Source: Fictibacillus terranigra (GTDB lineage: Bacteria; Bacillota; Bacilli; Bacillales; Fictibacillaceae). From it: a stretch of 64,000 nucleotides of DNA. Below the pieces are notes generated by a model. The model was not told the DNA's origin. It saw only the letters and a list, made by a program, of their open reading frames with translations, and did no database searches. The position numbers and the translations under genes are program-made. This document shows positions 1-64,000 of the stretch, piece after piece (position 1 is the stretch's first letter; each line of letters starts with the position of its first letter). Location of the stretch: contig NZ_JAUHLN010000003.1 of assembly GCF_030412265.1 (NCBI RefSeq), positions 62,001 through 126,000 of the forward strand, given 5' to 3'.

Positions 1-1448
1 TCTTCCAATCTTTCTCGTAACGCTGGCAATTCCAGTGACAGTACATTCAACCGATAATATAAATCCGTTCTAAACTCCTTCTTGTTCATTTCTTCTTCGA
101 TGTCTGAGTTAGTTGCTGCAATAATACGGACGTTCACAGGTATATTTCGTTGGCCGCCAATTCTGCGGACAGATCTTTCCTGTAGAACACGCAACAGGTG
201 AGCTTGTATCTGTAATGGCATTTCGCCAATCTCATCTAGAAACAAAGTCCCTCCGTGCGCTAATTCGAAGAGTCCTTGTTTCCCGCCTTTTCTTGCTCCA
301 GAAAAACTTCCTTCCTCATATCCAAACAATTCACTCTCCAGGAGACTTTCAGGAAAAGCTGCACAATTAACAGCGACAAAAGGACCAATAGCGCGGCTGC
401 TCCCCAAATGGATGCCTTGAGCAAACAGCTCCTTACCTGTTCCGGACTCCCCTGTAATCAGAACCGTTGCATCCGTTTGCGAAATAATTTTTGCTTGTTC
501 TTTCGCTTCCTTAATCGTTCTTGATTCACCAATAATATCATCAAGCCTGTATTTTGCTTCTAACCCGCTCTCATGTAACTTTTTCCTCAGTTTCATCTCC
601 ATTCTTTGAAGATCGGTAATTTCTTTAAAGTTGGATACAGCTCCAACTACAGTTTGATTAAGCATAACTGGAAAACGGTTAATAATAATCTGCCGATCAA
701 GAATCTTGGCTACATCCCCTATTTCTTTTCGTCCAGTCTGCAGCACTCTGAGCATATCGGAGTGCGGAATAAATTCCGTTATGTGTTTTCCAACTACCTC
801 ACCTTCAAGTCCCAGATACTTTTTTGCATTTTCATTGGTTAGAGTAATTTTTCCTTGGCGGTCTACCGCTATTAATCCATCATGTGCAGAATCGACGATG
901 GCTTTCACCTGATATTTTTCTTTAAACATCTCTCTCGTTATACCTATGAGATTGATCGCCTGCCGTACTGCGGAAAATATGGTGTCCTTCGACGGCTGGA
1001 CATAATAAATGTGTTCTTTGGTTTGTTGGGACATAGGCAGATGACTTTCCCAGGAAGGAACAAGAAATGAGGTATTGGTCTTTGCATTCGCAAGGTTAAC
1101 TTGCTCCCTGCTCCTGATTTCCAATATACTTTTTTGATTGGCATTTTCAGCATCCAGCCATTTTTTCTCTTCACCAGAAACAATGATCAAAGGATTTTTG
1201 TTAGTTAGTGAATTGACTTTAATTGTTTGTTCGAAGTCACTTAAATGCAAGGATAAGGGGACAATGGGAATTGAAAAAGAACGAACCTCGTTAACATAAA
1301 TGGATGGAGTGATGAGGACAAAAGGGTTCATGACATGATCCATGACCGTTTTTCTTGAGTGAAAGGATAATGCTTGAATCCCGCTCTCTTTTAATATATG
1401 AGCGATGAATTCCTCCAGCTCCTTATCCACTTTGTATAAAGCAATCAT
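1..1448 (-). CDS. PrpR-like sigma-54-dependent transcriptional activator (3' end off window)
   Basis: The frame is open from an ATG at 1448 (AGAGG seven bases upstream) to the left edge, about 482 residues without a stop; the C-terminal Fis-type HTH lies outside. The first ~170 residues resemble the PrpR_N sensor domain of propionate-type regulators. A PAS domain starts near residue 181 ([15 protein letters not shown]). The AAA+ core shows Walker A GESGTGKE near 334, the sigma-54 contact loop as GSFSGA near 384 (canonical GAFTGA) and Walker [11 protein letters not shown] near 400. Such proteins activate sigma-54 promoters of catabolic operons. The target is not visible here and probably lies left of the window; no convincing -24/-12 element was seen in this window. 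Confidence 0.92.
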
Positions 1449-1533
1449 TGATCAACCTCTTTTCTTATAGGCTTAGAACCAGTGTACCATAGTTATTTTT
1501 TTACTAGCATTCTATTAGCGAATAAACTTAATA

Positions 1534-1566
1534 GGGCCTTTCTCTATGAAGAGAAAGGCCTTTTTA
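1534..1566. terminator. Hairpin between the ABC exporter operon and the sigma-54 regulator gene
   Basis: GGCCTTTCTC at 1535-1544 pairs with GAGAAAGGCC at 1551-1560, and one further T-A pair leaves a 4-base loop. A T-run follows on the plus strand (1561-1565). On the minus strand, where both flanking genes lie, the tail is only TATTAAGTTTATT, so termination of the ABC operon here is likely but not textbook. Confidence 0.6.
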
Positions 1567-1587
1567 TATACGTCTTACAAACTCCGT

Positions 1588-3393
1588 TCACCCTACTTCA
1601 AGCCTTTTAAATTGTGAAAGGACCAGCCGGTAATATTCCTTTTCCAGTTCCATCAGTTCATCATGGCTTCCTTGTTCAACAATGTTGCCGTGGTCAAGCA
1701 CGATGATAGTATCTGACTCACGAATAGTAGACAAGCGGTGCGCAACGATGATGGCGGTCCTCCCCGCAAGAAGGGTCTTAAGTGCTTTTTGAATATTGAC
1801 TTCCGTTTCTGTATCAATACTTGCTGTCGCCTCATCTAAAATGAGGATTCGTGGATCGGCAAGCAAGGCTCTTGCAAATGATAAGAGCTGCCGCTCACCT
1901 ACAGACAGAACATTTCCCCGCTCTTCTACTTCTGTATGGTAGCCGTCTTTCAGCTTGTTGATAAATAAGTGAGCTCCAACTGCTTCTGCAGCATGTTCTA
2001 CTTCGTCATCCGTTGCATCCGGCCGGCCAAATCGGATATTTTCCATTATGGTTCCTGAGAAGATGAAAGTATCTTGGAGAACAATACTTACTTTTTGGCG
2101 AAGACTATCAAGCTTTAAGTCTTTAATAGGAATGTCGTCAATTTCAATGGTTCCCGCTGTCGCATCATAAAAGCGGCAGATCAGATTGGCAATGGTAGAT
2201 TTTCCGGAACCGGTATGCCCGACTAAAGCAACAGTCGCTCCGGCATTAATGGTCAAATCAATGCCGTTGAGGGCTTTACGCTTTCCATCGTACGAGAACT
2301 CCACCTTTTTAAACGTAATATTCCCCCTGACGTCTTCCAGCTCCACCGGGTTCGGAATCTCATCAACATTTGGTTTTTCATCTAAAAATTCAAAAATACG
2401 TTCGGAGGAGGCCATTCCAACAAGCAGCTGATTGTACACCTGGCCAAGCCTTGAAATCGGCTCCCAAAACATGCCGAGATAGAAAGCAAAAGATATGAAC
2501 ACCCCCATCTCAAGAGAGCCTTGCTGAATGAGATGCGATCCAAACCAAATCAGAATGACGGTCCCAATGGCATTCGATACATCCACAAAAGGGCGGAACA
2601 TGGCGTTTAGCCTTGTCGCTTGTTTCCAGCTTAAAAGGTTGTCGTTGTTGATCCCTTCAAAAAAGTTCATATTCTCCTGTTCTTGAGTATACGACTGAGT
2701 GACCCTGATCCCCTGGATACTTTCGTTCAGATGAGAGTTAATCTTGGCCTGCCTGGCACGCACCACCTGCCAGGAACGGCGGATATGCCGTCGGATACTT
2801 GTCGAAATGATAAACATGAGCGGGACAACGACCATGATTGCGAGCGCAAGGGGCGGACTGTAAACAAACATAAGCACAATAATCCCAGCAAGCAATATTA
2901 AATCCATTAAGACATTGATAACCCCGTTCGTAAAAAGGTCCTGAAGCGAATTTACATCATTGATGACCCGTACAAGTATGGAGCCTGCCGAACGCTCATC
3001 AAAGAAACGGTGGGACAGCCGCTGGATATGCTTAAACAAATGCTGGCGTATGTCACAAATGACGAGCTGCCCCAATTCATTCATCCACCTGATCCGGTAC
3101 GTGTTGGCGACCCATGACACAATGTACATGGCAGCAATGGACATGATCAGCTCAATGAGCAATGGTGTGTTCTTATTCTTAATTGCATGATCAAACGTCA
3201 GAACTCCGATAAATATGGGGACGACGAGCCGGATTCCTGTCGTGAGAAGCATGGCGATCACGGCTTTCGGCAGCAGCGATTTTCTGTATGGCCTCATATA
3301 CTCGAACAGCCGGAGCATGAGCCCCCAATTAAACGGCTTATCAATAGGTGGTTCGCTGGAATAAAAGAAACGTTCTTTTTTTCGTTTAACCAT
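1588..3393 (-). CDS. Heterodimeric ABC exporter, subunit with degenerate signature motif
   Basis: About 601 residues: a six-helix type I exporter membrane domain followed by an ATPase domain. Walker A is GHTGSGKST and Walker B ILILDEATASID with the catalytic Glu present. The ABC signature is LSVGE instead of LSGGQ. Such half-transporters pair with a partner to export drugs, lipids or peptides at the membrane; the lengths resemble B. subtilis YknUV or YfiBC. I chose the ATG at 3393 because GGGG lies eight bases upstream; a TTG at 3399 is possible. It starts two bases after the stop of the partner gene, so the two are cotranscribed. Substrate unknown. Confidence 0.9.
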   Translation of the reverse strand: MVKRKKERFFYSSEPPIDKPFNWGLMLRLFEYMRPYRKSLLPKAVIAMLLTTGIRLVVPIFIGVLTFDHAIKNKNTPLLIELIMSIAAMYIVSWVANTYRIRWMNELGQLVICDIRQHLFKHIQRLSHRFFDERSAGSILVRVINDVNSLQDLFTNGVINVLMDLILLAGIIVLMFVYSPPLALAIMVVVPLMFIISTSIRRHIRRSWQVVRARQAKINSHLNESIQGIRVTQSYTQEQENMNFFEGINNDNLLSWKQATRLNAMFRPFVDVSNAIGTVILIWFGSHLIQQGSLEMGVFISFAFYLGMFWEPISRLGQVYNQLLVGMASSERIFEFLDEKPNVDEIPNPVELEDVRGNITFKKVEFSYDGKRKALNGIDLTINAGATVALVGHTGSGKSTIANLICRFYDATAGTIEIDDIPIKDLKLDSLRQKVSIVLQDTFIFSGTIMENIRFGRPDATDDEVEHAAEAVGAHLFINKLKDGYHTEVEERGNVLSVGERQLLSFARALLADPRILILDEATASIDTETEVNIQKALKTLLAGRTAIIVAHRLSTIRESDTIIVLDHGNIVEQGSHDELMELEKEYYRLVLSQFKRLEVG

Positions 3394-3395
3394 GT

Positions 3396-5204
3396 TCAAT
3401 ACCCCGCTGACACTCGTTTAGCTTCGAGTGCCTCCCTATCCTTGTATTGAAAGTCATACGTCCGTTTATACAAGCCTTCTCGCTTAATTAACTGTTCATG
3501 AGTTCCTCTTGCAGCAACCCTTCCGTTCTCAAGCACTAAAATTTCATCAGCATGCTTCAGGGAGGAGATGCGATGGGCAATAATAATCGTCGTTCGTCCT
3601 TTCATTACTTCCTGGAACGCCTGCTGAATCTTAGATTCCGTTTCCGTATCCACAGCACTCGTCGCATCATCTAAAAGGAGGATGCTCGGATTAACGAGGA
3701 GTGCTCTTGCGATGGAAATCCGCTGCTTTTGGCCACCGGAAAGGCCCAGCCCTCTTTCTCCGAGCTGAGTTTCATACTGATGAGGAAGCTCCATAATAAA
3801 ATCATGTGCCTGTGCCAGTACTGCGGCTGCAATAATTTGGTCCATGTCCGCGTCCGGGTTTCCATAGGCAATGTTATCTTTGATGGTTGAAGAGAATAAA
3901 AACGATTCTTGAAACACCGCTCCAATATGCTGCCGGAGCATTATGGGATCATAATTAGATATTGATTTACCGTCAATGAGGATCTCGCCTTGCTGTGGTT
4001 CGTAAAATCTGGAGATGAGCTGGGTGAGTGTCGTTTTCCCGGAACCTGTCGCTCCCATCAAGCCAATGATCTGGCCTTTCTTAGCATGAAATGACACATT
4101 TTCAATGGGAGGATGCTCTTCTGTTCCATATCGGTGAGTAACCCCCTTAAATTCAATATCCCCTTCCACACATCCGATAGCGTCTGATTGATTTTTGAGT
4201 TCGCCCGGTTCTTCCAAGAGCTCTATTAACCGTTCCCCCGACGCCTTTGATTGCGAGAAGGTATTAATGATGAAACCAAGACCCATAATGGGTCCAATGA
4301 TATACCAGACCAAACTGAAAAAAGCAACAAGCTCGCCAGGCATGAGCTTCCCTTGAATGACAAGATACCCGCCATACGATAGAAGAAAAACGACACACAG
4401 GTTACCGATCAGTTCCATAAGCGGAAAGTATTTTGCCCAGATATCAGCTGTAAAGATTTGTTTATCTTTATAATCCTTATTTGTAGACATAAACCTGCCA
4501 ATCTCGTAATCTTCTCTGGACAGGGACTTTACTGTCTGCATCCCGCTTACATTTTCCTGAACCTTGGTGTTCAGGTTCCCCATTGATTTCCGTATCGATT
4601 GAAACGCAGGATGAACCGCCTTATCAAACCGATAAACGACAATCCCTAAAAACGGGAGCACACCTAAAGTGACAAAAGCAAGCGGTACTGAATAATAGAA
4701 CATCACCATCAAACTGAAACCAATGAGAAAGACAAAGTTGATCAACTGTGCAAAGCCGAATGAAAGGAAGAAACGAAAACCTTCGACATCTGCAGTGAGC
4801 CTGGACATCAGATCACCGGTTTTGGCATTGTCGTAATAACGAAAGGGCAAAAACTGAAGTTTTTCATAAAGTGCCTTTCGGAGCCGGTACACTGCAGTGA
4901 CACCGAATAGATCCCCAAAATACTGATGAATAAATGTAAATCCGCCTTTTGCTGTCATTAGAACGACGAAGGCCAAGGCAAGCATTGGAACTTTATCATA
5001 ATTACCTTTTAAAATGACATCATCTATCGTATATTGCAGCACCATCGGATAGATGACCGTCATGCCCGTTAAGAAAATGAGCGCTAGGACTGACCAGATG
5101 AAATACCTTTTATACGGCCAATAAAATGCTTTCAGCTTCCTGAATGTTTCCACACTCTCACCCGCCACTTTTTTATAAATTTTGAAAAGAGCCACAATAT
5201 ACAT
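3396..5204 (-). CDS. Heterodimeric ABC exporter, subunit with Asp in place of the catalytic Glu
   Basis: Up to 602 residues, exporter fold: transmembrane part roughly residues 30-310, ATPase from ~345. Walker A GATGSGKTT near 384 and signature LSGGQ near 488 are canonical. Walker B reads ILLLDDATSAVD, so the catalytic Glu is Asp. With the LSVGE of the downstream partner this builds one degenerate and one canonical ATP site, the known asymmetric exporter architecture (BmrCD, TM287/288). The start is uncertain: a TATAAT lies directly upstream of the ATG (5205-5210) and no good RBS precedes it, so an internal GTG near codon 18, behind GGGTGAG, may be the true start. Confidence 0.88.
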   Translation of the reverse strand: MYIVALFKIYKKVAGESVETFRKLKAFYWPYKRYFIWSVLALIFLTGMTVIYPMVLQYTIDDVILKGNYDKVPMLALAFVVLMTAKGGFTFIHQYFGDLFGVTAVYRLRKALYEKLQFLPFRYYDNAKTGDLMSRLTADVEGFRFFLSFGFAQLINFVFLIGFSLMVMFYYSVPLAFVTLGVLPFLGIVVYRFDKAVHPAFQSIRKSMGNLNTKVQENVSGMQTVKSLSREDYEIGRFMSTNKDYKDKQIFTADIWAKYFPLMELIGNLCVVFLLSYGGYLVIQGKLMPGELVAFFSLVWYIIGPIMGLGFIINTFSQSKASGERLIELLEEPGELKNQSDAIGCVEGDIEFKGVTHRYGTEEHPPIENVSFHAKKGQIIGLMGATGSGKTTLTQLISRFYEPQQGEILIDGKSISNYDPIMLRQHIGAVFQESFLFSSTIKDNIAYGNPDADMDQIIAAAVLAQAHDFIMELPHQYETQLGERGLGLSGGQKQRISIARALLVNPSILLLDDATSAVDTETESKIQQAFQEVMKGRTTIIIAHRISSLKHADEILVLENGRVAARGTHEQLIKREGLYKRTYDFQYKDREALEAKRVSAGY

Positions 5205-5329
5205 ATTATAATCCGGGTCTAAATAAATAACTAATAATTGGGATTTAATCCAAAAATCCTAGCGTCTCCTTTCTCCCGGGTGTGATTTCGGTTGATGCTG
5301 CAAGGGATTTGACTTTGTCATTCCATCGA

Positions 5330-5880
5330 TCAGTTAACAATAAAAACGCGTGGCTTATCATTGGGAATTTTGTAATGCTGATTCTGTAAGTCACCCAGCA
5401 TAACATGCATTGCCTGGGGAATATGTCCCTGTTTCCATTCACTCGTGTTTCGGACATCAAGTACAAATACGCTTTCTTTTTGAACAGCATCATATATCCA
5501 TTCGGTTTTCACTTCTTCATAATTTATAACATCGGACAACATACTTGAAGATCATCTGGAAGTTTTTTAAACTGCTGCAGAGACTGATACATTAATCGCG
5601 CCATTTTTACTGATGAACCTATTTCATCCGCAGCTTTTTCTAATAAATCTGGACGTCCCACATTATCAACAAACATAAAATCCCCTGTAAAGATTCCGAG
5701 TGGGTCCTTATGTCTATTGATATCTGTTACGAGCAGTGAAATGTGTTCAGGTGTGTGTCCTGGTGTATGTATAACCTTAAAATTGATCTTATGAATAAGA
5801 AATCCATCTCCATTTTTCAGAAAATGTCGATACTTTGTCTCGTACTCGTATTTCCAGACCTCATCTCCTTCATTAGACAA
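5330..5880 (-). pseudogene. Metallo-beta-lactamase fold / rhodanese fusion (persulfide dioxygenase type), broken
   Basis: Two frames carry pieces of one protein. 5880-5524 encodes the middle of a metallo-hydrolase (HTPGHTPEHIS, then GDFMFVDNVGRPDL) and stops at LQVCCPML. 5542-5330 continues in another frame with a rhodanese half (VLDVRNTSEWKQGHIPQA) and stops just before the expected catalytic Cys loop. The N-terminal Zn-binding HxHxDH region is missing, as is a central stretch at the frame junction. The intact family (sulfur or sulfide detoxification) is around 370-470 residues. I read it as a decayed gene with an internal deletion and no function. Confidence 0.75.
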
Positions 5881-5918
5881 TGCTTTGAAGCTAAAGCTTG
5901 TGAACCGGATGTCTTGGA

Positions 5919-6074
5919 ATGAAATACGATGAGATGAATGCCAAAGCCAATCAGTTTGCCCCTCTCCTGATTGAAAAACGCATCAGGAAAAACGAACGTG
6001 TTGCCATCATGTCACGAAATAACGAACACTTCTTCTATGGGGTGGAAGAACTGATTGAGCATGTATTAGACTAG
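5919..6074 (+). pseudogene. Remnant of an AMP-binding / NRPS-type adenylation domain
   Basis: A 51-codon stretch (ATG 5919, TAG 6072-6074) reads MKYDEMNAKANQFAPLL and then RVAIMSRNNE. This matches the start of adenylation domains (LTYxELNxxANxLA, then VAI). The match ends abruptly after about 40 residues. A frame just upstream contains FEAKACEPDVLE, reminiscent of the preceding FExQxxxxPD motif, shifted by frame. Only a decayed fragment; the parent could also be an acyl-CoA ligase. Confidence 0.4.
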
Positions 6075-6090
6075 ATGCCCGTCATCAGAC

Positions 6091-6300
6091 GCTCTTGCAA
6101 AGAAATTGGCTTATTTTATGTATGATGTGTATACAGCTGTACACCTGCTGGAGGAAGCACATTATGATCTTCAAAATACAGGGGAAAACAGAAGAATGAT
6201 CATTGCCGAGCACTGGTACAGAGTGAGATTTGATCGTTCCAGATCGCGGGATTCTTCAGCCTCATCATTACGGATGAGAAATTTAAAAAAATCGTTTGCT
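6091..6300 (+). pseudogene. Possible C-terminal remnant of an acyl-CoA dehydrogenase
   Basis: The open stretch reads ALAKKLAYFMYDVYTAVHLL and, after EEAHYDLQNTGENRRM, IIAEHWYRVRFD. It then loses register; ITDEKFKKIV appears in a second frame. The helical pattern resembles the tail of large Bacillus FadE-type dehydrogenases, but this is recognition from memory. It has no RBS and no N-terminal domains and follows another remnant, so I treat it as debris. Confidence 0.3.
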
Positions 6301-6349
6301 TTCATTGATGGAATAAGATGAACGGGATGTCTCCCGCTTTTTCTTATGC

Positions 6350-6379
6350 AAAAAAAAGAACCGAATCTATTAGATCCGG
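6350..6379 (-). terminator. Rho-independent terminator at the end of the 6.5-19.3 kb operon
   Basis: Read on the minus strand: CCGGATCT, loop AAT, AGATTCGG (eight pairs, one G-U), followed by TTCTTTTTTT. It lies about 145 bases beyond the truncated aldolase and 500 bases beyond the last intact gene of the operon. Confidence 0.75.
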
Positions 6380-6523
6380 CTGCCAATGAGGGTATTTCAT
6401 TAGGGGGTGTGTCAAGAGATCGTTAAATCCCAACGATTATACTCCTTATCATAACCATATCGCTTTAATAAGTAAATGCTTTTATGCATTAAATTAATAA
6501 AATTATTTTTTTTAAAACATTAT

Positions 6524-6807
6524 TCACTTCTTTTCAGACATGACCAGATGAAGGGCGACTGGAACCTTCACACATTCAGCAGCGGTTCGAACCATGTTTA
6601 CGACATGAGCCATGCTGTATATACAATGGTCGACGGGGCCGTTTGCAGGATAACGGGTTCTTTCAGTTCATCGGCCGCCTCCGAGAAGTCTTGAATTATT
6701 TCCCAGTTATAAGCAGGAAATGTTCCGACAGCAAAGTTTTGTTGAAAAGCATCCATCACCATTTCTTTCGACCTGACCAGCGGTATTAGCATCCTCCTTT
6801 CCTTCAT
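6524..6807 (-). pseudogene. Truncated class II fructose/tagatose-bisphosphate aldolase (GatY/KbaY type)
   Basis: After an RBS (AAAGGAGG upstream of 6807) the frame reads MLIPLVRSKEMVMDAF and later EPVILQTAPSTIVYTA, the N-terminus of class II aldolases. A frameshift then moves the match to another frame (MAHVVNMVRTAAECVK, VPVALHL) before a stop at 6524. About 90 of the usual ~285 residues remain, and the Zn ligands and catalytic residues are absent. It sat at the 3' end of the amino-sugar operon, so an aldolase was once the last step of that pathway. Confidence 0.75.
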
Positions 6808-6833
6808 GATCGCCCGTAATTCATAGGCTTATT

Positions 6834-6845
6834 AAGACCAGTCTT
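6834..6845. promoter_or_regulatory. AGAC-NN-GTCT palindrome before the broken aldolase
   Basis: AAGACCAGTCTT: arms AAGAC and GTCTT around two bases. This is the same core found at the other promoters of this regulon (12245, 19348, 21998). No clear -10/-35 pair accompanies it, so it may be a relic of a lost promoter. Confidence 0.45.
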
Positions 6846-6876
6846 TTCGATGTCTTTATATAGGAGCACCATGTCT

Positions 6877-8982
6877 TCACGAACTCGTTAAACAGATGTC
6901 TACTACTTCATATTCCTTAATTTCCGGTAGCTGGATGGTTACCCGGCCCCCATGCTGCACAAAGGCTCCGGTTTTTTTGTTTCGCAAAAAACTGACGGAA
7001 TGAACTTCTTTTGGCAATTGGATATTAATTGTCAGATTCGTTAAAGGCATTACTTCGTTAATCGGTCTCGTCATGGAAGCTGTGTAATTGACTACATGGA
7101 CAAGGACGCGGTTCTCCCCTTGCTTTCTCAAGGATACGTGTAAGGATTCTGTCTGTTGTGCCGTACTGATATTAAAAGGAATCTCTACAAGTGAGCTAAC
7201 AGCATTCACCATGATCCTCCTATATTCAGGAATGGCATAAGATTCATAAAATTTTCCGACATTCCCGGCAAAGTAGATACTTTCTCCCAACCCATAACTG
7301 CTTTTTACAATATAAGGGTAAGAGGTCTTTTGAGGAAGATCACAATATCTTGAATTTTGTTTCTCCCGATAGAACATCACGCTTTCAGAACCCTTTTTGG
7401 CAGTAACTTCAGTTCCTAAACGTGCGGCTGGAATTAATTGCTGGTCAACGGATGTAAGCATAGGATGATGGGGATCGCATTCGATATGATCGTACTCGCA
7501 GTGGCGAATGGTATGCAGCGTTATGCCGAAGACTTCGGCTAACAAAGGCTGATCCCTTTTCATCCCATCTTCCTGATAAAGGGATGTATCAAATGTTCCT
7601 ATGATCTTCCCTCCCCTGTTAACATAAGATTTGAAATGATCCGCCTCTTCTTCGCTCATGACACTCACGTTAGGCAAAATGACAAGCTCATACTTTGCGA
7701 ATGATCCATCTGTTATTGATGTATTGTCTACTATATCAAACGGTATCCTGCTTCTTGATAAAACATCGTACCACCCCATAAAGGAACCTCTGGCGTCGCT
7801 CTTATCAGGATCTCTCAATTGATCCTGACCTGCTGTAAAATCAGTTTCTTCTGACGAAGATTGATAAAAATTGGCCGTATCATAAGACCACATTAAAGCA
7901 ACAGTTGCCATTGATGTTGTGTCGGTAAAACGGTTTTCATTCTCTTCTAGAAAGGCGTTGATTTCCTTCACCGTTTCCATTCTTGCGTCAATATTATTGT
8001 CATTGTAAACGCCATACCATGTATTCGCACCGTGAGATACAGCCATCGCATGCGTCAGCCATGTTTCAGCTGCCGATAATAGATAACGGGACCAGGGAGC
8101 ATGCCGTCCTGCAATGGCTACACAGTAAGGTTTACCTTCGGACTGGGTTTCAAGCAACTGAGCTGTTGCTGCAGGTTTCCAGATCGGGACCTGCCTCAGG
8201 TCGTCACCTAAAAAACCCCCTTCGGCTAAAAGCATATCTTGATGTTTAACGGTAAGCCGGTTATCCCGGCTGCAATAAATGGTTGGTACCAGTTGAGGGC
8301 TGTTCATGTAAATCATGGCATCCGTTTTTTTGCTTTTTAATAACTCGTTTGCTTCCTTCATAAAAAGGGCAATGGACTCCCTTTTAAAACGAAATAAATC
8401 CTTTCTTTCTTGTGGCCCTGCTTTTTCCCACACAGGAAGTTCATAATGAAAAGCCGTTTGGAAATCATGTTTACAGCTTTGGCAATAGCATCCCTCAATA
8501 CGGAAAAAGGGACCGTCCAGGAAAATCCCTTTTATTTTATACGCTGCCAGATTTCTTATGACTTGAAGGGCATACTGGCGAAAAGGAGAATTTATGCAAG
8601 AATATGTTCCCGATCCATAAGCACTCGGTATGGGCTGGCCGTCCGGAAATACCTGCTGATAGTCAGGATGGTGCACAGCGAGCGAGGATGAAAGCCAATG
8701 AACATTGAAGTATACAATAGGGTTAATTTCCAGATTTTCGTACTCGGCTTCGATCTGTTCCAAAATATTTTTTCTTACTTCTACAGCACAATCAGATGGG
8801 TAGTATGTTATGCCTGACTCCCCTTCTGCAATATCGTGTACTTCTACGTGTTCACAATTAAAGCCCAGGCTTTTCCGAATGCGAAACTGCTCTTGAAGAT
8901 CGAGCCTTTCATAAACTTCTGGCCCAGGCGGAATAAAATCGACGATCCTCAGCGGCTTTTGTTTCCATGTTAATGTTTTCAT
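6877..8982 (-). CDS. Putative cytoplasmic glycoside hydrolase, GHL6-like with beta-galactosidase-trimerisation-like domain
   Basis: 701 residues, no signal peptide. The N-terminal ~340 residues form a TIM-barrel-like region with GIFLDGPFFRIEGCYCQSC, typical of hypothetical glycosyl hydrolase family 6 (GHL6). Residues ~400-560 (YELVILPNVSVMSEEEADHF, then GGKIIGTFDTSLY) look like the beta-galactosidase trimerisation domain. The C-terminal ~110 residues are a beta-sandwich-like tail. Last intact gene of the operon, 16 bases after the permease. RBS AAGGAG lies 12 bases before the ATG. An oligosaccharide-processing role is inferred from context; catalytic residues are not assigned. A domain fold search would test this. 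Confidence 0.8.
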   Translation of the reverse strand: MKTLTWKQKPLRIVDFIPPGPEVYERLDLQEQFRIRKSLGFNCEHVEVHDIAEGESGITYYPSDCAVEVRKNILEQIEAEYENLEINPIVYFNVHWLSSSLAVHHPDYQQVFPDGQPIPSAYGSGTYSCINSPFRQYALQVIRNLAAYKIKGIFLDGPFFRIEGCYCQSCKHDFQTAFHYELPVWEKAGPQERKDLFRFKRESIALFMKEANELLKSKKTDAMIYMNSPQLVPTIYCSRDNRLTVKHQDMLLAEGGFLGDDLRQVPIWKPAATAQLLETQSEGKPYCVAIAGRHAPWSRYLLSAAETWLTHAMAVSHGANTWYGVYNDNNIDARMETVKEINAFLEENENRFTDTTSMATVALMWSYDTANFYQSSSEETDFTAGQDQLRDPDKSDARGSFMGWYDVLSRSRIPFDIVDNTSITDGSFAKYELVILPNVSVMSEEEADHFKSYVNRGGKIIGTFDTSLYQEDGMKRDQPLLAEVFGITLHTIRHCEYDHIECDPHHPMLTSVDQQLIPAARLGTEVTAKKGSESVMFYREKQNSRYCDLPQKTSYPYIVKSSYGLGESIYFAGNVGKFYESYAIPEYRRIMVNAVSSLVEIPFNISTAQQTESLHVSLRKQGENRVLVHVVNYTASMTRPINEVMPLTNLTINIQLPKEVHSVSFLRNKKTGAFVQHGGRVTIQLPEIKEYEVVDICLTSS

Positions 8983-8998
8983 TGGTTTTCAATGCTCC

Positions 8999-9844
8999 TT
9001 AACCTTTAATCGACCCTTGCAGCCCGCTTACAAAATGGCGCTGCATGGCAATGTAAAAAATAATAACGGGTACAAGGGAAATGACCACACCTGCAGCCAT
9101 CGTTTTTACATCGGTGCCAAATGTTCCGGATAAGTATGCAAGGCCCAAGGAGATCGGGAATAAACTATCATCCTTTAATATGATCAAAGGCCACATGAAT
9201 GAGTTCCATACAGAAATAAACGCAAATACACTTAGAGCGGCAAGTGTCGGCCTTGTTAATGGAAGAATGATACTCCACCAAACCCGAAAGGGGCCACAAC
9301 CATCGATAATCGCAGCTTCCTCAATTTCTTTTGGAATGGCCAAATAGGACTGCCTCATTAAAAAGATGGAAAAACCTCCAACGAGACCCGGTAAAATCAG
9401 TCCCCACCATGAATCTACCAATCCCAGTTTTTCTACTATAATGTACAAAGGCACGAGTTTCCCTTCTTCCGGCAGAAACATCGTGGCAATAATGGCATAA
9501 AAGATAAAATTTCTGCCTGGGAAGTTCATCCTGGCCAATGGATAGGCCGTTAACGCCGTTAAAAAGATGTGGGCCGGAACCATGATGATGATTAATAGAA
9601 AGGAATTTAATAGGTAACGCGGAAAAGGAATTGCCGTCCACGCTTCTATAAAATGGTCGATGACGGCGGGTTTTGGTATAAAACTTGGCGGAAAACTGAA
9701 TACATCTTGACTGTTCGACTTGAAAGCAGTAGACAAAAGCCATAGAAATGGTCCTATGAAGATGCAGGCGACCCCAATTAAAAGCAAATACAAGAGAGCG
9801 AGTTTACTAATTTTCATCCAGTTTGTTTTTGGTCTTTTTATCAT
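8999..9844 (-). CDS. Carbohydrate ABC importer permease, MalG/UgpE type
   Basis: 281 residues with six predicted membrane helices and the EAA coupling loop (EEAAIIDGCGPFRVWWSIILP). I start at the ATG at 9844 because it overlaps the upstream stop (ATGA) and is preceded by AGAGGGGGG; a longer frame to 9910 lies inside the partner gene. It forms the channel with the adjacent MalF-type permease and takes substrate from the binding protein encoded upstream. No ATPase gene is present, so a shared MsmX-like ATPase is presumably used, as in other Bacillus CUT1 importers. Confidence 0.93.
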   Translation of the reverse strand: MIKRPKTNWMKISKLALLYLLLIGVACIFIGPFLWLLSTAFKSNSQDVFSFPPSFIPKPAVIDHFIEAWTAIPFPRYLLNSFLLIIIMVPAHIFLTALTAYPLARMNFPGRNFIFYAIIATMFLPEEGKLVPLYIIVEKLGLVDSWWGLILPGLVGGFSIFLMRQSYLAIPKEIEEAAIIDGCGPFRVWWSIILPLTRPTLAALSVFAFISVWNSFMWPLIILKDDSLFPISLGLAYLSGTFGTDVKTMAAGVVISLVPVIIFYIAMQRHFVSGLQGSIKG

Positions 9845-10776
9845 TGTATCGATTGCCCCCCTCTTGAAAGCTTGTAATTGATGATGGTCAGGACCATAAG
9901 GATCAGCCATAGGACCATACCCATAGCAGTAGCGTAGCCCATATCAAATTCAACAAACGCTTTTTGATAGATATAAAGCGGGAGAGACATTGTACTGTCC
10001 AGGGGACCTCCACCTGTCATTACATAAATGCTCGTAAACATTTGAACAGTTCCGAGTGTCGCCATAACAACGGTTACAGCAAAAACAGGCCGCAGCTGGG
10101 GTAAGTATACATGCCATAGAATTCTCACTTTTGATGCCCCGTCGATTTTCGCGGCTTCGATCAACTCTTTAGAGACCGTCTGCAAGCCCGCTAAATAAAT
10201 CAGCATATAAAAGCCCGCAGCCTTCCAAGCCTCCAGCATAGAAACTGCTGGAAGTGCCGTTTTTTTATTTAACAGCCAATTAATGTTCGCATGGTCCCAT
10301 CCCATTCCATGAAGGGCTGCATTAATTAAACCGGTAGGATGATATAAGTATTTCCACACTATGGCTACGGCCACCATCGCTGTTACCACAGGGAGATAGT
10401 AAATAACACGGAAGAGCGTGATTCCTTTTATTGTCCGGTTCACAAGAATGGCAAGAAATAAAGGAAGAGTGATCAGCATAGGGACGGTGATCACAAAGTA
10501 TTTCATCGAGTTGCCCAGTGCAATCCAAAATTTTTCGTCCTCCATCATCATTTTGTAGTTTTGAAGCCCCGTCCATTCAGCAGGAGATAAAATATGATAT
10601 TCGGTAAAAGAATAATAGAAAGCATTGATGGTAGGAAGGTATTCAAAAACCAAAAGGAGTACAATTGCCGGCAGCAGGAATACATAAGGAACATAGTTGA
10701 ACTTTTTCTTTTTCTTTTGTTTGATGGAAACTTTTACTTTTTGATGGATATTTGTTTCTACTTGGTGGACGGCCAT
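9841..10776 (-). CDS. Carbohydrate ABC importer permease, MalF/UgpA type
   Basis: 311 residues: a basic cytoplasmic N-terminus (SIKQKKKKKFNYV), six helices, and the EAA loop ELIEAAKIDGASKVRILWHV. The start is the ATG at 10776, with AAAGGAGTGG four bases upstream; the frame extends to a TTG at 10797 that lacks a proper RBS. It overlaps the next permease by four bases. Pairs with it in a CUT1-family sugar importer. Confidence 0.93.
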   Translation of the reverse strand: MAVHQVETNIHQKVKVSIKQKKKKKFNYVPYVFLLPAIVLLLVFEYLPTINAFYYSFTEYHILSPAEWTGLQNYKMMMEDEKFWIALGNSMKYFVITVPMLITLPLFLAILVNRTIKGITLFRVIYYLPVVTAMVAVAIVWKYLYHPTGLINAALHGMGWDHANINWLLNKKTALPAVSMLEAWKAAGFYMLIYLAGLQTVSKELIEAAKIDGASKVRILWHVYLPQLRPVFAVTVVMATLGTVQMFTSIYVMTGGGPLDSTMSLPLYIYQKAFVEFDMGYATAMGMVLWLILMVLTIINYKLSRGGQSIQ

Positions 10777-10848
10777 ATTACCACTCCTTTCAATCAAACA
10801 GCAGCAGCGGACGCGAAATCCTCCGCTGCTGTTCTAAGGCACCGATTG

Positions 10849-12147
10849 TTATTTTTGGTTCTTTAGTGCTTGATTCCAATAGTCAACCGATTTATCCAGT
10901 GCTTCTTTCGCCGATAGTTCACCCATCATGGCAGCACGGATTTGTTCAGTATAATAGTCTCTTAGCTTTTCCTCATCTTTGATCCCTAAAATGTTTACCT
11001 TTAAATGAGGAGCTGTTTCCACCATGATTTTCCTTGCTTCATCATGTATGGTCTTCCCCTTTGATTCTTTAAAAAATGGGTCTTCCAGTGTTTCGGTAGT
11101 CGATGGGAAGATAGGAACAATTTTGGCAAAATCCAATTGATTCTTTGCGTTAGTAACAAAAAGAGCAAATTTGGCTGCTTCTTTTGGATGCTCTGATTTC
11201 TTTGGTACGACGAAGGTTTGAATGGCTTTAACGGCTATGGTTCCATCTCCTCCGGTCACAGGTTTAGTCACTTTTATCTTCGTAATTTCATTCGGAGCAT
11301 TTTTTTCCAGATTCAGCAAAGCGGCTGCTACGGACTGGCCTGCCTGTGCCTGCTGCTTATTTTCATAGGTTTGCTGAAGCTGACGGTCATCTTTCGTTAC
11401 CGCACCAGGTGCAATTGCTCCATTTTTGTACCCGTCTACGAACATTTGTACAAATTTTACGTGTTCATCGGAATTAAAAACGGCTTTTGTATGATCATCA
11501 TTAAGGATTGGCAGCCCCTGGCTCACAAAAACTTCAATACCCGGCAAGTCGTTTGAACCATATACTTTTGGCAGTTTCTCATGAATCAGTTTTCCGTTTT
11601 TCAAGCTTTCTTCCCATGTTTTTGGCGGATTGTCAGCATCTAAACCCGCTTTTTTATAGATTTCTGTATTAATGGTGCCAATTGGAGGTCCGCCATAGTA
11701 CCAAGGAAGCCCTTGAAGTTCATCCTGGAAGGTTAAGCTGTCGATCAATCCAGGAATATATGCATTGAGCTCATCTTTGGAGACAAGTTTGTTAATGGGG
11801 GACAGAACATTGTACTGCTGAATCATGGAGATATCACTGCTGGCCAGATTAACCACATCCGGCACTTTTTTACTCTGCAAAGATGTTAAAAACTTTTTGG
11901 ACGCGTCGGCACCTGGAACATCTACCCATTTAATTTTGACATTCGGATTGGCTTTCTCGTAATCACTGATCATACCTTGAATATAATCATTGAAGTTCTT
12001 CTTTAAATTAATCGTCCAAAATTCGAGCTCGATTTTGTTTCCATTTTTGCCGTCACCTGAAGCTTTTTCATCATTCGAACATGCTAACAAAGGTATAAAT
12101 GCGAGTAAAAACACCAGAATGAACGCAGCAAGTTTTTTCCCTTTCAC
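10849..12147 (-). CDS. Sugar-binding lipoprotein of the ABC importer
   Basis: 432 residues. A lipoprotein signal (MKGKKLAAFILVFLLAFIPL, then LACS) gives a Cys near residue 23. The rest is a family 1 extracellular solute-binding protein (ELEFWTINLKK at the mature start). GTG start at 12147 with GGGGAGGT six bases upstream. It has its own promoter in the 140-base gap upstream, with an AGAC-NN-GTCT operator across the -35 box, in addition to readthrough from the operon start. Substrate probably an amino-sugar oligosaccharide, judged only from the neighbouring GH20 gene. Confidence 0.93.
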   Translation of the reverse strand: MKGKKLAAFILVFLLAFIPLLACSNDEKASGDGKNGNKIELEFWTINLKKNFNDYIQGMISDYEKANPNVKIKWVDVPGADASKKFLTSLQSKKVPDVVNLASSDISMIQQYNVLSPINKLVSKDELNAYIPGLIDSLTFQDELQGLPWYYGGPPIGTINTEIYKKAGLDADNPPKTWEESLKNGKLIHEKLPKVYGSNDLPGIEVFVSQGLPILNDDHTKAVFNSDEHVKFVQMFVDGYKNGAIAPGAVTKDDRQLQQTYENKQQAQAGQSVAAALLNLEKNAPNEITKIKVTKPVTGGDGTIAVKAIQTFVVPKKSEHPKEAAKFALFVTNAKNQLDFAKIVPIFPSTTETLEDPFFKESKGKTIHDEARKIMVETAPHLKVNILGIKDEEKLRDYYTEQIRAAMMGELSAKEALDKSVDYWNQALKNQK

Positions 12148-12194
12148 ACAAGTACCTCCCCAACCTTTTTTTCTTTGTTTATAAAAGTTTTTAG

Positions 12195-12208
12195 TAAAAA
12201 CGCTTTTA
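12195..12208. promoter_or_regulatory. cre-like palindrome (CcpA) in the leader of the binding-protein gene
   Basis: TAAAAACGCTTTTA is a CG-centred palindrome that differs from the cre consensus TGWAARCGYTWNCA at the second and second-last positions. It sits between the -10 box and the RBS, a usual place for carbon catabolite repression. Weak match. Confidence 0.35.
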
Positions 12209-12221
12209 TAAACTTACCTTC

Positions 12222-12250
12222 ATTATATTTACCCCTATATTTATAGACAA
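12222..12250 (-). promoter_or_regulatory. Promoter of the sugar-binding lipoprotein gene
   Basis: On the minus strand: TTGTCT (12245-12250), 17-base spacer, TATAAT (12222-12227). The -35 hexamer is part of the AGACTTGTCT operator. Confidence 0.7.
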
Positions 12251-12254
12251 GTCT
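12245..12254. promoter_or_regulatory. AGAC-NN-GTCT operator over the -35 box
   Basis: AGACAAGTCT, with a second half-site TGTCTTTAAA about ten bases away (12261-12270). The same core and the same position relative to the -35 box occur at the operon start (19348-19357). Confidence 0.65.
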
Positions 12255-12287
12255 TTTAACTGTCTTTAAATGAATAGTTTACAAAAT

Positions 12288-14174
12288 TTACAATGGGTTT
12301 GTAGAAACAATGCGTTGGTACTTAATTTCCTTGCCTACCCCCTTTTCCACTTCAGGTGAGTATGAGTTGTAAAAAAGCTTTTTCTCTTCCACTTCCGCTA
12401 TACTGTCAATTTCTCCTGCAATATAAGAGAGAAGCCGGTCGCGTGCTGTATCGATTCTTGTCAGCAGTCCCCCGTACCGAATATCAAGGATCTCCCATCC
12501 AAATGGTTTGTTATTTGTTAACCATTGTTTGCGGTGGCATAATCGCAGCTCCTTCACAGCTTCCTCTAAAAGGTTCAATTCTTTTGTTGCGATTCCCTTT
12601 AGTTCTTCCTTCCTGTTTGCATGGTAAAATTCACTTATTTTTAACCCAAGTTCACTTTTGATCGATAATACTGTGCACAGTTTAATCATAAATGAGTACA
12701 GCTGTCCCCATTGAGAAGAATTATGCACGTATCCCTGAAGTTGTTCTTTTATGTTTTGAAAATGCCGTGAAAAGCCATGGCCTTCTATATTTCTATCAAA
12801 CAAACCCAGTAAAATATCCTGCCACAATAAGTACTTTGACGGACTGTCCGGAATTAAGGCATGTATGTTTGCCTTGGGATGAACATCTAACTTTCCCATA
12901 GCTATGAATGCTTCATAATGAGCTCCAGTGCAAAATTCAAACCGTTTCTTCAGCTGGTTTTTCTCAACCATGCGGTGAAACCCGTGTTCCGCAAATAATT
13001 GCATACCTAACAATGCAAAAAAGAAATTGCTCTCCGCTCCATTATCACCCCACAAAGTCGCAAAAACCTCTTGCACCCCTTTCCTTTTACATACCGTCAA
13101 CGCTGGATTGGTTGTATTGAACGTCTTTTCGTAATGAATAGTAGGACCATGCCATGTCCAGATTCCCCCGGCAAAGACCGGCGGACGTCCGAAAGCTGCA
13201 TGTTTGTTAATATATTCCTCATAGAAAGCCTCATCTTCATTGTAATAATCCCAGTACACCATTTGAACATTTTCAGGGACTTTTTTTGTCTCTTCCACTG
13301 GAATTTCAATATTTAAGTCATAATAAGCATCTGATTCAGACCAAACCCGAAAATACATATCACTCCAAATCATGGGGCGCAATCCATATTTGTTCAGGAT
13401 TCGTTCGACCTGATTTAAATGTTGAGTCATTAAAGTGTAGCGGTCTTTTTTTTCATGCAGATCCAGATACCGTCCCCTGCCTAGTCCATGAGCTTCGTCC
13501 ATGCCAATATGAATACGCCTGCTTCGGAAAGGTGATGAGGCCGAAACAATCATTTTTTCGATAAAGTCATATGTCTTTTGGTTCTCTACCAGCAAAACGT
13601 CTTCCGTATCCTGAATAGCTGATGTATGGGACCATTTTAAATACGTTGATAAATGGGCAAGTGTCTGAATGCAAGGAATAACTTCGATTCCTAAAGAACA
13701 GGCATAATCATCAATCACTCGCAGCTCTTCTTTAGAGAAACGGCCCCGCATGTAACCAAAATACGGTTCGTCATCTATGGTATACGTGTCTTCTGTATAC
13801 ATCATCAAGACGTTTAATCCCATGATGGCCATATATCGAAGAAAGGTTTGAGCCGTTTCCGTTTTCATAACTGCGTTTCGTGAGCAATCAAACATGACGC
13901 CGTTCGTTTCAAAATACGGCTGCTCTATTATACGGAAAGCTTCCTTTTTACGAGATGCTTCTACAAACAGGCCCAGTGCCCGGAAAAAATGTATTGTTTT
14001 TTGGTACGTAATCAACCCTTCTCCATTTTCCAGACGCACTTCAAGCAAAGCTTTAGAAGATTTGACCACTTTAACGGGTATACCGTCTTCTGATATCTCG
14101 ATTTCAAGCTGAGGAGCGAGTTTCTCAATTCCTTCTCGTAATGTGTCCCATTCACCCAGAAATGATAGTTTCAT
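12288..14174 (-). CDS. Intracellular beta-N-acetylhexosaminidase, glycoside hydrolase family 20
   Basis: 628 residues and no signal peptide, so it should act in the cytoplasm on imported oligosaccharides, releasing terminal GlcNAc or GalNAc. The GH20 catalytic pair is visible in RIHIGMDEAHG (about Asp226-Glu227). An N-terminal alpha/beta domain precedes the barrel, and a helical C-terminal domain follows, as in the GH20C-type enzymes of streptococci and Paenibacillus. Start at the ATG at 14174, with AGGAGG six bases upstream, rather than the in-frame codon at 14189. It lies 11 bases after the aminotransferase gene. Confidence 0.9.
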   Translation of the reverse strand: MKLSFLGEWDTLREGIEKLAPQLEIEISEDGIPVKVVKSSKALLEVRLENGEGLITYQKTIHFFRALGLFVEASRKKEAFRIIEQPYFETNGVMFDCSRNAVMKTETAQTFLRYMAIMGLNVLMMYTEDTYTIDDEPYFGYMRGRFSKEELRVIDDYACSLGIEVIPCIQTLAHLSTYLKWSHTSAIQDTEDVLLVENQKTYDFIEKMIVSASSPFRSRRIHIGMDEAHGLGRGRYLDLHEKKDRYTLMTQHLNQVERILNKYGLRPMIWSDMYFRVWSESDAYYDLNIEIPVEETKKVPENVQMVYWDYYNEDEAFYEEYINKHAAFGRPPVFAGGIWTWHGPTIHYEKTFNTTNPALTVCKRKGVQEVFATLWGDNGAESNFFFALLGMQLFAEHGFHRMVEKNQLKKRFEFCTGAHYEAFIAMGKLDVHPKANIHALIPDSPSKYLLWQDILLGLFDRNIEGHGFSRHFQNIKEQLQGYVHNSSQWGQLYSFMIKLCTVLSIKSELGLKISEFYHANRKEELKGIATKELNLLEEAVKELRLCHRKQWLTNNKPFGWEILDIRYGGLLTRIDTARDRLLSYIAGEIDSIAEVEEKKLFYNSYSPEVEKGVGKEIKYQRIVSTNPL

Positions 14175-14185
14175 CGTCAACCTCC

Positions 14186-15409
14186 TCACATGACAGGATG
14201 ATGCGATTGAGCGACTTTTTTAAGTGCCCTTGCTGCATCATAAATCCCTTCTTCATCTCCCAAAAGTACGGTTTGGGTAATCCATAGAACCTGCTGGTCT
14301 CCCATTCGTTCAGCAACGGGACATGTCTGTATCCTTTTTTCTCCCGTCCATTCCTCGATTGACTTTTGTATGGCGTCGTAATTCGTAAGAGACGAATATC
14401 CGCTTGCGCATGGGATTCCTTCTGCAGAAAGCCGTTTCATGAACTCAGACTTAGGAAAGGACCTGGCAAACTCTTCTTCCAGATAAAACATATAGAGGTG
14501 AAAACCGTTGCGGGTCACCCGGTTATCGTTTTTAAACAATCGTACCCCCTCCATGTCTTTGAGCAATTGATCCAAAAGAACTGCGTTTCGATTTCGCCGT
14601 TCCACCTGTTCCTCAAGCCGCTCCATCTGTCCAAGCAATACCGCTGCCTGAAATTCAGTAAGACGCAGATTCCATCCAATTGTGTCATGCTGGTACCAGG
14701 CACCGTCACGGCTCCTTCCTACGTTGCACAGTGACCATGCCTTGTCAGCAAGAGTGCGGTCATTTGTAACGATCATTCCTCCTTCACCAGCGGTTAAATT
14801 TTTGCTTGATTGAAAACTGAACGTGCCTATATCACCAATGGCTCCCACTCCTTTTCCCTTCCACTGAGATCCTACCGCCTGGGCTGCATCCTCGATAAGC
14901 GCAATCCCATGTTTCCGGGCGATAGCACTTAACCTGTCCAAATCTGCTACCGTGCCTCCGATATGAACCGCAATGATGGCTTTCGTCCGCGGGGTGATGG
15001 CTCCCTCCACTTTCTCAGGGTCGAGAAGCATCGTATCTTCTTCTATATCCACGAACACAGGTATCGCTCCAAACATTAATGGGGCTGTTGCTGTAGCGAT
15101 AAAGGTATAAGGAGGCATGATCACTTCATCAAAGGGCTTTACTCCCGCTGCCTGCAAAGCAACAGTGATTGCTACGGTTCCATTTACAACACTGACTCCG
15201 TAACCAGCATCTTGAAAACTGGCAAACTTGTTTTCGAAAACAGGAAGTTTTGCTTCATAACCTGCTAGATTGGATCCGCCTGAACCTCCCCATTTTCCTG
15301 AATCAATCACTTCTGACAGTAACCGTTTTTCTTCTTCTTCACTAATAGGCCAGTTGGGATAGGGCTTGTTCCTGACGGGAACGCCTCCATGTATGGCAAG
15401 CTTATCCAT
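14186..15409 (-). CDS. DegT/DnrJ/EryC1/StrS-family PLP aminotransferase (second paralogue)
   Basis: 407 residues, fold type I. The PLP lysine is seen in SFQSSKNLTAGEGG, the cofactor Asp in LIEDAAQAVGS, and GGTVADLDRL is typical of the family. These enzymes transfer amino groups to or from keto-sugars, usually nucleotide-linked ones in biosynthesis. Here the gene lies in an uptake and hydrolysis operon, so I infer a catabolic or exchange role. Start at 15409 (GAGAGGAG upstream), overlapping the preceding gene by eight bases. It shares its KLAIHGG start with the neighbouring paralogue, indicating duplication. Confidence 0.9.
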   Translation of the reverse strand: MDKLAIHGGVPVRNKPYPNWPISEEEEKRLLSEVIDSGKWGGSGGSNLAGYEAKLPVFENKFASFQDAGYGVSVVNGTVAITVALQAAGVKPFDEVIMPPYTFIATATAPLMFGAIPVFVDIEEDTMLLDPEKVEGAITPRTKAIIAVHIGGTVADLDRLSAIARKHGIALIEDAAQAVGSQWKGKGVGAIGDIGTFSFQSSKNLTAGEGGMIVTNDRTLADKAWSLCNVGRSRDGAWYQHDTIGWNLRLTEFQAAVLLGQMERLEEQVERRNRNAVLLDQLLKDMEGVRLFKNDNRVTRNGFHLYMFYLEEEFARSFPKSEFMKRLSAEGIPCASGYSSLTNYDAIQKSIEEWTGEKRIQTCPVAERMGDQQVLWITQTVLLGDEEGIYDAARALKKVAQSHHPVM

Positions 15410-16676
15410 GTGATTCTCCTCTCTGTAACGTACCGGCAACTTTTTGTTTTTGGTAAAAACACGCTACTTTCCGGATGGACGCGATCATTGCTTGAATATC
15501 TGCCATTGTATAAAACTCATTGACAGGGAGCCGAATGGCGGTTTTCAGTATGTTTTCAGCTTCGGGACACAATTCCCCTTCATAGACAGCACCTGTCACA
15601 TCAAAAGGAAAAGTGCTGTTTTGATAGGCCGAACGCTTTTGGAATAATCCGCTTTTGTACACCACTTCCGGAATATAGCCTGCTGATGCAGGTATTCCTT
15701 CTTCTTTCAAGGCAGCAGCAAATTCATCCCTTGTGCAATCATATTTGGAAGGTTCAATACGGAACATATAGAACCAATAGGTGCAGACATTCCCCTCGTC
15801 TACTTGATGCGGATGGATGCCATCCAGCTCTTTAATGCCTTCGGTAATCTTGTTTCCATAGGCTGTTCTGTTCGAACAAATTCCAGGGAGTTTCTTCAGC
15901 TGCGCGATTCCAACCGCTCCTTGAAGTTCCGTCATTCTGTAGTTAGGAGCAAGATAAGATAGGTCCCTGTTTACGATGCCTCCCAGTCTTAAATAATTCT
16001 TATCGGCAAAAGCATGGGTCACTTTAAAATCCTGCTCCTCTGCAGAATTTACCGTTACCATACCGCCATCACCTGTGCTGATATGCTTAAAATCATTGGT
16101 GCTGAAACAGCCATAATCACCGATAGTGCCAACCAATCTTCCATTGTAAGAAGCAAGATAGCTCTGTGCACAATCTTCAATCACTTTTAACCGGTGTTTT
16201 TTTGCCAGATCCATGATCTCATTCATATTTGCAGGATTGCCTGCTAAATGAACAACTAAAATCGCCTTCGTCCTGGGTGTTATACACCTTTCAATAGAAT
16301 TGGGGTCCATATTGTACGTGTGAGGATGAAGATCAGCAAAAACAGGGACGGCATTTTGATAAAGAATTCCTATTAAAGTCCCTTGATCAGTGATGGGACT
16401 CGTGATGACTTCATCTCCTACTGTAATCCCGGCTGCACCCAGTGCGGTATGGACAGCTGCAGTACCGGATGAAACTGCTACACTGTAGGAAATTCCGTAC
16501 ATTTCATTAAATGCATCAAGAAATTTTTTCACTTTTTCTCCGTTATGATAGAAGAGCGTATTTTGCTCCAATGCCTCCACCAGTTCCTTTGCCTCTTCCA
16601 ACCCAAATCGTTTTCCTGTTCCAAACGGCGTATCCTTCACTTTCCGGCCGCCGTGGATCGCCAGCTTTTCACTCAT
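15402..16676 (-). CDS. DegT/DnrJ/EryC1/StrS-family PLP aminotransferase (first paralogue)
   Basis: 424 residues. The PLP lysine is in STNDFKHISTGDGG, the Asp in VIEDCAQSYLA; both are intact. Start at the ATG at 16676 (AAAGGAG about 11 bases upstream); it overlaps the preceding gene by eight bases. Two different sugar aminotransferases next to a Gfo/Idh oxidoreductase resemble the pairing that interconverts keto- and amino-sugars (for example NtdA and NtdC for kanosamine in B. subtilis). The substrate here is unknown. Confidence 0.9.
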   Translation of the reverse strand: MSEKLAIHGGRKVKDTPFGTGKRFGLEEAKELVEALEQNTLFYHNGEKVKKFLDAFNEMYGISYSVAVSSGTAAVHTALGAAGITVGDEVITSPITDQGTLIGILYQNAVPVFADLHPHTYNMDPNSIERCITPRTKAILVVHLAGNPANMNEIMDLAKKHRLKVIEDCAQSYLASYNGRLVGTIGDYGCFSTNDFKHISTGDGGMVTVNSAEEQDFKVTHAFADKNYLRLGGIVNRDLSYLAPNYRMTELQGAVGIAQLKKLPGICSNRTAYGNKITEGIKELDGIHPHQVDEGNVCTYWFYMFRIEPSKYDCTRDEFAAALKEEGIPASAGYIPEVVYKSGLFQKRSAYQNSTFPFDVTGAVYEGELCPEAENILKTAIRLPVNEFYTMADIQAMIASIRKVACFYQKQKVAGTLQRGESHG

Positions 16677-18369
16677 GGAAATTTGTCTCCTTTCCAGGAA
16701 GCACCCATTCTCCAGCTCGTTCTTCGACTTTTTGCTTTTTGCAGCAAACTCCAAAACGTTCGATATATGCTGAACTGTTTTCTTTTTCTTTTACCGGAAT
16801 ACAAATGACAGCACCTGAACAACCGTTCAAATACTTCACTTCTCCTCCTGAAAGTATCCCTTGGATCTGCATCCTTGATCGGCGCCTTACCCACTCGTTG
16901 ATCTGATCTCCGGTCCAAAAATGGTATTCCAACTCTTTGGCGCGCTGCACCACTTTTTTCAGTGCCTCTTTCACCGCTTGATCCCTGTAAATATGGATCT
17001 GATGAAATAAAAAGTGGGCAACTCCGCGCATACCCTTCGTCGTTTTTAAAAAAGGCTCAATGATGGATGTGTCTGCAAGTCTAGATAAATCCACGTCCTG
17101 TGTTAAAAATCCTATTTCTAAAACATCATAGATACGGTTTTTCTTATCGGCCCATGAAATGGGAAAATAAGGATGGCATGTGCCAAACAGAAAGCCAACA
17201 TTCCCTTTTTTACTGGGTCCTCTCGTCTGATCCGACTGGATGCCGAAGCTTTCACACCACTCAAAGAATTCTCCCCAGTTTTGAAAAATCGTGTAATGGT
17301 TCTTATTGGAGACGATGGAATCTTCACCGCTCACTAGATTAAGCCACTCTAATTGCCTTTTCATTTCAGATTGATCCCAAAAACCGGCATCCTCATTCCT
17401 GGCATTGTAGTGGAGCGCGATTTCATGGCCCTTTTCACGAATAACAGGATAGAGAGAAGGACTGTATCCCGGCTCCAGCATGCACCATGTGCTGTGAATT
17501 TGACATTCCTCCAAAACAGCTAGAGTGGTATATGCGGATGCATCGTCGTTTACATCACTATCCAGTGAGATCATGGCTATCTGTTCCATGCCATCTGGCC
17601 AATAATCAAGAAAAGGCAGTGTCAATCCCTGATCAAGAACGATTTTCAATAAATGAGAAATGATTGCTTCTTTCCATAAATCAGCATAGGGGAAAGCAAA
17701 ATAGGGCTGGCCAGTGGGCGTTTGCAAACGATCCATCTCCCAATCCATGGCAAAACCATCGTCTGCCTTTAACAGCCCGTCATTCAAGTTAGCCGTGCCA
17801 TCCGGAGCTGGCTGCCCATCCTTTGTGACAGGTTCTCTTCCCTGCTGCATGCCGACGATGGCCCCAATGATATCCACCGTCCAGCGCTGAAGGGTTCCTT
17901 CTCCTATATCCCATTTCTCAATTAAGGCGCCTGCACGATGTCCATTCTTCGCACCTGTTTTAATTTCTCCGTATTTTTGGCAATGAAATTGAGATGATGA
18001 TGCAGTCCAAGTAAAAGCTTGAAAAAACCGTAAAAATTGCTGATTATGCACGGCATAGCCATCATCTATTCGGTGCTCTGTGAATCCCATGCCCTTTGCA
18101 AACTCTGTCAATTTGCCAATGGAAATAACAGAGCCACCCGAGCGGATGTAATCCCATAGATCCCTTGTCTCCTCATGTTTAATCGGCGGCAAAGCCAACA
18201 CAATCACATCAAAGTGATGAAGCTGATTTGTTTCTACTATCGGTGTGAATGGGATACCCGCATACTGAAATACAGAATGAAAATATAATTCAAAGACGTT
18301 TTCGCCTTTTTCCCATTTATAGAGGGCACATTCTTTGTCCACATACACACCTACCCTTGCCATCCTCAA
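16669..18369 (-). CDS. NodB-like (polysaccharide deacetylase fold) protein with N-terminal alpha/beta domain
   Basis: 566 residues, no signal peptide. The N-terminal ~120 residues look like a glutamine-amidotransferase-like flavodoxin fold (DVIVLALPPI, GGSVISIGKL). From ~265 a NodB-type barrel begins with MISLDSDVND, then GHEIALHYNAR near 314-324. In active deacetylases the second motif is HxxxH; here the second His is replaced (HYNAR), so the metal site is probably incomplete and the activity doubtful. The start is a TTG at 18369 overlapping the upstream stop (TTGA); an ATG at 18363 is possible. It overlaps the next gene by eight bases. Confidence 0.8.
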   Translation of the reverse strand: MRMARVGVYVDKECALYKWEKGENVFELYFHSVFQYAGIPFTPIVETNQLHHFDVIVLALPPIKHEETRDLWDYIRSGGSVISIGKLTEFAKGMGFTEHRIDDGYAVHNQQFLRFFQAFTWTASSSQFHCQKYGEIKTGAKNGHRAGALIEKWDIGEGTLQRWTVDIIGAIVGMQQGREPVTKDGQPAPDGTANLNDGLLKADDGFAMDWEMDRLQTPTGQPYFAFPYADLWKEAIISHLLKIVLDQGLTLPFLDYWPDGMEQIAMISLDSDVNDDASAYTTLAVLEECQIHSTWCMLEPGYSPSLYPVIREKGHEIALHYNARNEDAGFWDQSEMKRQLEWLNLVSGEDSIVSNKNHYTIFQNWGEFFEWCESFGIQSDQTRGPSKKGNVGFLFGTCHPYFPISWADKKNRIYDVLEIGFLTQDVDLSRLADTSIIEPFLKTTKGMRGVAHFLFHQIHIYRDQAVKEALKKVVQRAKELEYHFWTGDQINEWVRRRSRMQIQGILSGGEVKYLNGCSGAVICIPVKEKENSSAYIERFGVCCKKQKVEERAGEWVLPGKETNFHE

Positions 18370-19277
18370 TTTTGGGCCATCCTTTCACCGAGCAGAACAG
18401 TTTTACCCGTTTGCCGGCTTTCATTGGCCGCTTCGATAAAGCGGATGACTTCCATGGATTCATCCATGCCAACTGGAGATTCTCCGGTTGTAAACATTTT
18501 CATTACTTCTTCCAGTAAGCTGGCGTAATGCGGCTTTGTCCCCTTCTGACAATCCACGAATGCAGTACCTGAACGGCGGTGAACCAAAGCACCGAATTGA
18601 TGATTTCCTGTACGATTCCCTCTGACCGTTCCAATTCTTCCATCCGCCCACTTGCCAACGATAACATCGTGATCATTATTGACAGTGCAGCCCACTTGCC
18701 GGCAGCCGGTTCCCATTACAGTGAACAGCATCTCTATCGAATGAATCCCATACCAAAAAAGGCCGGGCAGCGGAGGTTCGATTTTCATTGGACCGTATGT
18801 ATCTGCCCCGAAGATCGATCCTTGATCCATCGCGGCCTGCTGAAGTTCCTCAGAAAATCTCAGGGACGAGCTGCTGCTGACCGGCACGTTGTACTGCTGT
18901 GCCAGATCAAAAATCCGGCGTGCATCAGCAGATGAACAGGCTAAAGGTTTGTCAATATAAATCGGCTTCCCATAAGGTACAACTCTACTGAATTGTTCAA
19001 GGTGTACTCTTCCATCGACGGAAGTCAATAAAATCGCATCCGTTTGTTCCGCTACTTCTTCGGGACTGCCAAGCATTTTCACATGAAAGTCTTTTTCTAG
19101 CTGACGTGTAATCGGTCCAACCCGCGAGCTGCTCAATTCAAAATCCGCCGAGCCCCCAGGGTAGGCAGCAACTATCCTGCCACCTTTGATATGATGAGGA
19201 TTTTTTTCATTGTTTAAAAGATCGGTAAAAGCTGGACAGTGAGTGGTATCAAGGCCAATCATTCCAATTTTCAGCAT
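18366..19277 (-). CDS. Gfo/Idh/MocA-family NAD(P)-dependent oxidoreductase
   Basis: 303 residues. The N-terminal Rossmann region begins MLKIGMIGLDTTHCPAF, the conserved Lys-Pro is in IYIDKPLAC, and GIHSIEMLF is typical of the C-terminal domain. Family members oxidise sugar hydroxyls, often at C3. First gene of the long operon. The start must be the ATG at 19277, because the promoter -10 (19324-19329) overlaps the longer frame; AAGGAG lies 13 bases upstream. Likely partner of the aminotransferases, supplying or using a keto-sugar. Confidence 0.88.
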   Translation of the reverse strand: MLKIGMIGLDTTHCPAFTDLLNNEKNPHHIKGGRIVAAYPGGSADFELSSSRVGPITRQLEKDFHVKMLGSPEEVAEQTDAILLTSVDGRVHLEQFSRVVPYGKPIYIDKPLACSSADARRIFDLAQQYNVPVSSSSSLRFSEELQQAAMDQGSIFGADTYGPMKIEPPLPGLFWYGIHSIEMLFTVMGTGCRQVGCTVNNDHDVIVGKWADGRIGTVRGNRTGNHQFGALVHRRSGTAFVDCQKGTKPHYASLLEEVMKMFTTGESPVGMDESMEVIRFIEAANESRQTGKTVLLGERMAQN

Positions 19278-19323
19278 TTCGGTTACGTAACTCCTTCCAG
19301 TAATTTTCTGAATAATCAATCTC

Positions 19324-19353
19324 ATTATAAAGGCAATATTAATTTAAAGACAA
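19324..19353 (-). promoter_or_regulatory. Promoter of the nine-gene carbohydrate operon
   Basis: Minus strand: TTGTCT (19348-19353), 18-base spacer, TATAAT (19324-19329). The -35 box lies inside the AGACTTGTCT operator, as at 12222-12250. Confidence 0.75.
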
Positions 19354-19357
19354 GTCT
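19348..19357. promoter_or_regulatory. AGAC-NN-GTCT operator between operon and regulator gene
   Basis: AGACAAGTCT inside AAAGACAAGTCTATA, with another half-site AGTCTTT at 19364-19370. It overlaps the -35 box of the minus-strand operon and lies just upstream of the plus-strand regulator promoter. Confidence 0.7.
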
Positions 19358-19390
19358 ATAAAAAGTCTTTTTTTCTTATTCTTCTTCCGC

Positions 19391-19412
19391 TATAATATGT
19401 GCACACATGTCT
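19391..19412 (+). promoter_or_regulatory. Promoter -10 and weak operator copy before the regulator gene
   Basis: TATAAT at 19391-19396, with only T-rich sequence at the -35 position. ACACATGTCT at 19403-19412 is the operator core with one change and lies near the expected transcription start, suggesting autoregulation. Confidence 0.5.
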
Positions 19413-19432
19413 ATATTTAGGAGGTAAAATGT

Positions 19433-20800
19433 ATGGCGGCTCTTTCTCCGGCGGAAACGGAAAATGGTGTTGCTATTGGTGTGATCGGCCCTTCAGCTTT
19501 AATCGAAAGAGTCCGTGAAGCGCTGCATTCCTTTCCCAATTTCATACCGCTTTTGCGCAGTTATGAGGAAGAAAGTGAAGTTCTGGAACTCACTAAAGAC
19601 TTACTGGCAAATGTAGAAGTATTGCTATTCCTGGAATATCACTTGTTCAGGAAGGTCAAAGAACAAATGAATTTTCATATTCCCGTTCATTACGTACCGC
19701 TGATGGGAACCGGATTGTATCGTTCTTTGTTTCGAAGTAAGAGCCTGTATGGCTTGAGGATGCTGACCATTGATTCGGTGCCTAACCAGTATGTGAATCA
19801 AATATTAACGGAGCTCAATGAAAAGAACACGGACGTGCATATTTTCCAAGGAAGTCCGTTGGCTACAACGGAGGAAATGGTCAACTTTCATTTATCGCAT
19901 TTTGACAACAGGCCAGGCTCTTCTGTGTTGACGGGTGTTGAAGCTGTCTCCGAAAAACTTACCGCTCTCGGAATACCAAATGAATGGGTCACCCCTACCC
20001 ACCAGGATTTAATCGTATCATTGGAGAGGGCCCTATTAGCCACGCGGACAAGAAGAAACAAAGAATCTCAAATTGTCGTAGGTTTAGTAAACATTGATCA
20101 GTTTCGCAAGATGGTGGACAGCTACCCATCAGAACATGAGGTTCAAAAGCTGAAGCTTGATCTACATCGGCTCCTGCTCGATTACGTAAAACTTCTCGAC
20201 GGCCATTTAACAAATCTTGGCGGAGGAGAATATTTATTCTTCACGACAAGGGGCATCTTTGAAAGAGAAACCAGAGGCTATAAATATTTGCCTGTCCTTG
20301 ATGAGGCTGAAAAACTATTGGGCATTTCCTTAAGTGTTGGCATCGGCTTTGGCCGAACAGCCACCGATGCGGGAAACCATGCGAGAGTGGCGCTTCGCCA
20401 GTGCAAGGAATTTGGCGGAAAAGCCTGCTATATTGTCAGGGAGGATCTCAGTGTGATCGGCCCGGTAGAAATCACTCACCCGATGATCTATGATCTTTCC
20501 ATAACGGATGACAAACTTCTGGAGGAAGCAGAAAAAGCTGGAATGTCGGCAGCTTATATGAGCAAATTGATGGCGCAAGTCGCGAGGTACAAAAAAGCAA
20601 ACTACACCGCTCAAGAACTCGCAGCCATCCTTGGTATTACCATCCGAAGCTCTCACCGGATCCTTGGACAATGGATAGATGCAGGTTTGGTAGACGTTGT
20701 TGGAGAGGAAAAAATCTCATCAAAAGGCCGCCCCCGTCAAATTTACCGGCTTTCATTTGTTGCCGACCATTTAAAAAAAATAAGAGAAGCAGTGGAATAG
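19433..20800 (+). CDS. Transcriptional regulator with degenerate GGDEF-like domain and C-terminal winged helix
   Basis: 455 residues, soluble. Residues ~1-160 form an alpha/beta region resembling a sensor domain. Residues ~200-345 resemble a nucleotide-cyclase/GGDEF or GTP-cyclohydrolase-III-like fold (IVVGLVNIDQFRKMVDSYP), with the signature degenerated to GGGEY in NLGGGEYLFFTTRG. The C-terminal ~80 residues are a winged helix (YTAQELAAILGITIRSSHRI). No GGDEF Asp/Glu pair remains, so ligand binding is more likely than cyclase activity. AGGAGG lies eight bases before the ATG. Divergent from the operon it probably controls through the AGAC-NN-GTCT sites. Ligand unknown. Confidence 0.75.
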   Translation: MAALSPAETENGVAIGVIGPSALIERVREALHSFPNFIPLLRSYEEESEVLELTKDLLANVEVLLFLEYHLFRKVKEQMNFHIPVHYVPLMGTGLYRSLFRSKSLYGLRMLTIDSVPNQYVNQILTELNEKNTDVHIFQGSPLATTEEMVNFHLSHFDNRPGSSVLTGVEAVSEKLTALGIPNEWVTPTHQDLIVSLERALLATRTRRNKESQIVVGLVNIDQFRKMVDSYPSEHEVQKLKLDLHRLLLDYVKLLDGHLTNLGGGEYLFFTTRGIFERETRGYKYLPVLDEAEKLLGISLSVGIGFGRTATDAGNHARVALRQCKEFGGKACYIVREDLSVIGPVEITHPMIYDLSITDDKLLEEAEKAGMSAAYMSKLMAQVARYKKANYTAQELAAILGITIRSSHRILGQWIDAGLVDVVGEEKISSKGRPRQIYRLSFVADHLKKIREAVE

Positions 20801-20817
20801 ACCATTCTATTCCACTG
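20790..20817. terminator. Bidirectional hairpin at the convergent gene ends
   Basis: CAGTGGAATAGA and TCTATTCCACTG form a perfect 12-bp stem with loop CCAT. It covers the last codons of both convergent genes. T-runs are poor on both sides. Confidence 0.6.
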
Positions 20818-21928
20818 TGTAGTTTTGAAGCTTATCACTGCTAACCTTACACCCGAGCCCGTACCGATCACCAAGGAATACGGTGCCTTCTTCCCGTACT
20901 GGCCCTTCCGAAACAGGGTCATCTGCAAGAAAAAAAGGTCCATTCAAATCTACCGGCGCTGAAATTTGCAAGTAATTAAAAAGATGGGCACTCGCTGCAA
21001 GACCAAGGGTTGATTCGGTCAAGCCTCCTCCTAGTAAATCCAAGCCCGCCTCCCTTGCTATTTCCCCGCATATTTTCGCACGGTGCAGACCGGCCATCTT
21101 TGTCAGCTTTATTACCGCTGTATCACATGCTTCCAGGCGAAAAGCCTGCAAAAGATCCCCAGGGCTCCAAATACTTTCATCCAGAGCGATCGGAATATGC
21201 ACTTTCCTTCGGATTTCTGCGTGGCCAAGGAGATTGTTTGCGATGAGCGGCTGTTCGAATACGTCCACTCCCAATTTCTCAAGCTTCTTGGCAACATAGA
21301 TGGCTTGTGCCACTGTGTACCCCTGGTTCGCGTCCACCCGGAAAAATAGGCCGGGTGCAGCTTCCTTTACCGCGTCGACCATATAGATATCGTGATCAGG
21401 ATCAAATCCGATCTTAACATCCAAGCCCTTGTATCCCTTCGTTTTCGCATCTGTTGCTTTTTGAACCGCTTCCTTCACGTCCCTTGTACTAATAAGATAG
21501 GACAGATTGATCGTTGAATTCGTTGGTCCCATCCATAGTTCACCAATGGTCTTTTTATTCCTTTGTCCAATTAAATCATGCAGCGCAGTATCGATCGCCG
21601 CTTTTGCAATCGGCTGGCCAACAGTGAGTCCACTCTTAATTTCCCGGTTCATCACTTGATGCACATAAGAAAAATTGTCGATCCTTTTTCCAATAAGAGC
21701 CGGAGTGAAATAAGTGTTGATGGTGGCAGTAACTGATTCAATCGTCTCATAGCTCCATCGATGGCTGGGCCGCGCTTCCCCCCATCCATTCATTCCGTCC
21801 TTGTCGGTAATTTTCACATAAACATGTGGAGCTCCTGCTTGCTTATCACCAACTGAACCACTTGAAATCCTAAAGTCCTGAAGCATGGGTAATGTTAAAG
21901 GAAAAACTTCTATGCTAGAAATAATCAT
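20807..21928 (-). CDS. Enolase-superfamily enzyme, mandelate racemase / muconate lactonising type
   Basis: 373 residues from the ATG at 21928 (AAGGAG seven bases upstream); the longer frame to 22105 has no RBS and crosses the operator. The barrel ligands are visible: Asp in FRVDANQGY, Glu in VFEQPL, Asp in IALDESIW, and base lysines in LDVKIG and VIKLTKMAG. In the KxK motif the first Lys is Asp. The family includes dipeptide epimerases, acylamino acid racemases and sugar-acid dehydratases; the ligand pattern fits the MLE subgroup. Its operator at 21998 links it to the amino-sugar regulon, perhaps for peptidoglycan-type peptides or sugar acids. Substrate not assignable. Confidence 0.85.
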   Translation of the reverse strand: MIISSIEVFPLTLPMLQDFRISSGSVGDKQAGAPHVYVKITDKDGMNGWGEARPSHRWSYETIESVTATINTYFTPALIGKRIDNFSYVHQVMNREIKSGLTVGQPIAKAAIDTALHDLIGQRNKKTIGELWMGPTNSTINLSYLISTRDVKEAVQKATDAKTKGYKGLDVKIGFDPDHDIYMVDAVKEAAPGLFFRVDANQGYTVAQAIYVAKKLEKLGVDVFEQPLIANNLLGHAEIRRKVHIPIALDESIWSPGDLLQAFRLEACDTAVIKLTKMAGLHRAKICGEIAREAGLDLLGGGLTESTLGLAASAHLFNYLQISAPVDLNGPFFLADDPVSEGPVREEGTVFLGDRYGLGCKVSSDKLQNYTVE

Positions 21929-21997
21929 TTTAAAGCTCCTTTCTTGAAGCATGACTAACTTCCTGATTTTTCCCTTTATTAATATTAGACATTTTAA

Positions 21998-22007
21998 AGA
22001 CGCGTCT
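21998..22007. promoter_or_regulatory. AGAC-GC-GTCT operator between the enolase-type and secreted-protein genes
   Basis: AGACGCGTCT is a perfect 10-bp palindrome in the divergent intergenic region (21929-22055), placed to control both genes. Promoter boxes here are less clear: TACAAT at 22027-22032 may be the plus-strand -10. Confidence 0.65.
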
Positions 22008-22055
22008 CTATTTGATAACGTTAAGGTACAATAAAATAACCTGAAAAGGAGAATA

Positions 22056-23726
22056 ATGATGAAAAGAAAAATGAGTGTTATCGTACTCTTGTTTTCCATC
22101 TTCATGTACAGCCTGCTGACAGGATTCGCTCCTCTCCCAAGAGCGGCGGCCCAGACTGACGGACAGCCAGGAGAGATTTTGGCAGATTATGCTGGTGTTG
22201 TCAGGGAGACCTCCCCTCGCTCTGATGGGATATACCACATTGATACCCCAAGATCCATTCAAATACTGAAAGAACTTCATATTAATACGTACTATTACCT
22301 TGTTTGGCATGAGAAAACGGATTGGGACGATTTAAAAAACGAGTTTTTACCTGCAGCGCGTGATGCCAATATTAACATTGTCGTCTATCTCGTGCCTCCC
22401 TCAGAATCTACTGGCGTTCGAAAGTCTTACCCCTACACCACCGATTACATTGCATGGTCAAAAGCCATCGCCCAACTATCACTTGAGTTCCCAAATCTTA
22501 CTGGATGGGCGATTGATGATTTCAACCACAACCTGACGACTTACACCCCCGAATATATGGCTCGAATGAAACAAACTTCTGAAGCCATTAACCCAAAACT
22601 CGTATTTACTCCGCAAATGTATACTGACTCCTTGAATGAAAGCTTTCTACAAACCAGAGGTGCATACATCGATGGCGTCATATTGGCTTTCCGAGATGGA
22701 ATCTATCGGAATACACAAGTCTATGAATCTGCTCAACAGCAAATTGATAACGCGTACAGCCTCTTAAGTTCCTATAACCTTCCGCTTTATTGGATGCTGT
22801 ATGCCTCACAGCTTTCCCTTACCCCGGCCAATCCTTCAGCAAACTACGTAAGAGAAGTGGTGCAAATTGCCCTGGATAACATGAAAACAGGCAAAATTAA
22901 AGGGGTGATTACGTATGTTCTCAAAAAGAACTTTGAACCTGAACCGATAGATGACAAGGCTTATAACGATACTGGGTATCTTAACTTTTTTGTTGGTGCG
23001 GGTGCACCTACTTCAGCCGGTGAAAACGAAGAAGCTTCACAGAAAATCCGGATAGACCGTAAATCGGATCAATATGCGTTAACTTTCCAGACAATGGATC
23101 ATGGCCCCAACTCGATGGGTTATCATAAAAAACAATTGCTGATTGATGGCCAGGTGGTATGGGAACAGGATGCTGCCGAAATTAAAACAGATTTGCAGTG
23201 GAATACGATTAACGTCGATCTTTCGCCATATTTAAGCGGCAAAAGGACTGCCCAACTCTCATTTCGTTTTTATGAGGCCAAACCTGTAAAGAACTTCTGG
23301 ACTTATGCAGGTTTTGATGGTCTTCAACCAGAAGGATTTACTGTAGAAAATGGTGATTTTGCTGATACAACCAGCTGGAAATTTAATTCTAGCTCTGCCG
23401 CCATTATTGGCGAGATTATGCAATACGATGAAAGACGAGCAGAAAGAGCCTATGGACAAACGAAAAAGTCCTATTTAACCTATGGGTTGTATCACTCCAT
23501 TTATACTGCAGATCTTAAGCCACAATTAAAGACTGATTTAGCAGATAAGGCAGAGATGGTGATGGATCATTACTTCGCAGAGAAAAATCGAAAAGCGATC
23601 AATAAGCTTCGCCAGCTGAAAAACAAAATACGGGTGAAAAGCGGACGGGAGATTCCCGTGGAAATGGCACAAAAATGGCAATCCATATCTGACGAACTGC
23701 TAACCTACTATGAAAGCGAGATGTAA
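22056..23726 (+). CDS. Secreted TIM-barrel protein, putative polysaccharide-degrading enzyme
   Basis: 556 residues. A Sec signal peptide (MKRKMSVIVLLF... to about PRAAAQ, residue ~36) shows export; there is no lipobox or wall anchor. Residues ~45-310 look like a TIM barrel, with acidic residues at strand ends, notably LTGWAIDDFNHN and VFTPQMYTDSL. Residues ~330-420 resemble a beta-sandwich, followed by a charged helical tail. I do not recognise the family with certainty; the DDF motif recalls exopolysaccharide hydrolases. RBS AAAGGAG; shares the operator with the intracellular GH20 operon, so I infer that it cuts the polymer outside the cell. Confidence 0.75.
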   Translation: MMKRKMSVIVLLFSIFMYSLLTGFAPLPRAAAQTDGQPGEILADYAGVVRETSPRSDGIYHIDTPRSIQILKELHINTYYYLVWHEKTDWDDLKNEFLPAARDANINIVVYLVPPSESTGVRKSYPYTTDYIAWSKAIAQLSLEFPNLTGWAIDDFNHNLTTYTPEYMARMKQTSEAINPKLVFTPQMYTDSLNESFLQTRGAYIDGVILAFRDGIYRNTQVYESAQQQIDNAYSLLSSYNLPLYWMLYASQLSLTPANPSANYVREVVQIALDNMKTGKIKGVITYVLKKNFEPEPIDDKAYNDTGYLNFFVGAGAPTSAGENEEASQKIRIDRKSDQYALTFQTMDHGPNSMGYHKKQLLIDGQVVWEQDAAEIKTDLQWNTINVDLSPYLSGKRTAQLSFRFYEAKPVKNFWTYAGFDGLQPEGFTVENGDFADTTSWKFNSSSAAIIGEIMQYDERRAERAYGQTKKSYLTYGLYHSIYTADLKPQLKTDLADKAEMVMDHYFAEKNRKAINKLRQLKNKIRVKSGREIPVEMAQKWQSISDELLTYYESEM

Positions 23727-23733
23727 GCATCGT

Positions 23734-23760
23734 CCCTCTGGAATGTTCCAGAGGGTTTTT
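23734..23760 (+). terminator. Terminator of the secreted TIM-barrel gene
   Basis: CCCTCTGGAA and TTCCAGAGGG form a stem with a two- to four-base loop, followed by TTTTT. Confidence 0.85.
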
Positions 23761-23762
23761 CC

Positions 23763-24713
23763 TTAAAGATTCGTATTGATATAGTGCAGGGTTTTATCAA
23801 TATGTTCCTGGCTTCCTGGAGCGTTATGTGTCGAGAAAGGATAGATCTCTATCGTTTTCTCAGAAGGTATGAGATTATATACGCCGAAAATTGTTTTTGG
23901 AGGGCACACCGCATCCTTTAACGCAACGGATAGTCTTACTTGGCTTTTCATATTTGAAGCAAAATTAACATTATCAAAATAAGAAAGGTTTTCAAAAACC
24001 TTTTCTGTGTATTGTGGATACCTGGCTAAATAATTCTCGATAAAAACGAGGGAACCTTCTGTTTTTAGCTGAATGGCCAGCTCCAGATCACACATGTTTG
24101 GTACATCGGCTACTACCAATTGAGGCCGGGAATCCAAAGCTGCCACGGCTAGGGCAATCCCCCCTCCTAAACTCGATCCTATCAAACAGATTTTGTGCGG
24201 GTTTATTTCTGGGCGAGTCAAACAATAATCAATGGCCCGCTTGCAGTCCAGGTAGACTTTATAATAGTAGTATTCTTTCTTATCTAAAAGTCCCTGTGTT
24301 GCCCAGCTGCCTAATGTTCCCGAACCATAACAGGAATCATCCCCTGTCTCTCCCATTCCCCTGCAATCCACTGCTAATACAGCATAATCCTGAATCAGCC
24401 ATTGCATATACTGGGAGATCGATCCTTTACTGCTGTTGTATCCATGAAAAAAGATAAGACATTTAAGATTTTGTTCCCGTCTTTTTGGTTTTAGAAATAC
24501 CCCCTTGATCGGTGTTCCGTATGCTCCACGGTAGGTAACCTTTTCACATTGGATTTGTTTGATGGGATAATCGATGATTTCTGCCTTTTCATTTAATTCA
24601 ATACGATCCAGCTCTTGGAGTGCATGGGACCAAAAAGAATGAAAATCATGTCTTGCGGATAGAATTGGTTTATAGTCACTGTATTCTTCGATTAGCTCAC
24701 GTACTTGCCTCAT
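23763..24713 (-). CDS. Acetyl esterase of the acetylxylan esterase / cephalosporin-C deacetylase (AXE) family
   Basis: 316 residues, alpha/beta hydrolase, no signal peptide. The nucleophile lies in LIGSSLGGGIAL, preceded by VDCRGMGETGD; the Asp region is ALKDAVCPPKTIFG and the His is in STHNAPGS, all in AXE-family order. It probably removes acetyl groups from imported, O-acetylated sugars in the cytoplasm. Start at the ATG at 24713 (AAAGGA upstream) rather than the longer frame to 24746. Last gene of the second amino-sugar operon, 45 bases after the ROK gene. Confidence 0.88.
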   Translation of the reverse strand: MRQVRELIEEYSDYKPILSARHDFHSFWSHALQELDRIELNEKAEIIDYPIKQIQCEKVTYRGAYGTPIKGVFLKPKRREQNLKCLIFFHGYNSSKGSISQYMQWLIQDYAVLAVDCRGMGETGDDSCYGSGTLGSWATQGLLDKKEYYYYKVYLDCKRAIDYCLTRPEINPHKICLIGSSLGGGIALAVAALDSRPQLVVADVPNMCDLELAIQLKTEGSLVFIENYLARYPQYTEKVFENLSYFDNVNFASNMKSQVRLSVALKDAVCPPKTIFGVYNLIPSEKTIEIYPFSTHNAPGSQEHIDKTLHYINTNL

Positions 24714-24758
24714 ATCATCATTCCTTTCTCCGTTTAGATGGAGCAAACTTGAGAAAAT

Positions 24759-25880
24759 TTAAGCATTCAGAAGTATAGAAGCCGCTGCTCCCTTCGCCGG
24801 AGAATAGAATTCTTTAGAAAAAACAATCCTTGTTTGAGCAAAAGCGTCTGAAAGGGTACGTTGTTTTGCGGACGAAATCGTCTTTTCTTGAAATTCATGA
24901 ATTTGGTTATAAGGAGCTTCAATCATGATCTCTTGAGGATTTAGCAAATGAATCACCTGTACCAGAGCACGGCCCAAATACTCTCCATATTCTCCTATCT
25001 TACGGTGTACCCTATGGTCTTGCTGAGCTAACTTTGCAATATCCAAGTCTTCATTGTTTGAAGGGCGATAAGTGAGGCTTTGAAGAAATTCCCGAAAAGC
25101 GCCCATACTGATTATTTTTTCAAGACAACCCTGTTGTCCGCACTTGCATATTGGACCCTGTGAAGCAACAGATAGATGGCCAATTTCACCAGCTGTCCAG
25201 CTGTTGCCATTCATTACATGATGGTCTGCCACATAGGCTCCTCCGATCCCCTCGCTAATCCTTATATAAAAGAAACTGGATTTGGGTTTTTGCAGGACCG
25301 TTTCGGCTCCTCTGGCCGCTGCAATTTTTACATTGTTATACACTTCCACAGGCACTGTTACCACTGAGCTAAGGATTTGTTTTACTTCAACATTCCTCCA
25401 ATTCAGGTTTGCCGATTGATATACATATCCTCTTGTCTGGTCCACAATACCAGGTATGGCAATACCAATTCCTTTTGCCTTTGGGAATCTGCAAGTTAAG
25501 TTTTTTGAAAGGTTGATCACCTCATCCAGGATCGAATGTCTGTCGATGGCGACTGACCCTTCCTCTAGTTCATTCAGCTGAAAATCCAACACGATATAGG
25601 AGATGTTGTCCCGCTGAACCATTAACCCGATGGTTTGCAGCGCGTCAGGCCTTAATTGCAGCAAAACTCTCGGTCTTCCTGCTCCAACCGGTTCTTTTAT
25701 TCCCGACTCAGCGATCATGTTTTGATTCAGCAATTGTTCAACGACAAGTGACACTGTATTTTTGCTCACGTTCAGCGCATGAGCAATCTCCTTTCTTGAA
25801 CATGGTTCATGAGCCCGAATATAGTGTAAAATATTTTTTTGATTGATTTCCCGTAACACGGAAGTTCCTTTTGCCGGCAT
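24759..25880 (-). CDS. ROK-family transcriptional repressor (NagC/XylR type)
   Basis: 373 residues. An N-terminal winged helix (CSRKEIAHALNVSKNTVSLV) precedes a ROK sugar-binding domain with the family signature GEIGHLSVASQGP and Zn-type CKCGQQGCLE. Such repressors release DNA when a sugar or phospho-sugar binds. It lies inside the operon, and the long palindrome at 29920-29944 is the obvious candidate operator, though ROK sites differ in detail. RBS AGGAGAG before the ATG; 32 bases after the SIS gene. Confidence 0.9.
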   Translation of the reverse strand: MPAKGTSVLREINQKNILHYIRAHEPCSRKEIAHALNVSKNTVSLVVEQLLNQNMIAESGIKEPVGAGRPRVLLQLRPDALQTIGLMVQRDNISYIVLDFQLNELEEGSVAIDRHSILDEVINLSKNLTCRFPKAKGIGIAIPGIVDQTRGYVYQSANLNWRNVEVKQILSSVVTVPVEVYNNVKIAAARGAETVLQKPKSSFFYIRISEGIGGAYVADHHVMNGNSWTAGEIGHLSVASQGPICKCGQQGCLEKIISMGAFREFLQSLTYRPSNNEDLDIAKLAQQDHRVHRKIGEYGEYLGRALVQVIHLLNPQEIMIEAPYNQIHEFQEKTISSAKQRTLSDAFAQTRIVFSKEFYSPAKGAAASILLNA

Positions 25881-25912
25881 TCTCTACTCTCCTGTCCTTT
25901 TTCCGTACTTCT

Positions 25913-26671
25913 TTATAACTTTTTAATCTTTCCTTTAAATCGATCGATAAATTGAGCATTCCATTCATCCCCTCCGGAAGCGTTTCCACTCATCCAAATC
26001 GGCGGCTGAATGCCTTCAGCAACGAGCATCTCTATTGCTTCAGCTGTCATGGCATTCAACAGATAGGCATTCGCAAAGGTAGAAACAGCGGCAATCTTTT
26101 GCTCCAGTCCGCTGATCTGCAATATCGCATCCCCCACTCCAACCTTGCTGTCCAAAACGACATCCACCAATTCAAACAAGTTTTGTCCGGAAGGGTGACG
26201 GGCAGGGTGGTTGGCAGGAGTGCTTGATGCATGCTCCACAGAGGTTACACCGATGGTTTTTATACCTCGCTGTTTCGCTTCCAATGCCGCATCTATGGTG
26301 GCGGCATTAATGCCATAAGCGTTGATAATGATTAGAAGGTCGTCTTTCACCAGCCCATAGTCTTCGATCACAATGTTTCCATAGCCCGGTTTACGCTCTA
26401 TCGCCATGGAACGAAGAGCTCCTCCGCTCAGGAGCGTTCCTTCATCCAGCATAGCACTGATGTGCATAAGACCGCCGGCACGGAAAAATAACTCCTGGGA
26501 ACCTAAATTGGAATGGCCTCCTGGCCCATATGCGTAAATGAGTTTATCCTGTTTCACTTGTTCTGCCACCAGTTTTGCAGCCTCTTTAATGGCATGCTGC
26601 TCTTCCTTGTGTATTTTTTCCAAATGAAGGATAATGCCTTGCAAGTATTCAGTCATTAAAGGTGTTTTCAT
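25913..26671 (-). CDS. SIS-domain phosphosugar-binding protein
   Basis: 252 residues, a single SIS domain (AYGPGGHSNLGSQELFFRAG, then LLIIINAYGINAATIDAAL and KTIGVTSVEHAS). Proteins of this type (UPF0309-like) bind or isomerise phosphosugars and accompany NagA/NagB genes. RBS GGGAGG; the start overlaps the end of the NagA-like gene by 23 bases. A role as amino-sugar-6-phosphate isomerase or as etherase is possible, but the sequence does not decide. Confidence 0.85.
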   Translation of the reverse strand: MKTPLMTEYLQGIILHLEKIHKEEQHAIKEAAKLVAEQVKQDKLIYAYGPGGHSNLGSQELFFRAGGLMHISAMLDEGTLLSGGALRSMAIERKPGYGNIVIEDYGLVKDDLLIIINAYGINAATIDAALEAKQRGIKTIGVTSVEHASSTPANHPARHPSGQNLFELVDVVLDSKVGVGDAILQISGLEQKIAAVSTFANAYLLNAMTAEAIEMLVAEGIQPPIWMSGNASGGDEWNAQFIDRFKGKIKKL

Positions 26672-27830
26672 GAGAACAAACCTCCCTGTTCTTGTATACT
26701 GAAATGCCGTTTTTGTACGTTTCGAATAGGGTTACGTTCTTGCCTGATTGATGAAGCAAAAGAAAATCTGCTGGTGCACCTTCACAGATGCCTTTCCTTT
26801 GCGGCAGATTCATTACCATGGAAGGATGGATTGAAGCCAGATCAACAGCAAAGGGCAAGCTGCACATCCCCCTCCTTAACAAATGGTTGACCCCCCATAA
26901 CTGCGTTTGAGCTGAACCTGCCAAAAGGTCTTCATTTTCTTTCATATACAACCTTCCGCTCTTATCCAAAACGACATCGCCGCCAATATGAAGATGGTAG
27001 GAGCCAGCAGGCATTCCGGCTAGGGAAACACAATCACTGACAAGAATGGCCCCCTCCCCTTTCATCCTCAGAATAACTTTTAACACTGAATCGGGAAGAT
27101 GGAAGCCATCAGCGATCATACAAGCGGCAAGCTTATCGCTTGCCAGCTGTTCCCAAAGGTAATTGGGATGCCGCTTTAACATCACATGAGCACCATTTCC
27201 TAAATGGGTAGACATCTTCGCTCCCGCTTGAATGGCATCGTGGATATTTTCAGGAGTGGCAGCTGTATGCCCTATGGAAACGAGAACCCCATGATTTGTA
27301 CATTTGTTGATAAAAGATGCCGACTCAGGCCATTCGGGTGAAACGGTGATGATGGATATCCGTCCTCCAGAAGCTTTTTGCCACATCTGAAACTCAGTCC
27401 AGTCAGGAGCTTTAACGAATGGTTTAGCATGAGCTCCCCTTGGACCATCCTCGGGAGATAAGTATGGCCCTTCTAAATGAATGCCGGGTATGGCCTGATT
27501 AACCGCTGCGTTTGTTTCAGCGGCTTCTTGGAATATAGACATCGTGTTTATTATGTTTTCAGGCTCGTTGGTAATGATTGTGGGATAGAATGAAGTCACT
27601 CCCTGACACCATAAATGGCGTACGGTAGATTCAATAGAAGCTGTTGTGAGCGCTGTATCATTATAATCAATACCTCTATAGCCATTCACTTGCAGATCAA
27701 CAAATCCCGGTGCAATAATCGGCAGTTCCTTTCGCTGTTCCTCGCCTTCAATAGAAACAAACACGCCATCTTCAAAACTCACTTTTACCGCCTTGCCCGT
27801 TTTATAATGAATGCCGGAGACTTGTTTCAC
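26649..27830 (-). CDS. N-acetylglucosamine-6-phosphate deacetylase-like amidohydrolase
   Basis: 393 residues, NagA family. Metal and substrate motifs: GFVDLQVNGYRGIDYND, GIHLEGPYLSPEDGPRGAH, SIGHTAATPENI. The canonical HLFNAM is HLGNGAH and the catalytic VTDA region is LVSDCVSLAGMPAG. It removes the N-acetyl group of an acetylated hexosamine-6-phosphate. The changed loops suggest a substrate other than GlcNAc-6-P, for example the galacto isomer. GTG start at 27830, immediately after the stop of the NagB-like gene (TAAGTG). Confidence 0.85.
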   Translation of the reverse strand: MKQVSGIHYKTGKAVKVSFEDGVFVSIEGEEQRKELPIIAPGFVDLQVNGYRGIDYNDTALTTASIESTVRHLWCQGVTSFYPTIITNEPENIINTMSIFQEAAETNAAVNQAIPGIHLEGPYLSPEDGPRGAHAKPFVKAPDWTEFQMWQKASGGRISIITVSPEWPESASFINKCTNHGVLVSIGHTAATPENIHDAIQAGAKMSTHLGNGAHVMLKRHPNYLWEQLASDKLAACMIADGFHLPDSVLKVILRMKGEGAILVSDCVSLAGMPAGSYHLHIGGDVVLDKSGRLYMKENEDLLAGSAQTQLWGVNHLLRRGMCSLPFAVDLASIHPSMVMNLPQRKGICEGAPADFLLLHQSGKNVTLFETYKNGISVYKNREVCSHENTFND

Positions 27831-28601
27831 TTAACAGCCACCGCCAAATGAATCTTGATCTAGATATAAAGTACAATTTTCATGTTTTCGAAGAACAGAA
27901 GCAGGACAATCTACTGTAATTTCCCCATGAAGGACCAATTGTACAGCTTTTGCTTTTGTCTTGCCAGGAGCCACACAGTACAGGAATTTTGCTGAAACCA
28001 AAGCAGGAATCGTTAATGTCAGCGCCTCTTTTGGCACCTCATCGAGTGAAGCGAAGCAGCCATCATTCACTTGCTGACGACGGGATGCGCCGTCCAGTTT
28101 GACCGCTTTCATTGTTTTTTGATCATCAAAATCGGCCACTGGAGGATCGTTAAAGGCAATATGGCCGTTTTCACCGATACCCAAACAAACAATATCAACC
28201 TGTTTTTCCTTGATTAGTTTTGTGTAGCGGGCACATTCATTTTCTGCTCCATTCGCCGTCTGAATAAGATGGACTTCCTTTGGATGAACACGATCAAATA
28301 ACTTATTCTTTAAAAAGGAAGCAAAGCTTTTTGAATTTCCGGGCGGCAGATTCATATATTCATCCATATGGAAAACGGTAATCCTGCTCCAGTCAATCCT
28401 GTTATCTGCTGCCAGACCTTCCAGCAATTCGTTTTGAGAAGGAGCAGAAGCAAAAACCATCCGAAGATCTTCCTGAACGGAGAGAAGTTCCTTAATCTTG
28501 CTGCTGACATCCCCTGCTGCTTGCTGTCCCATCTCTTTTCTCGTTTCAAATACTTTTACATTTAAACGATCTGCCTTGCACATGAATGGATAAACCGTCA
28601 T
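27831..28601 (-). CDS. Glucosamine-6-phosphate deaminase-like protein (NagB family, divergent)
   Basis: 256 residues. Active-site blocks TVFHMDEYMNLP and GIGENGHIAFNDP match NagB, including the His. The phosphate loop, normally ATGSTP, is ASAPSQNE, placing it in the divergent branch of the NagB/6-phosphogluconolactonase superfamily. It probably deaminates and isomerises an amino-sugar phosphate after the NagA-like step. Start at the ATG at 28601 with GGGAGG four bases upstream; this overlaps the ceramidase-like gene by 56 bases. Confidence 0.82.
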   Translation of the reverse strand: MTVYPFMCKADRLNVKVFETRKEMGQQAAGDVSSKIKELLSVQEDLRMVFASAPSQNELLEGLAADNRIDWSRITVFHMDEYMNLPPGNSKSFASFLKNKLFDRVHPKEVHLIQTANGAENECARYTKLIKEKQVDIVCLGIGENGHIAFNDPPVADFDDQKTMKAVKLDGASRRQQVNDGCFASLDEVPKEALTLTIPALVSAKFLYCVAPGKTKAKAVQLVLHGEITVDCPASVLRKHENCTLYLDQDSFGGGC

Positions 28602-29895
28602 ATTCCTCCCTCTTTTCCTTCCGAATGAGTTTATCAATTGCATTATTTATACTGTTTTCAATCGAACTGGAAAAAGGAGAAGGAAGCGCAAAATAATAGA
28701 TGGAGTCATTGGCTTCGTATCCCCCTTCACTCAGCTGGCCTGCTGTTGGAACATAACCAATCATTCCATTGCTATATGGAAGGGGGATGATTCGTCCTCC
28801 ATATTTTTCTTTTAACTTGAGTCCGTACTGTGTCACCATTTCGGCGTTCATGGAAAGAAAGGACAGTTCTTCACCAAACGTCATCAAATGGAGCTTTAAC
28901 GGTACCCCCGCTTCAAATGCCGAAAAACGTTCGTTCATAATGGTGCACCATTCTTTCATTAAAAGGTCTTCAGGAAATGCGGAGGGATCGTAGAACTCTC
29001 TTGAAGGCAAGTGTTCAAAATTCAAGTGCAAAACCTTGGTTGAAGTTTGTAGTTTCGAAGTTGCTACTTCCTTCCAATGGTTTTCATTGAAGCAATTCAG
29101 TACGTTGCTGGCTAATCGTTTTCCAAGACGTTCCACATCCTCTTCCTCTCCCCTGTAAAAGGCATTTCCTTTAATCAGAGCGGGCCGAATGTCACCGCAG
29201 CAACCCTGTAAATAACCAGCTATACACCCATTTCCGATTCTCTTTTCAACTTCTTCGAGCACAGTTCCAGGAAATTCAGAAGATACATAATTATTTCCGG
29301 TTGTCGTGGGATGGCATGCGTAATGAATCAGCAGAGCTTTTGTCTTTTGTTGTAGGGTTTCGAAGCGAACTAGTATGACTTCATTGTCTACCAGACCATC
29401 AGGATTAGGCGCCATGATGATCTTTCCGTTTACTGCTTTTCTGCGGTTAACCCCTATATCAGCCGTACTGCTTGCTCTTTGTACCGTCACTTCTTCTGCA
29501 TTTTGTTTTGCAGCCTCTATCGCCGAAAGAAGCTGTTTCTCCAAAAAAGCGATATAGGAGTCACTGTACCTTCCCAGATAGGATGTAAATAACTTGCTTG
29601 TTTGCGGGCCTGAGTGATTGTGTGTCGCGTGAAATATGATTGACTCTGCTGGAATAGAAAATTGTTCGATGATTTTCTTTTCGAGTTTTGAAACAAGATC
29701 GGATCCCCACCAAATCAAATCCGCCGTAATTAACAGCGATGGGTTCTTATTTGTTTCATCTAAGAAACAAAAAACACGTACATACAACTTCGATTTAATT
29801 TCTGTAAATGGTTCTTTTCGGTGAGAAAAACCAGCTAAATAGACGGGCTGAAAGGGAGTTATTTCCTGTTTGGACGTTCCTAGCCGTATACTCAT
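28546..29895 (-). CDS. Neutral/alkaline ceramidase-like Zn amidohydrolase
   Basis: 449 residues matching the N-terminal domain of neutral/alkaline non-lysosomal ceramidases: Zn ligands in FHATHNHSGPQ and IHYACHPTTTG, later LQGCCGDIRPAL. No signal peptide and no C-terminal Ig-like domain, so it is cytoplasmic and unlikely to act on membrane ceramides. First gene of the operon, behind a strong promoter; its RBS (GAGTG) is weak. In this setting an N-acyl amino-sugar or related amide may be the substrate; that is inference. Confidence 0.82.
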   Translation of the reverse strand: MSIRLGTSKQEITPFQPVYLAGFSHRKEPFTEIKSKLYVRVFCFLDETNKNPSLLITADLIWWGSDLVSKLEKKIIEQFSIPAESIIFHATHNHSGPQTSKLFTSYLGRYSDSYIAFLEKQLLSAIEAAKQNAEEVTVQRASSTADIGVNRRKAVNGKIIMAPNPDGLVDNEVILVRFETLQQKTKALLIHYACHPTTTGNNYVSSEFPGTVLEEVEKRIGNGCIAGYLQGCCGDIRPALIKGNAFYRGEEEDVERLGKRLASNVLNCFNENHWKEVATSKLQTSTKVLHLNFEHLPSREFYDPSAFPEDLLMKEWCTIMNERFSAFEAGVPLKLHLMTFGEELSFLSMNAEMVTQYGLKLKEKYGGRIIPLPYSNGMIGYVPTAGQLSEGGYEANDSIYYFALPSPFSSSIENSINNAIDKLIRKEKREEYDGLSIHVQGRSFKCKSI

Positions 29896-29919
29896 TGTCT
29901 TTTCACTCTTTTCGTCGGT

Positions 29920-29944
29920 AATTAATCATAGTCTATGACTAATT
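29920..29944. promoter_or_regulatory. 25-bp palindromic operator before the second amino-sugar operon
   Basis: A near-perfect palindrome centred on 29932 with core TCATAGTCTATGA and AATTA/TAATT ends; only one symmetric pair mismatches (apart from the centre base). It lies just downstream of the -10 box, ideal for repression. Confidence 0.75.
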
Positions 29945-29954
29945 TTGCATCTAA

Positions 29955-29983
29955 AAAATACCATTTCGATTAACCGATGTCAA
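29955..29983 (-). promoter_or_regulatory. Sigma-A promoter of the second amino-sugar operon
   Basis: Minus strand: TTGACA (29978-29983), 17-base spacer, TATTTT (29955-29960). Confidence 0.8.
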
Positions 29984-30039
29984 TAAAAATTTTGAAAATT
30001 ATAATTATTTAAAATACGGTACGTGAAATTATAATTCTA

Positions 30040-30069
30040 CAAGAAGAAAAAGGAGGGCCCTCCCTCCTT
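30040..30069 (-). terminator. Terminator of the small gene at 30123
   Basis: AAGGAGGG (30050-30057) and CCCTCCTT (30062-30069) form an 8-bp stem with loop CCCT; on the minus strand TTTTCTTC follows. Its position supports transcription of the small gene upstream. Confidence 0.7.
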
Positions 30070-30122
30070 CTTTACTGCGGTAAATTCATTAATTTATTTG
30101 ATTAATTTTGGCTAGAGTCACT

Positions 30123-30314
30123 TTAAGTTTTCTGCTTTCGGTTAACTTCTTGCTGAACATCAGTAATTTGGGTATAACAATAGCCACAAATATAGTCCAG
30201 GTTCATGATCGCCTTCGTAATGGATGCATGGCGGTCTAAAAATTCCTGCTCATCTTTTACCTGGTCTTCCTCCCCACCCTTCTTCCGAACTAAAAGCGAT
30301 GCCCCCAAATTCAT
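30123..30314 (-). CDS. Small hypothetical protein with CxxC motif
   Basis: 63 residues, charged N-terminal half, then ITKAIMNLDYICGYCYTQIT with a CGYC pair. I do not recognise a family. AGGGAAG eight bases before the ATG and a clean terminator just downstream argue that it is expressed. It lies in the 620-base gap between the amino-sugar operon and melR, reading away from melR. It could bind a metal or be a small adaptor; nothing in the sequence decides. Confidence 0.5.
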   Translation of the reverse strand: MNLGASLLVRKKGGEEDQVKDEQEFLDRHASITKAIMNLDYICGYCYTQITDVQQEVNRKQKT

Positions 30315-30430
30315 ATCATCTACTTCCCTCGCATCAGAATATTTATTTAGTAAAATTTTAACTTAAATTTTTGTTACATCTTTACTAATTCGATCCATCT
30401 TTTAATAGTCAGAATAATTAAATTCTACTA

Positions 30431-30460
30431 TTGTAAGCCCTATCATTTTAATGTTACGAT
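30431..30460 (+). promoter_or_regulatory. Possible promoter of melR
   Basis: TTGTAA, 18-base spacer, TACGAT, about 75 bases before the melR start. The region to 30535 also has repeated TTTAGTAA elements (30340, 30479, 30489). Weak. Confidence 0.3.
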
Positions 30461-30535
30461 TCAGTCAACCAATCAATATTTTAGTAATATTTAGTAAATA
30501 TTTTCTACCATTTCAAAGTTAAGAGGTTTATAACT

Positions 30536-31597
30536 ATGGTGACCATTAAAGAAATCGCTCAAAAATCGAATGTCTCGACAGCGACTGTATCGCGGGTGCT
30601 CAACCATGATCACTCTATTTCTGTCCAGGACGAAACGCGGCAGCGAATCCTGCAGACAGCGAAAGAACTGGGTTATCAAACGATCCATGAGAGACGAAAA
30701 AAACAACAGACGCAATCAAAAAAAACCAGTTTCAGTGTAGGAATCATTGCTTGCCAGACGGTCGAAGAGGAATTAAACGACCCTTACTTTATCTCCATTC
30801 GCCAGGGTATTGAAGAAGAATTATATAAACAAGGGATTAATAAGGTTGGAAGTTACCGGTTAAATGACATGCTGACGGTTCCCCAAGACTTCCTTTCTTT
30901 AGACGGCCTTCTGGTAATCGGCCGTTTGGGAGAAGACGTTCTCAATCAGGTTTCTGAAAACATAAAGAACATCGTCTACCTTAATTATGTTCCTGATGAG
31001 GAGCGTTACGATTCAGTGTCGATAGATTTTGAAAAAGCGACAAAGAAAGCCTTACAGCATCTCATTGATTTGGGTTATAAACGAATCGGTTACATCGGAG
31101 GGGTTGAACGAGAACATCTTAAGCAACAGAAAGTGATATCAGAAGACAAAAGGCTCATCACATTTGAAAACATGATCAAACATGGATACTTTGAAGGTTC
31201 AGAGGATATATACATCGGTGAATATACGATGACTCATGGCTATGAACTCATGAAGAAAGCACTCAAAAAGAAGAATGTTCCAAAAGCATTTTTTGTTGCG
31301 AGTGATCCGATGGCCATCGGTGCTCTACGTGCTTTACAGGAAGCAGGACTGTCTGTTCCGTCAGATGTCGCCCTTGTTGCGTTCGATGATATTGAAGCAG
31401 CAAAATATAGCAGTCCTCCCCTTTCGACGGTGAAAGTCTATACAAAGGAGATGGGACAAACCGGAGTGAAGCTGTTAATGGATCGAATGAAGGGAAGGGA
31501 GCTCCCTGTTAAGGTTACGGTTCCAACTTCACTGGTCATCCGCCAAAGCTGCGGAACATCTGTAACAGAGCATCCTTTTAAGGAGGTGATTCAATAG
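30536..31597 (+). CDS. melR: LacI-family transcriptional regulator of the melibiose/raffinose locus
   Basis: 353 residues. An N-terminal LacI helix-turn-helix (TIKEIAQKSNVSTATVSRVL) precedes a periplasmic-binding-protein-like sensor domain (AFFVASDPMAIGALRALQEA near the end). It is followed in the same direction by binding protein, two permeases and a family 4 alpha-galactosidase, the order of B. subtilis melR(msmR)-melE-melD-melC-melA, where the regulator represses until alpha-galactosides are present. RBS AAGAGG before the ATG. Confidence 0.85.
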   Translation: MVTIKEIAQKSNVSTATVSRVLNHDHSISVQDETRQRILQTAKELGYQTIHERRKKQQTQSKKTSFSVGIIACQTVEEELNDPYFISIRQGIEEELYKQGINKVGSYRLNDMLTVPQDFLSLDGLLVIGRLGEDVLNQVSENIKNIVYLNYVPDEERYDSVSIDFEKATKKALQHLIDLGYKRIGYIGGVEREHLKQQKVISEDKRLITFENMIKHGYFEGSEDIYIGEYTMTHGYELMKKALKKKNVPKAFFVASDPMAIGALRALQEAGLSVPSDVALVAFDDIEAAKYSSPPLSTVKVYTKEMGQTGVKLLMDRMKGRELPVKVTVPTSLVIRQSCGTSVTEHPFKEVIQ

Positions 31598-31623
31598 ATT
31601 AAAAGGAGATCTGAACAAAAAAG

Positions 31624-31701
31624 GATTATTCGCCCAGAAACCTGCCTATCTAGCCATAGGCATAAGTGACTGCCTATCACTCGTTTCTAAAGCGAATAGC
31701 C
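31624..31701 (+). ncRNA. Predicted three-way-junction RNA structure between melR and melE
   Basis: Outer helix TATTCGC (31627-31633) with GCGAATA (31692-31698), continued after small internal loops by AGAAAC (31636-31641) with GTTTCT (31683-31688). Inside sit hairpin TGCCTAT/ATAGGCA (31643-31649, 31656-31662; loop CTAGCC) and hairpin AGTGA/TCACT (31665-31669, 31677-31681; loop CTGCCTA). Junction strands are one, two and one bases. It matches no riboswitch class I know. It may be a processing or stability element separating the melR and melE transcripts. Confidence 0.45.
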
Positions 31702-31782
31702 CGGCACTCCATTTACCAAGGAGCAACTATAAATTATATAGGAGCCCCAGTCATTGTGCAAACATCTTAAGATCGTTTGTTT

Positions 31783-31797
31783 TGGTTTTGAAAACCA
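31783..31797. promoter_or_regulatory. Palindrome upstream of melE, candidate MelR operator
   Basis: TGGTTTT-G-AAAACCA, a perfect 7-1-7 palindrome 22 bases before the melE start codon. I see no second copy before melR. Confidence 0.4.
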
Positions 31798-31819
31798 TTA
31801 ATAACTAGGGGGAATGACA

Positions 31820-33082
31820 TTGAAAAAGTTTGGTAAAACATTATTGCTTACATCAGCGTTTGCTCTGGCATTGTCGGGCTGTAACAAACAGTCCAGTTCT
31901 GGAAGCGGAGGCAACGTGCAACTAACCTTATTCTCTACCGTCACCAACGAATCCGACAAGGCGGCTTTGGCTGATGCCATTAAAGAGTTTGAAAAGAAAA
32001 ATCCAAACATTGATATTAAAGAAAATTTTCCCGCTGATAAATACGAAGGAATGCTCCGTGTAAAAATGGCAGCCAATGATATGCCCGATTTGTTTGACAC
32101 CCACGGCTGGTCAAAGGACCGGTACGGTGAATATGTGGAGGATTTACAAAACATGAACTGGGTAAAGGACTTGGATCCAGCGATGAACGACATTCTTAAA
32201 AACAAGTCGGGCAAAGTTTATGCCTATCCTTTAAATCAGGCGAAAGACGGCATTACGTACAACGCTACCCTATTAAAAAAATACGGAATCCAGCCACCCG
32301 CAACGTTTGATGATTGGATGAGCGCCATGGCAGCCATTAAAAAGAAGAGCAAAGGTGAAGTCACTCCTCTTTGGTTTGCAGGATCGGATAAAAGTTCGTT
32401 TGGACAATATTTTGATCAATTCGCCACTCCTTTACTGATCACCGATCCCAAACATGATTATAGAAAGGAGCTCTTGGCCGGAACGTTTGACTGGTCGAAA
32501 TTCACCTTCCTTCCTGAAAAACTCGAAGAAATGCAGAAAAAAGGATACTTGAACAAAGACGTATTAACCGCTCAAAACCAGCAGATGACAGATTTGATGG
32601 CACAAAACAAAATTGGGTTCATTATTGGCGGAGGGCTGCTCGGTCCTGCTGTAAAGGAATTAAATCCAAAGGTCCAGCTAGGCGTAATTCCAATGCCTGT
32701 CATCCATAAAGGTGACCAGCCGAGCTGGATTGGCGGAGAACGGCACACACTGGCCGTCTGGAAGGATTCCGAGCATAAAAAAGAAGCTAAAAAATTTATC
32801 GATTTCCTGTCTCAGCCGGAAATGGTAAAAAAGATTGCTGAAGCGACTTCTTTGCCTGCAGGACTTACCAACACCAAAGCTAATAACTACTTCGCTAAAG
32901 ACTATGAAAAATACAAAGACATAAAGGTTGAACCTTATTTCGATCGAGTCTACCTCCCTAGCGGAATGTGGGATGTACTCGGTGCCTCCGGTCAAGAACT
33001 TTTGTCCAAATCTATGACACCGGAACAAGTTTCCAAGAAAATCGGTGAAGAAAATAAACGCCTGTATAAACCCAAAAAGTAA
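31820..33082 (+). CDS. melE: Alpha-galactoside-binding lipoprotein of the ABC importer
   Basis: 420 residues. Lipoprotein signal [20 protein letters not shown] with the Cys near 20; the mature part is a family 1 sugar-binding protein ([15 protein letters not shown]). I take the TTG at 31820 as start because AGGGGG lies seven bases upstream; the ATG two codons earlier would be too close. It delivers alpha-galactosides such as melibiose or raffinose to MelD/MelC by analogy with B. subtilis MelE (MsmE). Confidence 0.85.
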
Positions 33083-33132
33083 GACAAGCTTATTTCATCC
33101 CTGAGTCCATGACCGTAAAGGAGTTGAAATAC

Positions 33133-34065
33133 TTGAATACCCTGATTGGTTTCAAAAAAGAAAAAGCTGTCCTTACTAATGTAAAAAAACGACCGAGAAA
33201 TTCCCCTCAGTCCTCACTATGGTGGATGTATTTACCTGCTCTGGGTGCTGTCTGCTTGTTCATTTTATATCCGTTTCTCAATGGTTTAAAAATCTCATTT
33301 ACCAACTGGAATGGTTTTTCTCAAGTCTATGATTATGTAGGATTCCAGCAATATAGCCGCCTGCTAAAAGATCCTGATACATGGCTGGTTGTTAAAAATA
33401 CGCTGCTTTACGGACTGGGCAGCACGTTGTTTCAAAACATTATCGGTTTGCTGTATGCTTTATTGCTTAATCAAAGTATTAAAGTAAGGGGATTAACACG
33501 GACGATCATCTACTTGCCGGTTATTATCAGTCCACTGATCATGGGATACATTTGGTATTTTTTCTTTGCTTATCAAGGCGGTGCCTTAAACGATATTTTG
33601 ATTCTTATGGGATTCGATAAAATCAATGCCTTAGCCAACCCCAGCGTGAACACTTGGATCATTGTTTTTGTTAACACTTATCAGTTCGTTGGCATAGCAA
33701 TGATCATTTACCTTGCCGGACTGCAAAGCATTTCAAAAGATTACTATGAAGCAGCCCAGCTCGATGGCGCCTCCCCTTTTAAGCAGTTTAAAAATATTAC
33801 ACTGCCTCTGTTGATGCCTTCCATTACCATCAACATTGTGCTGAATATCATCGGAGGCCTTAAACTGTTTGATGTCATCGTCTCGTTGACGGGCGGCGGG
33901 CCCGGCAATGCTTCTCAATCCATGTCCACGTTCATGTACGACTTGTATTTCAATCGGCAGGACGCTGGGTATGCAGCAACAGAAGGTGTATTAATGGCCG
34001 TCATTATTCTAGTGATCAGTATCTCTGCTTTGATTTTCTTCAAACGCAAGGAGGTAGAAGCGTAA
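33133..34065 (+). CDS. melD: Alpha-galactoside ABC importer permease, MalF type
   Basis: About 310 residues, six helices, EAA loop [20 protein letters not shown]. The likely start is a TTG at 33133, nine bases after AAAGGAG; an ATG at 33109 lacks an RBS. The stop overlaps the next start by one base (TAATG), so it is translationally coupled to melC. Corresponds to B. subtilis MelD (AmyD). Confidence 0.85.
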
Positions 34066-34892
34066 TGGGAAGCATCAATAAACCTAAAACACTGCTCACA
34101 ATAGTTGCTTTGGTCATCGCGCTCTATCATCTGGTTCCCTTCTATATCTTACTGACGACTGCGCTCAAAGCGAAGGGAGACTTCAGTTCGAAATGGATTT
34201 TCCCCGACCGGCTTTCTTTGGATAACTTTAGAGAAGCATGGGAAATGGCGAATTTAGGTCCATCATTACTGAATACGTTGATCATTACTTTCTTTTCGGC
34301 TCTGCTTCTCATCTTTCTTGGTTCACTTGCCGCTTACCCATTGGCGAGAAGAAATACAAAGTTGAATACGTTTGTTTATGTCTTTTTTATCGCCATTATG
34401 GTCATTCCCCCATTAACCGCTCTGGTGCCTTTATATCAGCTGGTCGTGGATATCGGAATGATGAACACACGTACAATTGCCGTTTTAAATAACGTTGCGG
34501 CTTATATGCCGCTCACCATCTTTTTGTACGCCGGATTCATACGTTCTACGATCCCTAAACAATTGGAAGAAGCAGCGAAAATGGATGGAGCCAGCACCCT
34601 AACTATCTTTTTTAAAGTAGTGTTTCCGCTCTTAAAACCAGTTACCGCTTCCATCCTAATCATTTCTTGTGTGTTTATATGGAATGATTATCAATTTGCG
34701 ATTTTCTTCCTGCAAGCTGAAGAAGTAAAAACCATTACCGTCGCACTATCCAGCTTCTTTGGCCAAAATACGAACAGCTTAAATCTCGTAGCGGCAGCGG
34801 CCCTCATGGCCGTAGCTCCTATGGTCATCCTATTCTTGTTCTTGCAAAAACATTTTATTGAAGGTTTGGCTTCTGGTTCAATAAAAGGATAA
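34065..34892 (+). CDS. melC: Alpha-galactoside ABC importer permease, MalG type
   Basis: 275 residues, six helices, EAA loop EEAAKMDGASTLTIFFKVVF and C-terminal EGLASGSIKG typical of the family. RBS AAGGAGG inside the end of melD. No ATPase gene nearby; a shared MsmX-type ATPase is expected. Corresponds to B. subtilis MelC (AmyC). Confidence 0.87.
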   Translation: MGSINKPKTLLTIVALVIALYHLVPFYILLTTALKAKGDFSSKWIFPDRLSLDNFREAWEMANLGPSLLNTLIITFFSALLLIFLGSLAAYPLARRNTKLNTFVYVFFIAIMVIPPLTALVPLYQLVVDIGMMNTRTIAVLNNVAAYMPLTIFLYAGFIRSTIPKQLEEAAKMDGASTLTIFFKVVFPLLKPVTASILIISCVFIWNDYQFAIFFLQAEEVKTITVALSSFFGQNTNSLNLVAAAALMAVAPMVILFLFLQKHFIEGLASGSIKG

Positions 34893-34913
34893 AAAATAAG
34901 TGGAGGGTTTATG

Positions 34914-36239
34914 ATGAAGGTTACGATTATTGGTGCAGGCAGTGTGGTTTTTGCCAAGCGTTTAATTACAGACATTTTAAGTTTTCCTGAATTGCGGGAT
35001 ACTGTCTTTTCTTTAACCGATATCCATGCCGATCGGCTGCAAACCGCAGAAAAAATGACACAATCCATCATCGCCCAGTTCGGAAACAATGCCCGGGTGG
35101 AAGCTCACATCGATCGAAAACAGGCACTGGTCAATGCTGATTATGTACTGAACTTAATCCAAGTGGGGATGCATGAGGCTACATTGGTTGATTTCGAAAT
35201 TCCAAAACGATATGGCTTAAAACAAACCATTGCCGACACACTTGGAGTTGGAGGGGTATTCCGTGCATTACGGACCATCCCGGTTCTCATCGATATCTGC
35301 AGAGATATGGAAGAAGTTTGTCCAGAGGCGTATTTGCTGAACTATACCAATCCGATGGCCATGCTCATGCTGGCCATCCAGAAAGCTTCTCCCATTAAAT
35401 CTGTTGGTTTATGCCATAGTGTTCAAAACACAGCAGATGAGTTGTCCTCTTACTTAAACATTCCAGTGGAAGAACTGGAATACAAAGTTGCGGGCATCAA
35501 TCATATGGCCTGGTTCTTGGAGTTAAAAAGATATGGCCAAGATCTTTATCCTTCGCTCTTTGAAGCTATGAAAGACCCAAGCATTTATGCCAAAGATAAA
35601 GTCCGTTTTGAAATGATGAAAAGATTAAATTTCTTTATCACAGAATCCAGTGAACATATGTCTGAATACACACCATATTTTATCAAACGGGATCAGTTAA
35701 TCCGAGACTTCGATATTCCGATTGATGAATATGTGAGGAGAAGCGAAGCCAATTTAAATCAATTTGCCAAAACACAAAAGATGATTGACCAAGGACAGAC
35801 CTTTCCGATGGAAAAAAGCCATGAATTTGGTGCTCCCATCATTCATTCTCTCGAAACAGGGGTCAATCGAGAGATCTGGGGAAATGTACTAAACACACAC
35901 CTTATCACAAATCTGCCGACAAATTCCTGTGTGGAAGTACCTTGCCTGGTGAATAAACGAGGGATTCAGCCTATCCATGTTGGCGTGCTTCCACCCCATC
36001 TGGCTGCGATGAACATGACCAACATCAATGTTCAGCAACTGGTCGTTGAAGCTGTACTTACAAACAATGTAGACTATGTATATCAAGCGGTCATGCTCGA
36101 TCCCCACACTTCCTCTGTCCTAACACTGGATGAAATATGGAACATGACGAAAGAACTGTTGGAAGCCCATGCAGATTACTTACCTGCGTTTACTAAAGGG
36201 AGACACTTAAGCTATCAACGCAAAACAGCAACTTTATAA
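34914..36239 (+). CDS. melA: Family 4 alpha-galactosidase (NAD+/Mn2+-dependent)
   Basis: 441 residues. GH4 features: dinucleotide fold at the start (KVTIIGAGSVVFAKRLITDI), LLNYTNPMAM, metal Cys/His in GLCHSVQ and VAGINHMAWFLEL. These enzymes hydrolyse alpha-galactosides by transient oxidation at C3, using NAD+ and Mn2+. The start is taken at the second of two adjacent ATGs (34914), six bases after GGAGGG. Last gene of the mel operon. Confidence 0.88.
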   Translation: MKVTIIGAGSVVFAKRLITDILSFPELRDTVFSLTDIHADRLQTAEKMTQSIIAQFGNNARVEAHIDRKQALVNADYVLNLIQVGMHEATLVDFEIPKRYGLKQTIADTLGVGGVFRALRTIPVLIDICRDMEEVCPEAYLLNYTNPMAMLMLAIQKASPIKSVGLCHSVQNTADELSSYLNIPVEELEYKVAGINHMAWFLELKRYGQDLYPSLFEAMKDPSIYAKDKVRFEMMKRLNFFITESSEHMSEYTPYFIKRDQLIRDFDIPIDEYVRRSEANLNQFAKTQKMIDQGQTFPMEKSHEFGAPIIHSLETGVNREIWGNVLNTHLITNLPTNSCVEVPCLVNKRGIQPIHVGVLPPHLAAMNMTNINVQQLVVEAVLTNNVDYVYQAVMLDPHTSSVLTLDEIWNMTKELLEAHADYLPAFTKGRHLSYQRKTATL

Positions 36240-36247
36240 ATGTAAAA

Positions 36248-36277
36248 AGCTAAGGATACTAATCCTTAGCTTTTTTA
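36248..36277 (+). terminator. Terminator of the mel operon
   Basis: AGCTAAGGAT (36248-36257) pairs with ATCCTTAGCT (36262-36271), loop ACTA, then a T-run. Confidence 0.9.
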
Positions 36278-36349
36278 TTGCTTCTCCCCTGTACCTGTAA
36301 TGACGTAAGGTTGAAGACCATTTTGCCGGCATTAGCGTGGCGGAATTCG

Positions 36350-36400
36350 ATTAAAACCTCAGGGGCTGGACCTGGCCACCTAAGCTTGTGGCCGGAGGTT
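36350..36400 (-). terminator. Compound hairpin behind the racemase gene
   Basis: AACCTC (36355-36360) pairs with GAGGTT (36395-36400), enclosing GGCCAC/GTGGCC with an 8-base loop. On the minus strand TTTTAATC follows. Plausible terminator. Confidence 0.45.
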
Positions 36401-37094
36401 ATTCATCTAATGCCTTTTTAACCGATTCAATAGCATGGATCAATGTTGTATCAAATAATGGTACTTCGGAATCCTCTCGTTTAACTAATAATCCAATTTC
36501 CGTACAACCGAGTATGATGCCTTCAGCTCCGTTATCAACCAGGCTTTGGATGACCTTTTTGTAATAATCCTTTGATGCCTTCCTAATCTTACCAATACAT
36601 AGCTCTTCATATATGATTTTATTTACGGCGTCTCTATCCTCTTTACTGGGTACTAAAACCTCAATACCATAAGATTCTATCCGTGATTTATAAAAGTCTT
36701 TCTCCATCGTATATTTAGTGCCGAGCAATCCGATCTTCTTTATCTTTGCCTGTTGAATTTGATTTGCTGTTGCATCAGCAATATGTAATACGGGCACACT
36801 GATTTTTCTCTCAATATCCTTTATGACTTTGTGCATTGTATTTGTACAAAGTACGATAAAATCGGCGCCTCCCTTTTCCAGTGACTGTGCGACATCGCCT
36901 AATAATGTACCAGCTCTTTGCCAATCACCTGCTGCTTGATAACGTTCCATCTCCTCAAAATCAATGCTGTATAAAATGCACTTTGCGGAATGCAGCCCGC
37001 CTAATTTATTTTTTACGTCTTCGTTTATGATGCGGTAATATTCAATCGAAGATTCCCAGCTCATCCCGCCGATCAAACCGATCGTTTTCATCAT
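36399..37094 (-). CDS. Aspartate/glutamate racemase family protein (RacX/RacD type)
   Basis: 231 residues. The two catalytic cysteines of PLP-independent racemases are present: FIVLCTNTMHK and GIILGCTEIGLL, with GLIGGMSWESSIEYY at the N-terminus. It interconverts L- and D-amino acids in the cytoplasm. RBS GGAGGG; two ATGs in a row, the start could be 37094 or 37091. Upstream lies the stump of an acetyltransferase gene, so it once was the second gene of a pair. Confidence 0.88.
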   Translation of the reverse strand: MMKTIGLIGGMSWESSIEYYRIINEDVKNKLGGLHSAKCILYSIDFEEMERYQAAGDWQRAGTLLGDVAQSLEKGGADFIVLCTNTMHKVIKDIERKISVPVLHIADATANQIQQAKIKKIGLLGTKYTMEKDFYKSRIESYGIEVLVPSKEDRDAVNKIIYEELCIGKIRKASKDYYKKVIQSLVDNGAEGIILGCTEIGLLVKREDSEVPLFDTTLIHAIESVKKALDE

Positions 37095-37113
37095 TGCCCT
37101 CCTTCAAAAATGT

Positions 37114-37275
37114 TCATTGAACTTCATTAAGACGGTTACTAAGCAGACCTTTTACCTCCTGCCATTCATTATCAACAATACTGTAAATAGCCGTATTTCT
37201 TACCGTACCTTCTGATAATATCCGTTCATTTCATAGTCCCCCTTCATACTTGCCGCCGATTTTACTAAGTGTTTT
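37114..37275 (-). pseudogene. C-terminal stump of a GNAT-family acetyltransferase
   Basis: In one minus frame: KIGGKYEGGL, an in-frame TGA, then NERILSEGTVRNTAIYSIVD and NEWQEVKGLLSNRL before a stop at 37114-37116. This is the typical end of RimJ/YkkB-like acetyltransferases. The rest of the gene is absent upstream. Confidence 0.65.
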
Positions 37276-37506
37276 CTAGATCGTATGCCTCCCTTGTTCA
37301 GTCTCTTTTTTTGCTTAATTGAGTATAAAAACTTATTTCTGTAACTCTTCATCTGTTAGGCTTTATGGTCTATTCGACCATTACCCTGATGAATCCACCG
37401 TTAGTAAGTAAGCAAAAGAAAATACCCTCGCTTTAATGCATTGTGAATTCGCCAGTAGTATACACTGATTGTTTCAAACTTTTTTACCATAACCCAAGAA
37501 GAGGGA

Positions 37507-37564
37507 TTGTATCTAATTATATTTAATGATAATATACTACTTAAAATAGAAATAGTATAACACA
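37507..37564 (+). promoter_or_regulatory. Promoter of ppsR-ppdK with CcpN-like box
   Basis: TTGTAT (37507-37512), 17-base spacer, TAATAT (37530-37535). Just downstream AGTATAACACA (37554-37564) fits the reverse complement of the CcpN consensus TRTGHYATAYW as I remember it. AATAGTATAAC occurs at 37551-37561 and again at 37584-37594. The rest of the 37280-37682 gap holds nothing I can name. Confidence 0.5.
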
Positions 37565-37682
37565 TATGCCCTAAAATAAGATGAATAGTATAACTAAATC
37601 AATTGAATAATGTGAAAAAGTGTATCTATATTCATTAAGTTCACTCGCATGTAGTAATTACAAGAGAATAGGAGATCAGGAT

Positions 37683-38504
37683 GTGAATAAGAAGAAATTT
37701 GTCTATGTAGTATCTGACTCGGTCGGTGAAACAGCTGAGTTGATGGTAAAAGCAGTTGCTTCTCAATTTACTGGGGAAGATATTGAAATCCAAAATTTTT
37801 CCTATGTAGAGGATACCAAAGATCTGAATAATGTCATTGCTGTTTCAAAGTATAGTGATGGCATCATTGCCTACACGATTGTCATTCCATCTTTAAAGAA
37901 ATATCTGGATCAAAAAGCCTGTGAAGAAGGGATTATCGCAATTGATTTAATGAGTCCACTTATGACTGCATTTAGTCAGAAGTTTAATAAAGAACCTAAA
38001 GGCCAACCGGGGTTAATGAGGAAATTGGATGATAACTATTTCCGAAGGGTTGAAGCGATTGAGTTCGCCGTAAAATATGATGATGGACAAGAGGTTCAGG
38101 GGATTACACGTGCAGATATTGTATTAATAGGAGTTTCTAGAACATCGAAGACCCCCCTTTCTATGTATTTGGCCAATAAGAAGTTTAAGGTGGCAAATGT
38201 ACCTTTAGTACCTGAAATAGAACCTCCTGAAGAGCTTTTTGATATTCCAAGAAACAGATGCGTAGGTTTAGTAATCACACCGGACAAACTGAATGAAATC
38301 AGAAAGGAACGATTAAAGAATTTAGGGTTAGCCACTCAAGCAAATTATGCGAATTTAGATCGAATTCTTGAGGAATTAGATTATGCTGAGAACATTATGA
38401 AACGCATCGGCTGCCCGGTTATTAATGTCTCCAATAAAGCGGTTGAAGAGACCGCTGATTCCATATTAGCCATATTAAAAAAAGAGAGGAGTTTGTTGAT
38501 ATGA
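37683..38504 (+). CDS. ppsR: Pyruvate, phosphate dikinase regulatory protein
   Basis: 273 residues (DUF299 family). N-terminal VYVVSDSVGETAELMVKAVA and P-loop IGVSRTSKTPLSMYLAN are diagnostic. It switches PPDK off by ADP-dependent phosphorylation of an active-site Thr and on by pyrophosphate-forming dephosphorylation. GTG start at 37683, eight bases after AGGAG; the frame is open further up to 37620 without an RBS. It overlaps ppdK by four bases (ATGA). B. subtilis YqfL is the homologue. Confidence 0.93.
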   Translation: MNKKKFVYVVSDSVGETAELMVKAVASQFTGEDIEIQNFSYVEDTKDLNNVIAVSKYSDGIIAYTIVIPSLKKYLDQKACEEGIIAIDLMSPLMTAFSQKFNKEPKGQPGLMRKLDDNYFRRVEAIEFAVKYDDGQEVQGITRADIVLIGVSRTSKTPLSMYLANKKFKVANVPLVPEIEPPEELFDIPRNRCVGLVITPDKLNEIRKERLKNLGLATQANYANLDRILEELDYAENIMKRIGCPVINVSNKAVEETADSILAILKKERSLLI

Positions 38505-41185
38505 CGGCTAGATTTGTTTATATGTTTGATGAGGGAAACAGCGAATTAAAGGAACTTTTAGGAGGTAAAGGAGCAAACCTGGCCGAAATGACAAAAATCG
38601 GGTTACCTGTCCCTTATGGTTTTACTATTTCCACTGAGGCTTGCAAATCTTATTATGATGGCAGGAAATCTATTTCTGCAGAGGTCAAATTTCAAATATT
38701 GGAAGCCCTTGGTAAACTTGAAGAAAAAACAGGAAAAAAGCTTGGAGACCCTTCAAACCCACTGCTCGTTTCTGTCCGTTCCGGTGCAGTACATTCCATG
38801 CCAGGAATGATGGATACCGTATTAAACCTTGGAATGAATGATGACACTGTGGAAGGATTGGCCAAACTAACAGATAATCCGCGTTTTGCATATGACTCAT
38901 ATCGAAGATTCATTCAAATGTTCAGTGATGTTGTCCTCAACGTGGACAGTTTTTACTTTGAGCAGCTATTAGAGGAAACGAGGGAAAAAAAGGGATATAC
39001 TTCAGATCCCCAAATGGCAACAGAAGATTGGCGGGAAGTGATCAAAGGATATAAAGAGATTGTTATGAAGCATGCTGGAAGAACTTTTCCTCAGGATCCA
39101 AAGGAACAATTATTCCTGTCCATCAATGCAGTTTTTGATTCCTGGAATAATCAACGTGCGATTGTATACCGCCGTCTTCAAAAAATTCCTGGCCACCTAG
39201 GAACAGCAGTTAATATCCAAAGCATGGTTTTTGGAAATATGAGTAACGATTCTGGTACTGGCGTTGCCTTTACACGCAACCCGTCTACAGGAGAAGCTAA
39301 GCTTTATGGTGAATATTTGATCAATGCACAGGGAGAAGACGTTGTTGCTGGAATTCGTACCCCTCAACCCATTGCGACACTTCAATATGAAATGCCAGAA
39401 GTATATCAGCAGTTTGTGGATACATGTCAATTGCTTGAAAAGCACTATCAAGACATGCAGGACATTGAGTTCACGGTAGAGCGTGGTGAGCTATTTATTC
39501 TTCAGACGCGGATGGGTAAAAGAACTGCTCAAGCAGCCATTAGAATAGCAGTTGAACTAGTAGAAGAACAGATTATCAATAAGAAAGAAGCCATCTTACG
39601 TGTAGATCCCGACCAGCTTGATCAGCTACTGCATCGTCGAATTGATGATTCCTATGAAAGAAAACAGATTGCTAAAGGGCTGCCTGCCTCTCCCGGGGCA
39701 GCAACAGGAGAAGTCGTATTTAATGCGGATGAAGCAGAGAGATTAGCAAAGGATGGCAAAAAAATCATTCTTGTACGCACAGAAACTACACCTGATGATA
39801 TTCATGGTATTGTTGCCGCCCAGGCGGTTATCACTAGCCGTGGAGGAATGACAAGCCACGCGGCAGTTGTCGCAAGAGGCATGGGAAAAGCTTGTATCTG
39901 TGGCTGTGAAGCAATAAAAATTGATTTAAAATCAAAGCGGTTTAAAGTAGGAAATACGGTTGTTAACCAGGGTGAAATGATTACGATAGATGGCTCCACT
40001 GGTGAAATCATGTTAGGGGAAATTCCAATGATCGATCCACAGCTTTCAGACCAGTTCCAAGTGTTGCTTACTTGGGCAGATGAGGAACGAAAACTTGGTG
40101 TAAGAGCAAATGCTGACAATCCGGAGGACGCCAAAAAAGCGATTGAATTTGGAGCCGGGGGAATTGGACTGTGCCGTACAGAACATATGTTTATGGACAT
40201 CAATCGAATCCCTACTGTTCGGGATATGATTCTGGCTGAAACATACGAGCAGCGTGAAGAGGCTCTTAATAAACTATTACCAATGCAACAAAAAGATTTT
40301 GAAGGAATTTTTGAAGCCATGGAAGGTCACCCTGTAACTATTCGTTTATTAGATCCCCCTCTTCACGAGTTCTTGCCAAATAAGGAAGAACTGCTGGTCG
40401 AAGTGACAAGGCTTCGGATGAAAAACGCATCTTCTAAAGAATTAAAGGAGAAGGAGCTTCTTCTGAGAAAAGTACGTCAATTGGATGAATTCAATCCTAT
40501 GTTAGGGCACCGCGGCTGCAGAATGGGCATGATATATCCAGAAATTTATGTGATGCAGGCAAAAGCGATCTTTTATGCGATCAATGCAGTCATGCAAAAA
40601 GGAATTGGCGTAAAACCAGAGATCATGATTCCTTTAGTTGGGCATGTTAATGAGTTAAAAGAAATGCGTCAACTAGTCATTAATGCCGGGCGGCAAGTTC
40701 AAGAAGAAACAGGCCTCGAATACGATTACCTTATAGGTACGATGGTTGAAGTTCCACGAGCAGCTCTAACAGCTGACCAAATTGCGCACGAGGCAGACTT
40801 TTTTTCCTTTGGAACAAATGATTTAACTCAAACTACGTTTGGATATAGTCGTGATGACGCAGAGGGTAAGTTCCTTCAGGCATATATCGAAAACAAAATT
40901 CTGCCGGAAAATCCATTCGCTTCTCTTGACCAAGAAGGCGTAGGTAAACTTGTAGAAACTGGCGTAAAACTTGGTAGAGAAACAAAGCCGGGGTTAAAAA
41001 CAGGAATTTGTGGTGAACATGGAGGAGAAAAAAGCTCGATCCAATTCTTCCATGATGCAGGTTTAGATTACGTAAGCTGCTCACCATATCGAGTGCCTCT
41101 TGCTCGCCTAGCAGCAGCTCAGGCTAATATTAAAAATGAACAAATACAGCGTGTATATGAACGTCAATCCATCCAGATGACCTAA
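38501..41185 (+). CDS. ppdK: Pyruvate, phosphate dikinase
   Basis: 894 residues, the normal length. An N-terminal ATP-grasp domain (GGKGANLAEMTKIGLPVPYG) is followed by the swivelling domain with catalytic His in SRGGMTSHAAVVARGMGKAC, whose Thr is the target of PpsR, and a PEP/pyruvate barrel with GLCRTEHMF and Cys in KTGICGEHGGE. It converts pyruvate, ATP and phosphate reversibly to PEP, AMP and pyrophosphate. Next to glycolate and malate genes it likely serves gluconeogenesis from C2 and C4 acids. Confidence 0.96.
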   Translation: MTARFVYMFDEGNSELKELLGGKGANLAEMTKIGLPVPYGFTISTEACKSYYDGRKSISAEVKFQILEALGKLEEKTGKKLGDPSNPLLVSVRSGAVHSMPGMMDTVLNLGMNDDTVEGLAKLTDNPRFAYDSYRRFIQMFSDVVLNVDSFYFEQLLEETREKKGYTSDPQMATEDWREVIKGYKEIVMKHAGRTFPQDPKEQLFLSINAVFDSWNNQRAIVYRRLQKIPGHLGTAVNIQSMVFGNMSNDSGTGVAFTRNPSTGEAKLYGEYLINAQGEDVVAGIRTPQPIATLQYEMPEVYQQFVDTCQLLEKHYQDMQDIEFTVERGELFILQTRMGKRTAQAAIRIAVELVEEQIINKKEAILRVDPDQLDQLLHRRIDDSYERKQIAKGLPASPGAATGEVVFNADEAERLAKDGKKIILVRTETTPDDIHGIVAAQAVITSRGGMTSHAAVVARGMGKACICGCEAIKIDLKSKRFKVGNTVVNQGEMITIDGSTGEIMLGEIPMIDPQLSDQFQVLLTWADEERKLGVRANADNPEDAKKAIEFGAGGIGLCRTEHMFMDINRIPTVRDMILAETYEQREEALNKLLPMQQKDFEGIFEAMEGHPVTIRLLDPPLHEFLPNKEELLVEVTRLRMKNASSKELKEKELLLRKVRQLDEFNPMLGHRGCRMGMIYPEIYVMQAKAIFYAINAVMQKGIGVKPEIMIPLVGHVNELKEMRQLVINAGRQVQEETGLEYDYLIGTMVEVPRAALTADQIAHEADFFSFGTNDLTQTTFGYSRDDAEGKFLQAYIENKILPENPFASLDQEGVGKLVETGVKLGRETKPGLKTGICGEHGGEKSSIQFFHDAGLDYVSCSPYRVPLARLAAAQANIKNEQIQRVYERQSIQMT

Positions 41186-41189
41186 ATTT

Positions 41190-41217
41190 AAAAGCAGCCA
41201 AACGGCTGCTTTTCTTT
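41190..41217 (+). terminator. Terminator of ppsR-ppdK
   Basis: AAAAGCAGCC, loop AAAC, GGCTGCTTTT, then CTTT. Confidence 0.85.
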
Positions 41218-41232
41218 GCTGTTATTGGAAAC

Positions 41233-41285
41233 TTACGTTCAAGAATCTCCATCCCAGCTTTTGAAGGTGATTAAAGGATCAGATT
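41233..41285 (-). pseudogene. Fragment of a second IclR-family gene
   Basis: About 47 bases closely repeat 41899-41945 inside the intact IclR gene (shared TTACGTTCAAGAATCTCCAT, then TTTGAAGGT). The minus-strand translation PSKAGMEILERK parallels PSNAVMEILERK. A stop and frame changes surround it. Confidence 0.6.
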
Positions 41286-41333
41286 TCTGCCATTCTTACG
41301 ATCGTAACCACGAACCCCGGCTGTCTCCTGCAG

Positions 41334-41495
41334 ATGCAGCTCGGGATCAAAAGAGAGGGCCTGGAGGATTCAGTAAGAGCTGTTCATCCTATTGATTTGT
41401 TGATGGAAGCAAGGCCGGTATTTAAAAGAGAAACAAATGGGCAAATAAGCGCATTACCCTTTGAAGGGCAAGCTTATGAGCTGATGAACGAATAG
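41334..41495 (+). pseudogene. C-terminal remnant of an unrecognised protein
   Basis: 53 codons reading LGIKREGLEDSVRAVHPIDL, then EARPVFKRETNG and a stop. It reads like the end of a conserved enzyme, but I cannot name it. No RBS precedes it, and it lies between other debris in a gap of about 400 bases. Confidence 0.3.
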
Positions 41496-41516
41496 TATAA
41501 CGATAAAGACAACCAA

Positions 41517-41548
41517 CCAAAAAACGCTCACCTTCTGGGTTGAGCGTT
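41517..41548 (-). terminator. Terminator of the IclR gene
   Basis: AACGCTCA (41523-41530) pairs with TGAGCGTT (41541-41548); on the minus strand TTTTTTGG follows. Confidence 0.8.
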
Positions 41549-41611
41549 TCTTGGTGGTCGCTGTCTCTTTCATGAAATATGTTTAAGGAGAGGAATTTCA
41601 AATGTTTCCTG

Positions 41612-42367
41612 TTAAGGAGCCTTATATCCAAGCCGCGCAGAAATTTGCAGCCCAATCTGCTGCATCCGTGGCTTAAGTAGCTCAAGCCGCTCACTTGTCA
41701 TACGGATCGTTGGTCCTGAGATACTGATGGCGGCAATGACTTTTCCTAAATGGTCAAAGATAGGTACAGCTATACAAGTAATTCCATGTTCATTTTCTTC
41801 TAAATCGAGTGCATAGCCTTTTTGTTTCACTTCCATCAATTCTTGAAGGAAATCCTCTTTATTTGTAATGGTTTTGTTGGTATGCATAGGCATTCCTTTA
41901 CGTTCAAGAATCTCCATAACAGCATTTGAAGGTAAATATGAAAGGATTGCTTTTCCCACTGACGTACAATGCATGGGAGCACGTTTTCCAACTTTCGAAT
42001 GCATTCTTAATGTTTCATTACCATCTAATTTTTCGATATAGACGACTTCACCTTGATCATAGACGACAAGATGAACGACCTCATTGGTTTCATCTTCCAG
42101 CTCCTGCAAATAGGGTTTGGCCTCCGCTCTCAGGTCGATCGACTCAAGCAGCTTTGAACTCACCTCTAAGAATTTGTAACCAAGTTTATATCGCCCTGTT
42201 TCTTCATCTTGTTCGATATAGCCGTACAACACTAAAGTGGACAGGATTCGATAGACAGAGCTTTTATTAATATCCATTTGTTTGGATATTTCCGTAACCC
42301 CTAGACCGCCCTTTTTTAAACTTACTAGAGTAATAATATCTAATGCCCGGCTGACGGACTTGACCAT
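41612..42367 (-). CDS. IclR-family transcriptional regulator
   Basis: 251 residues. An N-terminal winged helix (MVKSVSRALDIITLVSLKKG, GVTEISKQMDINKSSVYRIL) precedes an IclR effector domain (APMHCTSVGKAILSYLPS, GITCIAVPIFDHLGKVIAAI). The ATG at 42367 follows AAAGGG; a TTG at 42382 behind GAGGTGAGGGG is an alternative start. It lies at the end of the glycolate/malate block and is its obvious local regulator; ligands of the family are often keto acids such as glyoxylate. Confidence 0.9.
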   Translation of the reverse strand: MVKSVSRALDIITLVSLKKGGLGVTEISKQMDINKSSVYRILSTLVLYGYIEQDEETGRYKLGYKFLEVSSKLLESIDLRAEAKPYLQELEDETNEVVHLVVYDQGEVVYIEKLDGNETLRMHSKVGKRAPMHCTSVGKAILSYLPSNAVMEILERKGMPMHTNKTITNKEDFLQELMEVKQKGYALDLEENEHGITCIAVPIFDHLGKVIAAISISGPTIRMTSERLELLKPRMQQIGLQISARLGYKAP

Positions 42368-42449
42368 ATTGTCCCTTTCCAAAACCCCTCACCTCATCTG
42401 TATATATAAGAAAATTATAGCATATCTGCCGCCGGGCCTTTGACGTACC

Positions 42450-43229
42450 TTAAGCGTTGATGCTCTCTCTTGCTGCAACAAAAGTGTTTCGAAGCTTCCC
42501 AATCTCCTGTATTTCGCATTCGATCACATCGCCTGCTTCCACTAGCTCTGCTCCGACAGGGCTGCCCGTTAAGATGACGTCTCCCGGTTTTAGCGTCATC
42601 ACACGGGTAAGATAGGAGACCATTTTCCGGATAGGGATGATCATTAATTCCGTTGAACTGTTTTGTTTTTCAACATCGTTCAGTTTTGCTGTCACTTCAA
42701 CGGGAAAAGGATCCAGCTCTGTTTCAATTACAGGGCCTAATGGAGTAAAAGTGTCGAACGATTTGCCAATGGTCCAATGGCCGTCTTGATGAAAATATTG
42801 GGGAGCGGTTACATCATTTCCGATCGTATAGCCGAAAACATAATGTAACACCTCTTCTTCCGGAACATTTTTCGCCTCTTTTCCGATAACAATCGCAAGC
42901 TCAGATTCGAACTTTACTCGATCAAGAGTATCTGGTATTACTATTTCTTCTTCTGGACCAATAACCGATGATGTCGGTTTGAAGAAAAATACCGGAATCT
43001 CAGGCAGATCGCGTGGCAGTTCGTCAACGTTTGAAACGTAGTTGGCTCCGATTCCAATGATTTGATTAGGCTCCAGCGGAGAAAGAAGTTTTACTTCCGT
43101 CCAAGAAAACGTTTTTCCTGTATATTCCCATTCTCCAAACATATCCCCCTTAATTTCCCGAATGATATTATCGTCTGTGATCACACCGTTGTATACGGAA
43201 GATTGAACCGTAAATCGACTAAATTTCAT
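42450..43229 (-). CDS. Fumarylacetoacetate hydrolase (FAH) superfamily protein
   Basis: 259 residues. Metal-site residues are seen in VKFESELAIVIGKEAKNVP and GYTIGNDVTAPQYFHQDGHW, with VILTGSPVGAELVEAGD near the end. Members act as hydrolases, hydratases or oxaloacetate decarboxylases/tautomerases (FAHD1-like). Given the malic enzyme next to it, acting on oxaloacetate is a reasonable guess. RBS AGGAG; 13 bases after the malic enzyme gene. Confidence 0.88.
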   Translation of the reverse strand: MKFSRFTVQSSVYNGVITDDNIIREIKGDMFGEWEYTGKTFSWTEVKLLSPLEPNQIIGIGANYVSNVDELPRDLPEIPVFFFKPTSSVIGPEEEIVIPDTLDRVKFESELAIVIGKEAKNVPEEEVLHYVFGYTIGNDVTAPQYFHQDGHWTIGKSFDTFTPLGPVIETELDPFPVEVTAKLNDVEKQNSSTELMIIPIRKMVSYLTRVMTLKPGDVILTGSPVGAELVEAGDVIECEIQEIGKLRNTFVAARESINA

Positions 43230-43242
43230 CCTGACACTCCTC

Positions 43243-44448
43243 TCAAGTTTTAACTTTTTGTTCGATGTTCATTTTTCGGGCAACTCCCGTAACAATAGCG
43301 GCATCGGCTACGGCATCCGCTACGGCTTCTACTACTCTCTGATCAAGGGCATTTGGGATCACGTAATCGTATGTAAGCTCTTCAGATGCAATTAAGTTGG
43401 CAATGGCGAAGACCGCCGCTAGCTTCATTTCTTCATTGATTTCAGACGCGAACACCCGTAAAGCGCCTTTAAAAATACCAGGAAACGCAAGTACATTGTT
43501 CACCTGGTTCGGAAGATCGGATCGACCGGTGCCCACTACTGCCGCGCCGGCTGCCTTTGCAACTTCAGGCATAATTTCTGGTATCGGGTTGGCCATGGCA
43601 AAGATAATCGCATCTTTATCCATGGACGCTACCATTTCTGGCGAAAGGGCATTTGCCACTGAAACCCCAATAAACACATCTGCCCCTTCTATCACGTCCT
43701 GTAATGTCCCTTCGGACTTGTTCCGATTGGTACGTGCGGATATCCACTCTTTCATGGCGTTCATGCCAAACGGGCGCCCTTCATAAATCGCGCCCTTCGA
43801 GTCACAAAGAATGAGATCTTTCACACCCATATTAATGAGCAGCTTCGTTACGGCAATACCGGCAGCCCCCGCGCCATTGATAACGATTTTTGAATCTTCA
43901 ATCCGTTTGTTAACGACCTTTAGCGCGTTAATCAAACCTGCTGTTGTCACAATGGCCGTTCCATGCTGGTCATCATGAAAAACAGGTATATTCATTTCCT
44001 TTTTAAGCCGTTCTTCAATGATGAAACAATGAGGTGCTGAAATATCTTCTAAGTTAATTCCGCCAAAGGTGGGTTCCAACGATTTCACGATTTGAACGAT
44101 CTCCTCAGGCTCATTTGTGTTTAAACAGATAGGAAATGAATCAATTCCGGCAAAGGCTTTAAACAACGCTGCTTTTCCTTCCATAACGGGCATTGAGGCC
44201 CCTGCCCCGATATTGCCTAAACCCAAGACAGCCGAACCATCAGAAACCACCGCCACTAAGTTTCCTTTAATGGTATACTCATAGATTTTCAGGGGATCCT
44301 GGTAAATTTCTTTACAGGGTTCTGCAACACCAGGAGAATAGGCCAAACTCAAATCATCCGCATCCTCTATGGAAACCTTGACTTCCACACTTAGTTTTCC
44401 TTTCGACCGTTTGTGGAGCTCTAGCGACCTTTCCTTTAAGTTTTGCAT
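43243..44448 (-). CDS. Malic enzyme (short NAD(P)-dependent type, YtsJ-like)
   Basis: 401 residues. Tyr and metal residues in LSLAYSPGVAEPC and FHDDQHGTAIV, nucleotide-binding VINGAGAAGIAVTKLL, and FAMANPIPEIMPE. It oxidatively decarboxylates malate to pyruvate. Start at the ATG at 44448, six bases after AAGGAGGTG, not the GTG three codons earlier. Placed directly after malate synthase, it drains the malate formed from glyoxylate towards pyruvate. Cofactor preference cannot be read with certainty. Confidence 0.93.
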   Translation of the reverse strand: MQNLKERSLELHKRSKGKLSVEVKVSIEDADDLSLAYSPGVAEPCKEIYQDPLKIYEYTIKGNLVAVVSDGSAVLGLGNIGAGASMPVMEGKAALFKAFAGIDSFPICLNTNEPEEIVQIVKSLEPTFGGINLEDISAPHCFIIEERLKKEMNIPVFHDDQHGTAIVTTAGLINALKVVNKRIEDSKIVINGAGAAGIAVTKLLINMGVKDLILCDSKGAIYEGRPFGMNAMKEWISARTNRNKSEGTLQDVIEGADVFIGVSVANALSPEMVASMDKDAIIFAMANPIPEIMPEVAKAAGAAVVGTGRSDLPNQVNNVLAFPGIFKGALRVFASEINEEMKLAAVFAIANLIASEELTYDYVIPNALDQRVVEAVADAVADAAIVTGVARKMNIEQKVKT

Positions 44449-44479
44449 ATCCGGCACCTCCTTAATCTATTTGTTAATC

Positions 44480-44518
44480 AGTAATCTCAAGGCTCACTAG
44501 GACATGAGATTACTTTTT
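44480..44518. terminator. Hairpin between glcB and the malic enzyme gene
   Basis: AGTAATCTCA and TGAGATTACT form a 10-bp stem with a 15-base loop. A T-run follows only on the plus strand; on the minus strand it may attenuate transcription into the malic enzyme gene. Confidence 0.4.
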
Positions 44519-44560
44519 CCATTGTTCATTTTGAATAATCCAGGTGGATTAGATTATATG

Positions 44561-46744
44561 CTATTGTTTGACGGCAAATTTCGTCTTTGCCTCTAAACGA
44601 CGGCGGTGCAGGATCGGCTCCGTGTAACCATTTGGCTGTTCATAACCTTTAAACACAAGGTCACAGGCCGCCTGAAAGGCGACGGAATTTTCATAGTCCG
44701 TCGACATCAAACGATAAGCTGGGTCATTAGCATTTTGTTCATCTACTACTTTGGCCATGCGCTTTAACGTCTCTAACACTTGTTCTTTCGTACAGATTCC
44801 GTGATGCAGCCAGTTGGCCATATGCTGGCTCGAAATTCGAAGCGTTGCTCTGTCTTCCATCAGGCCAATGTTGTTGTAATCCGGCACTTTGGAACAGCCG
44901 ACACCCTGTTCAACCCAGCGAACCACGTAGCCTAAGATGCCTTGTGCATTGTTGTCTAATTCCTGCTGAATACCATCAGAGCTCCAATTCGGGGTTTTCG
45001 CTGCAGGAATTTCTAAAATGTCATCGCGCAAATCCTTAGATTCCTTAACGAGCTCATTCTGCACCTTAGAAACATCAATTTGATGATAATGCAGCGCGTG
45101 CAGTGTAGCCGCCGTCGGTGAAGGAACCCAGGCGGTATTTGCTCCTGCTTTCAAGTGGCCAATCTTTTGCTTCAGCATATCTGCCATCAAATCCGGCATC
45201 GCCCACATTCCTTTACCGATCTGGGCACGCCCCTGGAAGCCAGCAGCCAACCCGATGAGTACGTTAGATTTTTCGTATCCTTGCAGCCATCTGGATGATT
45301 TCATGTCATTCTTAAGGATCATAGGGCCAGCTTCCATAGAAGTATGGATTTCATCACCCGTTCGGTCGAGAAAGCCTGTATTGATAAAGGCGACTCTATC
45401 CTTGACTTCACGAATGCATGCTTTCAAGTTAAGCGATGTTCGCCGTTCTTCGTCCATTACGCCGATTTTTATCGTATTCCGTTCAAGTCCGAGCATGTCT
45501 TCCACGCGGTCAAGGAGCTCATTGGCAAAACCCACCTCTTCTGATCCATGCATTTTCGGCTTAACAATGTAGATCGAACCCTTAGAAGAGTTTTGATAAG
45601 GGCCCTTTTCTAGAGGATTATGCATAGCGATAAGGCTTGTCATCACCCCGTCTAGAATCCCTTCTTGAATCTCCTCTCCATCCTCAAGCAGAATCGCGTT
45701 ATTCGTCATCAAGTGGCCTACATTGCGGACCAACATAAGAGATCTTCCTGACAAGGTGAATTCTTGACCTGTCGGAGAAACGTAAATGCGATCAGGATGA
45801 AGGGTCCGTGTCACTGTTTTACTTCCCTTTTGAAAGGCAGCCGATAAATCTCCCTTCATCAGGCCGAGCCAGTTGCGGTAAACGAGCACTTTATCCTCCG
45901 CATCTACGGCGGTTACGGAGTCTTCACAATCCATGATGGTTGTGATTGCTGCTTCCATAAGGATGTCTTTAATTCCAGCATCATCGGTTTTACCAATCGG
46001 GTGGTTGCGGTCAATCTGGATTTCAAAATGAAGACCGTTGTTTTTAAACAAAACGGCGGTTGGGTTTTCCTGTTCTCCCTGAACACCCGCGAGCTTTGAA
46101 GGGTCTTTGAGCCCAGTGGTCTTACCGTTGTTCAGCGTAACCGATAATCTGCCATTCTCCACGCGGTACTGAACCGCGTCTTCGTGCGAAGCATCATTTA
46201 AAGGTACAGACTGGTCGAGAAATTCTTTCCCAAAGGCGATTACCTTCTCCCCGCGCACCGCATTATAAGTCTCCCCGCGCTGGGCCCCGTTCTCTTCACT
46301 GATGGCATCGGTGCCGTAAAGAGCGTCATACAGGCTTCCCCAGCGTGCATTGGCGGCGTTAATCGCATAACGGGCATTGTTCACCGGAACGACGAGTTGT
46401 GGCCCTGCCTGTACCGCAATTTCATCGTCTACCCCTTGTGTGGTAATTTTAAACTCCTCGGCTTCCGGTTCAAGATAACCAATCTCTTGAAGAAATGATT
46501 TATAGGCATCAAAATTGAACCGTTCCCGATTTTCCACATGCCATCGGTTAATTCGGTCCTGGATTTCATCCCGTCGAGCTAATAACTCCTTGTTTTTTGG
46601 CGTTAAATCTTGGACTAACCTTTCAAAATCGGACCAGAATCTTTCAGCATCCAATCCGGATCCCGGCAGAGCCTGCGTTTGAATAAATTCATAAAGCTCT
46701 TCAGCCACTTGAAGATTCCCTTTTTTTACATAGTTTTGCATCAT
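44561..46744 (-). CDS. glcB: Malate synthase G
   Basis: 727 residues, the length of the G isoform rather than the ~530 of the A isoform. Typical blocks: [33 protein letters not shown] and [14 protein letters not shown]. It condenses glyoxylate with acetyl-CoA to malate in the cytoplasm. Start at the ATG at 46744, five bases after AAAGGAGG. It follows the glycolate oxidase genes after a 150-base gap that carries a possible IclR operator. Confidence 0.96.
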
Positions 46745-46811
46745 AAATTCCTCCTTTAACTCCATTCGAATTTTTTAGAAATCCTGTATTACCTTTGATG
46801 TTTGTTATTAC

Positions 46812-46824
46812 AAAACGATGTTTC
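46812..46824. promoter_or_regulatory. Weak IclR-type operator before glcB
   Basis: AAAACG-A-TGTTTC matches the GAAACA-N-TGTTTC element near glcE in one full half-site. It is nested in flanking ACAAAAC/GTTTTGT arms (46810-46833). A possible promoter TTTGTA-17-TAATAC lies just downstream on the minus strand. Confidence 0.4.
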
Positions 46825-46895
46825 GTGTTTTGTTTAAAAAAGAATAGCACGGAATGATCGTGGTTTTCAATTACTTTCGGAAAATTTACACTATT

Positions 46896-48350
46896 TTAAA
46901 GTGCCGCTTCTTTCATCTCTTTTTTAATCTCTGCACAACGTCCCGGACTTGGAAATAATTTACCCGCATTTAATAGATTATCTGGATTGAATACTTCCCG
47001 AATGTCCGTCTGAGCCTTGATTTCTTCATCTGTGAAGACGAAACGCATTTCCTCTCTTTTCTCAATTCCTACGCCATGCTCACCTGTGATAGTACCGCCC
47101 ACATCGGCACATACTTGCAAACAGGCACTCCCTGCTGCTAAAGCCTTTTCCGTTTGGCCAGGAATCCTTGCGTCAAAAAGGACCAATGGATGTAAGTTGC
47201 CGTCTCCCGCATGAAAAATATTTGCAATCCGAAGGCCAGATTCTTCACTGATTTTGTTGATTCTGCTTAACACTTCCGGAAGCCGGCTCCGCGGGATCAC
47301 CCCGTCTTGCACAAGATAATCCGGAGAAATGGCTCCCATTGCCCCAAAACCGGTCTTCCGATTCGCCCACCATCTGGCTCGTTCGGATTCATCCTTGGCG
47401 ACTTTCACTTCGCGAACGTTCCGGTTTTCACATACGTGCAGGATCTGGCTAATCTGTTCATTAATCCCTGCAGATATGCCATCCACTTCAATGAGGAGCA
47501 ACGCCTCAATATCTCGAGGGTGGCCTACAGGAAATGCCGCTGCTTCTACTGCTTCAATAGCCGTCTTATCCATCATTTCAAGCGCAGCAGGAACGATTCC
47601 CGCTGAGATAATGTCAGAAACCGCACGGCTTCCATCGGAAACGTTATCAAAATACGCGAGCACGGTTTGTTTCGCTTCCGGGTTTTTCAGAATTCTGACG
47701 GTGATTTTCGTTACGATTCCTAATGTTCCTTCAGACCCTGTGATCAACCCGAGCAAATCATATCCAGGCGAATCAGGAATGCCGTTCTTCCCAATTTCGA
47801 TAATCTTGCCGTTTGGCAAAACCACCTCCAACCCCAAAATATGATTCGTGGTTACGCCGTACTTGAGGCAATGAGCTCCCCCCGCATTTTCAGCCACATT
47901 CCCCCCTATCGTACAGCAATACTGGCTCGACGGATCGGGTGCATAGTAATACCCTTTATCAGAGATGGAGTTCGTGAGCTTGAGGTTCACAAAGCCGGGT
48001 TCAACCATCGCTCTTCGGTTCTCAAAATCTACGTGTAACAGCCGCTTCATTCTTACTAAACTAATAATCACTTCGCCATTGACCGGAATGGCCCCGCCAC
48101 TTAATCCGGTCCCTGCACCGCGGGCAAGAAAGGGCAGATGGTTGTCAGAGCAATATTTTACGAGCTTTGAAACTTCCTGTGTATCTTTGGGGAAAACCAC
48201 CGCTTTCGGCAGATGCTTATGAATCGTAAAGCCATCGCAGTCATACGCCAGCAAGTCTTCTTTGTGATAAAGAATCGAACGGGCACCTCCGACAATGTTG
48301 GCCAGGTTCCTAATATGTTTATCATTTGTTTTGACTTCTTTTAATGCCAT
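46896..48350 (-). CDS. glcD: Glycolate oxidase FAD subunit GlcD
   Basis: 484 residues of the FAD-binding-4 / FAD-oxidase C family: LPFLARGAGTGLSGGAIPV, SQYCCTIGGNVAENAGGAHC, and C-terminal IFHAGDGNLHPL and TGEHGVGIEKR. Together with GlcE and GlcF it oxidises glycolate to glyoxylate, passing electrons to the quinone pool. RBS GGGGGGAGAGG; the start overlaps the end of glcF by 29 bases. Confidence 0.93.
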   Translation of the reverse strand: MALKEVKTNDKHIRNLANIVGGARSILYHKEDLLAYDCDGFTIHKHLPKAVVFPKDTQEVSKLVKYCSDNHLPFLARGAGTGLSGGAIPVNGEVIISLVRMKRLLHVDFENRRAMVEPGFVNLKLTNSISDKGYYYAPDPSSQYCCTIGGNVAENAGGAHCLKYGVTTNHILGLEVVLPNGKIIEIGKNGIPDSPGYDLLGLITGSEGTLGIVTKITVRILKNPEAKQTVLAYFDNVSDGSRAVSDIISAGIVPAALEMMDKTAIEAVEAAAFPVGHPRDIEALLLIEVDGISAGINEQISQILHVCENRNVREVKVAKDESERARWWANRKTGFGAMGAISPDYLVQDGVIPRSRLPEVLSRINKISEESGLRIANIFHAGDGNLHPLVLFDARIPGQTEKALAAGSACLQVCADVGGTITGEHGVGIEKREEMRFVFTDEEIKAQTDIREVFNPDNLLNAGKLFPSPGRCAEIKKEMKEAAL

Positions 48351-49707
48351 CCCTCTCCCCCCTTAATTCGTCTTCTTTCTGGTAGGCCCAGTCCAGCAGT
48401 TGGACAGTGTGGACCACTTTTTGGTTTCTTCCATATTTTTGAACACCCATCGCCATCTGAAGCATGCATCCGGGATTGCCCATCGAAATCATTTCCACCT
48501 CTTCAGGAACGTTCTTCATTTTACTTTTCAGCACCTCACCAGCCATTTCAGGATTGGTAAGATTGTAGATCCCAGCACTTCCGCAGCAGCGTTCAGCATC
48601 GGGCATGTGGACCATTTTTACCCCTGGGATATCAAGCAGAAGATTGCGGGGCTCCTCCCGCACTCCTTGCCCATGTGCAAGATGGCACGCATCGTGGTAC
48701 GTGATACGAGTTTTCATTTCCGCTTGCGGTTTTTCATAGCCCGTGTCATGAAGATATTTCGAAATGTCTTCAACCTTGGCCGAGAAATCTTGTGCTTTCG
48801 CTTGCCATTCGGGCTCTTCACGGAACAATTCGGCATATTCCTTCATCATGCAGCCACAGCCGGCCGCGTTCACAATTATTTTTTCAGCATCTTTAAACGC
48901 TTCGATATTCTGCTTGGCAAGATTTCTTCCCATTTCTCGTTCACCCGCATGGACATGGAGCGCGCCACAGCACGTTTGCGTTTCTGGTATGACCACATCA
49001 TTTCCGTTTCGTGTGAGAACATTGATTGTTGCCTCATTAATGTCGCTGAACATCACATCCATGACACATCCCGTTAACAACGCCACTTCATGCTTTGTTT
49101 CGCCTTTTGCATTGATCACTTTTTCACCCTTGTATTTTTTACGCACAGGTTCTTTAATGTCTGGAAGGATCCGTTCCATATCAGCGAGGTGGTCAGGCAT
49201 CACCTTTAAAAGTCCCGATTTACGGACCACCTTTTGCATACCGCTCTTTTGATAAAACTTTAATAAACGACCGAGGGCATTCATTCGCTGCTGATGAGGA
49301 AACAGGCTTTCCAGAAAAAGCTTGCTTACCGCCTTTTTGTATCCGGTTAAGGGCATCGCTTGGCGAATTTGCCCGCGCGCCTCTTCGATCAGACCGCCGA
49401 CATCCACATCAGCTGGACAGGCCGTTGTACACGCACGACAGTCAAGACAGGCAAACACAGGATCCATAAATTGTTCATTGACTTGCAGTTTTCCTTCTGC
49501 CACCGATTTGATGAGATGGACCCGGCCGCGGGGGGAATGCTGCTCCTGGCCGGTGAGTTCATATGTAGGACAGGATTCCAGACACATCCCGCAATGTACA
49601 CAATCCGCCCATTTGTTTTCGTCAGGGGGATCGCTCCATCGATAATTGCTCAGGCTGGTTGTTGTACAGGCTGGCCGTTCCTTCACATCGCTTTCCGTTA
49701 TACTCAC
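48322..49707 (-). CDS. glcF: Glycolate oxidase iron-sulfur subunit GlcF
   Basis: 461 residues. Two 4Fe-4S motifs near the N-terminus (CVHCGMCLESCP and CLDCRACTTACP) and two CCG domains (TCCGALHVHAGE, RCCGSAGIYNL). It carries electrons from the flavin subunits to the membrane acceptor. GTG start at 49707 with GGGAGG upstream, two bases from the glcE stop. Confidence 0.93.
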   Translation of the reverse strand: MSITESDVKERPACTTTSLSNYRWSDPPDENKWADCVHCGMCLESCPTYELTGQEQHSPRGRVHLIKSVAEGKLQVNEQFMDPVFACLDCRACTTACPADVDVGGLIEEARGQIRQAMPLTGYKKAVSKLFLESLFPHQQRMNALGRLLKFYQKSGMQKVVRKSGLLKVMPDHLADMERILPDIKEPVRKKYKGEKVINAKGETKHEVALLTGCVMDVMFSDINEATINVLTRNGNDVVIPETQTCCGALHVHAGEREMGRNLAKQNIEAFKDAEKIIVNAAGCGCMMKEYAELFREEPEWQAKAQDFSAKVEDISKYLHDTGYEKPQAEMKTRITYHDACHLAHGQGVREEPRNLLLDIPGVKMVHMPDAERCCGSAGIYNLTNPEMAGEVLKSKMKNVPEEVEMISMGNPGCMLQMAMGVQKYGRNQKVVHTVQLLDWAYQKEDELRGERDGIKRSQNK

Positions 49708-49709
49708 CT

Positions 49710-51035
49710 TTAAATCCCTCCCACAAATCGTTGATCATTAAGAATTCTATTTGGGTCGACTTTGGCTTTAATTCCTTCAAACAAATAGAAATGGCACGGC
49801 TGTTCCCCCCAAACACTCAATTGCTGCCGGAGTACGTAAGGCAGATGTCTAACAATGAGATATCCGTTTAACTGTTCAACAAATTTTCTTAGTTGAAGAA
49901 TCGCCTGCAGGACATCGTCGCTCGCACCTTTTAGATTCACTTGGCATAAACCATGTCCTAATCCGGCATGTCCCTCAATTACCAGGTTGTGGCTGTCTTG
50001 CATAAGAGCGCTTTCCTTTAATACATGAAGACCATCCAGGTTCGTCACACCAATTTTGACCGCTGCTTCTGTTTCTTTAGCAGTTGAATCAATCGCTCCA
50101 TTCGGTCCGATGGTATATAATTTCTCCCAAAAGGCCCCGGCTTCTTTTTGGTGCAAAATGTCCAAATTCGTTTGGACCGGCTGAATGCTCCTAACAAATT
50201 CCTCCTGGTAATGGACAGCGCTTTCCACATCCTCGAAGCTGATGGCTAATGTATAACATTTTTTTCCGGTCAAGGTTTCGGATAAGGATGGAGTCAACAA
50301 TTCAAGTGCGGCGGGTTCCATCATCGATTCTAAAAGACTAGTGACAAATGAACGAATAGACTCGAATTTTCCTTCCGGAAAGGCCAAAAGCATCAGACTT
50401 TCATACTTTGCAAGCGGACGGAGTTTGAGTGTAACTTCAGAGATAACGGCCAGCGTTCCCATTGACCCGATAAAGAGCTTGTTCATATCATAGCCCGCAA
50501 CATTTTTTACGACTTTTCCACCGGTTCGAATCATTGAACCATTGGGATAGACCATTTGAAGTCCGATGACAACATCCCTTGGTGAACCATAGCCGAGCCG
50601 CTTGGGACCGCTTTCATTTGCACCGATGATACCGCCAATGGTTGCGTATTCGGGCCAAGCCGGATCCAGTGAAACCTTCTGTTGATGCTCTGCTAAGTAA
50701 GTTTGCAATTCATGAAAAGGGGTACCTGCTTTCACGGTGATGGTCATATTGCCAGCTGTATGTTCTACAATGCCTTTATATTTCGATAATGAAAGCAAGA
50801 TATCCGCCGTTTCCATTAGTCCACCGAATCCTCTTTTCGTTCCTCCCCCTTGAACGCAAACTTTTTTCTCATAACCATTGGCATATTTCAACACTCTTTC
50901 GATTTCTTTTTCGGTTTTTGGAAATACAGTGATGAAACCCCCGTTCCCCAGGGGATGGCTTTTGCTTTCACCTGTTATAATTTGACCTTCAGGTAAAAGG
51001 GAGTTTAGATCCGTGTGTAATGAGGTCGTGATCAA
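49710..51035 (-). CDS. glcE: Glycolate oxidase FAD-binding subunit GlcE
   Basis: 441 residues, FAD-binding-4 domain (KVCVQGGGTKRGFGGL, ATIGGIIGANESGPKRLGYG), shorter C-terminal part than GlcD. TTG start at 51035, seven bases after AGGAGGTG. First gene of the glc block; the E-F-D gene order differs from the D-E-F order of E. coli. Confidence 0.9.
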   Translation of the reverse strand: MITTSLHTDLNSLLPEGQIITGESKSHPLGNGGFITVFPKTEKEIERVLKYANGYEKKVCVQGGGTKRGFGGLMETADILLSLSKYKGIVEHTAGNMTITVKAGTPFHELQTYLAEHQQKVSLDPAWPEYATIGGIIGANESGPKRLGYGSPRDVVIGLQMVYPNGSMIRTGGKVVKNVAGYDMNKLFIGSMGTLAVISEVTLKLRPLAKYESLMLLAFPEGKFESIRSFVTSLLESMMEPAALELLTPSLSETLTGKKCYTLAISFEDVESAVHYQEEFVRSIQPVQTNLDILHQKEAGAFWEKLYTIGPNGAIDSTAKETEAAVKIGVTNLDGLHVLKESALMQDSHNLVIEGHAGLGHGLCQVNLKGASDDVLQAILQLRKFVEQLNGYLIVRHLPYVLRQQLSVWGEQPCHFYLFEGIKAKVDPNRILNDQRFVGGI

Positions 51036-51065
51036 TACTTTACACCTCCTGTTGTTTGGTAATAA

Positions 51066-51078
51066 GAAACACTGTTTC
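51066..51078. promoter_or_regulatory. Candidate IclR operator upstream of glcE
   Basis: GAAACA-C-TGTTTC, a perfect 6-1-6 palindrome resembling KdgR/IclR-type sites (GAAAC/GTTTC). It lies 31 bases before the glcE start codon. Confidence 0.55.
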
Positions 51079-51131
51079 GAATAATCTTAAAAAAAATAGT
51101 CTTCATAGCATCAGGTTTTAAATTTAACTTC

Positions 51132-51160
51132 ATTAAACCATCATGAACCTCTTTTTTCAA
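51132..51160 (-). promoter_or_regulatory. Possible promoter of the glc block
   Basis: Minus strand: TTGAAA (51155-51160), 17-base spacer, TTTAAT (51132-51137). Confidence 0.4.
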
Positions 51161-51386
51161 TGTATTTACCAAAAAATTTTAAATATTTAATTAAATCAGC
51201 CAATGATATGGGTATTATTCATGTTTTTTTATTAGATGAGCTAAATTAACTCTTGATACGTCCTTGCCCTTCATTCGTGGTTTTCTTCTCCATTATGAGG
51301 TCATTTAGGACATTGACCGTTATCCCTGAGCTCCACACTTTCTTTGGCACCGACTACACTCTGCCCTTAATCAATTTTTGCGTAAA

Positions 51387-51392
51387 TTGACA
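51387..51392 (+). promoter_or_regulatory. Possible -35 box of the SGNH lipoprotein gene
   Basis: TTGACA at 51387-51392. The -10 is unclear: AAAAAT at 17 bases, or TATATT at a too-long 22 bases. The rest of 51161-51451 shows nothing I can name. Confidence 0.35.
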
Positions 51393-51451
51393 AAACTATT
51401 CGAATACTTAAAAATTATATTGTCTTAAATTTAGATGGGAGGTTGTTTTGC

Positions 51452-52690
51452 ATGCATAAACTTAAACATTCGATTCTTTCAATCATTGCTGCTGTTGGAC
51501 TTATGGCTGGATGCTCCATTGCTTCAGCCGATACGTCCCAGGCAAATCACCATCAGTGGATCGCTTCGTGGGGAGCCAGCCAGCAGATGCCACGTGAATC
51601 CGGTGTTTCTCACGATGGATTTAAGAACCAAACCATTCGGATGATTGTAAATCCTAATCAAGGAGGTAAAGATGTCAGGCTGCGTTTTTCTAACCTTTAT
51701 GGAGTGAAGCCTTTGGTGCTGGATAAAGTATTACTCGCTCATTCGGCAACCGGTGCTGAGACGGTACCAAAAACGGGACGTATGGTTACCTTTAAAGGTA
51801 AGAAACGCACAGTCATACCTGTGGGAAGGGAAATCAGCAGTGACAGTGTAGATTTTGAAGTAAAAGAGAATCAAGATTTGACTGTATCCGTCTATACACA
51901 CTCTGCCACAGGGCCAACGACTTGGCATCCCCTATCAAAACGAACAACCTATGTATCAGAACAGGGTGATCACACTTCGGAAAACCAGAGTACTTCCTTT
52001 ACAAAAGGCTTTAAAAACTGGTTTTGGATGGAAGGGATCGATGTTGCCGCTAAGGATAAAAAAACACGTGTCATTATCACGTTGGGAGATTCCATCACGG
52101 ATAGTTATGGATTCACCTCGAATCCTAACCGCAGCTGGGGAGATTACTTTGATCAGAGACTGCAAGAGAAGTACAAGCATCGTTCAATTTCAGTTATCAA
52201 TTCAGGTATTTCAGGCAATCGAATTCTTCGGGATTCTCCTATTTTTGGTGAAAAGGCGCTCGATCGATTGAACCATGATGTACTTGAGCAACCTGGCGTA
52301 ACCGATATGATTGTCTTAGAAGGCATAAATGATATTGGACAGGATCCACACGAGTTCGATTCCAGCAAAATTATTGCCGGAATGCAGCAGATCATTGACA
52401 AGGCACACGCGAAAGGAATCAAGGTCTATGGGGGAACACTCACACCTTTTCGGGGGACAACCATCGCTAACTACTTTACAGAAGAAGGAGAAAAAACGAG
52501 AGAAGAGGTTAATCATTGGATACGTACAAGCGGGGCATTTGACGAAGTGATTGATTTTGAACGGATGATCCAAGACCCGGCAGATCCAAAACGCCTGCTG
52601 CCTGCTTTTGACTCGGGTGATCATCTGCATCCAAGTGATGCTGGATTCCAGGCAATGGCCAACGGAATTGACATTGCACTACTTGAGTGA
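51452..52690 (+). CDS. Secreted SGNH/GDSL-family hydrolase, probable lipoprotein
   Basis: 412 residues. Signal peptide HKLKHSILSIIAAVGLMAGC with a lipobox Cys near 21. A beta-rich N-terminal domain follows, then an SGNH hydrolase: block I ITLGDSITDSYG, block III VLEGINDIG, block V DHLHPSDAG with the Asp/His dyad. Members deacetylate or de-esterify polysaccharides or lipids outside the cell. The start is the ATG at 51452, nine bases after GGGAGG. It stands alone between the glc block and the lipid operon. Confidence 0.9.
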   Translation: MHKLKHSILSIIAAVGLMAGCSIASADTSQANHHQWIASWGASQQMPRESGVSHDGFKNQTIRMIVNPNQGGKDVRLRFSNLYGVKPLVLDKVLLAHSATGAETVPKTGRMVTFKGKKRTVIPVGREISSDSVDFEVKENQDLTVSVYTHSATGPTTWHPLSKRTTYVSEQGDHTSENQSTSFTKGFKNWFWMEGIDVAAKDKKTRVIITLGDSITDSYGFTSNPNRSWGDYFDQRLQEKYKHRSISVINSGISGNRILRDSPIFGEKALDRLNHDVLEQPGVTDMIVLEGINDIGQDPHEFDSSKIIAGMQQIIDKAHAKGIKVYGGTLTPFRGTTIANYFTEEGEKTREEVNHWIRTSGAFDEVIDFERMIQDPADPKRLLPAFDSGDHLHPSDAGFQAMANGIDIALLE

Positions 52691-52695
52691 TATAA

Positions 52696-52740
52696 AAGCT
52701 CTTTTGTGTGGGTACACAGCCCACCATAAGGGCTTATTTA
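52696..52740 (+). terminator. Terminator of the SGNH lipoprotein gene
   Basis: AAGCTCTT pairs with AAGGGCTT (one U-G), enclosing TGGG/CCCA, followed by ATTTA. Confidence 0.55.
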
Positions 52741-52749
52741 CTTGCCTAG

Positions 52750-53076
52750 ATGAAAACAGCCGGATGTAATTTTAGGTCAGTACACTTTTGCACAAACCCT
52801 CTGTACATTATTTCTTTCCGGTACTGGGCTCGCTCGGTTTTGTATGAACGACATTCGGGATCTTTCTCATTGAAAAAAGGAGACAAGCCGCCTGTTCTTT
52901 TATATTCTACATCACCGATTGAACAGGGATCTCATATTGCAGCACGGGATTTAGAGAAAGTGGCCAAAGTGAGAGAACATGGAATTCCCATATATCTGAA
53001 TGCCTCTATTAAGGAGGCCCGCGGAAAGGGGAAGGTTGAGGAAATTGACGTTCTGCAACATGATGAAATGATGTGA
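52750..53076 (+). pseudogene. Possible remnant of an FAD/NAD-dependent oxidoreductase
   Basis: The end of an open stretch reads HIAARDLEKVAKVREHGIPI and EARGKGKVEEIDVLQHD, the pattern of sugar- or amine-oxidising FAD/NAD(P) oxidoreductases. The upstream part does not match the family, and no start signal fits. Probably debris. 53077-53260 shows nothing else. Confidence 0.3.
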
Positions 53077-53265
53077 TAGGCGCATATTCAATTTGTATAG
53101 GATGGTGGCAGCATGTTTCATTTTCAAAGGAATCAAAGAAACGCTTCTTCCTTATCATTTTTTACTCATCATATAACCTGACAACTCCTCACTTATTCAT
53201 CATTATTATGATTAGACTTCTCTTTCACGCGCTTAATCACCTCCATAGTAATGTTGAAAATGGTA

Positions 53266-53296
53266 AAAACCCAGCTTAACGTGCTGGGTTTTGTTT
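53266..53296. terminator. Bidirectional terminator behind the beta-oxidation operon
   Basis: AAAACCCAGC (53266-53275) pairs with GCTGGGTTTT (53283-53292), loop TTAACGT; T-rich on both strands. Confidence 0.8.
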
Positions 53297-53336
53297 TCTA
53301 GGTTTATATCGTTAAGCGACTTACTAATAAAATAAA

Positions 53337-54125
53337 TTACCGCCCTTTGAACTTCGGCCCTCTCTTAGTAAAGAACGCCATGACACCCTCTACTGCGTCT
53401 TCTGATGTCATCACTCTTTTTACATTATTTCGTTCAATTTCCATACCTTCATCCAATTGAACCTCGGATCCTCGGTAAACCGCATCAAGGATGCCTTTCA
53501 TCGCCAAAGGCGGTCCGTCTGCGAGCTGTTTCGCCCATTTCAACGCTTCATCCAACAGCCGTTCCTGTGGGACAATCCGATTGATCAGACCTAGATCTGC
53601 TGCTTTTTGAGCAGAAATTCGATCTCCGGTCAACAGGAGTTCCAAGGCCCTGCGCTGCCCAATCTGCCGTGGAAGACGCTGTGTGCCGCCATAACCTGGC
53701 ATTATCCCAAGCCGGATCTCAGGCTGACCAAGTTCTGCCGTATCGGAGGCGATGGACAGGTGGCACGCCATTTGCAATTCATTTCCGCCGCCCAGCGCTT
53801 TTCCATTAATACAGGCAATAACCGGTTTAGGAAACCTTTCAATATAATTGAAAAAATCATGCATGCGGTTAAGTGTAACGTCTGCGGTGCCTCTATCCGC
53901 CATTTCCCCAAACTCGGAAATATCCGCTCCGCTAGAGAAGTTTTTTTCTCCTGAACCGGTCAGAACGATTGCACCGACATTAGGATTAAGCTCCAGTTGA
54001 CGAAACACGGCTTGAAGTTCATATAATGTTTCATTATTAAGCGCATTGGCAGGAGGCCGGTTAATGGTGATAAGAGCCACGTTCTCCTTTAGCTCAAGCA
54101 AACCTTGTTTTTCGGTTTTATTCAT
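53337..54125 (-). CDS. Enoyl-CoA hydratase/isomerase family protein
   Basis: 262 residues, crotonase fold. Oxyanion-hole GSGEKNFSSGADISEF and GKALGGGNELQMACHL; the two catalytic glutamates of hydratases are present (GGNELQM, GQPEIRLG). It hydrates 2-enoyl-CoA in beta-oxidation. The ATG at 54125 overlaps the thiolase stop by one base (TAATG) and follows GGGAGG, so the longer frame is discarded. Last gene of the seven-gene operon. Confidence 0.92.
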   Translation of the reverse strand: MNKTEKQGLLELKENVALITINRPPANALNNETLYELQAVFRQLELNPNVGAIVLTGSGEKNFSSGADISEFGEMADRGTADVTLNRMHDFFNYIERFPKPVIACINGKALGGGNELQMACHLSIASDTAELGQPEIRLGIMPGYGGTQRLPRQIGQRRALELLLTGDRISAQKAADLGLINRIVPQERLLDEALKWAKQLADGPPLAMKGILDAVYRGSEVQLDEGMEIERNNVKRVMTSEDAVEGVMAFFTKRGPKFKGR

Positions 54126-55282
54126 TATTCCGCCTCCCTTTCTATGATCACCGCAACCGCCATCCCAAAGCCTATACACATGGTGGCCAGACCGAATCTT
54201 CCATTTCTGCGCTCCAGTTCATTCGTCATCGTTGCAATGATCCTTGCACCGCTTGCACCGAGCGGGTGTCCTAAAGCAATGGCTCCTCCGTTTGGATTGA
54301 TTTTACCAGGATCGGCACCCGTTTCCCTTTGCCATGCCAATACAACGGATGCAAATGCCTCGTTCACTTCAAATACATCGATCTCCGTGAGGGCCAGGCC
54401 TGCCTTTTTCAAAACTTTATCTGTAGCAGGAATAATTGCTGTCAGCATGATTTCCGGATCAACCCCGGCAAGCGCGGTCGCTACAATCCTGGCACGCGGC
54501 TTCAAGCCAATTTCCACAGCCTTTTTTCTTGATGCCAGAAGAACAGCCGCAGAACCATCGCTGATCTGGCTCGAATTTCCCGCTGTTATATGGCCGTCCG
54601 GTCGAAAAGAAGGACGAAGGTTTGCCAAGGCTTCCTTCGTTGTGTCCGGCCTAACCGTTTCATCTACTTCCAACAAGAACTGTTCACCTTCAGCACTCCG
54701 GCCTTCAATCGAAACAATCTCATGGTCAAACCACCGCTCATTTTGTGCTTTCAGAGCCTTCTGATGGCTTATAAACGAGAACTCATCCATCTCAGTTCGG
54801 GTAATACCCCATCTCTCGCCAATCAATTCAGCGGAAAACCCTTGTGGAATGATCGTATACTGATCGAGAAGGTGAGGGCTGTAATTTCCCCCATCGCTTC
54901 CCATCGGCACCCGGTTCATGCTCTCAACTCCTGCTGCAATCACACAGTCTGACATTCCGGCCATAATGGCATGAGTCCCTTGGGCGAGCGTTTCCAGACT
55001 CGAAGCACACATCCGGTTGACGCTTACTCCGCATACCTCCACTGGAAATCCGGCAATGAGGCCCGCCATACGGCCGATATTTGCCCCCTGTTCATCGATT
55101 TGCGTTACACATCCCATTTTAATATCTTCCACCTCCGCCGGGTTTAAGTGATTACGGGAAACCAATTCTTTTAAAACGGACGCCGCCATCTCATCCGGGC
55201 GGGTTCCTGACAGTGACCCTTTTTTTCTGCCGATGGGAGTTCGAACGGCATCAATAATGACCGCATCCCTGTCCGCCAACAT
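54125..55282 (-). CDS. Acetyl-CoA acyltransferase (thiolase)
   Basis: 385 residues. Nucleophilic Cys in NRMCASSLETLAQG, His in GGAIALGHPLGASGAR, second Cys in TMCIGFGMAVAV. It cleaves 3-ketoacyl-CoA to acetyl-CoA and a shortened acyl-CoA; the neighbours point to degradation rather than synthesis. The second of two close ATGs (55282) is chosen for spacing to AAAGG. Confidence 0.92.
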   Translation of the reverse strand: MLADRDAVIIDAVRTPIGRKKGSLSGTRPDEMAASVLKELVSRNHLNPAEVEDIKMGCVTQIDEQGANIGRMAGLIAGFPVEVCGVSVNRMCASSLETLAQGTHAIMAGMSDCVIAAGVESMNRVPMGSDGGNYSPHLLDQYTIIPQGFSAELIGERWGITRTEMDEFSFISHQKALKAQNERWFDHEIVSIEGRSAEGEQFLLEVDETVRPDTTKEALANLRPSFRPDGHITAGNSSQISDGSAAVLLASRKKAVEIGLKPRARIVATALAGVDPEIMLTAIIPATDKVLKKAGLALTEIDVFEVNEAFASVVLAWQRETGADPGKINPNGGAIALGHPLGASGARIIATMTNELERRNGRFGLATMCIGFGMAVAVIIEREAE

Positions 55283-55329
55283 CCTCATCCTTTCATTTTC
55301 GAATTTTTAAGATGTCGCTGTATTGTTGT

Positions 55330-56163
55330 TTAAAAGGTGAATAAATCAATTCCTCCTGCTACAGGAAGGCCTGCACCGGTTATATAGTTCGCTTGATCAG
55401 ACGCCAAAAACGTTATCGCATGGGCAATATCTTCGGGTTCACCCGGACGTTTAAGGGCCGTTCTTGCAATCATCCGTTCCCGCATATCCGGATTGGTCAT
55501 CTGGAACGCCTCTGTATTAATGATCCCTGGCACAATAGCGTTTACAGTAATATTGTATCTTGCCCCTTCCAATGCCAGTGTCCGAGTAAGGCCCAAAATT
55601 CCTGCCTTTGTTGTGGAATAACTTGCTTGTCCATAACCGCCGTGTGTCCCGGCTACCGATGCCATGTTGATCACACGGCCGCGCTTTTGTTTTTTCATAT
55701 ATGGCCAGACCGCTTTACAGCAGTTGTAAGCCCCGGTTAAATTAACGGAAAGGTCTCGTTCCCAATACGCATCATTCTGATCCTCGAGCTTAACCGTGTG
55801 ATCAAGAGTGGCTGCGTTATTGATCAGGATATCTATATGCCCGAATTGTTCATTCACCTCGGCCATAACCCTGCTAACTTCTTCACGGTTCGTCACGTCC
55901 ATTCGAAAAGCGGCCGACCTGCGCCCCATTTGTTTAATTTGTTCCATTGTCGTTTTTGTAAATATTTTTTTGGTCATGGTCATTACTTGCGCGACGGGAC
56001 CCAGCCTCTCTGACGTTTCATCCAGATTTTCATCATCTTCCACAAGAATATCAGTCACGATGACGTCAGCGCCTGCTTCAGCCAATGCAAGAGCATCTAC
56101 CCTGCCCAATCCTCTTGAAGCTCCTGTTACGAAAGCCACCTTCCCTTCTAGCGGCAATTTCAT
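55330..56163 (-). CDS. Short-chain dehydrogenase/reductase, probable 3-hydroxyacyl-CoA dehydrogenase
   Basis: 277 residues, classical SDR: FVTGASRGLGR, DILINNAATLD, catalytic Ser in VINMASVAG and Tyr/Lys in QASYSTTKAG. An insertion around residues 40-75 (EDDENLDETSERLGP) is longer than in FabG and recalls peroxisomal multifunctional-type dehydrogenases. No FadB-type dehydrogenase is in the operon, so this SDR probably does the 3-hydroxyacyl-CoA oxidation. It starts directly after the stop of the ligase gene. Confidence 0.88.
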   Translation of the reverse strand: MKLPLEGKVAFVTGASRGLGRVDALALAEAGADVIVTDILVEDDENLDETSERLGPVAQVMTMTKKIFTKTTMEQIKQMGRRSAAFRMDVTNREEVSRVMAEVNEQFGHIDILINNAATLDHTVKLEDQNDAYWERDLSVNLTGAYNCCKAVWPYMKKQKRGRVINMASVAGTHGGYGQASYSTTKAGILGLTRTLALEGARYNITVNAIVPGIINTEAFQMTNPDMRERMIARTALKRPGEPEDIAHAITFLASDQANYITGAGLPVAGGIDLFTF

Positions 56164-58044
56164 CTATTCATCCCTCCCTGATTGATGCATAGTCAAACCC
56201 ACTGCAATCTCATCAGCTGCACTGCTGGCTGCCACTGGGTGTTCTTCAGCATAGACCTTTTTAATGATATTCTTATATTTTTCCTCGATTACCGGCAGGC
56301 GGACCTTTAACGAGGGCGTTAGCTCTCCTGTACCGGTTGTCCATTCATCCCCCAGGATGACCACTTTTTTCGGTTGTTCATAACGCGGAAACTTTTTTGT
56401 GCGCTCATCGACTTCTCTCCGCAATAATTTCTGTACTTCTTCGTTTCTGACGATCGCTTCATAATGATCAGGCCAACCTCTCTTCTTTGCCCACGGCACT
56501 AGGACCGAAAAATCAGGAGTAACGAGAACAATGACGTATTTCTGATTTTGGCCGATCAAAACACAATTTTCGATATAGGAGCTTAAATTGATGGCATTTT
56601 CCACAGGCTGAGGAGCCACATTTTTCCCTGTTTTCAGGACGATGATCCTCTTCTTTCGATCGACGATCGAGAGGAACCCGTCTCCGTCCAGTTTCCCAAG
56701 ATCTCCTGTCAACAGCCAGCCGTCCCTGAATGCCTCCCTTGTTGCCTTTTCATTATTGTAATAGCCTGTCATCACGCTCGGGCCCCTAACCATCACCTCT
56801 CCATCAGGTGCCAAACGCATTTCCAGGTTAGGAAGGATTTTACCTACCGTGCCCACTTTCGTCCGTATCATAGGATTAGCTGCAATCACTGGCGAAGTTT
56901 CAGTCAGCCCATAGCCTTCAAGGGCAGGCAAATCGATCGCCCAAAAGAATCTCCCGATTTCAGGACTGAGCGCACCGCCCCCGGAAATTAGCCCCCTGAG
57001 CCGGCCACCTAGTTGTTTTTTAACCTTTTTATAGACAAGCCAATTAGCAAGTGCCCATTTTCTTCGTAACGCTTTGGGAACAGATCCTTGTTTCATGATC
57101 TCATCCACCGATTGCGTGACATAACCCTCATACCGTTTCATACCGACTCCTAATGCCCAGCTGAAAATTTTTCTTCGCAGGGGAGTCCCCGCTTCAATTT
57201 TTTCTTGAACCCTCGTATACACTTTTTCTAAAAGGAGCGGCACACTTACAAGTACAGTGGGTCTCACTTCGAGAAGGTTCTCAGACACCTTCTCCATACT
57301 CTCCGCATAAGCGATGGCAGATCCCGCAGATAGCGGAACAAATTGTCCCGCCATCCGTTCGAAAACGTGAGATAACGGAAGGTGTGAAAGCAGGACATCG
57401 GTTGGCCTGGCTTCCAGTACCCAAAACTGCACGCCTTCCACATTTGATAAAATATTCCCGTGCGTCAGCATCGCACCCTTTGGATGCCCGGTTGTGCCTG
57501 ATGTATGAATAATGGTGGCCAGCTGCATCCTGTCGATGTGTTTCCACATCTCTTCCCACATCTGCAGCGGATGATCCCCACCCATTTTCATGAGAATTTC
57601 ATACGTAAAAACCTGTCCAGTGTCATGATGACCTTCGTCCGGCTCCATTACGATAATGAAGAGAACTCCCGTCTCTGCGGTGCTTACCTTTCGGAGCAGT
57701 GCATCATTTTGTACGATAACCGCCTTACACTCTGAATTATTGATAATAAAAGCAACCTGATCTTGCGGAAGAGCAGCGTGGACCGGAACACTAACAGCTC
57801 CGAGGCTCATGATAGCAAGATCGCAAATTGGCCACACCGGGTTATTTTCAGAAAGAATGGCTACTTTATCACCTGTCCCTACACCAAGCAGCGCCAGTCC
57901 AGCCGCTGTATTCCGGATTCTCCCCCAAAACTCCCCGTAGGTCATGCTTTCAAATTGCCCCTTGCTCTTCCACATGAGAGCAGTTCTATCAAAATACCGA
58001 TCTACCGAATACTTGACCATTTCAACTAGATTTTCAGCTTTCAT
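56164..58044 (-). CDS. Long-chain fatty acid-CoA ligase (AMP-binding)
   Basis: 626 residues. Adenylation motifs: TIIHTSGTTGHPKGAMLTHG, EGYGLTETSPVIAANP, LLTGDLGKLDGDGFLSIVDR and KNVAPQPVEN. The size and the last motif fit the FAA1/ACSL-like long-chain branch. It activates fatty acids for the operon. RBS GGAGGTG before the ATG. Confidence 0.93.
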   Translation of the reverse strand: MKAENLVEMVKYSVDRYFDRTALMWKSKGQFESMTYGEFWGRIRNTAAGLALLGVGTGDKVAILSENNPVWPICDLAIMSLGAVSVPVHAALPQDQVAFIINNSECKAVIVQNDALLRKVSTAETGVLFIIVMEPDEGHHDTGQVFTYEILMKMGGDHPLQMWEEMWKHIDRMQLATIIHTSGTTGHPKGAMLTHGNILSNVEGVQFWVLEARPTDVLLSHLPLSHVFERMAGQFVPLSAGSAIAYAESMEKVSENLLEVRPTVLVSVPLLLEKVYTRVQEKIEAGTPLRRKIFSWALGVGMKRYEGYVTQSVDEIMKQGSVPKALRRKWALANWLVYKKVKKQLGGRLRGLISGGGALSPEIGRFFWAIDLPALEGYGLTETSPVIAANPMIRTKVGTVGKILPNLEMRLAPDGEVMVRGPSVMTGYYNNEKATREAFRDGWLLTGDLGKLDGDGFLSIVDRKKRIIVLKTGKNVAPQPVENAINLSSYIENCVLIGQNQKYVIVLVTPDFSVLVPWAKKRGWPDHYEAIVRNEEVQKLLRREVDERTKKFPRYEQPKKVVILGDEWTTGTGELTPSLKVRLPVIEEKYKNIIKKVYAEEHPVAASSAADEIAVGLTMHQSGRDE

Positions 58045-58124
58045 GAAACACCTCCAAACAGGAACTGTTCCTCCCCACCTCGTCCATAGCTCTCGAGTTC
58101 TTTTGTGAAGCTGCCGGCCAGCTG

Positions 58125-58487
58125 CTACAAGTGATCAACAACGTTGTACTGGCGCAAAACGCTCTCTATTTTAATCGCTTTCCCGATATCGCCCCTGATC
58201 TTCAGTTTTCCCGACATGAAAGCAACGGTTCCGTTTAATTTTCCAAGCAGCATCTTCTTAAAATCTGGAAAAGACATCTGGATTGTGCAGTCTGCCTTGT
58301 CAGGAGATCCTACTGATACCTTTGCTGTTCCGTCAGCCAAATGCAGCTGAAAAGAGTAATCCTCATCTGTGATGTCATATTGATAGATTACATTCATCTC
58401 CTTAATGGGCTCAGGATTTTCATTCAGCACCTGTTCGATTTTTTGTCCTGTTTCCTGTACAGAATATTCCTCAATTGCCTTTGCCAT
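58125..58487 (-). CDS. SCP2 sterol-binding-domain protein
   Basis: 120 residues, the whole protein being one SCP2 domain (YSFQLHLADGTAKVSVGSP, LNGTVAFMSGKLKIRGDIGK). Such small proteins bind acyl chains or acyl-CoA in a hydrophobic tunnel and may carry substrate between the enzymes encoded here. RBS AAAGGAGG. Confidence 0.9.
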   Translation of the reverse strand: MAKAIEEYSVQETGQKIEQVLNENPEPIKEMNVIYQYDITDEDYSFQLHLADGTAKVSVGSPDKADCTIQMSFPDFKKMLLGKLNGTVAFMSGKLKIRGDIGKAIKIESVLRQYNVVDHL

Positions 58488-58532
58488 GTTACGTTTCCTC
58501 CTTTAATTAGATAAGGTTAAAGATCTATTAAT

Positions 58533-59759
58533 CTAGATGCGTACTCCAAGCGGTTCATACAGGTGACGCGCTATGATTAAATGCTGTATTTGATTCGTGC
58601 CTTCAAAAATATCAAAAATCTTTGCATCCCGGTAAAGCTTTTCAACAAGATGCCCTTCGACGCCGTCCGGCCCCAAGACCTCAAGACATCTGCTGCACAC
58701 TCCAAGAGAAATGGTGCCGGAAAAACTTTTACACATCGCTGCTTCTTTTGCATTGGGCTTACCCATATCCGCTTTCCATGCTGCCTCCCAGGTCAGAAGT
58801 CTTGATGCATCAATTTCCTGCTGCGCTTTTGCCAGAATTGTTGAAGCTGTATGGAAAGAGCGGCCGTGTTTTGGATATTCATGCTGTACGAAATCAAGTG
58901 TGTATTCAAAAGCAGCCCTCGCTATCCCCGTAGCCATAGCGGCAATAATAGGACGGGTATTGTCAAAGGTTTGCATGGCCACACGAAATCCGGTATGACC
59001 CGCACTTTTCTCTTCATAGTAGGATTCACCCCCAAGAAGGTTTTCCTCTGGCACAAAACAATCTTCGAGAAGAAGCTCTGCGGTTTCAGAAGCTCGGAGA
59101 CCCATTTTATCTGCCAGCCTTGTGCAGCTAAAACCGGGTGTTCCCTTTTCTACGACAAATGCCCTGTGCCCGGCACGCCCTGATTTTTGGTCCACTGTGG
59201 CAAATACAACAACCCAGGAAGCGCGGGCACCGTTCGTAATAAAGACCTTTTGCCCGTTTAAAATGTAGCCTCCGTTCGTTTTAACAGCAGTAGTCTTCAA
59301 CCCTGAAACATCTGATCCGGCTTCAGGCTCAGTTAACGCATATGCTCCCCATCTAGGCGGTTCGTCTCTTGAAAAGATAGACATAAAACGCCGTTTTTGT
59401 TCAGGAGTCCCACTGGCCTGCACTGGAGGACCGCCTAGGCCCGGGCCCGGAAGAGTCAGCGCAATGGCAGGATCTCCCCAGCCAAGCTCTTCAGCAGCTA
59501 TTACGGCCAATCTGTTTCCCTGTCGTTCTGATTTTTTTCTTTTCTCCGTCTGATCTGATTCTTCGCTGGTGCTGTCTGAATCTCCGAAGGAGGACGTACT
59601 GAGCTGGATTCCAAGCTGATTGATGTTTTCCAGCCACTCATCAGGCACCCTTTTGTGCTGATCGGAAGCCAATGATATCGGACGCATCTCATTTTCAGCA
59701 AACCAATGGACAACCTCCTTAACCTGGATTTGATGCGGCGACATTTTGAATGAAATCAT
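58533..59759 (-). CDS. Acyl-CoA dehydrogenase, catalytic-type subunit
   Basis: 408 residues. FAD/substrate motif [15 protein letters not shown], then [19 protein letters not shown] and the catalytic base position in [15 protein letters not shown] hydrophilic insert ([20 protein letters not shown], near residue 60) is unusual. Start at the ATG at 59759, preceded by AAAGGGG; it overlaps the neighbouring dehydrogenase gene by 41 bases. Confidence 0.9.
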
Positions 59760-60903
59760 GCAGGCCACCCCTTTCCTCTCCAACTATCAGCCGTTCCCCA
59801 TGATCCAACAGCAACTCGCTTTCTCCTTCCGTAAAAATGATCTGCGCCTGGGCATCCCGCATCCACTTTTCCACCGGGAAGTCCTGAACATACCCGTGCC
59901 CACCTAGAAGCTGGACAGCACAATCTGTAACAAAACGAAGCGACTGGTGCGCAAATTGGAGTGCACTTTGTGAAGCGGCTTCACCTTCAGGATCACGATC
60001 ATCAACCTTCAGTGCAGACTGCCAGACTAAATGGCGGGCTGCCTGTGTTTTAATGGACATATCTGCGAGTGTAAAAGATACGCCTTGAAACTTGGCGATT
60101 TCCTGTCCGAATGCCTTACGCTGTGCGGTATAAACTGCCGCATGGTCCAATGCTGCTTCCATGGCGCCTACTTCCTTTGCAGCTTCAAGTACCCTGGTTC
60201 TTGTCAGCATTTGTGAAAGCAGCACCTTTGCTTCGTGTCCTTTGGCCAGCACCTGTTCGTCTGTAATGACGGTGTCATGAAATTGTATTTTTGAGAATCC
60301 CGAGGCCAGCAATCCGAGCCGGTAATCTCCTTCAAGCAGTCTCCATTGTCCATGATCTTCAAGCCAAATCAGAAGCTGTTCGCCTGTAGTATCTTTTAAA
60401 CCAACCAAAAGATAGCCAGCGTATTTTGCCATTCTAAGCGGTCGGGAAGTTCCGTTTAAAAGATAGCCTCCTCCGCTGGATTGCAATTCCAGTCGTAGAG
60501 ATGACGAATGGTTCGGCTTATTGCCATTTAAAAAAGCGACAGCAGGCCATGTTTTTTCTCTTGTTGTCTTTTTTATTTTATTAAAGAGTGGATGAGCAGG
60601 GACCAATCGAAACAGAGAAGCCGCTTCACCGGGTCCCCTGAATCCCTGGACGCCGCCAAGATCTCCGGCGCTTAAAGCCTCTACAATTTGCACCTGTGAG
60701 ATCAATGGCAGTTCAAGGCCGTCCCAATCTGCCGGAAGTTCGAGAGCCGAAAATCCCAGTTCGTTAATCCCTCGTGATATTTCGTCCGACACTTGCCTTT
60801 TTTCTTCAAAATCGCGTGCCAAAGGGCGAAGTTTCTCCTTCGCAAAATTTCTGGCAAGATTCCTAAAAGCTATTTCATCCACGGTAGGCTGAAACGAAAT
60901 CAA
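59719..60903 (-). CDS. Acyl-CoA dehydrogenase-like protein, divergent subunit
   Basis: 394 residues. The N-terminal helical domain and C-terminal domain (AFGQEIAKFQGVSFTLADM, LLGGHGYVQDFPVEKWMRDA) are those of acyl-CoA dehydrogenases. The middle-domain TEPxAGSD motif is missing, and the catalytic loop reads IIFTEGESELL with an apparent one-residue shift. It may be a structural partner of the neighbouring canonical enzyme. TTG start at 60903 behind AAAGGAGGAG; first gene of the operon. Confidence 0.88.
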   Translation of the reverse strand: MISFQPTVDEIAFRNLARNFAKEKLRPLARDFEEKRQVSDEISRGINELGFSALELPADWDGLELPLISQVQIVEALSAGDLGGVQGFRGPGEAASLFRLVPAHPLFNKIKKTTREKTWPAVAFLNGNKPNHSSSLRLELQSSGGGYLLNGTSRPLRMAKYAGYLLVGLKDTTGEQLLIWLEDHGQWRLLEGDYRLGLLASGFSKIQFHDTVITDEQVLAKGHEAKVLLSQMLTRTRVLEAAKEVGAMEAALDHAAVYTAQRKAFGQEIAKFQGVSFTLADMSIKTQAARHLVWQSALKVDDRDPEGEAASQSALQFAHQSLRFVTDCAVQLLGGHGYVQDFPVEKWMRDAQAQIIFTEGESELLLDHGERLIVGEERGGLHDFIQNVAASNPG

Positions 60904-60922
60904 CAGATCTCCTCCTTTAAAA

Positions 60923-60940
60923 TACTAGTACGTATTAGTA
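60923..60940. promoter_or_regulatory. TACGTA-centred operator, promoter-distal copy
   Basis: TACTAGTACGTATTAGTA: palindrome TACTA-N-TACGTA-N-TAGTA, in the 5' leader just before the RBS of the first gene. It shares TACNARTACGTAYTNGTA with the copy at 60980. Confidence 0.7.
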
Positions 60941-60979
60941 CGTATCAAACAAAAAAATAAAAGGTATTCGAGTTTAGAA

Positions 60980-61005
60980 ATGATACGAGTACGTATTGGT
61001 ATCAT
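60980..61005. promoter_or_regulatory. TACGTA-centred operator over the transcription start
   Basis: A 26-bp palindrome with ATGATAC and GTATCAT ends around GAGTACGTATTG. It overlaps the -10 box, so binding would block initiation. TetR-type geometry. Confidence 0.75.
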
Positions 61006-61032
61006 TATATAATCCCCCATATATAATTTCAA
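61004..61032 (-). promoter_or_regulatory. Promoter of the beta-oxidation operon
   Basis: Minus strand: TTGAAA (61027-61032), 17-base spacer, TATAAT (61004-61009). Confidence 0.8.
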
Positions 61033-61065
61033 CAATTATTGTCTGAAAAATAAAATAATATTCTA

Positions 61066-62313
61066 TTATTCTTTTACACCGGATAGCTGCCTGGCTATTT
61101 TTTCATAGAATGGATAGAGTCTGTAATTCCTAATCCGGTCAGAGGGGTCAATGCCTATAAAGTCCATATGATCCCATCCATAATTCACGGGAATTTCGTT
61201 CCATACCCCCTTCTTTAACCTTTGACAAAAAGGTTGATGCGGCTGTCCTGCAGGAAACCGAGAAGAAGTAACACTTACCAATCCATCATTGGCCCACCAC
61301 GATGAATCGATTTCCGGCATGGGGTGTTTTCTCGAATAGGAGCCAATGTAGGAACCAGATCCAATCACGAGTGTGCTCATCGTTGGCAATGGGTGTTCAA
61401 AGCCAGTAAGCGGCGCCTTAAAAGTGGCATTTCCTGTGTAAGAGACATAATAGATATCGGGAAGCGTTTTTACCCATTGGTTTATTTCTGCAGACCCGTA
61501 AGTCGTCAGATCATATGTGCTCATGTCTTTACTGTTCCAAATCGGACTGCTGTAAACGCGATTTGAGTATTGTATAAATGATTCCTCTTTCTTGCGTTTC
61601 AATCCCCATTGATCCAGTTTAAAGTCATAGGCAATCGACTCAGGTGTACTCCCGGATAAACTGGCAGCCTTAAGTACGAACGATTTAATATAAGGCATGA
61701 GATGGTCCTCATCTGCAAAGGTTGAGCCATTATGCGGTGTCCCAATGCTTGCCACACTTTTAACCCAGTGCTTCCCTCCCTGGTATAAAGGAGACATGCC
61801 CTCTTCTCGATGATAATTGAAATATTGCCTTTCTTCCGCACTTCCATGTTCAAGAAGTTCTGCCAGCATTCTTGACGTCTGCCCCCCCATACTGTGGCCA
61901 ATGAAATGCACCTTATGAGTTTCATTCCACTGGCTGTAAAGGCCGGGAAATGTCCTCCCGAACCTCGCATGTCCATACTTATTGGCATGTGCAGCCCCAT
62001 AATCCACTGTCCCGCCTTTTACGAAATAATACAGTTCCACAGCCCTGTCCCAGTTGCTCGAAAAGGGTCCGACTGCAGAGGTATAGGTCTTAAAGCCTTT
62101 TTGGTTTAGATCGTGTTCGATGTCTTTTAGTCCTCCCCAATAAAGGTAACCTGCCAATTCCCCTTTTCCCCAGCCGGCCAAGCCGTGGACAAGCACAATG
62201 GGTTCATTATTTTTAATTGGTGCAGACGGGCTCGCAGCCGCCTGATCGGGAAGTGCAAAATTCCCCATCCACAAACATACAGCCAATATAGCTCCAATTA
62301 AGATTTTCTTCAT
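61066..62313 (-). CDS. Secreted triacylglycerol lipase, family I.5 (Geobacillus type)
   Basis: 415 residues. Signal peptide of ~28 residues ending near DQAAAS. Family marks: VLVHGLAGWGKGE, nucleophile in FIGHSMGGQTS (Geobacillus has AHSQGG), acid in WWANDGLVSV, His in GWDHMDFIG. The Zn-site residues of this family are present (NWDRA, GAAHANKYGHARFG). It releases fatty acids outside the cell for the adjacent operon. The start overlaps the upstream stop (ATGA). An AT-only hairpin with a T-rich tail (61046-61062) may end its transcript. Confidence 0.93.
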   Translation of the reverse strand: MKKILIGAILAVCLWMGNFALPDQAAASPSAPIKNNEPIVLVHGLAGWGKGELAGYLYWGGLKDIEHDLNQKGFKTYTSAVGPFSSNWDRAVELYYFVKGGTVDYGAAHANKYGHARFGRTFPGLYSQWNETHKVHFIGHSMGGQTSRMLAELLEHGSAEERQYFNYHREEGMSPLYQGGKHWVKSVASIGTPHNGSTFADEDHLMPYIKSFVLKAASLSGSTPESIAYDFKLDQWGLKRKKEESFIQYSNRVYSSPIWNSKDMSTYDLTTYGSAEINQWVKTLPDIYYVSYTGNATFKAPLTGFEHPLPTMSTLVIGSGSYIGSYSRKHPMPEIDSSWWANDGLVSVTSSRFPAGQPHQPFCQRLKKGVWNEIPVNYGWDHMDFIGIDPSDRIRNYRLYPFYEKIARQLSGVKE

Positions 62314-63863
62314 TTCATCCCTCTTTCAATAGAGGATTTTTTCAACAGCTTCAGGAAAGACCCGAGAAAGCGCATCCAATTTTTCCGTTTGCCGTAATAG
62401 GCCAGAATAAGATCATAAAAAAGAGGAAATTTCCCTCTATACGGGAACCAGTTCACCTCTGACTTCTTCCAGCCATGATCCACAAGAACCGCCTTGGGTT
62501 CTGTGAATATCTCAATGCCGATATCACCGTGATATCGGCCCATGCCGCTTCCCTTCACACCCCCAAACGGGAGGTAAGGATTGGCAAAAGATATGATCAC
62601 TTCGTTTATGCAGACGGCACCTGATTCCAGCCTGGCTGCGGTTCGTTTTGCTTTCTTCAGGTCACGGGTAAAGATGCTGGCATTCAATCCATACGGTGAA
62701 TCATTGGCAAGCCGGATTGCCTCTTCTTCGCCTTTAAACGGCAGGACACAGATCACCGGACCAAACGTTTCCTCTTGCATGACCTTCATTTGCTGAGTCA
62801 GATTAGAAAGGATGAGAGGCTCCAACTTAAAGTTTTTTTCTTTTGGCCATTTTTCCGGAAGGCTCCCCATCTCAAGAACCGCGCCATTATCAACGGCGTC
62901 CTTTACGTGTTCTTTCACGATCTCTACCTGAGGTTCAAACGTCATGAAACCGAGGTCGCTGTCGACACTTCCGTCATGTAAAAGTTTTTCCGCTTCACTT
63001 TTTAATAATTTCATAAACTTCCTGTAAACATTGGCTTCTACGTAAATTCTCTCGATCGACATACACACCTGGCCGCTGTTGGTGAGTGCTCCCCACAATG
63101 CTCCCTTTGCAGCACGCTCGAGATTCGCATCCTCATAAACGATCATCGGGTCTTTGCCGCTAAGTTCAAGAGTAGTAGGAATTAACAATTGAGCTGCTGC
63201 CCTTTGAATAATTTTTCCGGTTTTTGCTGAACCCGTAAACAAAATATAATCCGGTTTTTCTTCAATTAACTTCGCGCCGAGGTCTCCCTTCCCATGTGCC
63301 ACCTGGACGGTACCAGACGGAAAACCAGCCTTTAAAAAAAGTGATTCCATCAGCCTTCCGATCATCGGTGTCACTTCCGACGGCTTTAAAATCACACAGT
63401 TTCCTGAAACGAGTGCACTTAGAACAGGAATCATGGCGAGAGAAAAAGGATAGTTCCACGGCGAGATGACGAGCACTGTTCCCCTCGGTTCATAAGATAT
63501 ATAGGATCTCTTCCCGAGGAGTGTGATCGGGGTTTTTACTCTTTTTGTTTTTAATAGCTTTTCAGCGTGCTTCTCAAGGTGTTTAATGGATTCTGCTGTC
63601 GTCAGGATTTCTGCAGTAATGACTTCCACTTTCGGCTTACCCGCATCCTTAGCAATGACATCCACACAATGGTCAAGAGAGTCAAGCATCGTTAAACGAA
63701 GAGCTTTAAAATAGCTTACTCTTTGTGAAACACTAAGATTTTTCCACGATCTAAAAGCCAGCCGAGCATCTGCCATTATGGATCCGGCTGATTCAAGCGG
63801 GGTAGCCTCCATTTCACTGATTGTTTCCCCTGTTGCTGGGTTAACGGCCGTTAGTGTACCCAT
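62310..63863 (-). CDS. Aldehyde dehydrogenase, fatty-aldehyde type
   Basis: 517 residues. Catalytic Cys in NSGQVCMSIERIYV and Glu in TLELSGKDPM; NAD-binding VISPWNYPFSLAM and FTGSAKTGK. A basic, aromatic C-terminal tail (YYGKRKNWMRFLGSF, then LKLLKKSS) resembles the membrane-associating ends of fatty-aldehyde dehydrogenases. RBS GGAGG; coupled to the lipase by ATGA. Confidence 0.92.
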   Translation of the reverse strand: MGTLTAVNPATGETISEMEATPLESAGSIMADARLAFRSWKNLSVSQRVSYFKALRLTMLDSLDHCVDVIAKDAGKPKVEVITAEILTTAESIKHLEKHAEKLLKTKRVKTPITLLGKRSYISYEPRGTVLVISPWNYPFSLAMIPVLSALVSGNCVILKPSEVTPMIGRLMESLFLKAGFPSGTVQVAHGKGDLGAKLIEEKPDYILFTGSAKTGKIIQRAAAQLLIPTTLELSGKDPMIVYEDANLERAAKGALWGALTNSGQVCMSIERIYVEANVYRKFMKLLKSEAEKLLHDGSVDSDLGFMTFEPQVEIVKEHVKDAVDNGAVLEMGSLPEKWPKEKNFKLEPLILSNLTQQMKVMQEETFGPVICVLPFKGEEEAIRLANDSPYGLNASIFTRDLKKAKRTAARLESGAVCINEVIISFANPYLPFGGVKGSGMGRYHGDIGIEIFTEPKAVLVDHGWKKSEVNWFPYRGKFPLFYDLILAYYGKRKNWMRFLGSFLKLLKKSSIERGMK

Positions 63864-63873
63864 AACGAACCTC

Positions 63874-64000
63874 CTATTTGACGTTGATTAGTTTTTCAGA
63901 ATCCATTCGATGATTTTTATAATACTGTACCAAGTTCGCTACATAATCTTTAAAGTCCGGACAGCGGACACCCCGCTTTTCCAGCACTTCTTTGGCCTGG
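63874..64000 (-). CDS. C-terminal end of an unidentified protein, possibly an SDR-type oxidoreductase (partial)
   Basis: The frame enters from the right edge and ends with TAG at 63874-63876, ten bases before the aldehyde dehydrogenase start. Visible residues include KEVLEKRGVRCPDFKDYVAN and LVQYYKNHRMDSEKL. The tail recalls extended SDR/thioester-reductase proteins, a fair partner for an aldehyde dehydrogenase, but only about 41 residues are visible. Confidence 0.5.
   Translation of the reverse strand, partial: QAKEVLEKRGVRCPDFKDYVANLVQYYKNHRMDSEKLINVK

Follow-up and report, generated by a model that had tools for sequence, protein, structure and literature searches.

A polarised three-half-site motif tracks a candidate sugar-cluster regulator with a PrpR_N-like sensor, a degenerate GGDEF domain and a winged helix

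PrpR, the propionate regulator, is an example of a one-component metabolite sensor, and sugar regulators that act on a local operator are familiar. Most sugar regulators of the LacI or GntR type are repressors that occlude the -35 element until the sugar ligand releases them; class II activators such as CRP or PhoB overlap the -35 element. PucR/CdaR-type regulators carry a GGDEF-like domain N-terminal to the DNA-binding domain. Literature searches, judged by titles and the openings of abstracts, returned no description of the regulator or motif analysed here, and the motif queries led to unrelated work; to our knowledge, and within the same partial sources, neither the domain architecture nor a polarised three-half-site operator nor two classes of operator centre has been described.

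The 64-kb stretch of DNA analysed here (the window) contains a cluster of carbohydrate genes around a 455-aa regulator (19433..20800, + strand). We consider it likely that a motif repeated in this cluster is the operator of the 19433 protein, which would be a sugar-responsive activator with auto-repression. The specificity, conservation and polarity of the site and its co-occurrence with the regulator were established by computation; from sequence, we infer that the 19433 protein would bind the operator directly. The site-regulator pair probably switches on sets of sugar-degradation genes that differ between lineages.

A three-part site in the window and the genome

The palindrome AGAC-NN-GTCT (AGACNNGTCT) occurs at 6835, 12245, 19348 and 21998, so that all four sites named in an earlier sequence-only reading are present; its position 6834 denotes the flanked form AAGACCAGTCTT of the 6835 site, and the one-change copy that it placed at 19403 is there as well (ACACATGTCT, 19403-19412). 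Four copies in 64 kb compare with a mean of 0.44 in shuffled sequences, and none of 100 dinucleotide shuffles reached four. Across all 4.97 Mb of the genome, the palindrome on its own is found at 21 places versus 45 for a reversed control; it is therefore uninformative and was ruled out as a genome-wide regulon marker. Such a frequency, below that of the control, favours chance palindromes or a non-regulatory repeat. Each of the four sites, however, has a further GTCT at exactly 7 bp from one of its halves (AGACNNGTCT-N7-GTCT), and the palindrome makes up two of the three parts of a longer, polarised site, AGAC-NN-GTCT-N7-GTCT. A genome-wide scan, the check that the sequence-only reading had proposed, shows that this full exact motif is non-random: it has four matches in 4.97 Mb, all inside a 15-kb cluster. 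Specificity is lost when up to one mismatch is allowed, with five more scattered places in the genome; the reversed control then gives 23 matches (16 forward, 7 reverse). The confinement of the exact form to the cluster in its own genome, together with gene-adjacent sites in relatives whose regulators are 43-96% identical, makes chance barely credible as an explanation.

The operator at 19348..19368 (+; AGACAAGTCT-N7-GTCT, exact motif, 38.7 bits with a position weight matrix (PWM) from relatives) lies between the regulator gene and a divergent Gfo/Idh operon, with half-site 1 toward the latter, whose -10 TATAAT (19324..19329, -) is 18 bp from the operator. The same spacing range, 17-18 bp, is seen in 8/8 Gfo/Idh promoters among 80 loci from relatives. 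The regulator gene has a -10-like TATAAT of its own (19391..19396, +), and between this element and the regulator start lies the degenerate second site ACACATGTCT, with an AT centre (19403..19412, +). In position, the latter resembles the second site that 24/80 loci have close to the start of the regulator gene. The operator at 12245..12265 (+; AGACAAGTCT-N7-GTCT, exact motif, 42.1 bits) is located upstream of a solute-binding-protein operon; half-site 1 points toward the operon and forms TTGTCT, and the -10 TATAAT (12222..12227, -) follows at 17 bp. The proposal that the site itself provides a -35 hexamer is thus borne out at two places, with TTGTCT followed by TATAAT at 17 bp (12245, minus strand) and 18 bp (19348). 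The other two sites, with centres GC (palindrome at 21998) and CA (6835), do not match this arrangement in the same way. Both the operator at 21987..22007 (-; AGACGCGTCT-N7-GTCT, exact motif) and the orphan operator at 6835..6855 (+; AGACCAGTCT-N7-GTCT, exact motif) are weak (24.6 and 22.1 bits) and lack TTGTCT, which counts against the activator model.

The genes had been called previously unlinked, a description that does not hold: they are contiguous and form one physical cluster. Under the activator model, the 12245 promoter would control the importer, made up of an ABC solute-binding protein (10849..12147, -; Pfam SBP_bac_1) and two ABC sugar permeases (9841..10797 and 8999..9910, both -; Pfam BPD_transp_1), together with a GH42M/GHL6-type glycoside hydrolase-like protein (6877..8982, -; Pfam, with GHL6 slightly below cut-off). 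The 19348 promoter would control a Gfo/Idh/MocA-type dehydrogenase (18366..19277, -; Pfam and sequence), a 566-aa protein without family match that is conserved beside the aminotransferases in relatives (16669..18369, -), two DegT/DnrJ/EryC1 aminotransferases (15402..16754 and 14186..15439, both -; Pfam) and a GH20C beta-N-acetylhexosaminidase-like enzyme (12288..14189, -; Pfam). The dehydrogenase probably starts at 19277, as judged from the sequence, since the open reading frame start at 19325 would overlap the -10 element.

The 21987 promoter would control a 556-aa secreted protein (22056..23726, +) with what we read as a signal-like N-terminus, whose gene lies on the half-site 1 side. Its designation as a depolymerase is unproven and lacks family or structure support: searches of Pfam, NCBIfam and PDB sequences gave no match. 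The enolase-superfamily (mandelate racemase/muconate lactonizing) gene on the half-site 3 side (20807..21928, -; Pfam, queried from one codon upstream, 21931) is perhaps a further target of this promoter. Its position on that side departs from the sequence-only reading, which listed it among the controlled genes, although the homologue in Lihuaxuella is faced by a site of its own.

The 6835 site had also been taken to mark carbohydrate genes. The site is real, but sequence comparison indicates that all it fronts is what a deletion has left of an operon; the site would be an orphan of that deletion. The remnant is part of a class II aldolase gene (6539..6810, -; PF01116 E=1.2e-9; 72% in blastn to positions 6305-6579 of locus L218). 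Fictibacillus sp. FJAT-27399 has an equivalent of the 6835 operator, which fronts an SDR/class II aldolase operon that is absent here; we read the genes of this operon as SDR, DHDPS, class II aldolase, PfkB-type kinase, SIS and ROK, names of which only the aldolase rests on a family search (via the window fragment, PF01116 E 1.2e-9). All but the aldolase fragment are missing from the corresponding place in the window. We take this gene set to resemble N-acetylgalactosamine/tagatose-6-phosphate breakdown, a likeness from which we guess, by analogy, that amino sugars may be the substrate of the cluster.

Conservation and co-occurrence with the regulator

We collected loci around the best 80 of 197 relatives found; these loci are related, and counts are therefore not independent events. 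They include loci from Fictibacillus (96% identical regulator), Pseudalkalibacillus, Cytobacillus, Virgibacillus, Brevibacillus, Lihuaxuella, Melghirimyces and Paenibacillus. Assigned to families by genus, loci of the regulon occur in Bacillaceae, Thermoactinomycetaceae, Brevibacillus and Paenibacillus. At no more than one mismatch, the site is found in 73/80 loci (164 entries, two of which are one place read twice); nine control patterns match in 1-20 loci at this tolerance. The exact site is present in 45/80 loci (72 sites), versus 0-3 exact sites over all loci for the controls. With a leave-one-locus-out PWM, 75/80 loci score above 18 bits, and no reversed sequence exceeds 14 bits. The five loci without a PWM site count against the activator model; one of them (L114) is cut at the regulator. 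The consensus in the relatives is approximately ATTWAARAGACAAGTCTNTWAANNGTCTTTAAWT. When copies were selected by the palindrome only, half-site 3 was present in 81/94 intergenic but 1/8 coding copies; the third half-site is thus no artefact of the search pattern. By our own open reading frame calls, 161/164 sites adjoin a gene start, as compared with 7300/20000 random positions (36.5%) and 26/57 control-pattern sites.

The operator is found upstream of the regulator's own gene and of transport and catabolism operons, and is kept there in relatives. The core targets comprise the regulator's own gene, DUF624, an ABC importer and a pair in which an SDR gene precedes one of the DHDPS family: 61 of the 80 loci have a site beside an SDR gene, 40 beside an importer gene and 35 beside a DUF624 gene. 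The genes that follow vary with lineage and include those for Gfo/Idh, zinc-type and FAD-type oxidoreductases, GH20C, GH1 and esterase; the clade of the window instead has the divergent operon of Gfo/Idh, 566-aa protein, two aminotransferases and GH20C. Homologues of cluster genes are also fronted by sites elsewhere in the genomes, on contigs other than that of the regulator (in Lihuaxuella an enolase-type gene; further, a paralogue of the solute-binding protein, a secreted 649-aa protein and, in two genomes, a LacI-permease pair), which argues for a diffusible regulator.

A different conserved regulator might bind the motif, with the 19433 family merely co-occurring. Two of the off-contig sites front LacI genes, and a ROK regulator is encoded near the cluster, at 24759; both observations are in line with such a protein. 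They are set against a site beside the gene of the 19433 homologue in 48/80 loci, two arginines of the presumed recognition helix (R405 and R409) that are invariant in 54/54 sequences, and a site distribution that follows close 19433 orthologues across 397 genomes. We therefore consider another regulator very unlikely.

The 397 genomes sample the order; at E<=1e-5, 161 of them encode a protein related to the regulator. A close orthologue (best E<=1e-100, 41% identity and up) is present in 32 genomes, the window's own included. A strict operator pattern, at no more than two mismatches, matched in 27/32 close-orthologue genomes (the window's own among the 27) versus 3/365 others (Fisher p=1.4e-33); of the 61 strict sites that these 27 genomes contain, 56 are no more than 20 kb from the regulator. 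Thus the sequence-only reading, which had named conservation in relatives as a check, is supported: the site is kept upstream of regulator and sugar operons and tracks the regulator in this sample. Five of the 32 close-orthologue genomes (41-47% identity) lack a strict operator, which counts against the activator model. A site with two mismatches on contig 97 of one orthologue genome (G008) adjoins no related gene and looks like chance.

A looser pattern derived from the window has exact matches in 14/16 chosen genomes with an orthologue versus 2/16 without, and in 12/12 named genomes picked from the loci. The matches in the two orthologue-free genomes are GC-rich. Exact matches also occur in 6/40 genomes that have only distant paralogues, again counting against the activator model; in five of these six the site is far from the listed paralogue or on another contig, and no paralogue position is listed for the sixth (G036). 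As targets, the sites of five of the six loci (L187, L188, L189, L191 and L192) were rejected: they lie in or beside genes unlike the gene set of the conserved loci.

Taken together, motif specificity, conservation and co-occurrence support the core of the original proposal, namely that one regulator, the 19433 protein, acts through the motif on the carbohydrate genes around it. What it would act through is a directional site of three half-sites, not the bare palindrome.

Polarity, centre classes and mode of action

The operator comprises three GTCTTTAA-like half-sites: H1 is inverted, H2 is direct, and H3 is direct and 11 bp (one helical turn) on. A gene lies on the H1 side only at 48 sites, on the H3 side only at 2, on both sides at 111 and on neither at 3; H1 faces a gene in 159/161 gene-adjacent sites. 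Scoring matches of at least 4/6, we found a -10 element at 17 bp from the operator end on the H1 side in 33/39 solute-binding-protein-type and 49/75 SDR promoters, the two commonest kinds of target promoter. Read in the H1 direction the site usually gives TTGTCT, and thus an AA centre supplies the TT of the -35 hexamer. Two observations count against the activator model: the 37 other H1-side promoters, which belong to mixed, rarer targets, show no clear -10 peak at 17 bp, and the H3 side has a weak rise at the same distance (regulator 10/60, DUF624 7/35; at least 4/6).

By their centres the sites fall into two classes. Two sites precede the regulator in 24 loci. Of these pairs, the operon-facing member has an AA centre in 24/24, whereas the member closer to the regulator start has AT in 21 cases, AA in 2 and GT in 1, and its spacer is 8 bp long in 7; as close relatives are numerous among these loci, fewer cases are independent. 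Among the 22 loci with a single site upstream of the regulator the centre is AA in 21 and AT in 1, and sites elsewhere carry AA in 79/92.

In the activator model, the PrpR_N-like domain would sense a small molecule, possibly an amino-sugar or oxidised-sugar intermediate. The ligand-bound regulator would then bind beside or over the -35 element and, as class II activators do, bring RNA polymerase to the operons for import and degradation, and the mostly AT-centred second site near the regulator start would mediate negative autoregulation.

The main alternative retains regulator and operator but assumes a repressor that blocks the -35 element until a sugar ligand frees it. A -35 hexamer inside the operator fits a repressor as well, to the detriment of the activator model, and promoter geometry alone might then account for the constant distance of 17 bp to the -10; moreover, the second site near the regulator start is repressor-like in place, and at several loci it is next to the ribosome-binding site. 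Repression fits poorly with the strong polarity described above (48 sites versus 2), with a hexamer, TTGTCT, that matches only 4/6 positions of the TTGACA consensus and that is poorer still, on our reading, at 21987 and 6835, and with the retention of AA at the operon-facing site and mostly AT at the other in two-site loci. Overall, we judge repression rather unlikely and retain the activator model.

The regulator protein and its relation to known systems

Sequence searches of the 19433 protein gave weak family matches (Pfam/NCBIfam): GTP cyclohydrolase III and GGDEF_GdpP in the middle, and HTH_Crp_2 at the end, the last below threshold (24.6 bits, cut-off 27). An AlphaFold2 model built from 54 sequences (mean pLDDT 80, pTM 0.65) and Foldseek comparisons suggest a PrpR_N-like sensor (residues ~13-202), a degenerate GGDEF domain (~214-336) and a winged helix (~373-440). 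Residues 13-202, for which Pfam gave no PrpR_N match at E 0.001, resemble the PrpR N-domains 2q5c and 2pju in Foldseek (TM-score by target 0.77 and 0.74); the middle domain resembles the GGDEF structures 4zvf and 3bre and GTP cyclohydrolase III; and residues 373-440 read as a winged helix in the secondary structure of the model. Relatives of the regulator occur in four plasmid records, of which three label it a "hypothetical protein" and one has no annotated feature at that place.

Taking the first Asp of the DxD strand and the third residue of the GGDEF signature, as in PleD, to be the metal-ligand positions and aligning by eye, we find N220 and G265 at these presumed positions; the conserved acidic ligands have no match in the window protein. 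The two columns also vary in the family (D in 13/54; E or D in 37/54). Cyclase activity is therefore unlikely, and a c-di-GMP-making role for the regulator was rejected as improbable on the basis of these residues.

The observations can be joined in a broader proposal, to which we give an even chance: a new transcription-factor family, composed of a PrpR_N-like sensor, an inactive GGDEF domain and a winged helix, would read a polarised operator with built-in promoter information. An AA centre would supply a -35 element and yield an activated promoter, an AT centre would supply none and act as an autorepression block, and the repertoire of the cluster would be swapped between lineages as operator and regulator are kept. 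The AA/AT split offers a precise and cheap test of one motif encoding activation or repression. The operator also provides a sequence handle on the regulon across several bacterial families and ties unannotated enzymes (the 566-aa protein, the 556-aa secreted protein and the SDR/DHDPS pair) to sugar breakdown.

Like PrpR, the 19433 protein begins with a fold of the N-terminal sensor type (residues 13-202; 2q5c/2pju); unlike PrpR, it has no Pfam match to the AAA+ sigma-54 interaction domain, and a GGDEF domain stands in that place, followed by the winged helix. The middle domain shares its fold with GGDEF diguanylate cyclases (DosC, WspR, DgcZ) and its fold and a weak sequence match with GTP cyclohydrolase III, but differs from the cyclases by N220 and G265 at the presumed metal-ligand positions, which are variable in the family. 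As in PucR/CdaR-type regulators, the GGDEF-like domain precedes the DNA-binding domain; however, the sensor is another one, the DNA-binding domain is a winged helix, and the Pfam scan at E 0.001 found no PucR-type C-terminal HTH, with the sub-threshold HTH_Crp_2 match in its stead. The protein differs from the CRP/FNR family in that this match is below threshold and that Pfam finds no cNMP-binding domain. Its site, like those of CRP or PhoB, is polarised and lies over the -35 element, with tandem half-sites at 11 bp, but it consists of three half-sites, one of them inverted, and supplies a -35-like hexamer, and the sensor is unrelated. With the sugar one-component regulators that act through a local operator, the 19433 protein shares the placement of its site, before its own gene and before catabolism operons.

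A gene gap and an SDR/DHDPS-like pair elsewhere

Relative to the corresponding locus of Fictibacillus sp. FJAT-27399 (L218), about six genes are absent at window positions 6043-6834; what is left there is the operator together with a fragment of a class II aldolase gene. An SDR gene is still present elsewhere in the window's genome (G000:C8:293358-294377; locus L219), with 61% identity to the FJAT-27399 SDR. It is followed by a DHDPS-like gene, adjoining a gene for an Nramp-like permease (names assigned by eye); the operator is absent at this SDR/DHDPS-like/permease locus. In another genome, G344, an exact distal operator (L091, position 1501) lies upstream of a permease that, again by eye, resembles the Nramp-like one of L219.

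Other genes of the window

When the Gfo/Idh gene (18366-19325) is read as the longest ORF, its start at 19325 overlaps the gene's own -10 element; the true start is probably 19277. The 556-aa protein encoded at 22056-23726 has a signal-like N-terminus and is 55-89% identical across five relatives, and searches of Pfam, NCBIfam and PDB sequences returned no matches for it. Adjoining is a second amino-sugar cluster (24759-29895) that encodes a ROK regulator, a SIS protein, a NagA-like amidohydrolase, a glucosamine-6-phosphate isomerase-like protein and a ceramidase-like protein. A scan of the window with the position matrix of the relatives' operators returned only the four sites (6835, 12245, 19348 and 21987) above 14 bits, all of them outside this cluster. 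A short ORF of metallo-beta-lactamase fold (5524-5880), whose Pfam match is sub-threshold, is probably a truncated gene.

Operators and regulator relatives in other genomes

In two genomes of different families (L227 and L229), an operator on a separate contig faces a gene pair, first one for a LacI-type regulator and then one for an ABC permease (names by eye), an arrangement that suggests a regulatory cascade. In a Paenibacillus MAG (L160, 4037-5631), a relative of the 455-aa regulator is encoded close to genes for L-serine dehydratase; on a Prescottella plasmid (L185, 3659-6332), another lies immediately beside a gene for L-serine ammonia-lyase.
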